Below are positions 1-64,000 of a stretch of DNA of 64,000 bases, piece after piece. This stretch comes from Tetrahymena thermophila SB210 (taxonomy: Eukaryota; Ciliophora; Oligohymenophorea; Hymenostomatida; Tetrahymenidae), in NCBI RefSeq assembly GCF_000189635.1, contig NW_002476542.1, positions 363,335-427,334 of the forward strand. Direction: 5' to 3'. The translations under genes were made by a program, and so were the position numbers. Within the stretch, counting starts at the first letter, position 1. Each line of letters begins with the position of its first letter. The notes under the pieces are model-generated. The model had not been told where the DNA came from. It did no database searches and was given only the letters and a program-made list of their open reading frames with translations.

Positions 1-430
1 ATAATAACTTTTATTATAAAGAAATTTAATTAAGCTGCTTATATTTAATTAGTCTTCTAGCATAAACTGTTTTATTAATCTATCCTTCATGAGAATAAAT
101 AAAAGGATATTCTTTTTGATACTATTATTTTTTATGAGGCCATAAATCGTAACCTATAAAACCATCTTATTATTATCTCTTTTCTTAAGATTTAGTGTAA
201 ATTAAAATTTTTGAAAATCTACAGATAAATTTCCATTAAGTTATGGGCTGGTTTAATTTACTAAATTTAGAGAAGCCCTACTAGCTACATAGCTAGCTAA
301 CATCTGAATTATTTTTAAAAATTAAAAAAAAACATGAAAACAATATAATTTTTATTTAAAATGACTTCTAGATCTAAAACATTCTTTTTCATATACTAAA
401 TAACAGTTAATATAAACTTCTACTATTAAT
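1..430 (-). pseudogene. Fragment of type 2 two-TM membrane protein (ectodomain part)
   Basis: Read on the minus strand, this stretch follows the ectodomain of the type 2 genes at 19998-22332 and 8672-10999. It keeps the segment before and after the Gly-Cys-Leu-Asp block and the Asn-Phe-Thr-Leu block. It contains stops in the homologous frame and ends without a membrane segment. It runs off the left edge. A very similar fragment lies at 13430-13690 in the same position relative to the next type 1 gene, so the fragment was copied together with its neighbour. It is a decayed piece, not a gene. Confidence 0.6.
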
Positions 431-560
431 CGAATCTCATGTTTAACTAAAAATAAATTTTTGAGCTTAAAATTGATAAAAGTAAAAAAAATTAATTGAA
501 TAAAGAAAATGAACATAAATTATAAAGTACAAACAAAACTAATATTTATGATAATTTTCA

Positions 561-2902
561 TCAACATTCCATTTGATTCCTAATGATTGAGGATAATATT
601 CTAGAATCAACATCGTTTAACTCAGTATCTTTCGTGCATTTATCTAAGAACTTTTAAATATATTTTATTTTGAGTTCTTGAGATAGCGTTATGGCAAATT
701 ATTCTTCAAAATAATTTCTTCTCCTTATTTCCTCTAAATTTATAATAAGAGTGTAATTTAATAAAAATCATTAGCATTTTGAAATTATTACATGTTGAGG
801 AGGCATTAAGGTTTTTCTTACTGATCTCTTTGCTTAAAAAGTAAGGTGAACAACCTACAAGTGAAATAGCTGCTAGCTAATCTTTGCTGAGCAAGACCAT
901 GACTGCCTTTTTAAGGAATATAATATCTTGATACAGCTATAAAATATCCAAGCTCTTTTCAACTTAGGACTCTATTAATTACTTCACAGATATATCAAAT
1001 TCTAGCTCCTTTTTTTCTTCTTTTTTTTTCCATAACCTAATTAATTTTAATGAGTTATTTATTGTTTTAATAATTGTGAATTTGTTTATTAATTTAATTA
1101 AGAATTTATAAGAAATCTAAATTATCTGTATTTATTTACTTTGCTCCAAATATAATTTTCTGTATATTTTTAGAAACATTTGAATTCATCATAACTTCTA
1201 ACTTCTTAGTAAAATATTAGCTAATTTCCTTTTTATTCATTTTTTCCATCACTTCTTTTTTAAATTACAAAACTTTTTCATTATCAGGAAATTAACTTTC
1301 TACAATAGATGGTAGTGGGTTTTATGATTTATATTTTGTTTAACCAATGCCCAAAGTTATTTTTCTTTATAATCTGATTGATTTTCTTGGATTGTTTAGC
1401 TTTGCAACTTAAACTGTGCTTTCAGCTATGTTGCTTGAAATGTATTTAGGAGAATCTAAAGCTAATGGTGATAAACATTTTGGACTTACTAATCTGTCAT
1501 TTTCAATAAAGTTGGATTATCCCATATTCTCTTTTACTAAGTAGTTAATATTATCATCGCCATCTGTTTAATTAGTAGCAATCGACTTCATACCTCTACT
1601 AGAATCTTTATACTCCATTATTTCATCTTACCCTTTTTCATTTTTCAAGTACTTATTTAAAATTTACTAATTTTATGATTGGTTGTTTTATGTTGAATTT
1701 TATTTTGTCTTAAAAGTAGGAACTAATATAGATTGTACGTTATTTGATTCTTCATACTCTTCTCCAATTTCTCTTTTTAATTTCTTTTTCTCAAAGTATA
1801 TTCCATCCTTCTTCTAAAATATCTAATTAATTTGCATTATTTACTCATAAGTGTCCTAGTACATATTCTACAAAAATAGAAGGAAAAACTCTTGCTTTAT
1901 TATATTCTAAGCAATAGCTCTACCAAAGTATCCTAGAGTCATTAAGAGAGCAAGTATACTATTTACCAAAGCTAATATCTCAGGATAAGTTGGATATTAA
2001 ATTTAGATCTATGTGTAGACTTCATCTAAGTAAATTGAAAACTTACAATAAGGTCCAACTCCATGAGGATTTAGAGCTTGACTTCTTTGGAAACTTGAAT
2101 TAATTTAGTCATAGGATAATAAGGATGTAAAAGAGGTTTCTGATTAAATCAAAAAACCCTCCTTAACTGAAGTAGTTTGTGTTTGAGCTTTAAATTAAGT
2201 CCAAAGAGCTTAATCTGGGTAAGAATACATGAAATTATTTCTGTAATTTTTCTCTATCTATTTTGAGGTTGTGTTGTATTACTAAGATAATAATTTTATG
2301 CGTAAAGCTGCCTAGTCGCCATTGACCATATCATCAATATCTTTTTAGCTGGCACAGTTATCAGGAATTGTTGTTTTAGCATGATCAAGATCCAAGCAAC
2401 CATAAGCCAAGAGAAATATTTAACTTTAGATATTCTCATTAGTGCTGAATTCGAAAGTATAGTTGGATACTTAAGAATAGTCAATACAGTAATATCCATC
2501 AAGTTAAGGACTTGTGCAATTAACTACATCAATACGCTTCATCATACTAAATGATGGGCTTCGATAATTTAAGTAGGCTTAATAGACAATATATTTTTTA
2601 TTTTGCTATGCCTCCAGAATAGATACATCTTTGTTAGCTAAGTATTCAAACCTGAAGCCAACTATATCACTGCTTAAATCAAGCTGAATAAGATCATCAG
2701 TTACAAAGGTTTGAGATCTATATTTAGGGTCAATTCGATTAGTCGCGTATAAGAATGTTAAATAAACAAAGTAAGAAAATATAACAATGAAAATACTCAA
2801 TGTCAAAAAAAATCCTGCAAAAGTTCCTTTTTTCGTTTACTTGCTCTGGCCCAAGTTAAAAAAAAAGGAAGATGAAAACATATCAGCTTTAGTAACACTC
2901 AT
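561..2902 (-). CDS. Type 1 two-TM ciliate membrane protein, intact copy
   Basis: Three exons, complement of 561-733, 792-1036 and 1140-2902, give 726 residues ending at TGA, with introns of 58 and 103 nt and consistent phases. Residues 1-28 are a short cytosolic head (MSVTKADMFSS). Residues about 29-51 are a membrane segment. Residues about 52-300 are an ectodomain with paired Cys (VNCTSP, YYCIDYS, YGCLDLDH, DNCASQ). Residues about 303-325 are a second membrane segment. The rest is a cytosolic tail of about 400 residues, with a variable Asn/Gln/Lys-rich middle and conserved blocks near the end (LDILQLYQDIIFLKKAV, LSKDQLAAISLVGCSP, FEEQFAITLSQELK, RILSSIIRN). In-frame TAA and TAG codons are read as Gln. 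I do not recognise the family. The layout suggests a receptor-like or structural cell-surface protein, which is inference. A nearly identical copy lies at 13832-16164. Confidence 0.8.
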
Positions 2903-3013
2903 TTTTTTGTTTATTTAAATTATCTTTTTTATGAATTTGTTTTTATAAAATTAAATATAAAAAAATTACTTTGATTTTCAATTTTTAAAGATCAATAACA
3001 ATTGCAAATTAAC

Positions 3014-3038
3014 AGCATTTGATTGGCTAGATTTTATT
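3014..3038 (-). promoter_or_regulatory. Conserved CCAAT-like element upstream of type 1 genes
   Basis: On the coding strand the element reads TAGCCAATCAAATGC, about 112 bases upstream of the start at 2902. Related copies sit at similar distances upstream of the other type 1 genes, near 16270 and 34245. Remnants lie near 7475, 12390 and 25570. The flanking DNA is otherwise plain A/T, so this island of conserved GC content is notable. It could bind a CCAAT-type factor. That role is inferred, because copies also share the element through common descent. Confidence 0.45.
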
Positions 3039-3739
3039 TTATAAAAATTTAATTGATTCTAGTTTTTTAAAAATATGTGATAAAAAAATTGACTCTTTAT
3101 ATTTTTTACTATCTAAATTAATAAATGAAAAAATTAGAAAATATTAATTAATTTTCAAAAGAAAAATATTTTTTATTTTCATGTTTTTACAATTATCAAT
3201 AAGGAAATTACAAATTCAAAATGAATTAATCTAACTATTGAATAAAAATTAAATCAATTTATTTTACCTTATATTATATACTTTAAATAGATTGTGCTAT
3301 AAATTTTTAAATTTAATTAATAAAAAAGCACCTTAATTGTTCTTAATAAATCTATTCACTTATTAAATTGATTCTAAAGAGAAAAGCTGAATTTTCTCCT
3401 CCGAATTAAAAAAATTAACATAAATGTAATGTGAATTCAAGAATATCTACAGTACTTTTTGATAAGTATTATTTATTATACAGACTTAGGCATTTGAATA
3501 TCAAAATTAATAAAATTAAATTAAAAATAATTATTTTAATTGAAATACATTGACAAATAATAAAATCATCTTAAAAAAATACTCACAGTAATCAAACAAA
3601 CAAACAAACAAACGAGAGTTATTCTAAGAAAATAAATAATTAATTATCTTTTAATAAAAGAAATAAATTTTTTTATGTTAATTAGATCATATAAATGCTA
3701 ATTAATCAGTTTATTTAATTATTAAAAACAGACGATTGA

Positions 3740-5450
3740 AATTTTACTATCAACTTTACTCAAGTCTCTACTACTTTAACAATTTTAGCAGAATTTTTTG
3801 ATTTTATTCTTCAAAAGATCTTATTATAAATATATGACAAACTATTCTTCAAATTAGTTTTTATCTCTCATTTGCTCTTTTTTTATCCATACTATTATTG
3901 TTTACTATTTTAATTATGGATAGTTAATACTTGAACATGTAAGGTCTTTGGTTTTCTAATTGATTTCTTTGCTTAAAAAGTATGGAGAACAACCAATTAG
4001 TTGCAGTGTCGCTAATTTTTAATTGCTCAATAGGACAATTACTGCTTTTTCTAAAACAGATAATATCTCAAAACAAATAAAATATGTCTAAGCTTTTCTC
4101 AACTTACTATTCAATCTAATTCTTTGAAGTTTCATCTAATTAATTGCTGATATCTTTACTCATATTTTTCTTCCTTAATCTATGACGATAAATAAAATAA
4201 ATGATAGATCAAATTTATTAAATATTTAAATATTAAAATTCCTATTCATAAACCACATACATTTTTCTGAAAATGTTATTTTATATGATTTTACTCCATT
4301 TTTATTTTTAAATTCCTTCTAAAATTTGTAAATTATAAATTGATTTGTTTGATGTCTACTTTTCAATTATCTCTTTTTTTAATATCGAATCATCTAATCT
4401 AGAATTTATTTGATCAGAATTCAAATTTTAGCATTTAAATGTAATTCTTTTTCGAATGTTCGAATTTATTTACTTTTTTACGATTTATTTTCAATGTTTT
4501 ATTTTTAGTTATTATATATAGTAATAAGCAAATTAGAATTAGCTTTCATCTTATTAATATTGCTAATCACTTTCTTTTTTTTGAGTTAGTTTAATCTAAA
4601 AAAAGCTTTAGCTATTAAAAATAGGAGAGAAATTATTTATGAAGAAATTATTTTTAGCTATAAAAGTAGGAATGTTTGTTTATATTTTGCATATTCTACT
4701 CAGCTTCGAATAAATCATTAACATTCATTTTAAAGGACCTCTTTTCAAAGTAAATATACTGGTTTTTTTAAAGTAAATTATTAAACTGCATAATTTATTC
4801 GTAGGTATTTTAATATATATTCTGAGAAAAAAAGAAATACTTTTTATTTTGTTAGCGAGTTCCTAGTAGAAGTTGTATAAATTTAATCATACTGAAAATG
4901 GGATTTAAGATTTGATTGAATAAAAAAGTCTTCTTAAACTGTTATAATTTGCTTTTGTAATTTATATTAAACATAAATCGATTCTGTGTGAGACATACTA
5001 TTAATTATATCTATATCTAGATTATTTTTATTTTGAAGTAGTGCTAAACTGAACACTAAATAACTTTGTACATACATAAACTCTATGATGATTACTATTT
5101 CATTAATTTAATCCTAGAGATGTTTTCTTTTTAATTAGATCAATATCTAAACAGCAATAAGTCACAACATATAAAGCAGTCTTATAGTTATATTTTGTGT
5201 TGAAATTAAGCTTAAAATTTGAAACGTTTGAAAGGTATACACATGAATAACCTTCAAATTATGGATTAGGGAAATTTACTATATCAATAAGAATCGTGCT
5301 ACCAAATGTGCTACTTTAGTAATTAAAAAACTTTGAAAATGTACTTTTTATTTTTTTAGGCTTGCCAATCTAAGATATTCTTATTGATGTCGTATTCAAG
5401 TCTAAAACATACTAAATTGCTGATAAAGTTTACTTCAACTAGATATGAAA
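3740..5450 (-). pseudogene. Type 2 two-TM membrane protein, N-terminally truncated pseudogene
   Basis: The stretch matches the type 2 genes from the C-terminal exon, through the cytosolic tail and second membrane segment, to the ectodomain near 5200-5440. The homologous frame is broken repeatedly. The N-terminal head and first membrane segment are missing: similarity ends about 100 bases before a run of 14 G. It lies upstream of the intact type 1 gene at 561-2902, the same pairing as 13832-16164 with 16981-17950. Confidence 0.7.
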
Positions 5451-6529
5451 ATACTATTAAACAATGATTAATTAAAAATCATTTAATTTTAGCATACAAC
5501 TTAAGCAAACATTTTGTGGATTTTAAATATGAAAAACAGAAATTATAAATAAGACTAATAATTTTTAGGGGGGGGGGGGGGAAGGGCCTCTATTTGTGTT
5601 TTATTTAAAAGGATTAACGAATATATAGAAATCGTAATTATGATTATTGAATTCTGGAAATCATATCCCTCCCTCTGTCAGTGAATGAATGAGTACCTTT
5701 ATTTTTATATCACAAGTCCTGTCCTGTGAACATTTTCCTTATAGATGATAATAAGTAAAAAATTAATAATTTCACATTGCAACAACCACTATTTTTATTT
5801 TGACGATTAACTATTATGAAAAGGCTTTTCAAAAAATTTTAAAAACATAATCTCTAAATAAATATTGGCTGATTTACTAACTTACTAGCTTTAAGAATTA
5901 ATTTCATTTATTCAAATAATATAGGATTAATTATCAAATTTTGCTTTTATTAAGAATTTTACAATTTACATTTATTTAAAATGGCTAAAATAAAACTTAT
6001 ATTTGTATTTAAAAATATTAAAAAAGTAGAAATAGAAAGTTTATTGAGAAAATTTTATTTTTTAATTTTAATAAAATAATTTTATTTAATATAAAATAGA
6101 TTTTTACTTTATTTTGTAACAAAATTTTTTATTTTATAAACAGAAATAGCAGAATGAAAAATTGATTATGGAAAGGCTATTACGCATCTGAATTTTGGGA
6201 TTATTGTATTTTAAAATTAGACCAGCTTTCACATGAATCAGAGTTTTTATGAACAAAAAAAGCATGGTTGGATAATTATGAAATTATCTTTTTTGCATTA
6301 TGAAATTAAAAAAACAGATACTGATTTAAAAATTTATAATTTTTTTTGAAAATAATCATTAAATAATATAAATTAAAAAAGAATGTACTTTAATCTTATT
6401 GATCAATTTAATAATCTAATTAAAAATAAATTTCTGGCTTTTAATTTTAGAAAAATTTTTTAAATAGACAATTAGATTTCATTAAGAAAACAAACATAAA
6501 TTTGAAATTAATTTTCAATAATTAGATTC
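5451..6529. other. Gene-free stretch with a G14 run and a GC-richer patch
   Basis: No coding frame is supported. The stretch holds a homopolymer of 14 G at about 5568-5581. Around 5660-5740 there is a patch richer in C and G than its surroundings. From about 5740 on it is ordinary A/T-rich DNA. Confidence 0.6.
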
Positions 6530-7460
6530 CTTTTGATTGAGTACAATACTGGTTCTTTTGTTGAAATAACTTAATTCAATTTTTTAAGTGTATTATCTAA
6601 AAATTTTTAGATATATTTTGTTTTGAATTTTTGTGATATTACAAATTATTCTTCAAATTAATTTATTCTTTTTACTCCCTCTATAGTTATAATTAGAATA
6701 CGATTTGATTATATTATATTTATTTATTACAAACATATGTGTAAGACTTTTCAGAGTTTTTCTTGTTGATTTTTCTATTAATTGAGGTACAACCTAAGAG
6801 TAAATAGTAACTAGCTAGTCTTTTTTGAGTTAGATCGTCTCTGAATTTTTCAGGAATAGGATATTATAAAGGATCTTAATAGTATTTAAGCTCTTTTCTA
6901 CCTAGTACTCAATTAGTTCTTTCACAATATATATTACATTTTTTTTGTTTTTATCTATTTTTATTCAATAAACAAATTATTTTTCTGATTGCGAATTTGC
7001 ATATTAAAGTGATTAAGAGTTACTTAGAAATATATAAAATAGGTTTTTTTGTTTATTTTTGGCAATTTTGGAAATATGTATGACTTTTAACTTGCTTAGT
7101 AAATATTAAGGAATTACATTTAAATCCAATTTTCGAGTACTTAATTACTTTAAAATGTGTAAACCTTCTCTTTAAAAGGAAATAACTCTCTCTTTCTTAT
7201 TAACTGTTTATTAAATTTTTTTTAACCAATACTTGATGCATATTTTTTTGTAATCTAACTAATTTTCTTGGGCTTAGCTTTGAAACTAAGAAAATATTTC
7301 TGTGATATTATTGAAAATTATTTAGGTATATCTAAATTTAATTCAAATGCCTGATTTGTACTTATGTATTTATCATTTATAAGAAAGTTATTTATTCGTT
7401 ATTTTATCCTTTCTAAATAATCATTATCATCTCCATCTGCCTAGTTAAAGCCAATCATGC
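6530..7460 (-). pseudogene. Type 1 two-TM membrane protein, 3' half only
   Basis: The minus strand matches the last two exons and part of the cytosolic tail of the type 1 gene at 561-2902. It is decayed, with frame breaks. At about 7450-7465 the similarity to coding sequence stops and jumps directly to the promoter-like element that normally lies upstream of type 1 start codons (ATTTGATTGGTTGGATTTTA). A single internal deletion has therefore removed the head, both membrane segments and the ectodomain. It is not expected to make a protein. Confidence 0.65.
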
Positions 7461-8671
7461 TTAATAAAAATTAATAGCATTTGATTGGTTGGATTTTATT
7501 TGATAAAAATATAATTGTCCTATTTTTTTTATAAATTGATTATGTTCATTCATGCTTTTCTAAATTTAATTAAAAAGTTAACATCTATTGCATTCTTACT
7601 TAATTAAATAATCACCTAATTAAATAAACTATCCTTCATCCATATATTATACTTTTTAAATTCATTTTTGAATGAATTATTTTAGATACATACTATCAAA
7701 TAAATATCAAAAATAATTTATCGTCTTATTATTATAAATATATAAAATAAGCATGAATGGTATTTTTAAGAATGAATTTTTAATAAACATAAAAGATAAT
7801 AGAAATCAATAAATTTTAAAATAATAAAAAATTTATCCCATAAGTTAAAATATTAATTGTAACCGTATTTTTTAAAGAATTATTAATACTTTACCTTTCC
7901 ATAAAAAATGGTAAAAAATTAGGATTTAGGATACATTATTAAAAACTTTATTTAAAGAATATTTAAAAATTTAAATACATTGAATCCTCATTAATTCTCA
8001 CCCCTTTAAATTCTCACCATTTTTTCCAAAATTTTAAAATAAGTGAAAAAATTCGCAAAATCTCAGATCTTTTTTTTTCTAATTAATTAAATTAATGAGT
8101 ATTGGTATATAAATAAAATTGTGATAACACTTTTAATATTTTATTTTAAAACGAATATTATTTATTTAACTGTTTACCATAATTGATTTACCCATTTAAA
8201 TTTAGTATTACTAATTTAATATTATATAAAAATAATATATTTTTTTATTAAATTCAATTTATGAATTTTAATGAATAGTGACTTTACATATTTTTTCATA
8301 AATACTTTAACTTCAATTTTTTTATTTTAAATTAAACATAATCCAAATATTAAAATATAATGCTATCCAGTTCATCATATTTTAAAACATGGATTACCAA
8401 TATTTTAAATTTCCAAGAGTTAAAAAAAATTTTATTTGATAATAATTTATTTATTGGTTTTTAATTTCATTTAATAGTGGTGTCAAAAAAATATTAGAGA
8501 CTTACTATTGACTATGAAAAAAATAGATCTCAAAATATAATACAATAAATAGTCATAAAAAAACCAGAAGATAAATTATTGATATCATCAATAATGGATA
8601 AATAACTAACTATTTTTTAAATGAACCTTGTAGAAATAAAATTTTTATTAATTCAAACACTAATTAATCAA
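7461..8671. other. Gene-free A/T-rich spacer
   Basis: After the CCAAT-like remnant near 7475, I see no coding frame, RNA gene or repeat unit. A short patch near 7985-8040 has two copies of TTCTCACC about 15 bases apart. Otherwise it is simple A/T sequence. Confidence 0.6.
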
Positions 8672-10999
8672 TCAGTTGATTTTATTTCTAATTACTGATG
8701 ATAGAATTCTATAGTCTATTTCACTTAAATCATTGCTGTTTTAACACTTTTCTAGGAATTTAGTGATGTACTTCTTCTAGAGATCTTATGACAAAGATAT
8801 AGTAAACTATTCCTCAAAATAGTTTCTTTTTCTCATTTGGGCTTTTTTATCAAAATATTTTTAGAGGTTTAATATTGAGATTATAAATAATTAATCAATT
8901 AATACATGACTGAGAAAGGTGTTTTGTTTTCTAATTGATTTCTTTGTTTAAAAAGTATGGAGAACAACCAATAAGTTTTATTGTCGCTAATTGATCTTTA
9001 CTCAATATGACCATTACTGCTTTCTTCAAAAAGATAATATCTTGATACAATTGCAATATGTCTAAGCTTTTTTCAACCTAGGATTCAATCAATTTCTTCG
9101 ATGTTTCATCTAACTGCTGACCATTCTATTCCTTCTTTTTCTTGCAAAATCTTTATGATGATAATAAGATGGGTTTATGAGAAATTAAGTTTGTTGAAAA
9201 TTAAAAGTGAAAAAGTGAAAAGCATACCTTTTTCCAAAAATTATATCTTGAATGTTTTTGCACACTTTTTAGTTTTAAATTACCTCTAATTTTTTTGTGT
9301 AATATGAATTAATCTCTTTTTTATTTAAATTTTCAATCATCTCTTATTTTAGTTATGAACTGTCAGATTAACTATTTTTTTTAACTTAGTCAGTTTTTAA
9401 ATTTTAACATTTTTACTATTTTCTTTATCCAATAGTCAACCTTATTTTCTTTTCGTTTTGACCGCTTTTACTTAAATTGTTTATTAACTATTAATATCCT
9501 AGTTAGTAAGAACTTTCATCTATAGAGTCAAAAAAATTTTATTTAGGAGATGCTTATAAAGTGGGTGAGTATGGGCTTTAAAGAGCATCTATCGAATTAA
9601 ATTTCTGAATATCAATCATTTTTTTATCAAAAAAGGAGCTTTTTTCATTTTAATTCATAATTGTATTCATCTATTCTATTTTTTCTTATTCTGTTTATAA
9701 ATTTTGTTATTCAGATTCTCTTTTTTGGTTAATTTAAGTTTAAAAAACATTTTCTTTAGTTATTTTATATGAAAATTTTTTAGCAAGAGAATTATTTTTA
9801 GCTCTAAAGTAAGGAACGGTTATTTTAGGTGAATACTAATAAACTTAAAATTCTTCATTAACACTCTTTTTCAAAGACATCTTTTGAAAATAAATTGCAT
9901 CGTTTTTTTAGAATAAATTATTAATTTGCATAATTTATTCATAGGTGTCTTGATACATATTCTACAGGAAAAGTAAGAAAAATTCTTATTTTATGAGTTT
10001 TTGAGCTAAGTATCTACCTACGAATCCTAATGTCATCAAAAAAGCTAGCGCACTGTTTACCAAAGCCATAATTTCTGGATAAGTTGGATATTGAACAGTG
10101 ATTTGATAAAAAATTTCATCCATAGATATAACAAACTCGCAATATGGGAGTATTATACCTCCTTATATTGTAGAGGAATTCCTAAGACTGGTTGAATAAA
10201 TTTATTCATATTGAAAAGGAGATTCATAAGTGCTTGTTGATTGAATTAAAAAACCTTACTAAACTGTTGTAATTTGTTTTTGCAATTTATATTAAACATA
10301 AATAGCTTAATCTGCTGAGGTGTACATATAGTTATTTCTATAGCTTGATTATTTTTGTTTTGAAGTTGTGTTAAACTGAGCACTAAGTAATTTTGTACGC
10401 ACGGTAGCTTTTTCACCATTAAAAATGCTATCAATTTAATCTTAGCTAGCACAATTAGATTCAGTTGTCTATTAGATTCCATTAATATCTAAGCAACCCT
10501 AAGTTAAAACATAAAGAGCAGTTTTATAGTTTGATTTTGTGTTAAGATTTAGCGTAAAATTGGAAACCTTTTAAAAATCTATGCATAAATAGCCTTCAAG
10601 TTATGGATTAGTGCAATTTACTATATCAATAGGAGTCATGCTTGCAAATGTGCTATTTTAGTAATTAAAAAAAGCTTTAAAAACCACATACTTTTAGTTT
10701 TATTAGGCTTCTAAGTCTAAAATATTCTTATTAACGTCGTATTCAAATCGAAAACCGACTAAATCGCTGGTTAGATCTACTTCTACTAGATCATCAGTTA
10801 TAAAGTTTTAAGATTTATATTTTGGATCAATTTTATTGTTAAAATATTAAATCGTAAGATATGCAAAGTAGGTCATAATAGAGGCTATAACAGCAATAGT
10901 CAACAGCGCTCCAATAAGTGTACCTTTTTTAATTTGCTGAGAATTCCCGAAATTAAAAAAAAACTAGGAGGAAAACATATCAATTTTTGTAATACTCAT
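8672..10999 (-). CDS. Type 2 two-TM ciliate membrane protein, intact copy
   Basis: Three exons, complement of 8672-8841, 8906-9150 and 9228-10999, give 728 residues ending at TGA. Introns are 64 and 77 nt and sit at the same positions and phases as in the type 1 genes, and the middle exon is 245 nt in both classes. Layout: a short cytosolic head (MSITKIDMFSSQ), a first membrane segment at about residues 29-51, an ectodomain with Cys pairs (VNCTNPQLEGYLCIDF, QGCLDINGI, SNCASQD), a second membrane segment at about 305-327, then a cytosolic tail. The tail ends with the same blocks as type 1 (LDILQLYQDIIFLKKAV, LSKDQLATIKLIGCSP, FEEQFTISLSQDLQ, RILSSVIRN). Type 2 differs mainly in the variable tail middle and ectodomain loops. 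The function is not recognised. Confidence 0.8.
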
Positions 11000-11779
11000 C
11001 ACTTTTTGCTTTGTTTTTTTAATTTTTCTAATTAAAAGTTTTTTATTATTATTTTTTATAGAAACTTGTTCTTCTACTAAATCAGGAGTTTTTAAACATT
11101 AAAGTAACTGTGCTAAATTAATCTAAATAAAAATAAATCATTATTTTTTAAACCTCGTAATAAGCCATAGATTTTAATACATTTCTCACTAGTAGTAAAA
11201 ATAGCAAATATATATACGTTAATCTATTTAACTCTGAATAGTCTTTTTAAAACTATAAATAAGTATTCTATATTATCATAACAATATAACACTCATTTGA
11301 ATTTGGTGATAAAATATAATAACATAAAATTGGAGAATATTTAATAAAAATAATATGGTGCTAACGATTGAGATGGTTTTATTTAGAACTTAAGACCTGC
11401 CTTGATATATTTATTATTAAAATAAAACATAATTAGATTTACTTCATTGATTGCTTATATAATTTTATGAGGATATAATGTGGAGGGGTTTTTTGAAAAT
11501 TTAACTCCTGAAACTAAAAAAACAGGCTTTGATGTAATGATTATCGCTATTCAATTAATTCTTCATTTATTAATTAATATGTAAAAGTTATCAACTATTA
11601 TTCCATTAATCAATTATCATACTATAATTAAAATGCATTTTTGACTACTCTAAGTAATAATTTTAAAAAAACAAATGCCATAGTCCCTAGCTTCATTTAA
11701 TTAAGGAAATAAATATAAATTTTATTTTACAAAAAAATATGTTTTAGTTATCATCAATTAATTTAATTGTAATGACTGA
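11000..11779. other. Upstream region of the type 2 gene, no gene seen
   Basis: The first 60 bases upstream of the start (around 11005-11060) are shared with the other type 2 genes at about 22340-22400 and 31015-31070, including TTTTCTAATTAAAAGTTTTT. The region may carry the type 2 promoter. The remainder shows weaker similarity to 22560-23100. I see no coding frame. Confidence 0.5.
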
Positions 11780-12285
11780 TGACAAAATTCTATGATCAAC
11801 ATCACTTATGTCAGTATTTTTCTAAGCTTTCTGCCATCTTGCTTGATAAGTATTTAGGTGAATCTAAAACTGATGGAGATACTGATTTTGGATGAATAAA
11901 TATTTGATTTTCAATTAAGTTAGATTATCCTATCTAGCAATCACTATTATTGCCATCTGCCTCACTATCTTTAACCATTTTTATACCTAGCTATGCCTCC
12001 AAAAGGGCTATGTCTTTGTTAAATTAGCATTCAAACCTAAAGCCAACCATATCACTGCTTAAATCTAACTGAATAAGATCATCAGTTACAATGCTTTGAG
12101 ATTTATATTTAGGTTCAATCCCGTTTATTGCGTATTGTATTGTTAAGTAAATAAAGTAAGAAAATATGATAAGGAAAATACTTAATGTCAAAATAAATCC
12201 TGCAAAAATTCCATTTTTAATTTTACTTACTTTCACCCAATTCAAAATAAAATTACGATGAAAACATGTCAATTTTAGTATCACT
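11780..12285 (-). pseudogene. Type 1 two-TM membrane protein with a large internal deletion
   Basis: On the minus strand the first part (12285 to about 12000) matches the head, first membrane segment and start of the ectodomain (DDLIQLDLSSDMVGFRFE). The sequence then jumps to a short stretch of the variable cytosolic tail (about 11990-11850), and then to the extreme C-terminus (about 11825-11780). The ectodomain, the second membrane segment and most of the tail are gone. The base triplet at the usual start position is ATA rather than ATG. It is a relic copy. Confidence 0.7.
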
Positions 12286-13429
12286 TATTGTTTATTTCAA
12301 AAGGAATTTATTAGTTTTATATTTTTTGAATTTGTTTAAAAAGAATACTTTGCCTTTCAATTTTAAATCATCAAATAGTGATAAATAATAAATCAAAATT
12401 TGGTTGGCTCGATTTTTTATGATAAAATTTAATATATAAAAAAAAATCAGACTATTCTTATTATTTCTTATATTTTCGACTTTTTAAGAATTATTTTTGA
12501 AATTTTGCTTAAAAATACTATCAAATATATCAATGGAAACTTAATTTAAATGTTTTTTAGTTTATAATATAACATTCAAAATAAATAAAATATCAGGATT
12601 ATTTAACATATTCTATTGTACAAGCATACAATCAACACTATTTTTAGGACTTTTTATTAATTTCTTAATTTTTTTAGGAAACTTGGAAAAATTTTGAAAT
12701 AATGCAATTATTTAAAATGGTAGTTTGTTTGTTGTTCTTTGGTTTTTCCTTTTTAATATAATTTAAAAAGGCTGAATAAAATTTTGGTTATAAAATTAAA
12801 TTTATATCCTTAAAACTATGAATTCATTTTTTCCTTATTTTTCAACTATTTTTTTTTGTTAATAATTCTCATTTAGTAGTTAATTCATTTTTTTATTTTT
12901 TTTTATTAATGTTTTTATATTTGATTGTGAGTACGCAAGTGCATAATCTCTAAAATTAGACACTTAAAATATAAGTAAAACAACTTATTTGTTTTGGATT
13001 GCAATATTATTTATTGTATAAAATAATTTAAATAGTATAACTAACTCTTATTTATTAACTCTTTATCTGATTTATTTTTCTTTTTATTATTCTATTTGTG
13101 TTTTTTTTCTTTTTTTATTAATTGAACTAATTTTTTGATTTTCAACATTTTATTTTATTATTAATTTCATATTATTTAATATTTTTTCTTTTAATTAGCT
13201 AATTAACTCATTATTTTTTCTTTAATATTAAAAAATTTAAAATTAAATGGGGAAACTATAGAATAGATCACACATATAAATGCACTCAGAATACAACTTA
13301 AAATTAATTTTGATTATGTTAACAAATATTTTTATTTATTTATAAATATTATTTGTGTTTGTTTTACATATACCCAGTATCCTCTTTTTCTAAAAAACCT
13401 ATAAATTTGATAAAATTAAAATGTAATAT
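12286..13429. other. Gene-free A/T-rich spacer
   Basis: A CCAAT-like remnant of the type 1 upstream element is near 12390. Beyond that the stretch is T-rich and A-rich simple sequence with no supported gene. Confidence 0.55.
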
Positions 13430-13690
13430 CATTAAGATTTAGTGTAAAAGTTAAATTTTTGAATATTCTACACATAAATTTTCCATTAAGTTATGGGTTG
13501 GTTTAATTTACTAAATTTAGAGTTGCTATGCAAGCTACTAGTTAACTAGCTAGCTAGATAGATAGATAGCATGTGAGCTATTTTTAAAAACTAAAAAAAG
13601 CTATTAAAACAATATAATTTTATTTTAAAAGACTTCCAAATCAAAAACACTCTTTTTGATATACTAAATAGTAGTTTAAACCAATTTTAA
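13430..13690 (-). pseudogene. Fragment of type 2 membrane protein ectodomain
   Basis: The minus strand matches the ectodomain block around the Asn-Phe-Thr-Leu and Tyr-Leu-Cys motifs of type 2 genes, and closely matches 180-430 of this window. It carries a short TAGA/TAGC repeat expansion near 13545-13570. It marks the left part of the segment duplicated between 180-3660 and 13430-16940. Confidence 0.55.
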
Positions 13691-13831
13691 TTTTTTTTTA
13701 CTTTGGTCAATGTAAGCTCAAAAATGTATTTTTAATTAAAACATAAGAATTGATTAATTGAATAAAGAAAATGAACATAAATTATAAAGTACAAAAAAAA
13801 AATAGCAATATATTTATGATAATTTTAATTT

Positions 13832-16164
13832 TCAAACCATTTTATTCCTAATGATTGAGGATAATATTCTAGAATCAACATCATTTAAGTCAGTATCCTT
13901 TGTGCATTTATCTAAGAACTTTTCAATGTATTTTATTTTGAGTTCTTGCGATAGTGTTATGGCAAATTATTCTTCAAAATAATTTCTTCTTTTTATTTCC
14001 TCTAAATTTATAATTGGAATATAATTTAATAAAAATTATTAGCACTCTAAAATTATTACATGATGCAGAGACATTAAGGTTTTTCTAATTGATCTCTTTG
14101 CTTAAAAAGTAAGGTGAACAACCTACAAGTGAAATAGCAGCTAGTTAATCTTTGCTGAGCAAAACCATGACTGCCTTTTTAAGGAATATGATATCTTAAT
14201 ATAGCTGTAGAATATCCAAGCTCTTTTCAACCTAGGACTCAATTAATTACTTCACAGATATATCAAATTCTTGATCCTATTTGTCCGCTTTTTTTTACCA
14301 GAACCTAATTAATTTCAATGAGTTAATATTTATTTTTAAAATTGTGAATTTTTAAATTAATTAAATTAAGAATTTATAAGAAATTTAAATTATCTGTATT
14401 TATTTACTTTGTTCCAAATATAATTTTTTGTATATTTTTAGAAACATTCGAATTCATCATAACTTCTAACTTCTTTGTAAAATATTAGTTAATTTCCTTT
14501 TTGTTCATTTTATCCATAATTTCTTTTTTAAATTACAAAACTTTTTCATTATCAGGGAATTAACTTTCTCCAACTGATGGAAGTGGTTTTGACTATTTAA
14601 ATTTTGTTTAACCAATCCCCAAAGTTATTTTTCTTTACAATCTCAATGATTTTTTTGGGCTTAGCTTTGAAACTTAAAGTGTGCTCTCAGCCATGTTGCC
14701 TGAGATATATTTAGGTGAATCTAAAGTTAATGGAGATGAACATTTGGGACTTACTAATCTGTCGTTTTCAATAAAATTCGATTATGCCATACTTTCTTTT
14801 ACTAAGTAGTAATTATCTTCGCCATCTGACTAACTTGTAATAACCGTCTTCATGCCTCTATTCGACTCTTTGAACTCCATTATTTCATCTTACCCTTTTT
14901 CATTTTTCAAGTACTTATTTAAAATTTACTAATTTGATGAATTATTGTTTTATATTGAATTTTATTTTGTCTTAAAAGCAGGAACTAATATAGATTGTAC
15001 GTTATTTGATTCTTCATATTCTTCTCCAATTTCTCTTTTTTATTTCCTTTTCTCAAAATATATTCCATCCTTCTTCTGAAATATCTAATTGATTTGCATT
15101 ATTTACTCATAAGTGTCCTAGTACATATTCTACAAAAATAGAAGGAAAAACTCTTGCTTTATTATATTCTAAGCAAAAGCTCTACCAAAGTATCCAAGAG
15201 TCATTAAGAGAGCAAGTATACTATTTACCAAAGCTAATATCTCAGGATAAGTTGGATATTAAATTTAGATCTATGTGTAGACTTCATCTAAGTAAATTGA
15301 AAACTTACAATAAGGTCCAACGCCATTAGGATTTAGAGCTTGACTTCTTTCGAAACTAGAATTAATTTAGTCATAGGATAATAAGGATGTAAAAGAGGTT
15401 TCTGATTAAATCAAAAAACCCTCCTTAACTGAAGTAGTTTGTGTTTGAGCTTTAAATTAAGTCCAAAGAGCTTAATCTGGGTAAGAATACATGAAATTAT
15501 TTCTGTAATTTTTCTCTATCTTCTATGAAGTTGTGTTGTATTACTAAGATAATAATTTTATGCGTAAAGCTGCCTAGTCGCCATTGACCATATCATCAAT
15601 ATCTTTTTAGCTAGCGCAGTTATCAGGAATTGTTGTTTTAGCATGATCAAGATCCAGACATCCATAAGCCAAGAGAAATATTTAACTTTAGATATTCTCA
15701 TTAGTGCTGAATTCGAAAGTATAGTTGGATACTTAAGAATAGTCAATACAGTAATATCCATCAAGTAAAGGACTTGTGCAGTTAACTACATCTATACGCT
15801 TCATCATACTAAATGATGGGCTTCGATAATTTAAGTAGGCCTAATAGACAATATATTTTTTATTTTGCTATGCCTCCAAGATAGATACATCTTTATTAGC
15901 TAAGTACTCAAACCTAAAGCCAACTATATCACTGCTTAAATCAAGCTGAATAAGATCATCTGTTACAAAAGTTTGAGATCTATATTTAGGGTCGATTCGA
16001 TTAGTTGCATATAAGAATGTTAAGTAAACAAAGTATGAAAATATGACAAGGAAAATACTCAATGTCAAAAAAAACCCTGCAAAAGTTCCTTTTTTCGTTT
16101 ACTTGCTCTGGCCCAAGTTAAAAAAAAAGGAAGATGAAAACATATCAGCTTTAGTAACACTCAT
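13832..16164 (-). CDS. Type 1 two-TM ciliate membrane protein, second intact copy
   Basis: Exons are complement of 13832-14001, 14060-14304 and 14408-16164, giving 723 residues. The introns (58 and 103 nt) match those of the gene at 561-2902 in place and length. The protein is nearly the same as that copy in the head, both membrane segments, the ectodomain and the conserved tail blocks. Differences cluster in the tail: the linker after intron 2 reads FWQKKADKQDQEFD where the other copy has a Lys/Glu run. The high identity, including introns and flanks, points to a recent segmental duplication or gene conversion. The start is chosen by alignment with the other copies (MSVTKADMFSS). Confidence 0.78.
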
Positions 16165-16259
16165 TTTTTTGTTAGTTTAAATTTTGTTTTTATGAATTAG
16201 TTTTTTATAAAATATATATATATAAATTACTTAGATTTTCAATTATTTAACCATCAATT

Positions 16260-16300
16260 ACAATAGCAAATTAGCATTTGATTGGGTAGATTTCTGTTTT
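16260..16300 (-). promoter_or_regulatory. CCAAT-like element upstream of the second intact type 1 gene
   Basis: The block ATTTGATTGGGTAGATTT (plus-strand reading) is the counterpart of the element at 3014-3038, about 110 bases upstream of the start at 16164. A regulatory role is inferred from position and conservation only. Confidence 0.4.
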
Positions 16301-16980
16301 ATAAAATTTTAATTGATTCAAGTTTTTAAAAAATATGAGATAAAAAGAAAATTGACTCTTTATATTTTTACTATTTAAATTAATAAATGAAAAATAGAGA
16401 AAATATGAATTTTCAAATGAAAAAATATTTTTTATTTTCATGTTTTTACAATTAACAATTAATCTGTACTTAAATTATGAATTCAAAATGAAAAAATCTA
16501 ACAAAAGAATAAGAATTAAATCAATTTATTTTATCTTATTTTTCTACTTTATATAGAATATGCTTATTAATCTTTAAATTTAATTAATAAAAAAGCACCT
16601 TAATCGTTGTTAATAAAACTATTCAATTAATTGATTCTAAAGGGAGAGACTCAATAAAAAAACTCCTCCGAATTAAAAAAAATAATATAAATGTATTGTG
16701 AATTCAAGAGTACCTACAGTACTTTTTGATAAGTATTATCTATTCTACATTCTTTTGAATATCAAAATTAATAAAATAAAAAAAATTATTTTTATTGAAA
16801 TTCATTTACATATAATTAAATCATCTTATGCTAGCAGCAAACAAACAAACAAATGAACAAAAGTTATACTAAGAAAATAAATAGCTTTTCCAATTAATTA
16901 AATAATTATCTTTTTAAATAAAAATAACATTTTTATTTAAATTAGACCATAAAAAATGCTAATTAATCAGTTTATTTAAT

Positions 16981-17954
16981 GCTTGCTTTTTTCAACTTAC
17001 TATTCAATCAAATTCTTCGAAGTTTCTTCCAATTGCTGATAATTTTACTCATCTTATTTCTTCCTTAACCTAAGATGATAAATAAAATAAATGGGTGATT
17101 AAATTTATTAAATGTTTAATCAAATATTAAAATTCCTATTCACAAACCAAAACCCATTTTCTGAAAATTTTATTTTAAATGTTTTTGCTCAATTTTTAGT
17201 TTTAAATGACTTCTAATTTTATGTAAAATATGAGTTAATTTCTTTGTTTTCTTACTTTTCATCAATATTTTTTTCTAATATCGGATCATCTAATCTTGAA
17301 TTCATTTAATCAATACTCAAATTTTAGTAATTTAATGTAATTCTTTTTCGAGTGTTTGATTTTATTTACTTTTTACATATACTTTTCAATGTTTTTATTT
17401 TAGTTATTTATTAGTTGCTAATAAATGAATTAGGATTAGCATTGATTTTATTAATTTTGCTAATCACTTTCTTTTTTGAGTTAGTTTAATCTAAAAAAAA
17501 CTTTTAGCTAGTAAAAGTAGGAGAGAAATTATTTAAGAAGAAATTACTTTTAGATTTAAAAGGAGGAATGTTTGTGTTTTTCCAAACTGTTGTAATTTGC
17601 TTTTGTAATTTATCCCAAGCATAAATCGATTTTGTGTGAAGCGTACATTTAATTATATCTATAGCTTGATTATTTTTATTTTGAATAAGTGTTAAACTTA
17701 GCTCTAAGTAGTTTTGTACGTGCATTAGCTCTATAATGATTAATTATTTCATTAATTTCATCCTAGAGATGTCTGTCTCTTTGATAAGATCAATATCTAA
17801 GCAGCTAACAGTTACAACATATAAAGCAGTCATACATATAGTAATTTTTTGTGTTGGTTAACATTTAGTTTAAAATTTGAAATGTTTGAAAGATCAACAA
17901 AAAAATAACCTTCAAATTATGGATTAGTGCAATTTACTATATCAATATGATTCA
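16981..17954 (-). pseudogene. Type 2 two-TM membrane protein fragment, truncated at both ends
   Basis: The stretch matches the pseudogene at 3740-5450 and the type 2 genes in parts of the tail and the distal ectodomain, with an internal loss between them. The C-terminal exon is missing and the N-terminal half stops at about 17950, where a Tc1/mariner transposase remnant begins. Frames are broken throughout. Confidence 0.65.
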
Positions 17955-17974
17955 AAATTTTACCTTTCGACATT

Positions 17975-18240
17975 TTTCAATTCGTTTCCTGCAACGAGAA
18001 GTTACTGTGTAGTGTTTCCAAAATCAGCTTTTATACTAATTAATTGATTATTTTTTTAATTGTTGAGTTTTAATGAATTAAATAGCGTTTCATATAAGCC
18101 CATATGTATTCAATAACATTTAAGTTAGGGGAACTTGCTGGATAATTTAAATAACTATGTAATTCGTTTTAAAAAATTGTTTAATATTATTGGCTATATG
18201 TATATCAAACAAAAAATATTTTCATATAATGTAATTTTAT
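17975..18240 (-). mobile_element. Tc1/mariner-type transposase remnant (C-terminal part)
   Basis: The minus strand, read with the ciliate code, gives YLNYPASSPNLNVIEYIWAY followed by MKRYL. This is the hallmark of the last catalytic block of Tc1/mariner transposases (P-x-SPDLNPIE-x-xW). It is preceded, one frame away, by a stretch like DxHxAxxIKxFF, which fits the second catalytic Asp region. A TGA ends the frame near 17980. The N-terminal DNA-binding part, the first Asp block and the terminal inverted repeats are not visible. It is a decayed fragment of a plain DNA transposon, sitting at the truncated edge of the pseudogene at 16981-17954. Confidence 0.75.
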
Positions 18241-19997
18241 TAAAATAAATATATCTGTCTGTCTACTTTTTCAATAAAATGTTTTTTTAAATTTTTTTAT
18301 TTTTTTTATCATTATAATTAATTTTCCACCCTATTTAGAAGTTTTTAGGTTAATTATTTTTAAATGATTTGAAAAATGAATAAAAAACATAATTTTTTAC
18401 CTAAATGTTGTGAATTTTTTCACTTTTTCCTTTTTCTTGATTCACATCACTAACATAACTAACTAACTAACATAGAACATTAATTTAGACTGCTCAATTT
18501 AAATAAAAGAAATTTTGAGCATTAGATTTGTCTTTCTTTCTATTTTTTGAAAGTATCAGAAAAAATAAAAAATTTTCTGATCAACTTCAAAAATAGCACT
18601 TTCAAACCAACCAAAAGAAAATTAGGGAATTATATGTTATAACTCATTGATTAACCTACTGTTTTAATACATAAAGTCATAAAATAAAAACTTTGCTAAT
18701 TTTTGCTTATTTAGTTTTTTTTTAAGTTTCTAACTTATATTATGCTAAGGATCATCCTCAGTAAAGTAAAGGATAGATTTGGCATTCATTCACTTATAAT
18801 TATTTCTGCTTTTAATATTTTAGGAATAGAATTTTGCAAATTTACTAAAAGTAACTCATCACAATTATTAAAATAATATGTTTAGCAATTGTAGAATCCC
18901 ACATCGTTACCAAAAGTAGTAGAAACACAAAAAGCAAAATTTTCTGTATATTAACAATAAAGATATGGTGTATTATCAATTGAATTTTAATTAGTCAATT
19001 AAAGAAGATAAATTTAATATCTTATTATTCTACTACCTTATTTATAGAGAAAAATATATAAACATGCAAACAAAAATAGAAATTTTCGAAGATCTAGTCA
19101 CCTTAATACCTCAGGGCATTTGCTTAATTATGTCCTTTTAGTTGATAATTAAGTATGTGTGTTTGCGGAATGTTAATTATGTTAAATTTAAGGATTTACA
19201 TATGCATTTAATTTTTAAAGATTCACTTAGTTGTTGATACTTAGAATGTAATAATCTATACCATGACTTAAATTCTTTGTAAAAAAAAACGAAATAGAAA
19301 TATTTAATATTAGGATCAAAAATATTTAGATTAATAAGCCCGTATTTCTAATAATAAATCTTTAATGAACTATTATTTTAATTTCTTTGTAAATTTTAAG
19401 ATTTCTCAGCAAAAACAATGTAAAATTTATGAAAAAAAAGCAAGATATATATTACATTCAAATTCAATAATATAACATATAATTTTTTTTCTTTCTTTGC
19501 AATATAAAATAATTATTTCAAAAATTTTAATATCATTTTTAAATTTATTTTAAATTTTAATTTAGTCATTTATAAAAATCCTTCTAATTATTAATAAATA
19601 TTAAGTTTATTAACAAGCAATTAGAAAGTATTTTCTTTTCTTGTAAAGCTATTTTGTTAAAAATAATTAATTTGGCTATTTTAATAAAAATTATAAGAAA
19701 ATTTTTATGAATTACTTATAAAAACAAACAAAAATTTAATGAATTAAACATCAAAATCAATAAATCAATGGATACTTATTAAAATGAAATTTTTTTTAAT
19801 GATTAAAAAATTAATTTTCATAGAGACATTTAAAAATAAAAAGATTATTTGAAATCAATATTTACTACAAATAAACATAAAATAACCATGAAGATAAATT
19901 ATTCATATCACATTTAATAACTAACTATCTTCTTAACTGAACTTTGTTGAAATAAAATTTTTATTAAAATTTGATCTTTCAAACACTAATTAATTAA
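18241..19997. other. Gene-free A/T-rich region
   Basis: I see no coding frame I can support on either strand. The part next to the transposase remnant may include further decayed transposon sequence. The last 100 bases are the 3' flank of the next type 2 copy and resemble 28590-28688. Confidence 0.5.
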
Positions 19998-22332
19998 TCA
20001 GTCAACTTTATTTCTAATAACAGATGATAGAATTCTACAATCGATTTCGCTTAAATCACTATTGTTTTAACATTTTTCTAGGAATTTAGCGATGTACTTC
20101 TTCTAGAGATCTTATGACAAAGATATCGCAAACTGTTCCTCAAAATAGTTTCTTTTTCTCATTTGGTCTTTTTTTATCCAAATATTTTTGTTTTTTTAAT
20201 ATAGAAATTATAAATAATTAATCAATTAATACATGACTGAGAAAGGTCTTTCGTTTACGAATTGATTTCTTTACTTAAAAAGTATGGTGAACAACCAACT
20301 AGTTGCAGTGTCGCTAATTGATCTTTGCTCAATATGACCATCACGGCTTTCTTCAAAAAGATAATATCTCGATACAATTACAAAATATCTAAGCTTTATT
20401 CAACCTAGGATTTAATCAAGTTCTTAGAAGATTCATCTAACTGCTGGCGATTCTTTTCCTCCTTTTTCTTCCACAATCTATGATGATAATAAAATGGGTA
20501 GATGATTAATTAAATTTGTTTAGATACATAGAATATTAAAAACTTATAAGTAAAAAACATACCTTTTTCCAAAAATTATATCTTGAATGTTTTTGCTCAC
20601 TTTTTAGTTTTAAATTATCTCTAATTTTTTTATGAAATATGAATTTATTTCTTTGTAATCTAACTTTTCAATTACCTCTTATTTTAATTATGAGCTGTCA
20701 GATTAACTAATTTTTTGGACTTAGTCAGTTTTCAAATTTTAACATTTTTACTATTTTCTCTATCCAATAGTTAACCTTATTTTCTTTTCATTTTCACCGC
20801 TTTTACTTAAATTGTTCATTAGCTGTTAATATGCGAGTTAGTATGAGCTTTCATCTATAGAGTCAAAATTTTATTATGGCGAAGCTAATAAAGCAGGTGA
20901 ACACGGGCTTTAAGGAGTGTCGATCTAATTAGATTTCTGCATTTCAACCATTTATTTATCTAAAAAGGTGCTTTTTTCATTTTAATTCGTAATTGTATTC
21001 ATTTATTCTATTTTATCTTATTCAGTTTATAAATTATGTTACTAAAGTTCTTTTTTTGGGCTAATTTAACTTTAAAAAACATTTTCTTTAGAAATAATAG
21101 ATGAGAATTTTTTAGTCAAAGTATTATTTTTAGCTCTCTCTGAAGAAAGGAACGTTTATCTTCGGCGAATACTACTAAATTTAAAATTCTTCATTAACAC
21201 TCTTTTTAAAAGATCTCTTTTAAAAGTAAATTGCATCGTTTTTTTAGAATAAATTATTAATTTGCATAATTTATTCATAGGTGTCTTGATACATATTCTA
21301 CAGGAAAAGTAAGAAAAATTCCTATTTTATGAATTTTTGAGCTAAATATCTACCTAAGTATCCTAATGTCATCAAAAGAGCTAGCGCACTATTTACCAAA
21401 GCCATGATTTCTGGATAAGTTGGATATTGAACAGTGATTTGATAAAAAATTTCATCCATTGAGATAACGAACTTGCAATATGGTAGTATTCCTCCTTATT
21501 TTGTAGATGAATTTCTAAGATTAGTTGCACAAATTTATTCATATTGAAAAGGAGATTCATAAGTGCTTGTTGATTGAATTAAAAAGCCTTACTAAACTGT
21601 TGTAATTTGTTTTTGCAATTTATATTAAACATAAATTTCTTACAGCGCTGCGGTGTACATGTAGTTATTTCTATAACTTGTTTATTTTTATCTTGAAGTT
21701 GTGTTAAACTGAGCACTAAGTAGTTTTGTACGCACACTAGCTCTTTGGCCATTAACAATTTTATCAATCTAATCTTAGGTAGCGCAATTAGGATCAGATG
21801 TCTTTTTGATACCATCAATATCTAAGCAACCATAAGTTAAAACATAAATAGCCGTTTTATAGTTTTATTTCGTATTCACATTTAGCGTAAAATTGGAAAC
21901 CTTTGTAAAGTCTATGCATAAATAACCTTCAAGTTATGGATTAGTGCAATTTACTACGTCTATAGGAGTCATGCTAGCAAATGTGTTATTTTAGTAATTA
22001 AAAAAAGCTTTGAAAACCACATACTTTTTGTTTTGTTATGCTTCTAAGTCTAAAATATTCATATTAACATCATATTCAAATCTAAAACCGACTAAATCCC
22101 TTGTTAAGTCTACTTCTACTAGATCTTCAGTTATAAAGTTTTACGATTTATATTTTGGATCAATCTTGTTATTAAAATATTAGACTGTAAGATAAACAAA
22201 GTAAGTAGAGACAGAAGATATAACAGCAATACTCAACAGAGTTCCAATAAGCGTTCCTTTTTTAATTTGCTGAGAATTTCCCAAATTAAAAAAAAAAGAG
22301 GAAGAAAACATATCAATTTTTGTAAAACTCAT
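19998..22332 (-). pseudogene. Type 2 two-TM membrane protein, full length but frameshifted
   Basis: The exon layout is kept (complement of 19998-20167, 20233-20477 and 20563-22332, introns 65 and 85 nt). The first exon reads cleanly from the start through the head, first membrane segment, ectodomain and second membrane segment to the proximal tail. Near 21133-21141 there is an extra AGAG (seen as CTCTCTCT on the plus strand) relative to the copies at 8672-10999 and 28689-31008. This shifts the frame and leads to TGA near 21020. The sequence beyond is still well conserved in the original frame, so the break is recent. The shortened product would keep both membrane segments but lose the conserved tail blocks. 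A sequencing or assembly error is possible. Confidence 0.65.
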
Positions 22333-23199
22333 CTCTTTTTGTTTGTTTTTTTTTATTTTTTCTAATTAAAAGTTTTTTTTTTATTTATTTTTATAGAAAT
22401 TTGTGCTACTAAATTAGGAGTTTTCAACAATTAAATCAATCATGCTAAATTCATCTAAGTAAAATATATCATTATTTTTTAAATTATCTAATAAGCTACA
22501 AATTTTAATAAGTTTCTCAATATTAGTAAAAGTAAAAATAATATTTTATCTATTTATTTCTAAACAATCTTTTTAAAACAATAAGCAAATATAATTTCTC
22601 ATTAAGACAAAGCACTAATTTATAATAACGTAAAATTGGAGAACATTTAATAAACATAATCTGTGAATATAAAAGATATACATATATACGTAGGTAAGTA
22701 CATACTTACATACTACATGAATTAATTAAATTTATTTAAATAATACTAAATTTATTAATAATCAAATTTATGTTATTTTTGCGTTAAAGATTGAGATAGT
22801 TTTATTTTGAATTTACTGTCAGCCTTGTTATTTAAATAAACATAATTAGATTTTATTTCTAAAATTTCAGTGATTGTTTGCTTACATATTGATATGAGAA
22901 AATAACTTGGTGGGGTTTTTGGGAAATATAACTTTTGAAATTAAAAAAACAGGTGTTGGTGTAAAGTTAATATCCCCATTTAATCAATTCTTCATTAATT
23001 AATTAATATATATATAAAAATGATCTACTATTTATTTTATTAATCAATAATCATATTGAATTTAAAAAAATTCTTTTTGACTTTTACTTTAAGAAATCAT
23101 TTAAAAAACAAATTGATAGATCGATCGAATTAAGAAAACAAACATAAATTTTAAAATACAAAATAAATAAATAAATAATATTTGTTTGCTTATCTTTGA
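22333..23199. other. Upstream region of the type 2 copy, no gene seen
   Basis: The proximal 60 bases match the upstream sequence of the other type 2 genes. A short ATAC/TATA-rich stretch lies near 22675-22710. The region around 22780-23160 resembles 11340-11720. No coding frame is supported. Confidence 0.5.
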
Positions 23200-25460
23200 G
23201 GATTTTAGTTTTCAATTAATTTAATTAATTTGATTCCTAATCTATAATCAGCATCACCTAATCAAAATTCTTTTGTCTACTTTTCTATGTATTTTGATTT
23301 AAGTTCTTGGATAATAATATGGTGAATTATTTTTCAAAGCAACTTTTTCTAATTGCTTCTTCTAAATTTATAGTTAGAACATAATTTACTATAAATTATT
23401 AGCATCCTGAAAAAAATTAAAGAATTAAGGTTTTTATTACTAATTTCCTTTCCTAAAAATAAGGTGAACTACCTACTAGCTAACTAATCTTAGCTAAGGA
23501 AAACCATCTCTTCTTTTTCAGAAATATAAAATCTTGGTACAGCTGTAAGATAGCTATGCTCTTTTCAACATGGGAATCAATTAACTGTTTCACGTATATA
23601 TCAAACTCTTGTTCATTTTTATTTTCCTTCCTTTTCCAGAATCTAATAAATTTATGTAAATCAATTATTATTTTTATTATCTTGAATTTGTTTATTAATT
23701 TAATTCAGAATTAATAAGAAATATTGACCATTAAATTTTCTTTGTTTCTATATATTTATTTTTAGAAACTTTGAAATTACTCATTCATGATATCTAAATT
23801 TTTGTTTAATTTTTCTTCACTTTTTTTAAAATTTGCAAAACCTTTTCTTTATCAGGTAATTAACTTTCGATAATTGATGATAGTTGGCTAATTTTTCAAT
23901 TTAAATTTAGTTTAATCAAAATCAAATGTTATTCTTCTTTATAATCTGATTGATTTTCAGTGGTTTTGCTTTTGAATTAAGTTAACTTTTCTGCAACGTT
24001 GATTGAAAAGTATTTGGTGAGTTTTAAATTGATGGAAATGTTGATTTTTGACTTGTGAATCTTTCATTTTCGATTAAATTTGATTATTCAATTTTCCCTG
24101 TTGCTAAATAATAATTATCATCAACACATATCTAAGTAGTACCAATAATCTTAATACATTCAGCTGGTTCATTATATTTTATATTACATATTTTAACTTT
24201 TCAAATGATTTTTAAAATTTTACAAATTTTATCAATGATTGATTGTAAGATATAACATTTGATTTCTCTTTAAAAAAAGGGGAATTGTTTTTAATTACGC
24301 ATTATTTGATTCTACATTATCTTCTCAAATTTTATTTCTCAAAGTATATTCCTTCTTTCTTCTGAAATATCTAATTGATTTGTATTATTTACTCTTAAGT
24401 ATCTTAGTACATAATTTACAATAATAAAAGGAAAAATTCTTACTTTATTATTTTATAGGCAATAAATACTTCTACCAAAGTATCCTAATGTGATTATATG
24501 AGCAAGCATGCTTTTTACCAAGGCTAATATTTATTTCAAGATAAGTAGGATATTAAATTTAGATTTAATAGTATACTTCATTTTAGTCAATTGAGAATTT
24601 ATAATAGGGTCCAACACCATTAGGATTTAGAGCCTCACTTCATTAGAAACTTGAATTAATTCATTTATTCATAGGATAATAGAGAAGAAAAAGATTATTC
24701 AGAATAAATTAAACAACCATTTTTCACATAAATGGTTTATTTTTGAATTAAGTTCTATGAGCTTATTCTGAGAAAGGATGCTTAAAAATTATTTCTATAA
24801 GTTTGCTCTATATTTTATGAAGTTTTTGTATTACTAAAGTAATAAATTTATGAGTAAAGCAGCCTAGTCACCATTGTCCATATCATCAATATCTTTTTAG
24901 CTGGCGCAGTTATAAGAGTTGTTGTTTTAGAATGATCAAGATCCAAACAACGATTAGCCAAGAGAAAGATTTAACTTTAGACATTATCTTTAGTACTATT
25001 TTCAATTGTATAGTTTGATACTTAAGGATAATCAATACAACATTATCCTTCCAAAAGAAGACTTATGTAATTAACTATATCAATTCTTTTAATTATAGAA
25101 AATGTTGGGCTTTTATAATTTAGATAGTTAACCTAATAAAAAATAATTTTTTATTATTTTCTAATCCATCTAGGTTAAATATATCTTTGATAGCTAAGTA
25201 TTAAAACCTGAAACCAACAATATTACTTCTCAAATATAGCTGATTAAGAAGATCAGTGAGTCACAAAGGTTTGTGATCTATATTTAGGGTACATTCGATT
25301 AGCTGTACATTACAATTTTAAGTAAACAAGTAAGAAAATATGACAAGGAAAATGCTCAATATCAAAATAAATCCTGTAAATAATCCTCTTTAATTTATTT
25401 ATTCTCACCCAAGTCAAAAACAAAGGATAATCAGAATATGTTCATTTTAGTAACTCTCAT
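23200..25460 (-). pseudogene. Type 1 two-TM membrane protein, decayed full-length copy
   Basis: Similarity to the type 1 genes runs across the whole length, including the head (start triplet ATG at 25460), first membrane segment, ectodomain, second membrane segment (near 24490-24550) and C-terminal blocks. A TGA falls ten codons after the start, and many small indels follow. The C-terminal RILSS motif is lost. It is much more diverged than the copies at 561-2902 and 13832-16164, and is about as decayed as the one at 31810-34150. Confidence 0.7.
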
Positions 25461-27326
25461 TTATTTTTAAAAGAAATTAAATTTGGATTTACTAATTTTA
25501 ATTTTTTTGATGATTATAATTTTTGAATTATTTTTCTTTATTTTAAAAAGCGAATTGAAATAATGAATTGATTCTATTTGATTGTTGAATCTTTGCGAAT
25601 TTTACCATCTTTTAGTAAGAATTTTGTGATCATTCATTCCTGCTTATTTTTTTTAATTTTTAAAATATTATGATAAATTTTGGTTATTACTAAGTTTGAT
25701 GTGATTAATTGCAGCAATAATCATAAAATTATTTGAGGAATAAGGGAGTAAAGATTCCTAAATTGTTAAAAATTTCATAATTTAGTTAGTTAAGAAAATA
25801 AAATCATATAGTTTATTTAATATTTAAACCTTTTTAATATTTATAATAACTAATTTTCAAAAATGAATTTTCAATTTAAAATATTGATTTTATTTAGATG
25901 AAATTTTTTTAAGACGCTACTTAAAAAAAGTAAGATTAGTTAGTATTCTTATCTATTTTGAAATTTAAGATTCCGTAAGCAGAGTTTTCGAAAATAATTT
26001 TATAAAAGAAGTTAATTTTATCTATTAAATAAGTTATATTTTAAATGAATTTAAAATCTTTTTTAAATCATTAAAACATAATCTCATATTTTTATTCTAT
26101 TAAAAAATAAATTTCATTTTATTATTAATTATTATATTTATCTTTATTATCTATTTTTTTAAAAAAGAACAATAATTTGCTTATAAAAATAAATAAATAA
26201 GTATTTATTGTCATCGATTGCTTTACTTCTTTTTAATTTAAAAAAAATTTTAATTTATTTATTTTTTTATTTAATTTTATTTGATTATTTTAAAAATTAT
26301 TTCTATAGAAATTTTATCTCAAACATTTTTGGAGAATTAATATGTAGTTTTTTTAACATTATAATTTTAAAAAATAATTTTTGGATAATATGTTATCTGT
26401 TTATGTACTTTTTCTACTAAATATCATTAAAAATAATTATCTATAATATAAAAAAATGAAGCCTAACATGCCAATTTTTTGTCTCCCAGGCATTTTACTT
26501 GAATAGCTACATTTCACACATTTTTAATTTAATTAAAAAAAAAATTAAATAATTTTTAAATGACCTACATTAAAAAACATATTATTAAAATTAGCTTAAT
26601 CTTGCATTAGAAGTATTAGACAATGATTCCTCTATTTATAAAATAATATAAAAAAATTAATTAGAAAAAGTACTTGTCTGTTTTGGTTCATATAACTTTT
26701 TTTTTGTTCGTTTTTTTTTCTATTCTAATTAAACCCTTAACAAAAAATTGATAATCCAGACTAACTAAGTATTAACAAGTTTGAGTAATTATTTTAAAAT
26801 TGTCTATCAATAGTTTCATAATCCTTAGTATCTATATATATATGTTAATCTATTACAAAAATAAAAGAAAACAATAGGACAACTCATTAATTTATCCTTT
26901 TATTTTTTGTTATTAAATTTTTATGCTATTTCCTAAACCCCCCTTAATACAAAATCTTTATAAGTTTCATTAAATCTCCTTTTCAGATATTTGGCTTTCC
27001 ATTCTCATCATGGTAATTAATTAATTCTGAAATGATCAACATACTCAGAATAATACACCTACCTGTTCTTTCATTTCAATTTTTTCATTTCTGATATCAC
27101 TTTGATGTGAAAAAATAAAAATATTAAAATCAGTTTTTATCATCTGTTACTTCTTAATGGAATAAATTGTCATTTTAACATTCATTTTTATTCAGATAAA
27201 TATTCCCTTCTATTTCCCGCTTTAGCTTTCAGATATTTTAGGTTCAAACTATTACATATTTTTCAAATCTATCATATTATAATACATTTAGTTAAAATCA
27301 TATAGTCACATTTATTCTCAAATCTG

Positions 27327-27759
27327 TCATTTTAATTAATTGTGGTAGAATAATTCTTAACTGTTTAATTTAGGTTTTTAATATTCATTTTGTTTCAGTA
27401 AAACATCTTGATTTTCGATTGGTTTTACAAGTTTTTCTTGAATATTGCTTTAAGGACTAATATAAAAATTAATTTTACTTTAAATTTTTAAACATATACT
27501 TGAAATCAATAGTACTTTTTATCAATTCATTTAATAACAATTTATTATTTTTTTAAATCTCTTTAAACTGAATTTCTTTTATTTACTGCTATTTCAAAAT
27601 TTATTCATCTTGCTGCTCTATTTGATTAATAGGATTTTTAATTAATACATTATTTTTATTTTAGATTTCTTGTTAAGCCAAAAACTATTTATCATTCTGC
27701 TCTACAACTTTATTGCGCTTATATTTTAATACCAATTAGTCTATTACTTTATTAAGCAT
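27327..27759 (-). CDS. Possible Gln-rich coiled-coil protein, hypothetical
   Basis: From ATG at 27759, a glutamine- and lysine-rich frame runs for about 94 codons (MLNKVIDQLVLKYKRN, then KNPINQIEQQDEQILKQQQI) and looks coiled-coil. A 22-nt GT-AG intron at 27457-27478 would join it to a second open stretch (KLVKPIENQDVLLKQNEYQ) ending at TGA 27327-27329, for 136 residues. The codon content is richer in G and C than the surrounding spacer. Further short open stretches lie between 26940 and 27320 on the same strand, so this could be the front of a longer, decayed gene. I recognise no family. The intron is unusually short for this organism and may be spurious. Confidence 0.3.
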
Positions 27760-27879
27760 ATTTTTAAATAAAAAGGTGTTTAATAAAAGCTATTATCATA
27801 AACATTACTTATTCTCTTCTTAAAAAGCTTTTATCTAGGTAAATAAATTTACTGATAAGAATTAAATAATGTGTAGTTC

Positions 27880-27880
<1 letters not shown>

Positions 27881-27930
<50 letters not shown>
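27881..27930. repeat. (TTAG)n microsatellite
   Basis: Twelve and a half perfect copies of TTAG in a row, in gene-free DNA. Confidence 0.9.
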
Positions 27931-27931
<1 letters not shown>

Positions 27932-28688
27932 TTAATTATTGTTTTATGAAAATTTATTTATTTTATTACTAATTTTAATTTTAATAATGAATGAATGAAT
28001 TCATTTTTTATCAATTTTTCTTTTATTTAAATTTATTTTGAAATTAATTAATTTAAGTTTTAAAATCATTATTCTTCTATTTAATATTGTTTGTTTGGCT
28101 TTTTTCCTTCTAATTATTTACTAGAAAAAGGTGATAAGTTAGTTCCTTGAAAAAAGTTTTTACTTATTAAATCATAATATTTTTTAAAAGTGATGCGTTT
28201 AGAAATAAAAGCTGGTAGAGGTCCATTTATTTTAACCCTACCTCATCCTTAAATTTCCCATTTCTCCAAAATGATTGTAAATAAAAATTAACATTAATAA
28301 GATAAATATTATTAGCAAGTACGTAAAAAGAAAACTTTTTGTTTCTTTTTCAAGCAATCTATTTAATTATAAATAAATAAATTTGCCTATTTAATAATAA
28401 ATGTAAGAATATTAAAATTACATACAAAAACAACAATTTAATCAGTTCAATATCAACATTAATTGACCAACTCCTATATAAAAATGAAACTTGTTTTGCT
28501 CATTAAAAAAAATAATTTTCATAGTGGATAATTAAAAATCAAAATATAACACAAATAAACAAAAATAAAACCATCAAAATAAATTAATGAAATCATTAAT
28601 AAATTGATTAACTAATAATTTTTTTAAATAAACTTTGTAAAATTAAAATTTTTATTAAAATTTGATCTTTCAAACACTAATTAATTAA

Positions 28689-31008
28689 TCAGTCGACTTT
28701 ATTTCTAATAACAGATGATAGAATTCTACAGTCGATTTCGCTTAAGTCACTGCTATTTTAACATTTTTCTAGGAATTTAGCGATGTACTTTTTCTATAGG
28801 TCTTATGACAATGATATAGCAAACTATTCCTCAAAATAGTTTCTTTTTCTCATTTGATCTTTTTTACCAAATATTTTTGTTTGTTTAATATCAAAATTAT
28901 AGATAAATAATTAAGTAATTAATACATATCTAAGAATGGTCTTTTGTTTCCTAATTAATTTCTTTACTTAAAAAGTATGGAGAACAATCAACAAGTTATA
29001 ATGTAGCTAATTGATCTTTGCTCAATATAACCATTACTGCTTTCTTCAAAAAGATAATATCTCTATACAATTACAATATATCTAAGCTTTTCTCAACCTA
29101 GGATTCAATTAAGTTCTTTGAAGATTCATTTAATTACTGATAACCCTATTCCTACTTCTTCTTCCACAATCTATTACGATAAATAAAATAGATGGATGTT
29201 TATTTATTTAAATTTCTTTAAAATACAAAAATGTATAATAAGTAAAAAACATACCTTTTTCCAAAAATTTTATTTTGAATGTTTTTGCCCACTTTTTAAT
29301 TTTAAATTAACTCTAATTTTTTTGTGAAATATGAATTGATTTGTTTGTTATCTAACTTTTCCATCACCTCCTTTTTTAGTTACAGACCATCAGATTAACT
29401 AATTTTTTGAATTTAATCAGATTTCAAGTTTAAACAATTTTATGATTTTCTTTATCCAATAGTCAATCTTATTTTCTTTTCTTTTTCACCCCTTTTACTT
29501 TATTTATTTATTATATGTTAATATCCCTTTTAGAATGATATTTCCTCAAAAGAATCAAACTTTTATTTTGGTAAAGCTGTTTTTAAGAATGGACTTTAAG
29601 AAACGTCTACCTAATTATATTTCTGCATAAACCATTTATTTATCAAAAAAGTCACTTTTTTCATGTTAATTAGTAATTGTAATCGTCTATTCTATTTTTT
29701 CTTATTCTGTTTATAAATTTTGTTATTCAGTTTCTCTTTTTGGACTAATTTAACTTTAACAATCATTTTCGTTAGCAATAATAGTAGAAAATTTTTAAGA
29801 CATAGAATTATTATTAGCTCTGAAGTAAGGAATAGCTATTTTCTACTAATTATCCTAAACTTAAAATTCTTCATTAATATTTTTTTTATGAAATCTCTTT
29901 TCAAAGTATATTGCATCATTTTTTTAAAATAAATTATTGATTTGCATAATTTATTCATATGTATCTTGATACATATTCTAAAGGAAAAGTAAAAAAAATT
30001 CTTATTTTATGAATTTTTGAGCAATATATCTACCAATGTATCCTGATGTCATCAGAAGAGCAAGCGCACTATTTACCAAAGCCATTATTTCTGGAAAAGT
30101 AGGATATTGAACAGTGATTTGATAAACCATTTCATCCATAGAGATAACAAACTTACCATATGGGAGTATTCCTCCTTATATTGCAGACGAATTCCTAAGA
30201 CTAGTTGAATAAACTTATTCATATTGAAAAGGAGATTCATAAATACTTGTTGATTGTATTAAAAAACCTTCCTAACTTTCGTAATTTGCTTTTGCAATTT
30301 ATAGGAAACCTCAATAGCTTAATCTGCTGAGGTGTACATATAGTTATTTCTATAGCTTGATTATTTTTATTTTGAAGTTGTGTTAAATTAAGCACTAAGT
30401 AGTTTTGTACGTAAACTAGCCTTCTCACCATTAACAATATTATTAATTTCATCCTAATTAGCGCAGTTTGAAGGAGATGTCTTTTAGAAGCCATTAATAT
30501 CTAAGCAACCATAAGTTAAAACGTATAAAGCTGTCTTATAGTTATTTTTTGTGTTGATATTTAGCGTAAAATTGGAAACTTTTGAAAAATCTATGCATAA
30601 ATAACCTTCAAGTTATGGATTAGTGCAATTTACTATATCAATAGGAGTCATGCTAGCAAATGTGCTATTTTAGTAATTAAAAAAAGCTTTGAAAACCACA
30701 TACGTTTTGTTTTATTAGGCTTCTAAATCTAATACATTCTTATTGACATCGTATTCAAATCTAAATCCTACTAAATCGTTAGTTAAGTTTACTTCTACTA
30801 GATCTTCAGTTATGAAATTTTAGGATTTATATTTTGGATCAATCTAATTATCAAAATATTAAATCGTAAGATAAACAAAGTAAGTTAAGGCAGAAGCTAT
30901 AACAGCAATAGTCAGTAGTGCTCCAATAAATGTTCCTTTTTTATTTTACTAATTCCCCAAATTAAAAAAAAAATAGGAGGAAAACATATCATATTTTTTA
31001 ATACTCAT
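28689..31008 (-). pseudogene. Type 2 two-TM membrane protein, full length but frameshifted
   Basis: The exon pattern is that of the intact type 2 gene (complement of 28689-28858, 28926-29170 and 29255-31008, introns 67 and 84 nt). The frame is good from the start through the first membrane segment and most of the ectodomain. Aligned with 8672-10999, one base is missing near 30275-30285, within the block corresponding to QITTVQQGF. The shifted frame reaches TGA near 30053. A second net loss of five bases near 29550-29590 restores the original phase. Conservation of the original frame between the two breaks suggests recent inactivation, or sequence error at the first one. Confidence 0.6.
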
Positions 31009-31809
31009 CACTATTTATTTTGTTTTACTTTCTCAATTAAAAGTTTTTTAATAATTATTATTTTTTAGGTTTATATAAATTTGTGCTACTAAAGAGTTGT
31101 TTTTTATGATTAAAACAATATTTTAAATTAATCTAAATAAAATTTTTCATTATTTTTAAACTTGTGATTTTAAATTTAATATGTTTATGACAATAATTAA
31201 AACATTCACAACAAAAATATGTTTATCTTTTTGTTTCTAAACATATTTTTAATTTATTTTTAAATAAAAAAATATTCAATTTCAATCATTTATTATGTAA
31301 GTTCTAAATATGAAAAATAAAGATAACAAATAAAACCTCTTATTTATTTTACAGTACTGTTTTTTATTTGATAATACGCTTAATAACATAAAATTGCAAA
31401 GCATTTAGTTAAATTAATTTGTGAATAGAGAAGACTTCAAGAATTAATTCAGTTTATTAAAATGATACGTAATTAATTAATTAATAATCAATTTTTGTTT
31501 ATCATTGCATTAAAGATTTTGGTTGTCTTATTTTGAATTCTAGCTTTTATTTATTATTTCAATGAGCACAACTTTATTTTTATTTCTAAAATTTCAGTGA
31601 TAGAATAATTAATTTTATGGAAAAATAAATAACTATTTATTCTAATCAATCAATTATCACACATTAATTAAAAAACTTGATTTTTAGTTAAAGAAATGAT
31701 TTAAAATAAAACAAACTGACTGAATTAAGAAAACTAAATCAATTTTTAAATACAAAATAAATAATTTTTATTGATTTTTGAGGATTTTAGTTATCAATTA
31801 ATTAGATTC
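31009..31809. other. Upstream region of the type 2 copy, no gene seen
   Basis: The proximal part shares TTTCTCAATTAAAAGTTTTT with the other type 2 upstream regions. The remainder resembles 22560-23160 and 11340-11720 weakly. No coding frame is supported. Confidence 0.5.
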
Positions 31810-34150
31810 CTAATAACTGAATATATCCTATAATCTCCATCACTCAATTAAGTAATTTTTATGCTCTAATATAAGAATTTTTAAAAGGATTTTTTTTGCC
31901 TTAAGTTCTTACTATAATGATATGGTGACTTATTTTTCAAAGTAATTTCCTCATTTTACTTTTTCTAAATTTATTAAAGTGGAGGCATTAAAGATTTTAT
32001 AGCAAATCTCCTTGCATAAAAAGTAAGTGATCAACCTACAAGGTAAATAGAGGCTAACTAATTTTTGCTGATCAAGATCATAACCACCTTTTTCAGGAAT
32101 ATGATGTCTTGATACAGCTGTAAAATATCTAAAAGTTCTATTCAATTCACTGTTTCATAGATATATCAAACTCTTCTTGTACATTTTATTTTCTTTCTTT
32201 TTATATACCTAATTAATTAATTCTAATGATTTATTACTTTTATTATTGTTAAACTATTAATTAATTTAATTCAAAATTTATTTATGAGATAGATGTCATT
32301 TAAATTTTGCTTTGTTCCTAATATGATTTTCTGTGTATTTATTTTTGTAAACTTTAGAATTAATAATGACTTCCATCTTCTTTTTAAAATATTGGTTAAT
32401 TTCTTATTTGTTTAATTTAGCATTAGATTATTCAATCTTCCCTTTTGCTAAGTATTAATTATAATCACTCTCTGTCAGTCTAATTAGTATTAAATCTTAC
32501 AGCTGGCTCATTAAATTCGTTTACTCTATCTTATCTATATTCTCTTCTCATATAATTTTTTAAATTTTACAAATTTTATGAGTGATTATTGCTTGATATT
32601 TATTTTTATTTCACCATAAAAGAAGGAATTGTTATTAATTTTACATTATTCGATTCTTCATGAATTTCTCCAATTTCTTTTTTTATTGCTATTTGCAGCA
32701 AATTTTTTCTGTAGCTGAGAAGCTACATGTTAAAATAAATTAAAAAATAAATAAATTAAATTATTTTTAAATTTTGTATTATTTTATATTATTTTATATT
32801 TATTTATTTGTTTACTTTTAAATTTAAAAAAATTAATTTAAATTTAAATTTAAAATTTATTTAAATTATTATTAATCAAATACAAATTACATATAAATAT
32901 ATAAAATACTATTATATAAATTTATTTAATATTATATTAATTTCTATTAGAAAGATAAATAGTTATAGGTGTAACCCATCACTATTTATCTCTCTATTAC
33001 AAAAAAAAAAATCTGCAATTAGCAATAATTTATTTATCTCAACGTGTATTCTATCCTTATTCTAAAATATCTAATTAATTTCCATTATTTTCTCATAAGT
33101 GTCCTTCCTATTATTTATTCTACAAAAAATAGAAGGAAAAACTCTTGCTATATTATTCTCTAAGTAATACCTCTACCAAAGTATCCTAAAGAATCCTAAT
33201 ATCATTATAAGAGCAAGCGTTCTGTTTACGTAGGCTAATATTTTATGGATAAATTAGATATTGAATTTAAATTAAATATTTTATTAATCAGAACTTTTCA
33301 ATAGGGTACAACCAACATCATGAGGAATTAGAGCCTCACTTCATTATAACTTAAATTAATTAATTTAGTCATCGGATAATAGAGAAGAAAAATATTATTA
33401 AGATTAAACTAAAAGACCATTTTTCACTCAAGTAGTTTATGTTTGACCTACAAATTTATTCCAAAAAGCTTAATCAGGTGAGTATGAATACATGAAATTA
33501 TTTATGTAATTTTACTTTATCTTCTATGAAGTTAATTTGTATTACTAAGATAATAATATTAAGCGTAAAGTTACCTAATATCTTTTTAGCTAGCGCAGTT
33601 ATTAGGAATTTTTGATTTAGTTTGATTTAAATACAAACAACCATATGCCAAGAGAAATATTTAACTTTATACATTATCTTTAGGACTATGTTCAAAAGTA
33701 TAGTTGGATACTTAAGTATAATTAGTACAATAATATCAAACAATTAGAGGATTTGTACAATAAATTACATCAATTCTCGCTTCATAAAAGAAATGCTGGG
33801 CTCTCTTTTATAATTTGGATAAGCCTAATGCACTATATATTTTTTTATTTTCCTATGTCTACAGGATATATAAATCTTTGTTATCTCATCATTGAAACCG
33901 AAAGCTAACAATATTACTCTCAAATCTAGCTGAATAAGGCATTAGCAATAAAGTTTTATGATCTATATTTATGGTGATTCTATTTTTTTTATTTTAAAAT
34001 GTTAGGTAAACAAAGTAAGGATATATGACAAGGAAAATGCTCAATATAAATGATAAATCTTGCAAAAGTTCCTTTTTTAATTTACTTATTCTCACCTAAT
34101 TTAAAAAAAAGGATGATGAAAACATGTCAATTTATTTTAATAACTATCAT
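31810..34150 (-). pseudogene. Type 1 two-TM membrane protein, decayed and interrupted by an insertion
   Basis: Type 1 similarity extends from the head (ATG at 34150) to the C-terminal blocks near 31830-32150. A TGA falls seven codons after the start, and indels are frequent. A segment of about 346 bases at 32683-33028 with inverted-repeat ends interrupts the cytosolic-tail coding region. The tail region between about 32410 and 32460 is also shortened. It is clearly non-functional and is the oldest-looking type 1 copy together with 23200-25460. Confidence 0.7.
32683..33028. mobile_element. MITE-like insertion with terminal inverted repeats
   Basis: The left end reads TTATTGCTATTTGCAG. The right end, on the opposite strand, reads TTATTGCTAATTGCAG, a 16-base terminal inverted repeat with one mismatch, followed by T-rich similarity on both sides. 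The interior has no coding capacity and is almost pure A/T. Near the right end a 10-base perfect hairpin stem (GATAAATAGT at 32954, ACTATTTATC at 32981) encloses a short GC-richer loop. The element is absent at the matching place in the copies at 561-2902 and 13832-16164. A target duplication cannot be told apart from the A/T-rich flanks. Confidence 0.65.
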
Positions 34151-36152
34151 TTAGTTCTAAAAGAAATTATATTAGGGTTTAAAGAATTTAATTTTTTTTT
34201 GATTATAATTTTTAACTTATTTTAAAAGTGGATTGAAATAATCAATTAATGCTATTTGATTGGTTGAATTTTTATACATTTAAAATTCATCTTATCATAT
34301 AGTAAAAATCTCTTTGAAAGAATTTTGTCTTTATTCCTTCTTATTTTCAAGATATTAAGATTGATATTGCTTTATAAATTTTGGTTATTAAAAAATTAAT
34401 GCGATTTCTACAATAATCATAAAATAACTGATCATTATGAGAGTAAAGTTCCTTTATTGTTTATAATTTCATAATTTAATCTATGCAAAAAATAAAATAA
34501 TAAAATTTATGATAAATTTTATAATATTTAAACACTAAATCTTTTTAATAAATCAACATTAATTTCTAGAATAAATTTAAAGTTTAGAATATTCATTTTA
34601 TTTTGATGAAATTTTTCTAAAATTTTCTTGAAAAAAAGTAAGATTAGTTTAGTTAGTTAGTTCTCTTATGAATTTTTAAAAATTTTTTATTTCTTATTTT
34701 CTAGTTTTTTAATTAAATTTTATAAAAAAACTTAATTTTATGTCTTCAACAAATTTATATATTAAATGAATTCAAAATCAATTTTTAATTCATTAAAATA
34801 TAATATCGTTTTTTTATTCTTTTAAAAGAATAACTCTCTATAAATATTCTTTTAGTATTGCTTATCAAATATGTTTTGAGAGCTATTTTTCAAAAAGATG
34901 AATATTTGTTTATAAAAAATTTATTTATTTGCATCAATTGCTTTATTTTTTTTATATTTGTAAATTTATTTATTTTTTAAATTTTATTTAATTATTTTAA
35001 AAATATGGAATTACAAATTTATAATTTAAAACATTTTTGCTAAATTAAAATTTTATGGATAATATTTTTCTTTGTTTTAAGCACCTATTTTAATCTATAT
35101 CCTTAAAAACAAGTAGCTGTAATAAATAAAATCATTTAAAAGTATTGCCTAACTAACTACTTTTGGAAAAAAGTTTGAATTTCTTAAATTTTTTTTTAGT
35201 TATTTAATAGAATTAGAAATTCAAAAGATAATTTTTAAACAATCACATCCATCTTAGTATGGTAATTTTTTTAAATAAATGATTAAGATGTAACTAAAAT
35301 AGTAAATTTAATTTATTTTATGGGTTAAAAATAATTTTATTATGATAAAAATAGTAAATTTATTTCAATGAATTAATTTTAGCCACAAAAATTAATTAAT
35401 TAAAAAAATAGTTTAAGCTTTTCGAAAATGTTTAATTGGAAATATTTTTTGTTAAATACTTTCAAAAATAAGAATATGAATTTTGGGAGTAAAAGTATTG
35501 GTAAAATAATTAAAATAACCAATAAAAATGAATAAGTAATAATTTATAAAAATGATGGTTTACTAATAATATTCATTTTTAATTTACAATAGAGGAAATA
35601 TTTATTTGCAAAATTAAAATTAAAAAAGTTATATTTTTAAAATAAATTAAATTAAAAAAATGAATTAATTAAATTTTATTTAAAAAATATTTTATTTTAA
35701 AATAGTGCGTTTAATAATTAAAAAAATAAATTATTAAAATGTTAAAAAAATATATTTTTGAACAAATAACAAAGAAAATTAATAAATATTTAAATATACT
35801 TTGTCTTAAAAGAAGAAACTGTTTCCATAAAAGGGAATTTTAGAAATTAGAATTAAAAAAGTAAATCTATAAGTTTTTAAGTAGTAGAAATTAGAATTAA
35901 ATAAAAAAATCTGTTAGATTTTAAATTATTAATAGCATCTTATTTCGCTTAGTTCAAAAAAAGAAAATAAAGCTAGAAACCAAATATTAAATTGTTAAAT
36001 AATAAATTGCAAAATCTAATTAAGAATCCTTCATTATTTATTTATTTTAAGAATAAAAAAACAAGATAGATAATAAAGACCATCATATATAATAAAATAC
36101 ATATAATTATCTTTTAAAATTATATTTTTTTATATTTAGGATTTTATGTAAA
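34151..36152. other. Gene-free A/T-rich region
   Basis: A CCAAT-like type 1 upstream element is near 34245. The rest is long A/T tracts with no supported coding frame. It separates the membrane-protein array from the single-copy genes. Confidence 0.55.
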
Positions 36153-37196
36153 TCAGAACATTAAAGCAATTAAGCTAGAGAGTAAAGAGAAGATAATGAT
36201 AACAGAATTGCTTGATTTAGTAGAGCAAGTACCAACCTAACTAAAAACACATCCTTAACTTTCACAGTTGCTTGCATCCTTGATAGAATTAAGGCATTAA
36301 GTTGCACTTTTGGGTACACATGTAGCAGGAAGTTAGAAACAATTAGGACCACAATTATTAGCATCACCAGGGCATTCAGAAGCTGAGCATTCACCAGTTG
36401 AATCACAGTTATTTAAATCGCAATTAGCAATATTACAAGCATCTTAATTTGCTCCACATGTACCTTGAGTTTAAGAAACGCAATTAGTATTAGCAACACA
36501 AAGTGCATCAGTTTTAAGATCTTAACAGGTTGTTTGAGCTGTATTATTACACACATTTTTGCATCCTAAAGCATTACACTTTACAGCATCAGTTTATGAA
36601 GCACATGCATCTTCGCAAGCTTTGTTTGCTGCGTTCCATGAACAAGTTCCTTTACAATCTGCTTCTGCGAGAGTATTACAAGTGTTAGGATTTGAACAAG
36701 TTCCAAATGAGCAATTACCGTTAGGATTAGCGCATACGTTATCGCATTATAAATCAGTTTTTGCAACACAGGATATAGCTCCGGTAGCATTAAATAAGCA
36801 GTTAGTGTTGGGAGCAGAACAGGTAGCATAGTTGGTAAAGGCTTTACATTTATTTGTTAAATCGTCATTTGGTGTGCATTTAGTAACAGAAAACTAACAT
36901 GCATTATTATGATTGGTGCATGTTGCTTTATCTTTGTTATATAATTCACAATCAGTAGCCTTGGGAAGACATTTAGAAGCTTAGTAGGAGCAATTAGAGG
37001 CACTGTTTTAGCAATCATCTTAAGCAGTAAATCCAAAGCATTTAGAAGTACAAAAACTAACTCCGTTAGTGTCAGGTGTGAATTAACAGTTGGTAGTATT
37101 ACAAGTATTGCTGAGATATCCAGAGCAGGTTGGAGTGTCAGCTGCGAAAGTAACTCCGCAGATGAGGGCAACTAAAATAATAGATGAAATTTTCAT
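36153..37196 (-). CDS. GPI-anchored Cys-rich surface protein, immobilisation-antigen type
   Basis: A single exon encodes 347 residues ending at TGA. Residues 1-18 form a signal peptide (MKISSIILVALICGVTFA). The mature part is rich in Cys, Asn, Thr and Ala, with irregular repeats of the form C-x(5-8)-C, such as SGYLSNTCNTTNCQF, CKAFTNYATCSAPNTNC and CDLNNCDSTGECSASEC. The last 20 residues are a hydrophobic GPI-attachment signal after a Ser/Asn-rich stretch (TKSSNS, then VIIIFSLLSSLIALMF). This is the layout of ciliate immobilisation antigens and similar surface coats. It is far more GC-rich than its surroundings, as highly expressed ciliate surface-protein genes often are. It would be displayed on the cell and ciliary membrane. 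The family call rests on layout, not on a specific ortholog. Confidence 0.8.
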
Positions 37197-38335
37197 TCTT
37201 TTAGCTAATTTTTATCTTTCTTTTTTTATATTCTTTTTTATTTAATTAATTTATTATTAAAATGTGGTTATGCCTTCTTAATAAATATATATTTATATAT
37301 ATATGTATATGTATAGTATATATGTATTTTATAAATCATCTACCAATAGACAGACCACAAAGCAAGCTATTTTTATTAATCTCAATTTAAGATTTTGATT
37401 TCTTGTTTTTTAAATTGAGACGGGTAGGGTAATTTCATCAAATTTTATGATCAGGTACCTAATTTAGTCATTGTTGTTGTATTTATCTATTTATCTATCT
37501 ATCTATCAATCGCATCAGCAAATATAAAATAAACAATATTAAATATTATACGAGAGATTTATTCAAAAAGGCAAGCAACTCAAAAAATAAATTAATTTGT
37601 AAAAAATTATTTGCTTAAAAAAGTATATTTCAAAAAAAATGTTTGCTCAATACTTTTCAGACTTATAATTCAACGAGAAATTGACATTTTATATTCATAA
37701 ATAATGATTCATTCATTTAATTATGAGAACTTATGAATTCATTATTATTTTTATTACTTTTTCTTACAAATATAAAAAAATTTTTATTATTCATTGTATT
37801 ATTGACTTACTTATTGATTTAGATTTTTTTTCTTCTAAAATTATTTTTTCAAAAAAAATAAATGTATTTGTTTGATACTTTGAAAAATTATTTGATGTGT
37901 TTTATGCATAAATTAATCAATGAAGAGTGAATCTTGCTAGCTAATTGAATTGATTTTAATAAAAAAAATTGTTATTTGTTTGTTTGTTTTTGAATAATAA
38001 AACCCGCAAAAAACAAAAAAATCAAAATAACAAACAAGTTTTAATTCATTTAAAGCAATATTTTCAATTTTAAAAATTTTGATAGAATCTTTAATTAAAG
38101 GCAATTAATTAATTAATCCATTTATTTTAAAATTGCATACAAAAAAGCTATTATATAATTTAGTGTATAGAATTAAATATAAAAGTTATTAGTCACACAC
38201 ACATAAGTGCTATTATCTATGGTAGGTTTATTTATTTTAAATGATATTCAAAACAAATAGGACCTTTTATTTTCTAAAAACTATAGGGTAAACCTTTAAG
38301 CGAGAAGCAAGTGAATTCATCCTAAAATTCACAAA
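37197..38335. other. Divergent intergenic region
   Basis: This lies between the minus-strand surface-protein gene and the plus-strand CAP-H gene, so it should hold both promoters. It contains a TA/TATG-rich stretch at about 37287-37330 and a short (TCTA)n at about 37482-37508. No coding frame was found. Confidence 0.55.
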
Positions 38336-41300
38336 ATGCCCCTAACTCGAGGGAAAAGTTTTTAGGAGCAAGCAAAAAAATAGCTAAAAAAAAGAAGGAA
38401 GTTTCGCTGGACTTAGAAACCAATTAGGAAGAAGGGTTAGATTCCTTGAAGCTGCAATAGCAATCCAAGAAAGAAACATCAAAAGAAATAATATAAAGAA
38501 GGTAGAATTTATATGATAGGGAAGAAGATGAGGAAATAGAAGAGGAATACAACATTGAAGATGCAAAATTGGCTAAAAACTCTAATTAAGATAAAATCAG
38601 CGACATAATTGTAGGCCTTTTGTTAAAAAACGTAATACATATTTCTTATAAATTCAAATTTTAGAATTTTTTGTTAGCTTTGTTTTTTTTCTTGTCATTC
38701 ATCAAAAATCTTATTATCATTAAAGAAAATCAACTCAAAAAATGCATTTGAAGTCCCTGTTGTAAATGTTTTAGATCTCTCTGATTTTAAAAGTAAGCAT
38801 TGTTTTTATGAGGAAGAAATACTTCTTCTAAAACACATATTTTTAATATAATTTTTGTTAAAAAAGACATAAATACAGATTTTGCTTGGAAGAAGCTCTC
38901 AAGCACTCTTGATGCAGGTGCAAGGATTTATGGGTATGCTAATTAACGGATTTTAATTTTAATAATATTTAAATACAAACAAAAGATATCGTGTAGACAG
39001 TTTGCATAGTGACACTTATAAAATAAGAGGAGGCCTTAATCGCTCAGAGGTTTAAGACATAAAAGGTAGTTAAGTTATTTATACATTATATAGTTGATTC
39101 TATAATAATATATATTATATAGATGCTAATAAAGCAAATGATTTAGAAGACCCACTTGAAAAAGATGAAGAAATAGAAAAGAAATTGCAAAAGAAGAAAT
39201 TCAAAGGAGGTGAGAGCACTTTAGAAAAGAACTTAGCGAATATCAATGCCACCAAATACGATTTAGAATTCGACATTGATCCTCTATTTCAAAAAACCTC
39301 TGCAAAATTTGATGACTCAGGAGCTAAAGGACTTCTTATGAATGCTATAGGAGTATTTATTATTAAAATTTCAAATTATAAGAAAAATGAATAACAATGA
39401 AATAATCTTTAAAATAGATAGATTCTGATGTCTCAATTTTGCTTGACTCATCTAAGCAGTAGCAACTTTGGAAGAGAAGAAAGCAAAAAAAAGCAACTTA
39501 TGGTGAAATAGCAAGTTTAAATAGTGGTAAATAAAACTAATAAGCAAATAATCGCTATGTATTTATTCTGAATTTTTTTTATCTAGGTAAACCAACAAAT
39601 TATGAGAGTATCTTTAAGTGCTAGCTTTGTCCCGAAATGACTAATTTGGCTCTAGACATGAGAAATAATTCAAAGCAGATCTTTGATGTGTCAAGAATAA
39701 GAGAAGTAAAATAAATTATTTCAAAATATTAACATGATTAAATTGCTTAAAATTAATTTTATACAAATGCATTTATTTGACTTATTTTTAAAATAATTTC
39801 CAGAACAGGAGAACAAACTTCTTGATTTCTACAAACTCTGAAATTTCAATGTAAAATAAGCTTATAAACGAAATAGAAGAAGGTGAGAGAGAAATCATGC
39901 AAGAAATTGATGCAGCTATTTTGAATTAGGTTGATGATTATTTAGAACCTCTTGAAAAAGAGTAAATACTCTTATAAGATAATCCTGCTTCATTCAATGC
40001 TGCAAATCTTTCAAACAGCTTTAATCATAACTTGATAACCACCAATCCTCATGGATACGACGACTACAACGATTAAATAATTCCAGAGTAAGATGATATT
40101 CCTCTTGAAGATGTATATAACGAAAAGAATGCATTAAACCTTGACAAATTCAATTCAATCGAAGAAGAGCATGACAATACAATTACAGCAGTAGAGAATA
40201 TTTTTAATTTCTTAACTTTTAACAATGCTAAATAAATAAATTAATAAATAATTCAAATAAAAAGTTAATTGGCGGAGGAGCTGCCACACTCAACACATCT
40301 ATGAACTCACAGTCTATGAAGCCCCTTAACTTTTTGAATTTAGAAGATAAGTTGCAGACAATTGGATTTGGGAAAGAATATATGAATGGATCAAGCATAA
40401 AGAATTGGATGCAACCTGATGCATGGAAATTACCAAGTAATTCAAACCTCTATTTTAATTTTATTAAACAAATAGAGATATTCCTATCCTCATTCATCAA
40501 AAAATTTATGGGGCAGGTCTTTCTTAAAATAAAAATAAAGTTTTAATATTTGTCTATTCCACGAGGAATAATATGATCGGAACCTGATTAGGTGTTTTTA
40601 ATTAGAATTTATAAGAAAACTCATAGAAATTTTGTGAAAGAATTTATCATTAACACTTTAATCAAAGAGCGATTTTATTTTTAATACTTCACAATTTATA
40701 AAAAGAAAAGTAAAACATCAAAATACGCATTTAGGACTTACTCCCAGAGCTTAACATATTCAGGTCAAAAAAGCTAAAACAAAAGGGTGAGTGCGAAATT
40801 GACTTCGACATCTCAAATGAAGAAGACTTTGATCAAGTTGTTGATCCCGATCCAATTAATGTAGATAAATATAAGAGTTCATATTCTTAAGAAATTGGGA
40901 TGCTCCCAAAAGATTATCACATCTCTAAGCAATTGTAATTAATTCATTTTTGTCATTTGGTACCTTAACTTAATTTGCTTGTGTTTGCTTAATTATTTTG
41001 AGGGGTATCGAGATTATTAATTAATTTTTATTTGTGATTTGTATCTAGATAATTTGTTCATCTAAGATTCGCAATTGTTTTTATAATTCAAAAGCATTAC
41101 TTTTGCAATTAATTTTTAATCTATTATGATTGACAAGTTGCTTTAGATTAAGATTAATAAATTTCTTTTCTTTTTTTCAGGGTACTTTCCTTACATTAAT
41201 TAAGATATAATTTTTATGATGCTTTATTAGAAAAATATCCTAGCATACACACCTTAACCCAACCCAGAACAATTCAACACAACAATTTTTGAAAAAGATA

Positions 41301-42325
41301 TTTTTATGAGTTCAAATAATTTTATATTTTAATTGAAAAAATAGATTGAGCTCTTTTGGATTTAAAGATCCTGCTACCATATTCCATCGCTCTCGTCTTG
41401 GAAGTGAATTAGATGAAGATGATCTAAATAACGACACAATTGACTACTACGATTACAACGGTGATAACAGAATATTGCCTGTAAATACCCATGTTCCCAG
41501 TACTATGTCAAAAGTGCTGAATGAAATTGCAGAAGTAAGATAAATTGATTAATCATTTATAGTTACATATTTATTGTTGTATATTGATTTTCAAAATTAG
41601 TTAAGCAAATTTGAGTTTACATTTTATAAAAAAAATGAAGTATTGTTGTTCATTAAAATAATTTGTTTCCTTATCCATTAAAGAAATAGGCAATTAAGGC
41701 AAAGAACTAAATGCCCATCAAAGAGCTCAAGACAAAACTATGGGACAAGCTGGAAAAAAAGATACCAATGGTAAAAATACAAGAAATTATTTTCCAACTT
41801 GATTTGTTTGTTTGTTTGTTAGTTATTTTTTTTTTCTTATTGACTTTCCCCAATTTATAAATTAAAATATCTAAAAGCCCAAATTATTTGCTATTTTATT
41901 TTTTAACCACAAATTTTCACTTTGTTATTCTAATTGAAGTTGATTTTTCAATTTTATAAAAATAAATAAAATTTTGTTTAATTCAGATAACATTTACATA
42001 CATACCTACAATCAATTGATTTTCGGCTATATTCAAGCTAAAATTCATTTGAATATTTATTTATTTATCAATAAAGACTTCAACCACAGGATAGAGCCAA
42101 AACGACTCTCTTTTCATCCAAAAAAGAGTTGAAGTTGAGGAAGAAGAAATTCATTTTAGTGATGTTTACGATCAACTCCCTGACTTGATAGGCCTTCAAA
42201 ATCGTAGCAGAGTCTCTCTCTAAACATGCTTCGTTACAATTCTTCATCTTGCAAACGAAAAGACTCTCCGTTTCGAGAGAACTGAGAGAGAAGGTGATTT
42301 CAAAATATCAAGAGACTAGAATTGA
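38336..42325 (+). CDS. Condensin complex subunit 2 (CAP-H/Barren/Brn1 kleisin)
   Basis: The kleisin of condensin I, closing the SMC2-SMC4 ring for chromosome condensation in the nucleus. Proposed exons: 38336-38357, 38384-38610, 38726-38792, 38867-38933, 38986-39065, 39123-39352, 39418-39526, 39587-39705, 39804-40190, 40265-40436, 40748-40934, 41345-41534, 41690-41770, 42095-42325. They total 2169 nt, 722 residues, with every phase closing. The length is typical of CAP-H. Diagnostic blocks: STLDAGARIYGYRVDSLHSD and TYKIRGGLNRS; STLEKNLANINATKYDLEF then DIDPLFQKTSAKFDDSGAKG; WMQPDAWKLP; ECEIDFDISNEEDF; MPIKELKTKLWDKLEKK; and the C-terminal winged-helix part VYDQLPDL and ILHLANEKTL. The first junction is the weak point: it needs a 26-nt intron at 38358-38383, and the frame is also open upstream without an ATG. 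Tetrahymena carries several CAP-H paralogs; which one this is cannot be told here. Confidence 0.88.
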
Positions 42326-42345
42326 AAACTTGAAAGCAAGTTTTA
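42326..42345 (+). other. Perfect hairpin just after the CAP-H stop
   Basis: AAAACTTG, a 4-base loop, then CAAGTTTT: an 8-base perfect stem starting directly after the TGA. It could shape the 3' UTR or mark mRNA processing. In A/T-rich DNA a chance origin is also possible, although both stems contain G and C. Confidence 0.35.
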
Positions 42346-45316
42346 TTTTCGCTAAATTTGAAAAAGCAAATCTAAAATAATTAAAAGGCCCTCAAAGAAG
42401 AATATCAAGAAGAAAAGAAACTCTTTCTAGCATAAAATTTATCCTAGATTGCTTAAATTGTGCCTCATAATATATTAAATTTCAATAAACCGATCTAAAT
42501 AACAGAAAAAACTATATAAAATATTTGAAGAAACACCATTAAATAAATTAACTCAAAAAGTGTTACTAAATAATTATTATTGCATGCATACATACATATA
42601 TTCATACCTAATTAATTATATGTTTTAGAGTAAAAAAAATATTGTCATAGAGTTATAAAAATCACATTACTTTTTATTAATAATAAACTATTCCTCATTT
42701 TCCTAAATAATAACCTATTTCTTAATAATTCTTAAAACATTTTTACATATTTTTCATTAAAGCATTATTTTTTTTTCCTACTTTGTTAATTAAATTATCT
42801 AAATATGTCTTCTATTATATTTTTAAGTATTGTAAGCATCTTAAAATTCAAATCTTTATCTGATAACAATTTAATTAAAAATCCATTAACTCAAATCCTT
42901 ATTACCACACATTCTATAAAAATATCTTTAGTATGACCTCAATCATTATCATCAATTTAAATGATAACAAATTATTTTTTAGTTTTTTATAACTTTAAAT
43001 TATTAAAATTGTTATTAACATATTTTATCTTTGAAGTATTGAAGTAGAATTATATAAAAATAAATTAGAAATTTGATTGAATAAAGATAATAGATAGAAT
43101 ATACCTAAAATTTTTATTATTTATGAATTAACTATTTATTCTAATTTGAAAATAATCAATCATCATTAAACTATTCTACAGAATGATTTACCAATATAAA
43201 AAAATTATTCCAACAGCTTTAACTAAAACATTTTAGCATTTTTTAATGAAATTTTATTTTTTATTTAAATGATTTTTACAGCTTTTCTTAAAAAATGAAT
43301 AGAAAGTTAAAAAAAAAAAGATTTTTTGTTTATTATTATTTCTGAGTAATTGTTTTTTTGCGATAATAAATTTATACTCTAAATTTTAAACAAATATGAA
43401 TTTATTGCATATATTTATTTATAATACCTCATTAAGTTTATCTTGCGCAAAAATTTGAGTTATTGATTAAAATCTTGTTTTGAAATGAATCACTCTGAAA
43501 ATTAATTAGTTTCAATCTTTTCTTTTTTAATTTGAATAAATTATCGATTATTCTAAAATATATTTGAATATCCCACTATAATACAAACAAACACTCACAA
43601 TAAAAAAATATCCATAAAAAAAGTTTGCTATTTATTTATTCTATTTGTTTATTTTTTATTTTTTTAGATTTAATTAGCTCATTTTAATTAACACTCAGAA
43701 TATTTTTAATGTATGTAGATTGATTGTTCTCATTTTTATATATTTCTGATTTGAGGAAGTATTTTTTTATCTCACATTAATCATTCAAAATACTAATATT
43801 TTATCTCAGTAACAATTACTTTATGTTACAACTAGTAATTATTATACTATGATTCTTTAAAAGAGTAAACCTAATTTGAACAATTTGTCAAATATCTTAA
43901 ATTGAAAAATTTAATTTGCAAATTATCGACGAGGTATCTGTCTTCTATTGTTAATTAAAAATTCCTGATATTATATTAAAATTTGATCTTTTTAAAATGA
44001 GTAACAATTAATAGATTGGTTTAAAACTTACCCCCTATTTTTAGATATTAATTTGTAAAAAGAAAGTTAATGATTTTTAGTTTTAAAAAAAAATATCATT
44101 AAAAATTCAAGTGCATATTTAATTCACATACTTGATAAATTTAGTTAGTTGACATTAGGCTTCGTAAGTTGTATTTTTGATGGAATAAGTTATTATTTAT
44201 GAGAATAACGTTTTGAAAATTGGTTGAAAAAAGTGTTAGCTTTAAACTTTTACAAAAGAAATAAAATACATAAAGTTGGTTGATCAAAATTATAATTTGT
44301 AAATAAATTATTTCAAAATGAAGTTCTTTCTTATGCAGAATTAAAAATCAAATAAAAATATCATTTTTTTATTTTAGGGGTAATTAATAAATAATTAATA
44401 TTATAATTCTTTTCGCAATTAAGTATTTTTTCTGATGTTAACTTGAAGCAGAAATAATTAATTGTAAACTGTAAATTCAATTAAATTAAATGGCAGTGTT
44501 TATATCTTTAATTTTTCTTTTGAAAATCTCTATAATTATATTTTTTAAAAAAACATGTTAATTCAGCATATTAACTCTTCATTTGACATTTAGTTATTTA
44601 TTCTTGATAGGCATTATAAAAAAATAATTTTAAATAGCATCATCCCAATAATTGAATTCACTTTTTCTTCAAGAAATAAGAAAATTAATTGCAAACAAAC
44701 AACTTAGGATATTTAGCTTGGATCTATTATTAAAGAAATTAAGAAGTAAATATAAAAGTTAATACTGTAATTTATTTGAATGAGATCCATCATTGCAGAA
44801 ATATGTTAATATAAACTAAAAACAATAAATCTATTAAAAATTTAAATTTTGTTTATAGGAGTAATCATTAATGCCCAGCCATTAAAAAATAAATAATTAT
44901 TTTATTGAATTTCAAAAAATCAATTTTATTGTTTTTTCCCTTTCAATATTTTATTCAAAATTCATCTCTTTTTTAAATAATAAAAAATAGTTTGTTTAAA
45001 CCTATTTTCTTATAAAAAAATTGAAAAATTTAGGATAATTATTTGAATTTCTCTCATGCAAATTTTTTTCTGATACTCGTCAGGAGAAGATATTTTTTTG
45101 AAATAAAAAACAATTGATAAAAAATATTTGATTGATCTTTTTACCATAATTCAAAACAAACTTTTATTATGAAATTAGCTGAGTAAACTTTAAAGAAAGC
45201 GATACTAAAATAATGAAAAATAACATTTTTGATTTACTTCTACAAACACAAATAATTTTATTAAAAACACTTAAAAATAAAGATTTGATTTTTAATATCT
45301 TTTAACTAGTATTTTT
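42346..45316. other. Convergent intergenic region, no gene seen
   Basis: Lies between the 3' end of the plus-strand CAP-H gene and the 3' end of the minus-strand UBA5 gene. It is A/T-rich throughout, with no frame longer than chance and no motif I can support. At nearly 3 kb it is long for a convergent spacer. Confidence 0.55.
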
Positions 45317-48284
45317 TCACATATTTTACAGTTTTGCCATCAAATCGTCCAAATTATTTTGCTCAATTTCTTATTCTGAAATTTCCTTTACATCATCATC
45401 TTTTTTATTGGAATCACTTTGTGGTCCTGATTCATCAACTATTTCGATTCCCCACTCGTTTTCGCTGGGTTTATTTTCCTTTTCGAAGGCTTCCTTGGCA
45501 GCCTTCTTTCTTTATTCAAGTCTTTCAAGGATGTTTTCTTATTTATTAACAGCCTTTTCAGCTTGTCTTTTTCTACATTCGTTTTCCTTGCATTCAGAGT
45601 TTGGCTTAATCATATAGTTGGTGAAAAAGTCAGCTTTTGCGTTATAAGCTAAAACAAAAGCAAGGTCACCAAAATCAAGAAGGAATTTTAAGGCATTTTA
45701 TGCAAGAAAACCAGCTGTAATACCCATAGTAGTAGGAAGTGAAGCTGCACAAACGCCTTCTCTTTTTATTGTGTGTTCGTTACTTTCAACCACAGCAAGA
45801 GGTGTAGCACATGCGAAGCAAGCAGTTTCACCTGGAATCATAATCTAAATATGAGCACTCATAGCATCTTCACTTACACCACTTTCAAACCTGAAAAATA
45901 CATAATAAAAAATATCTTAAAGTTAGAGTTAGGTTACAAGCAAAAATTATAAGGCTATCTTCTCCTATAAATTAATTCACAAACGAGGGGGTAAAGGCAG
46001 TTTTAAAAATAAATTGATTGATAAATGACTCAATACTAATTTGTTACGCAATAAAATATCATGTTACAATAACTTGTTAAAAAATCATATTTTTTTTCTT
46101 TGAAGCTTTACATTTTTTTGAAAATCTAAAAGGGGAAATAAAACTTTTTATTGATGCATTCTAAAAATTGTATCAATAAAAATGCAAATAAGCTGTTTAT
46201 TGTGCTAGATCATATTATAAAACTACAAAAGTTGTAATATTTATTGGTTTGATTTTGAAATTTTAAATAGAATATTCTTACATTTTATAGAATAAATTTT
46301 TATTATAATTTTTGGTTTTTAGATGATGAATTTTTATTTTTGAAAAAATGAATCAAATTTTTGAAAATCTTTTAAGGAGCACCAAAAAGTTATCAACAAG
46401 ATAGAATTATATTATAAATTTAAAAAACTTAAATAATAAAAAAATGGTTAATTTTTATTATAAAGTATGACGTAAAATCTATTGTAATTTATAATAGACG
46501 ATCCAAATAAATTAAACAATATTGCATAATAATATTGTTATAAAAATTTAAAATGGTTGATTATTAAAAGTGAGTGACGCATACTCTTAGATTATTTATT
46601 TATTCTAAATTAATAAATTTAAATCTGTCTTCAAGAATAATAAAGATTTTTTTTTTTCTTCTTATTTTTGACATAATTTTTTTTCTATTTAATTTTTACA
46701 GACCTTATTTATTCTAAAATCAAAATTGTTTCTATTAATATATTTTTTGCTTTTATAATGATCTAACTTGATTGATTAAATCAATTTATTTTTTAATTAA
46801 TAAAACTTTTTTATTCATAAATTTAACTTCCCATTTTTTTTAAAACAAAATCAATATAAAATAATTACCATATTTGGTCAAGTTCGTTACAACCTGTATT
46901 AATTGCCATACGAGCAGCATAGTTATCTACACAAGAAACTACTAAATTAATTCTTTCGCCATTCTTACCTCCTTTCTTTATTCTATCTAACAAGTGCTCA
47001 AATCCACCTTTATGTTTAAATGAAAACTATTTAAATATTTGCTTTCCAATTAGTCTCTTAAATAAATTTAAAATGAATACATAAAAAATTGCTTTATTTA
47101 TTTATTTATTTATTTATTTATTATCATTGTTAGATAGAATTTAATTTTTGATCACAATCTTTATAAATTATTTATATTTCTATTTATTAGTATATTAATT
47201 TTTCTAACAAATAATATCTTTATGTTAAGATCTTGATATTTTAACTGTTTTTTAATTATGATGATAGTAATCTAAAAGCTTAAAGAAAATATATTACTGT
47301 TAGTGGTAATGTTCATGTTGTAAGCTTCGATTGTAATTTCAGGATTTATAGATTAAAGAGTCCCTTTAGCTGCATCGACCTTAGATAAACCAACTTATTA
47401 AGGAGTATAAAACAATCTTTTAAAATAAAAATTAATATAAACTAATCTAATAATTTATTAATTTTTTGAACATTTTACAGATAAACAAAAAAAATATTTC
47501 TTAACATAATTTAAAATTATGATTTTATTCTGTATTTATGTTTATATTTTTACTTTATCATCTATTGATATAAGTATATGAAATAAATTCTAACTTTTTT
47601 ATGCTTATTCTTATAAATCTATAACAAAATTTTATGCATTTTTAATAATTTTTAAATTGATTTATTTATTTACCTATTCATGTTTGCTAACTCTACTTTA
47701 TCATAATCGTAGATAATCAATTTGCCTAAGCCACAACGAGTAAGCATTTCAGCTAATACTGAACCTACACCACCAACACCAACAACTAAAACTGAACAAT
47801 CTCTAATTTTCTCGTAATTTTAAACAACACCCATTCTCTTCAATGCCATCAAACGACTAAATAAATTAAATAATTGCTTAATTACTCATCCATTAAAATC
47901 TATCAAATAAAAAAGTAATTGCTCTCTATAAAAAACAGAAGAAAGTGAAATATTTCTAATCGCTTAAAAACTTAATAAAAATGAACTATTTTCTATAATG
48001 CGTTTACTTATAAATTTTATATTTTAACAATTTAATTAATTTAATTGCTCAGTTTATTTGTTAAAATATTTCAATTTTTAATCTTTTAATTTATATTATG
48101 TATGATATGATTTATGTATTTATTTATTCATGTATCTAACTAAGTACCTATATGGGTTATCATCCTTGACCTCTTCGCTCATACCTTTATACTTTTAATA
48201 CTTTTCTTTAACATATTCGTTAATTTTATCATTTAGCTTTTATCTTTCATCTAAAAGCCTTTGTAGTTCTTTATCGCTATCCAT
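45317..48284 (-). CDS. UBA5: Ubiquitin-like modifier-activating enzyme 5 (UFM1 E1)
   Basis: Adenylates UFM1 and holds it as a thioester for transfer to UFC1. Five exons, complement of 48148-48284, 47674-47856, 47298-47416, 46869-47007 and 45317-45890, total 1152 nt and 383 residues, with all phases matching (human UBA5 has 404). Visible blocks: [20 protein letters not shown]; the ATP-binding glycine loop [57 protein letters not shown]; the CFAC zinc-ligand pair with a later CKENEC pair; and the catalytic cysteine in [14 protein letters not shown]. Near the C-terminus, [11 protein letters not shown] matches the UFM1-interacting sequence of animal UBA5. The C-terminus ends in an acidic UFC1-binding-like tail. 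The last intron is long (978 nt), the others 257-291 nt. Presence implies a working UFMylation pathway. Confidence 0.93.
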
Positions 48285-49757
48285 TTTCTTATTTCTTGAT
48301 TCCAATAGATGTAATTTTTAAACAAACAATTAATTATTTCTAATTATATAAAAATATGTATATTCTCTTAGACAATAAATTTTTTTTTGGATTTTATGTA
48401 AAGGACTACAAAATATCTATTTTTGATCATCCTAATATCTTTTACCACTCTGTCAGATTGACGTGGCAAACAAAACAATTAAATTATTTCTTTCTTTCTT
48501 TATTATTTATTATTTATTCAACAATCTATTTTCTAAAAATAAAAATTTAAAAGATTTAAAGATGTTAATATAAAATTATTTACAAAGTTGAATAACAAAA
48601 TCTAAGGTTCTTTCCATTATCATTTTTCTTTATTTGCTTAATTTTTTATTCAAAATTCAATTTGTTTTCTAAATATAATAATATAAAAAATTTAAAGTTA
48701 TTAATTTAAAATTATTTAAAAATTGCTGTAAAAGAATCTAATATCATCATATAAAATGAAATTATCTAGCTTATTAATATTATCTATTTATTTATTTACT
48801 TACTTAAGAATATACTTTTGAAACATAAAAATCTTTTTCTTTCTAATGAAAAAAGTTATTCCAAAAAAATAATTCATCCAAAAGTTAAAATCTAAGAATT
48901 AATTTTTAGTAACCGTAAGGGTGTAGTGTGAATGAATCTATTACATATTTGACTCAAATTTTTAGAATTTTTTTATTAGAAAATTTTTAGATGATCATTT
49001 TAAATCAAAATATTAAATTATCCCTTTAAATTCAAATAGCATCTAGCTAGTGATTTTTTATTTCATAAAGAATGACTGTCTCAATTTATAAATAATCTTC
49101 AATTAAATTTTGGCAGAGCAATGAAAAATAAACTCTATTTACTAAAAGTTCAACTAAAAAAATATTTGTTTAATTCTGCATTTAGATTAAACTTGATCTA
49201 AAAAAATAAAAAATTCAAAAATAAAATCTATTTCTATTGTAAAATTTACATAATATTTATTAGTGATAATTTATTATTTTCCTATTTCTTTAAGTATTTA
49301 CTAAAATTAAATTAATAAATAAATAAATAAACAGAATTTACACTCAAATGTCATAAATAAATCATACAAAATGATAATAATTTTCATCTATTTAAGAAAA
49401 TTATTTCTCATATAAAACTTTTTTGATAGGCTTAAATAAAAATACTATGTGTTTGTTTGTTTTTTTGTTTGTCTGTTTTTTATCTAATTAAAGATAAAGA
49501 AGAAATCATATATTTTCTTTTTTTTCAATTAGCCACAAAACAAACAATATCTGATCTGCAAATAATCAAAAAAGGTTTTTAATGATAAAAAAATAAATCT
49601 AACTAATATTACAGATCCTTCCTCAATTATGAATAGTTTTTATTTCATAGATTTTTGAAAATTTAAAAAACAATTTATGTTTCTTAAAAATAGGGGTAAT
49701 AGATGCTAATTAATGTAGATTTTCAGTATATAGTTTGTGTTACTTACTGCTATCATT
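48285..49757. other. Intergenic region between UBA5 and the transporter triplication
   Basis: No gene is supported. It would contain the UBA5 promoter. A short T/G repeat (TTTGTTTG) lies near 49450. Confidence 0.5.
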
Positions 49758-50481
49758 TTTTTTATCAAGATATCTACCTATTTTCAAAAATACCCCCATC
49801 TAAAAGTTGTTGGATTATTAAGATATTAATACTTTGTGGCTATTATTTAACTTAATTATTTAATTATAGGAGAAAATAGAGTGAAAATAATTAGAAATTT
49901 AAAAAAAGGGAAAAAGATAAATAAATAAACAAATCAAATATTATTTCTAAAATTAGATTTCAATCAAATTAAAGTATTAAATATTTATTTACCCCTTTTG
50001 ATAAATACTCAATATTATCTTCACTTATAATTGATAAGCATATTACCGAAATTCTTTAACAAAAGAATAAAAATAAGATGTGATAAAATAAAAAAGCTAC
50101 ATATTTTAATTTTTATGGTTAATTAATAGAGTTTTTTGTTGATGTTTGCTATCTATCTTTTTTTAAATTAAATATATATTAATTTCTTTTCTAAAATATT
50201 TCCACAATTTAAATAAAAGCTTCTCAATTAGTCCGTTATAATATTTTTTGTAATTGTTAAGCTTATCTAAATTATTTACTTATAGGAGAAAATACTGCCA
50301 AAATAAATATAAGAAATTTAATATTAAGAATAACTATTAAAAAATAAATAAATAAATTAAATATCTATTCTAAAACTAAAAAATAATCAAATTAAAGGAA
50401 AAAAGATTTACCCTTATTGATAAGATCAAATTCGCTTTTATTTGCAGCCAATAATAAAGAGAGCAAGTACATTACCTAACA

Positions 50482-53040
50482 ATGTTTTCAACAAAAAAAT
50501 ATAATTATTATTTGATATTTGTCTCATAAGTATTGTATGCCTTGAGTTATCTAATAATAAGAAAAGAGTATCAAATAGGTTATGTCTATGAACCATTCTG
50601 CTGGATTCTTCTTATGTCAATTGGTCAAAGCTTGAGTTATTTTCTATTTTTAATTTACAAATCTTATTGCAAAGTAAATTACTAAAAAGATGGAATAGAA
50701 GCTATCGAGAAAGGATTATCAATTTAGTTTAAGATTTACATATTCATAATTCCTTCTTTTCTGAACTTCCTAACCTAATTTTTATAAGCATATGCAACTT
50801 ATGTTCGTTTTAACGATTATTTTCTGCTTTATAATGGTTATCTTATTGTAATTATAGTGTCTTCTATATTTTACTTAAAACGAAAATTGCATAGACAACA
50901 TTACTTTGGCATAATTCTTAATTTGTTTAGCTTATTTTTAATAGGTATTTTAAGAGGTTATCAATATTTTTATAATTACAAAATACGTTAAGGTAATTTG
51001 AATATTTTTCCTTATTTAGCTTATATATTTTCCTGGTTTACAAATGCTGCTCAGCTGAGTTATGAAGAAATGTTGTACAGAAAATACATGTTGAATCCAG
51101 CCTAAGTTTCTGGGTATGAAGGAATGTTTGGAATAATTTTTGCGCCTATTGGAATTATAATTAACTACTATACTGATGATAATGACAATTTTTCTTATTT
51201 CGTGAGTGATGTCTTCTATTTCAATAACACATCTTTATTCTTATTAGCTTTGGTAGTAGTTTTAATAAATATTTTTTCAAGTAGTGTTAATTAGATCATC
51301 ATAAAATAGATGTCTGCACTAACCAGAGCTATTTCAGACTCTAATTCTTTTATTTTAGGATGGTTATTCTTTATGATGGCAGGTTTATATTCATTTGGAT
51401 GGTAATATCTATTTGGTTATGTCATTTCTTTTTTAGGTATAATCATATTTTGTGAAATCATAGTTCTACCATGGTTTGGATTCAATAAGAATCGAGGACA
51501 TGATTTTGTAGCTCCTAAACTAAATCGTTATTATTCTCAACAAACGTATCCTTAATAATATTAAGCAAACATTCCCATTCAGTAATAGTACAATTATAAC
51601 GGATATAATAACCAAGTGGTTAATTTGGAAAATAACCAATAAAATCAATTCTTAAATCAACCTTTATTAGCAGAGATAAATATTTCACCTAACTAATATT
51701 CATAAAGACCTTCAAATGTCTTAAATAATAACAATAATTATAATCAAAGTAAATAAGATAATATAACAGGACCCTAAAATTACCAATTTAGACCTTCAAA
51801 TATTTCTAGCTAAGATAATTAAAGCCAAAATAGACAATAAACCCTACATTAAAATCTAATTGATTAGCCAAAGAACTTTAGTTAAAATTAGTTGAATTTT
51901 TAAACCACAAAAGAAGTATTAAAGGAAATATTATCTATGTAATTTGAAAATTTGACATAAATTAAATAAATAATTGTATTAATTCAGGATATTCAAGCCA
52001 AAACTCCTTAATAAGACCATAGCACCAATAATGAAATAGCTAAAATTTTGAAAAAAATTGCAAGTTAATTGACAAATGACTACTTAAATACCATAAAAAT
52101 GAGAATGTTAAAATTGGTCTAAGAAGATTAGTATGCGAATGTTTATAAAATAAATGAAATGAGATATATTTCAGAAAGATTATCTTTCTTTGTTGATAAT
52201 AATAATAGTAATATAACAATAAAATGCATAAACGAAATAATAGCATGGATTGAGGATAGTAATTAGCCCACTGAATTTACACAAACTCTCTAAAACGTTT
52301 AAGCAATAAACTAGCTATTTTTGAGTGAATATTAGAGAAATTAGGAAATTAGATCGAATTGGAAAGATTAATATGTAGCAATCTAATAAAAATTGAAATT
52401 TAATAATAGCCAAGGATAGTAATTTGAACAGTCAAATACTTCTAACTTAAATACCTTAAACCAAAACGGACAACAAAAATTAGATTAAAATTTAATGAAT
52501 TAACCTTACTAGCTTAATTAAAATGAGCAATATTTAAGTACAACAAAATAAATATTAAAAGAAATTTTATCAACAGAATTTGAAAACTTGACATAAGTTA
52601 AACAAATCATTGTTTTAATTGATGATATCAATTCAAAAATTAATTAAAATGATTATAGTCACAAATCAAAAATAGGCAAAATTTCTCATAAAATTGCTTC
52701 TGTGTTGATAAAAAACTATTCAAATATCATCAAAATAAAAATTGTAAAATTAATTTTGGAAGATTAATTTATGAATATTTCTAAAATCAATGAAATGAGA
52801 TATATTTAAGACCGACTATATTTCCTAGTTATCAACAATAATATTAATACTAAATGTCTTAACGAAATTATCATCTGGATTGAGAACAATCTTTAACCCA
52901 ACGAATTAACATAAGTTACTTAAAACTTGTAACAAATTAATGAATAATATTTGAATGAATTAAAAAGAGATTTTTAGTAATCTGTCTCAAATTGGAATGA
53001 ATAATACCAAGCAATACAATAAAAACTTAATTTTAGCTGA
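50482..53040 (+). CDS. SLC35F6-like DMT transporter with duplicated C-terminal domain, copy 1
   Basis: One exon, 852 residues, ending at TGA. Residues about 1-350 form an integral membrane part with around ten hydrophobic segments, as in the drug/metabolite transporter superfamily. QLSYEEMLYRKYMLNP, GYEGMFGIIF and KQMSALTRAISDS resemble the middle and second half of SLC35F6/SLC35F proteins. The substrate is unknown. Residues about 360-470 are a Gln/Asn-rich linker. Then come two related blocks of about 170 residues, each starting TTKEVLKEIL or TTKQILKEIL and containing FENLTQIKQIIVLI or FENLTQVKQIIVLI, MRYISERLSFF or MRYIQDRLYFL, and WNEQYQAIQQKL at the end. These look helical and cytosolic. 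I do not recognise the tail domain. Fusion of a transporter to such a tail is unusual. Confidence 0.8.
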
Positions 53041-53970
53041 TACAAGTTAATTAAGGTATTGTATAAAAGTGACAAAATCAAGAAATAACAGCTTAATGAG
53101 GATCAGAAGAAGTTGAAAGAAATATGATTCAACAAGAATATCTTTTATTTAAAACTTAATATTTTTATTCTTATTCTTAATTTAAAGAGAAATAAACTTA
53201 CTAATTACTATTTTTATAAGTATTTTGTCTGTAATTTAATTAATTTGTAATTATTACTAATTTGAAAAGTATGGAAACTTATTTTAAAGCTGATGAAGTA
53301 GATTAACTGATATTATGTAAAATTTTACTTTTTCTTCACTAGTAGAACTAACTGAAGAAGTTGCTTTTAACTAGATACTATGTATTTAATAATCCAAAGG
53401 TTAACCTATATTTTAATCTAAAAAAAATTAGGAATAAAAAAAAATAATTTAAAAATCCTTTTACAATTAATTAATTTACAACAATCACCTTATAGTTTAA
53501 AGCTTAATAACGTGTTTGATTATTTTTTTATATATTAGATATTTTTGTAAATTAAATTTCATTTTTTTTATTAAAAAAAAAATCTCTACCTATTTTCGAA
53601 AATAATACCCCCATCTAAAAGCTGTTCGATTATTAAGATATTAATACTTTGTGGCTATTCTTTCACTTAACTTAATGAGGAGAAAAAAAAGTAAAAATAA
53701 TTAGAAATTTAAAATAAAAGGGAAAAAGATAAATAAATAAATAAATAAATCAAATATTTTTTCTAAAATTAAAATTCAATCAAATTAAATCCATAAATAT
53801 TTATTTATCCTTTTTGATTAATACTCAATATTATCTTCACTTACAATCATAATAAATATATTAATGAAATTTTTCAACAAAAGAATAAAAATAAAATGTG
53901 TTAAAATAAAATAGCTACATATTTTAATTTTTATGGTTAATTAATAGAGTTTGTTTTTTGCTGATGTTTG

Positions 53971-54054
<84 letters not shown>

Positions 54055-54381
54055 TTTGAAATAAAATATATAGATCTTTTCTAAAATATTTCCACAATTT
54101 AAATAAAAGCTTCTCAATTAGTGCGTAATAATATTTTTTGTAATTGTTAAGCTTATCTTTATTATTTATTTAATTATACGAGAAAATAATGCCAAAATAA
54201 AAATAAGGAATTTAAAATGAAGAATAACTTTTAAAAAATTAATTAATTAATTAAATATCATTTCTAAAACTAAAAAATAATCAAATTAAAGGAAAAAAGA
54301 TTTTCACTTGTTGATAAATACTCAAAATTGCTATAACTTGCAGCCAATAAATAAATAAACAAGCAAGCACATTACCTAATA
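53041..54381. other. Spacer between copies 1 and 2
   Basis: Includes the 3' flank of copy 1 and the upstream spacer of copy 2. The spacer carries a (CTAT)n expansion at 53971-54051. No gene seen. Confidence 0.6.
53971..54051. repeat. (CTAT)20 microsatellite
   Basis: About twenty perfect CTAT units, 330 bases upstream of the copy 2 start. The same place in copies 1 and 3 (near 50148 and 57903) has only two or three units, so the expansion happened after the triplication. Confidence 0.95.
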
Positions 54382-56871
54382 ATGTTTTCAACAAAAAAGT
54401 AAACTTGCTATTTAATATTTACCTCATAAGTATTGTGTGCCTTGAGTTAACTCATAATACGTGCAGAGTATCGAATTAATAATTTCTATTATCCACTCTG
54501 CTAGATTCTTCTTTTGTCAATTGCTCAAAGCTTGAGTTATTGTCTCTTTTATATTTACAAATCTAAATACAAAGTAAATTACGAATAAGATAAAGCATAA
54601 TCTATAGAGAAAGGATTATCAAGTTAGTTTAACATTTAGATATTCATAATTCCTTCTTTTCTGAACTTCCTAACCTAATATTTGTAAGTATATGCAACTT
54701 ATGCTTTTTTTTTCCTTTACCTTATGCTTTAAAATGGTTATCTTACTTTAATTATAGTGTCTTCTATATTTTTCTTAAAACGAAAATTGCATAGACAACA
54801 TTACTTTGGCATATTTCTTAATTTGCTTAGCTTATTTTTAATAAGTAGTATTGATACTTATCAAATTTATTATTGTGACTAAGCAGATTAATCTTTTTCG
54901 CAGTGGAGTGTCTTTCCTTATTTAGCTTATATAATTTCCTGGTTTACAAATGCTGCTCAGCTGAGTTATGAAGAAATGTTGTACAGAAAATACATGTTGA
55001 ATCCAGCCTAAGTTTCTGGGTATGAGGGAATGTTTGGAATAATTTTTGCGCTTATTGGATGTTTAATTGGCACTTATTTTTAAAATGATTATATTTAAGA
55101 AGATTTTTATTAATTTGTGAGTTAAGTCTTCTCATTCAAAAACCCTGCTATATTCTTTTTAGTTTTGGTAGTAGTTTTAATAAATATTTTTTCAAGCTGT
55201 GTTAATTAGATCATCATAAAATAGATGTCTGCACTAACCAGAGCCATTTCAGACTCTAATTCTTTTATTTTAGGATGGTTACTCTTTATGATGGCTGGTT
55301 ATTATTCATTTGGATGGTAATATCTATTAGGTTATGTCATTTCTATATTAGGTATAATCATATTTTGTGAAATCTTAGTTCTACCATGGTTTGGATTCAA
55401 TAAGAATCGAGGACATGATTTTGTAGCTCCTAAATTAAATTATTATTATTCTCAAGAAGCATATCCTTATTACTATTAAGCAAACATTCCCATTCAATAA
55501 TAATAAAATTATAATGGATATAATAACTAAGTGATTAATTTGGAAAATAACCAATAAAATCAATTCTTAAATCAACCTTTATTAGCAGAGATAAATTTAG
55601 CACCTAACCAATAGTTATAAAGACCTTCAAATATTTCTAACTAAGATTATTATAGCCAAAATAGACAATAAACCCTACATTAAAATCTAATTGATTAGCC
55701 AAATAACTTTAGTTAAAATTAGTTGAATTTTTAAACCACAAAGGAAGTATTAAAGGAAATATTATCTATGTAATTTGAAAATTTGACATAAATTAAATAA
55801 ATAATTGTATTAATTCAGGATATTCAAGCCAAAACTCCTTAATAAGACCATAGCACCAAAAATGAAATAGCTAAAATTTTGAAAAAAATTGCAAGTTAAT
55901 TGACAAATGACTACTTAAATACCATAAAAATGAGAATGTTAAAATTGGTCTAAGAAGATTAGTATGCGAATGTTTATAAAATAAATGAAATGAGATATAT
56001 TTCAGAAAGATTATCTTTCTTAGTTGATAATAATAATAGTAATATAACAATAAAATCCATAAACGAAATAATAGCATGGATTGAGGATAATCATTAGCCC
56101 ACTGAATTTACACAAACTCTCTAAAACATTTAAGCAATAAACTAGCTATTTTTGAGTGAATACTAGAGAAATTAGGAATCTGGATTGAATTGGAAAGATT
56201 AATATGAAGCAATCTAATAAAAATTGAAATTTAATAATAGTCAAGGATAGTAATTTGAACAGTCAAATATTTCTAACTCAAATACTTTAAACCAAAGCGG
56301 ACAACAAAAATTAGATTAAAATTTAATGAATTAACCTTACTAGCTTAATTAAAATGAACAATATTTAAATACAACAAAAGAAGTATTAAAAGAAATTTTA
56401 TCGACAGAATTTGAAAACTTGACATAAGTTAAACAAATCATTGTTTTAATTGATTATATCAATTCAAAAATTAATTAAAATGATCATAGTCACAAATCAG
56501 AAATAGGCAAAATATCTCATAAAATTGCTTCTGTGTTGATAAAAAACTATTCAAATATCATCAAAATAAAAATTGTAAAATTAATTTTGGAAGATTAATT
56601 TATGAATATTTCTAAAATAAATGAAATGAGGTATATTTAAGACAGACTATATTTCCTAGTTATCAACAGTAATATTAATACTAAATGTCTTAACGAAATT
56701 ATCATCTGGATTGAGAACAATCTTTAACCTAATGGATTAACATAAGTAACTGAAAATTTGTAACAAATTAATGAATAATTTTTAAATGAATAAAAGAGAG
56801 ATTTTTAGTAATCTGTCTCAAATTGGAATGAATAATACCAAGCAATATTGTAAAAACTTAATTCTAGCTGA
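54382..56871 (+). CDS. SLC35F6-like DMT transporter with duplicated C-terminal domain, copy 2
   Basis: One exon, 829 residues, TGA stop. Same architecture as copy 1: a DMT-type membrane domain, a Gln/Asn-rich linker and two related helical tail blocks. It differs by a shorter linker: the stretch present in copies 1 and 3 around NVLNNNNNYNQSKQDNIT is missing, an in-frame loss. The loop after hydrophobic segment 4-5 (SSIDTYQIYYCDQAD) and the loop after GYEGMFG are unlike those of copy 1. The frame is open throughout despite these differences, which indicates selection for a protein. Confidence 0.8.
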
Positions 56872-58243
56872 TATAAGTACATTAAAGCATTGAATAAAAG
56901 AGACAAATCAAGAAATAACAGCCTAATGAAGATCAGAAGAAGTTGATAGAAATATGATTCAACTAGAACATCTTCTATTTTTCCTTAAAATTTTATTTGT
57001 ATTCTTAATTTAAAGAGAAATAAACTAACTAACTAACTATAAGTATTTTTTGTGTAATTTTATTTTTTTAATTTTAAATGTAATCTTAGGTTTCTTAAAT
57101 AAGTTAAATTGCTTATTTTAAATTTTACTTTTTTTAAATAGAAATTAATATAATATTAAATAAATTTAGGCAATATTATTTTTAATATTTTTAATTATTT
57201 AATTTGAATTTATACTAATTTGAAAAGTATGGAAATTTTTTTTAAAGTTGATGATACAGACTAACTAATATTATATAAAATTTTACTTTTTCTTCACGAG
57301 TAGAACTAACTGACGAAGCTGTTTTTAAATAGATATTATGCATTTAATAATTCAAAGATTAACCTAGTATAAACTATACACCATGCGTCAAAATAAATAG
57401 GTAGAAATTTTTATTTGAAAAACTTTTGAAATTGTCAAGATATTTTCAGTTTAATTTGAAAGAGAGTACTTTCTTTAATTCTAGTTTTATGTAGATGTCT
57501 GCTATCCTTTTTTTATTAAGATATCTACCTATTTTCGAAAATAATACCCCGATCTAAAAATTGTTGGATGAATTATTAAGAGATTAATATTTTAGCTTTA
57601 CTTAAGGATTTACTTATAGGAGAAAATAGAGTGAAAATAATTAGAAATTTAAAACAAGAGGGAAAAAGATTAATAAATAAACAAATCATATATTATTTCT
57701 AAAATTAGATTTCAATCAAATTAAAGCCATAAATATTTATTTTTCCTTTTTAATTAATACTATATATTATCTTCACTTTTGATTGTTAAGCATATTACCG
57801 AAAATTTTAAACAAAAGAATAAAAATAAGATGTGATAAAATAAAAAAACTACATATTTTAATTATTGTGGCTAATTAATAGAGTTTGTTTTTTACTGATA
57901 TTTGCTATCTATCTATCTTTTTTGAAAAAAAAATATATAGATCTTTTCTAAAATATGTCCACAATTTAAATAAAAGCTTCTCAATTAGTGCGTAATAATA
58001 TTTTTTGTAATTGTTAAGCTTAACTTAACTATTTACTTATACGAAAAAATAGTACCAAAATAAATATATGAAATTTAAAATGAAGAATAATTTAAAAAAA
58101 TAAATAAATTAATTAAATATCATTTCTAAAATTAAAAAATAATCAAATTAAAGGAAAAAAGATTTTCACTTGTTGATAAATACTCAAAATTGCCATAACT
58201 TGCAGCCAATAAATAAATAAGCAAGCAAGCATTTTACCTAACA
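56872..58243. other. Spacer between copies 2 and 3
   Basis: Holds the 3' flank of copy 2 (about 57030-57380 is related to the flanks of copies 1 and 3) and the upstream spacer of copy 3. No gene seen. Confidence 0.6.
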
Positions 58244-60817
58244 ATGTCTTCAACAAAAAAATAAATTAGTTGTTTAATATTTGCCTCATAAGTATTGCGT
58301 GCCTTGAGCTAACTCATAATACGTGAAGAGTATTAAATTAATCATTTCTATTATCCACTCTGCTAGATTCTTCTTTTGTCAATTGCTCAAAGCTTGAGTT
58401 ATTGTCTCTTTTATATTTACAAATCTAAATACAAAGTAAATTACGAATAAGATAAAGCATAATCTATAGAGAAAGGATTATCAAGTTAGTTTAAAATTTA
58501 GATATTCATAATTCCTTCTTTTCTGAACTTCCTAACCTAATATTTGTAAGTATATGCAACTTATGGCTTTTTTTACATTTATCTTCAGCTTTAAAATGGT
58601 TTTCTTATTGTAATTACAGTGTCTTCTATATTTTTATTAAAACGAAATTTGCATAGACAACATTACTTTGGCATATTACTTAATTTGCTTAGCCTATTTT
58701 TATTATTTTTTTCACATGATTAATAAATGTATTATGCTGATGATACAAATTAATATGTTATGAAATGGGATGTCTTTCCAATTTTAGCTTTTATATTTTC
58801 CTGGTTTACAAATGCTGCTCAGCTGAGTTATGAAGAAATGTTGTACAGAAAATACATGTTAAATCCAGCCTAAGTTTCTGGGTATGAAGGAATGTTTGGA
58901 ATTATTTTTGCTCTTATTGGAAGTTTAGTTTGGACTTATATTCATAATTAATATTTTTAAGAAGATTTTTATTCATTTGTGAGTTAAGTCTTCTCATTCA
59001 AAAACCCTGCTATATTCTTTTTAGTTTTGGTAGTAGTTTTAATAAATATTTTTTCAAGCTGTGTTAATTAGATCATCATAAAATAGATGTCTGCACTAAC
59101 CAGAGCTATTTCAGACTCTAATTCTTTTATTTTAGGATTGTTACTCTTTATGATGGCTGGTTATTATTCATTTATATGGTAATATCTATTAGGTTATGTC
59201 ATTTCTATATTAGGTACAATCATATTTTGTGAAATCTTAGTTCTACCATGGTTTGGATTCAATAAGAATCGAGGACATGATTTTGTAGCTCCTAAACTAA
59301 ATCTTTATTATTTTCAATAAACGTATCCTTAATAATATTAAGCAAACATTCCGATTCAGTTTTAGTACAATTATAACGGATATAATAACCAAGTGGTTAA
59401 TTTGGAAAATAACCAATAAAATCAATTCTTAAATCAACCTTTATTAGCAGAGATAAATATTTCACCTAACTAATATTCATAAAGACCTTCAAATGTCTTA
59501 AATAATAACAATAATTATAATCAAAGTAAATAAGATAATATAACAGGACCCTAAAATTACCAATTTAGACCTTCAAATATTTCTAGCTAAGATAATTAAA
59601 GCCAAAATAGACAATATACCCTACATTAAAATCTAATTGCTTAGCCAAACAACTTTAGTTAAAATTAGTTGAATTTTTAAACCACAAAAGAAGTATTAAA
59701 GGAAATATTATCTATGTAATTTGAAAATTTGACATAAATTAAATAAATAATTGCATTAATTCAGGATATTCAAGCCAAAACTCCTTTATAAGACCATAGC
59801 ACCAAAAATGAAATAGCTAAAATTTTGAAAAAAATTGCAAGTTAATTGACAAATGACTACTTAAATACCATAAAAATGAGAATGTTAAAATTGGTCTAAG
59901 AAGATTAGTATGCGAATGTTTATAAAATAAATGAAATGAGATATATTTCAGAAAGATTATCTTTCTTAGTTGATAATAATAATAGTAATATAACAATAAA
60001 ATCCATAAACGAAATAATAGCATGGATTGAGGATAATCATTAGCCCACTGAATTTACACAAACTCTCTAAAACATTTAAGCAATAAACTAGTTATTTTTG
60101 AGTGAATATTAGAGAAATTAGGAAATTAGATCAAATTGGATAGATTAATATGAAGCAATCTAATAAAAATTGAAATCTAATAATAGCCAAGAATAGTAAT
60201 TTGAACAGTCAAATACGACTAACTAAAATACCTTAAACCAAAACGAACAACAAAAATTAAATTAAAATTTAATTAATTAAGCTTACTAGCTTAATTAAAA
60301 TAAGTAATATTTAAATATAACAAAAGAAGTATTAAAAGAAATTTTATCGACAGAATTTGAAAACTTGACATAAGTTAAACAAATCATAGTTTTAATTGAT
60401 GATATCAATTCAAAGATTAATTAAAATGATCATAGTCACAAATCAAAAATAGGTAAAATTTCTAATAAAATTGCTTCTGTGTTGATAAAAAACTATTCAA
60501 ATATCATCAAAATAAAAATTGTAAAATTAATTTTGGATGATTAATTTATGAATATTTCTAGAATAAATGAAATGAGGTATATTTAAGACAGACTATATTT
60601 CCTTGTTATCAACAATAATATTGATACTAAATGTCTTAGCGAAATTATCATCTGGATTGAGAACAATCTTTAACCCAACGAATTAACACAAGTTACCGAA
60701 AACTTGTAACAAATTAATGAATAATTTTTGAATGAATAAAAGAGAGATTTTTAGTAATCTGTATCAAATTGGAATGAATAATACCAAGTAATACTATAAA
60801 AACTGAATTCTAGCTGA
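58244..60817 (+). CDS. SLC35F6-like DMT transporter with duplicated C-terminal domain, copy 3
   Basis: One exon, 857 residues, TGA stop. Membrane domain and tail are as in copies 1 and 2, with the same core motifs (QLSYEEMLYRKYMLNP, GYEGMFGIIF). It shares the full linker with copy 1. In the region after the second variable loop (FFLVLVVVLINIFSSCVNQ) it matches copy 2, so it is a mosaic of the two. The first variable loop is its own (SHDQQMYYADDTNQ). The start is MSSTKKQIS where copies 1 and 2 have MFSTKK. Confidence 0.8.
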
Positions 60818-61987
60818 TATAAGTGCATTAAATCAGTGAACACACAAAAGTGATAAAATCAAGAAATAACAGCCTAATGAAGATGAGAAGATGTTGAAAG
60901 AAATATGATTCAACTAGAATATATTTTATTTTATACTTAAAATTATTATTTTATTCTTAATTTAAAGAGAAATAAATTGATTAATTATTATTTTATTATT
61001 TTTTGTCTGTAATTTAATTTATTTTTTTAATTTTAAATTTTAATCTTAGATTTCTAAAATAAGCTAAATTGCTTATTGAAAATTTTATTTTATTTTTATA
61101 ATAGAAATTAATATAATATTAAATAAGTTTATGCAATAGTATAATTATATATTTTATTATTTAATAAAAAAGATTCTTTAACCTAAGTTTTTTATTAATA
61201 AAAATGAATTAAAAAAAATAGCTTTGAACTAACAAATTCATATAAATATGCCCAAACTACTTGATTTTAATTAGATTTTTGGTTATATTTTAAGTCAAAA
61301 TTACTTTTATTTATTCAAAAATATTTTATTATTTTGGTTTTTTGATATAAATATAAAATTAACTCTTATTTAAGGAAAATTAAAAATAAGTTTTCAAAAA
61401 TTTATCTATCAATAAGAATATTCTTAAATTAAATAAATTGAAAATAGTATTACATTTTTATTATTGCAATACATATATAAAAATGAATATTTTTAAAGTT
61501 GAATTAATCTTACTTATTTCACAAATAAAAGAAAAGTATTTATTTTTGAGACATCTCAAGATTTTAATAATAGTATGAAAAAATTAACTTTGAGAAGCTA
61601 TGCATTTCAATATCTTTAATAATTGTTGGTTTTTATTATATTATTTTTTTATGTTTAAAATCCTGAGAATATTTGTTTAAAATTGTTTGTATTAGGCTAT
61701 TATCAAATAAATTAACTATTTAATTTAAATTAATATTTTTCTTTCATTTGGGTATCTTATGAATTATGTTATTGGTTATTTTTAGATAAGGAATTTAATT
61801 GGAAAAAACCTAATTTTTAACTCAAAAAGTAATTTAGAAAAGAATTAATAAGGAAGATTTCTATTCTTATCATACCAGAATTGCATCAATTAAAAATTTA
61901 GCTTAAAAGAATTTAAAAAAATCAATTATTAATTGAGAATAACATTGATAAGAAGAGGAAAAACAAAAGACTCATAAAAAAAAACAA
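60818..61987. other. Spacer, no gene seen
   Basis: The first 300 bases are the 3' flank of the third transporter copy. After that it is A/T-rich simple sequence up to the start of the Cys-rich protein gene. Confidence 0.55.
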
Positions 61988-64000
61988 ATGAATAAAATTA
62001 AAATTGCATTTTTTATCATTTATTTGATGCTAATTTTTTTACCTTTTTGCTATTAATAAGTATATCCTTTTGATGATAAAGTGAGTATTAACTCAATAAA
62101 TATAAATTAATCATAGCCACAATAAACAGTTAGTTATACTCTGAATTGCTCTAATCCTAAAATTTTGATTGCAAATACTGCTTTAGATTTCCCTACTAGC
62201 TAAAAAGGATTTTAAATAAAATATAGCATTTCAAACGATAATAAATAAGTATAATTTGAATCAAATATTCAAAATACTCAGAATTATTAGGTTTCTTTTT
62301 AATATGCTCAAATATGTATTGATACTTTTTTTGTTTAAGTAGTGGAGATTTAACAGAGTATAAATTTTTAAAATAATATATTTGTGTACACTTATCCATA
62401 TATAAATGCAAAACCTAATATGAGAGTATTTGCTTATTTAATTGGATATTAATATAAGGACTGCTATTCAACTTAAAGTATAGTACTTTAAAAATCTACA
62501 GCAAATTAAGGATCTTTTACATTTGAGTTTTTCACAACTAGTAAAGATGACATTTCTTATTTGAAAGTTAATTTTGTTTTTTATGAATAAGATATAAATA
62601 CAAACAATGATCCATATTATTATTTATAATAAATTGATGATAATTAATACAAATAAATTTCAGATTCTGATAACCCATTGGTCAATAGTGGTAATTAATA
62701 AAAATAATCTACTTATCAATTGGAAACTAATAAAAATATTAGTTTTATTATGATTGGTCTTACTGGATATATTTTAGGTTAAAAATCAAACACGGTTAAT
62801 TTAGAGCTAAGTTAAAGTTAAAACAGTCTACCTACAAATATTATCTTGATTTACTCAAAACAAGGTGATCCTATTGTATATGGCTACACAAGTTCAATTC
62901 TTTTTTTTCAAATGAAATAATGTGATAATAATAAAATAAACTTTAATGATACTTGTGTTGATTAATGTCCTTCAGGTTATTTTTAATTATCAGATTCATA
63001 AAGGCAAATTCTCACTTGTCAAATATGTGATATATCTTGTAAAACATGTGATAAAGCTACTGAATGCTTAACTTGCAATGATAATTATCCTTACTATTTA
63101 TCTGATAAAAAAATATGCAAGTAAGATTATCCTACAAAATATGTTTGCAGTGAATAAAAACCTGATTATTTAATAGCTAAATAAAATTGTGTAAAGTGTG
63201 ATAATTGTTTAGATTGCAATTCATTATAATCATGCTGCAATTACAACGATATCAATAGCTATATTTAATTTTCAAACAATAATTGTGAGTGTAAAGATAA
63301 ATTAACTATGACGATCGATTTACAAAAATAAAAATGCTCCTGCAACGATTTAACAAAAATGAAAATCAACGATTAATAAAATAGTTGTATTTGCTAAGAT
63401 AGCTAAACTATGATATTAAATTTAGACAAATCTTCATGTGACTGTAAAGATACTACAACCATGAAATTTTATTAAAATAAATGTGTATGTTTGGATGAAA
63501 TCAATATGATTTTTTAAGAAGATAAATGCGATTGCATGCCCAGCATGTTTTTCAATGTAACAAGCTCTAAATGTGAATGTAGAGATAAAAATGTTATGTA
63601 ATATGTTTTATCATAAAAAGGCTGTGATTGTCCTCAAAACTCTATATTAGTCAATGATAAATGCATTTGTTAGGATAGATCGTATTACATGGATTAGTAT
63701 CTAAAGAAATGCATTTAAAATCCATAAATTGCTAATTGCGAAATACCGAATGAACAACTTCCTCAATGCTTAAAATGCTATTAGGGTTACAAATTAGTAA
63801 ATGGTATTTGTAAATTCTGTGGAAAGTAAATTAAAAATTATGATCTTACAAATTAAATATAAAATTCCCTTTTTTATAAATAAATTTCGTTAATATTTTT
63901 GAAGAATATTTATCTTAATTAAAATTCTTTAATAGTGGAAAATTCTTTGATGATGTCACAAATGACTGCACATAAAGTTGCATCTAATATTGTTATTTTT
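61988..64000 (+). CDS. Secreted or membrane Cys-rich repeat protein, 5' part
   Basis: Starts with a signal peptide (MNKIKIAFFIIYLMLIFLPF). A beta-rich, Cys-poor domain of about 300 residues follows. Next is a furin-like/growth-factor-receptor type Cys cluster (CDNNKINFNDTCVDQCPSGY, CQICDISCKTCDKATECLTC). Then comes a run of short repeats of about 20-25 residues of the form C-x-C-x-D-x(3-4)-M (CKDKLTMTID, CKDTTTMKFY, CLDEINMIFQ, CRDKNVMQYV). A 110-nt GT-AG intron at 63826-63935 joins CKFCG to NGKFFDDVTNDCTQSC. The frame is open to the right edge, so the C-terminus is not seen. Similar ciliate proteins often end in one or more membrane segments. It is probably a cell-surface or secreted protein; no specific function is claimed. 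Confidence 0.75.

Follow-up and report, generated by a model that had tools for sequence, protein, structure and literature searches.

What do the membrane-protein genes arrayed along one strand of a Tetrahymena thermophila contig encode, and do the two classes into which they fall represent the two partners of a complex, or the products of diversification at the cell surface, as a preliminary description of this DNA had proposed? The window, by which we mean the whole 64 000-base stretch that was analysed, corresponds to bases 363335–427334 of a contig of 433523 bases, and the genome searched comprised 101 Mb in 445 contigs. Long frames in the window require TAA and TAG to be read as glutamine, with 47–54 such codons per frame in three frames. 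The telomerase RNA of this genome agrees in sequence with that of T. thermophila. An Rfam scan of the window at the gathering score gave no match.

A minus-strand array of two classes

Searches with one copy of each class (tblastn, ciliate code) resolved 13 separate members of the family, whole or fragmentary. Every one is on the minus strand, and together they run from ∼34140 down to 112, in agreement with the number, orientation and two classes given in the preliminary description. The three copies that it regarded as intact are confirmed as such by full spliced models, each of which has three exons and encodes 723–728 aa. The copies are listed below, where the class of the four smallest fragments (17.9, 13.6, 7.4 and 0.3 kb) comes from similarity scores alone.

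32341–34140, minus strand: class 1 relic with an in-frame TGA (tblastn, tree)
28690–31074, minus strand: class 2 copy, almost full length, reading frame broken near 30270 and 29629 (tblastn, tree, self blastn)
23791–25469, minus strand: class 1 relic with an in-frame TGA (tblastn, tree)
19999–22463, minus strand: class 2 copy, almost full length, frame break near 21138 (tblastn, tree, self blastn)
17157–17958, minus strand: class 2 fragment (similarity score alone)
13832–16164, minus strand: class 1 gene, intact, 723 aa; exons 16164–14408, 14304–14060 and 14001–13832 (spliced model)
13431–13622, minus strand: class 2 fragment (similarity score alone)
11826–12312, minus strand: class 1 fragment, N-terminus and part of the tail (tblastn, tree)
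8672–10999, minus strand: class 2 gene, intact, 728 aa; exons 10999–9228, 9150–8906 and 8841–8672 (spliced model)
7150–7446, minus strand: class 1 tail fragment (similarity score alone)
3625–5474, minus strand: class 2 relic; 5474–4137 by tblastn, 3′ part to ∼3625 by blastn; middle exon at 4179–3931
561–2902, minus strand: class 1 gene, intact, 726 aa; exons 2902–1140, 1036–792 and 733–561 (spliced model and family match)
112–354, minus strand: class 2 fragment (similarity score alone)

The middle exon, previously described as an identical 245 nt, has this length in five of the six copies measured, whereas in the relic near 4 kb it is 249 nt. A further class 1 copy, with a broken tail and without a start ATG, lies directly left of the window, and the other stop-free fragments of the window look short and decayed.

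A minus-strand frame at 36153–37196, adjoining the array, encodes a protein rich in cysteine that begins with what resembles a signal peptide and ends in a hydrophobic stretch, and its look suggests a GPI-anchored surface antigen; it has no Pfam match, and a genome search with it returned itself alone. On the plus strand, open frames of 963–968 residues stand in tandem at 50143–53040, 53965–56871 and 57926–60817. None of the three gave a usable Pfam match, and the one that was examined whole is rich in membrane segments in its first half and made of repeats in its second. The end of the window (∼63000–64000) and the sequence on to the contig end (L010 5700–6224), inspected by eye at the nucleotide level, are rich in cysteine codons and perhaps encode growth-factor-receptor-type repeats, as reported for young Tetrahymena genes.

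Class alternation and block duplication

Listed by decreasing coordinate, the classes follow the order 1,2,1,2,2,1,2,1,2,1,2,1,2, such that 11 of the 12 neighbouring pairs are unlike in class, a degree of alternation that on shuffling is reached in only 13 of 1716 orderings. This order favours a view in which a class 1 protein and a class 2 protein are the two subunits of an obligate complex, on the model of Erv41 and Erv46. However, the copies are not independent, and comparison of the window with itself (self blastn) reveals two duplicated block pairs that carry both classes:

185–5295: block matching 13432–17953 in pieces, at 88%, 83% and 82% identity
19590–26343: block matching 28293–35051 in co-linear pieces, at 66–81% identity

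These block pairs hold 10 of the 13 copies, those outside being the copies at 12, 11 and 7.4 kb, and the sole 2-2 neighbour pair sits where the two block families meet. Because the duplicated blocks carry both classes, the alternation is largely explained; the two classes do recur as neighbours, as had been noted, but mostly as a by-product of block duplication, and the self-comparison removes most of the argument from alternation to pairing. Growth of the array through duplication and decay, also put forward earlier, is upheld by the tblastn copies and the self-blastn blocks alike.

A tree was computed from 40 of 56 matched places (at least 300 columns, stop-free) together with one window frame. 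In it, members of the two classes make up a single clade (100/99), which divides into two sister clades confined to this array. In a tree that took in the relics, class 1 was joined by the copies at 34, 25 and 12 kb and class 2 by the copies at 31 and 5 kb, with long branches for the relics at 34, 25 and 5 kb and an odd composition in some relics. Among the seven other arrays sampled, six each form their own clade and C165 contains several lineages, while C60 and C308 have one divergent member each; deep splits within an array are therefore not unique to the window. The private nature of the class split, and the presence of one intact class 2 gene versus two intact class 1 genes, both speak against an obligate complex. 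With sister clades private to the array and an alternation that derives largely from block duplication, the genomics gives no support to the paired complex, which we consider improbable.

Architecture of the encoded proteins

Hydropathy analysis of the three intact models places hydrophobic helices near residues 25–55 and 308–328, in accord with the two-pass membrane proteins first described. An intact window protein thus consists of ∼24 residues, helix 1, a presumably lumenal or extracellular loop of ∼250 residues with four cysteines, helix 2, a variable cytosolic linker and a C-terminal domain, with ∼400 residues following the second helix. By inspection, basic residues lie just inside both helices, which suggests a topology with both protein ends in the cytosol. 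The ectodomain cysteines, at positions 129, 139, 169 and 183, are indeed conserved, being present in all 41 of the aligned rows that were retained. After the variable linker, exons 2 and 3 specify a C-terminal domain whose conservation extends across all eight other arrays sampled, C116 among them (of 25 loci searched, all matched exon 2 and 23 matched exon 3), in support of the conserved C-terminal cytosolic blocks of the preliminary description.

Comparison with known domains and folds gave little. The window copies have no significant Pfam match, and searches of Pfam with the C-terminal domain returned 14 families, each in a single member and none credible. Profile searches of solved structures gave two matches for the C-terminal domain, both at an E of 2.6 and neither credible, and a single match for the ectodomain at an E of 8.7, while a single-protein search of solved structures gave no match. 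Structure prediction for the window ectodomain, for which the input was six rows from the window (a single frame-broken copy supplied two of these, as separate pieces), returned a mean pLDDT of 32.9 and no usable fold.

Two helices that enclose a large ectodomain are also the layout of a two-helix channel subunit, as in P2X and DEG/ENaC. An ion channel subunit of this general kind would account for the helices and the cysteine-bearing ectodomain, but no channel family is found among the Pfam matches of 33 members at E ≤ 1, and the only PDB profile match is the one at an E of 8.7. We therefore regard a channel as very unlikely.

Selection on the ectodomain

Rates of substitution were estimated by the method of Nei and Gojobori. 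For the intact class 1 pair, residues 1–330, which span the ectodomain and both helices, have a dN/dS of 0.06, compared with 0.27 for the linker and 0.20 for exons 2–3. Comparisons that include a decaying copy give 0.21 for class 2 (near 10 kb versus 22 kb) and 0.20–0.24 for class 1 versus the broken left copy; comparisons between class 1 and class 2 are near or beyond saturation. In seven other arrays, the 32 within-array pairs with a dS of 0.05–1.0, which are not independent of one another, have a median dN/dS of 0.25 and a maximum of 0.59. For duplicating Tetrahymena gene sets, the parts of PMC6564038 considered here give youngest-group Ka/Ks medians of 0.25 and 0.30, close to the family value of 0.25, the two comparisons being built differently. 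As dN/dS is below 1 in every computable pair, and 0.06–0.24 in the window ectodomain, the diversifying coat protein of the preliminary description is not borne out: the ectodomain is under purifying selection, and nothing indicates diversifying selection.

These values bear on the possibility that the family forms a cell coat that diversifies for antigenic change. Tandem duplication and decay would suit such a coat, and Tetrahymena does vary GPI-anchored surface antigens, its Ser immobilization antigens lying, like the family, in tandem arrays mostly of one orientation (PMC4136848, in the portion consulted). However, Ser antigens have a GPI anchor and periodic cysteine blocks, whereas the family has two helices, only four common cysteines and a conserved cytosolic domain, and hydropathy analysis found no GPI-type hydrophobic C-terminal end in the three intact models. 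The dN/dS below 1 in all 32 pairs, low also in the window, argues in the same direction, although pair averages can mask a few sites. Antigenic coat proteins are thus disfavoured, and we consider them very improbable.

One of many arrays in the genome

The scale of the family is missed if the window alone is viewed, as this array is one of many in the genome. Motif searches, in which the best 150 of 266 and the best 150 of 279 candidates were scored, yielded a union of at least 204 places, and 34 hand-picked places from ectodomain matches contributed 26 new ones. The family thereby occupies at least 230 places on 62 contigs, a lower bound that counts places and not proven genes. Of the arrays of three or more, 24 of 25 are in a single orientation, C78 being the exception. 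A composite search with the C-terminal domain (best 150 of 333 candidates) revealed further clusters on C174 and C314, and C116:316409–364434 holds 15 or more family places in one array, the N-termini of which score highest in the family for ERGIC_N.

Among viral contigs there were 43 pattern matches, none related to the family, and PADLOC gave no match with two proteins. The sections of PMC6564038 considered here describe young tandem-duplicated Tetrahymena genes (LRR and others) and list seven domains, none of which is matched in the family (Pfam, E ≤ 1). In the literature searched, which was limited to open-licence papers, no description of the family was found. The window holds one decaying, locally split array of a large and little-explained family.

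ERGIC_N-like N-termini in some family members

The earlier statement that no function has been described still stands, with the addition of one lead: some members of the family begin with a sequence that resembles ERGIC_N. Of 33 members scanned, 15 match ERGIC_N at E ≤ 1, which makes it the commonest Pfam match (lowest E, 4.5e-4), although unrelated families reach a similar E in one or two members (P2_Phage_GpR, 6.2e-4, two members). A genome search with PF13850 returned 45 matches, of which five are at three Erv loci; of the 40 others, those assigned comprise 23 that sit ∼450 bases upstream of the family motif and one, on C314, that lies upstream of a C-terminal-domain match. The 27-bit cut-off for ERGIC_N was exceeded at four family places in the genome search and in three of five C116 proteins scanned (six loci were retrieved), with a best score of 32.8 bits (E 7.7e-8). 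The C116 proteins belong to the family, with 34–36% identity to a window protein over ∼400 residues. In the window copies themselves the match is below the cut-off, at 12.1 bits for class 2, and class 1 has no match. An isolated family N-terminus scores 35.5 bits, and as controls six block-shuffled versions of it and three reversed N-termini gave no ERGIC_N match in any of the nine cases.

The likeness covers ∼60 residues, mostly one helix, and stops after the first helix without reaching the lumenal part. When the family profile was aligned with two Tetrahymena Erv proteins, the N-terminus alone aligned, with probabilities of 29 and 42. The genome contains five matches to PF07970 (COPIIcoated_ERV), none of them in the family; they are confined to three Erv loci, namely C314, C399 and C81:703–707 kb. 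At C399 (from 2608 of the retrieved piece), a family member adjoins the Erv gene on the opposite strand. Taken at the level of sequence, shared ancestry of the N-terminus with Erv41/Erv46 is supported but not proven.

Erv41 and Erv46, the ER–Golgi retrograde cargo receptors, resemble the family in their two membrane helices and large central loop and, as regards one branch of it, in an N-terminus with first helix that looks to be of the ERGIC_N type. As described in the portion of PMC4729789 consulted, their homologues combine PF13850 with PF07970 and have two helices, short tails and GKxx/KKxx ends, and CxxC/CCxxC motifs occur in ERV-A and Erv46. In contrast, the family is without the COPIIcoated_ERV domain, and its cytosolic tail is long instead of short and contains a separate conserved domain. 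The window proteins have no KKxx/GKxx end (the last four residues of the three intact ones are QMEC, NKMV and NKIN), and their cysteines, 129, 139, 169 and 183, do not form CxxC/CCxxC motifs. The Erv proteins also occupy few loci, whereas the family has hundreds of places. Because the Erv lumenal domain, the short tail and the retrieval signal are absent, the family, by these sequence features, is not one of Erv41/Erv46 proteins proper.

Candidate functions and their implications

Our preferred reading, which we hold tentatively and at somewhat less than even confidence, is that the family comprises membrane receptors or adaptors of a secretory or surface pathway, their function being unproven. 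In such proteins, the four-cysteine domain would pick out its ligand or cargo on the side of the membrane away from the cytosol, and docking to a common cytosolic partner would fall to the conserved C-terminal domain. Multi-gene block duplication supplies new copies, most of which, in this array, decay. The trafficking flavour of this reading comes from the ERGIC_N match alone.

A possible though less likely alternative is that the proteins are sensory receptors of the plasma membrane or cilia for environmental ligands such as food bacteria or other cells, the likeness to ERGIC_N being ancestral or accidental and without a trafficking role. Large tandem arrays, a conserved cysteine-bearing ectodomain and a conserved cytosolic domain are all in keeping with this, and the ten-species Tetrahymena study, in the sections considered, ties many duplicating genes to environmental adjustment and the sensing of bacterial food (PMC6564038). 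However, the Pfam scans contain no receptor domain, and the ectodomain is constrained rather than diversifying.

A further reading is a large set of client-diversified cargo receptors. In ciliates, the membrane module of Erv41/Erv46 would have acquired two new partners, a lumenal domain with four cysteines and a coupling domain in the cytosol, and would then have been multiplied to hundreds of copies, each of which would serve its own share of a similarly large set of secreted or GPI-anchored surface proteins. We regard this as a long shot.

For the interpretation of gene arrays in general, the locus illustrates that alternating gene pairs can come largely from block duplication, which advises caution before such pairs are read as complexes. 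If the ERGIC_N link is true, a housekeeping trafficking module would have been turned into a large repertoire. A large family of this kind in a model organism, without a matched Pfam model of its own, constitutes an annotation gap in the membrane proteome of Tetrahymena.
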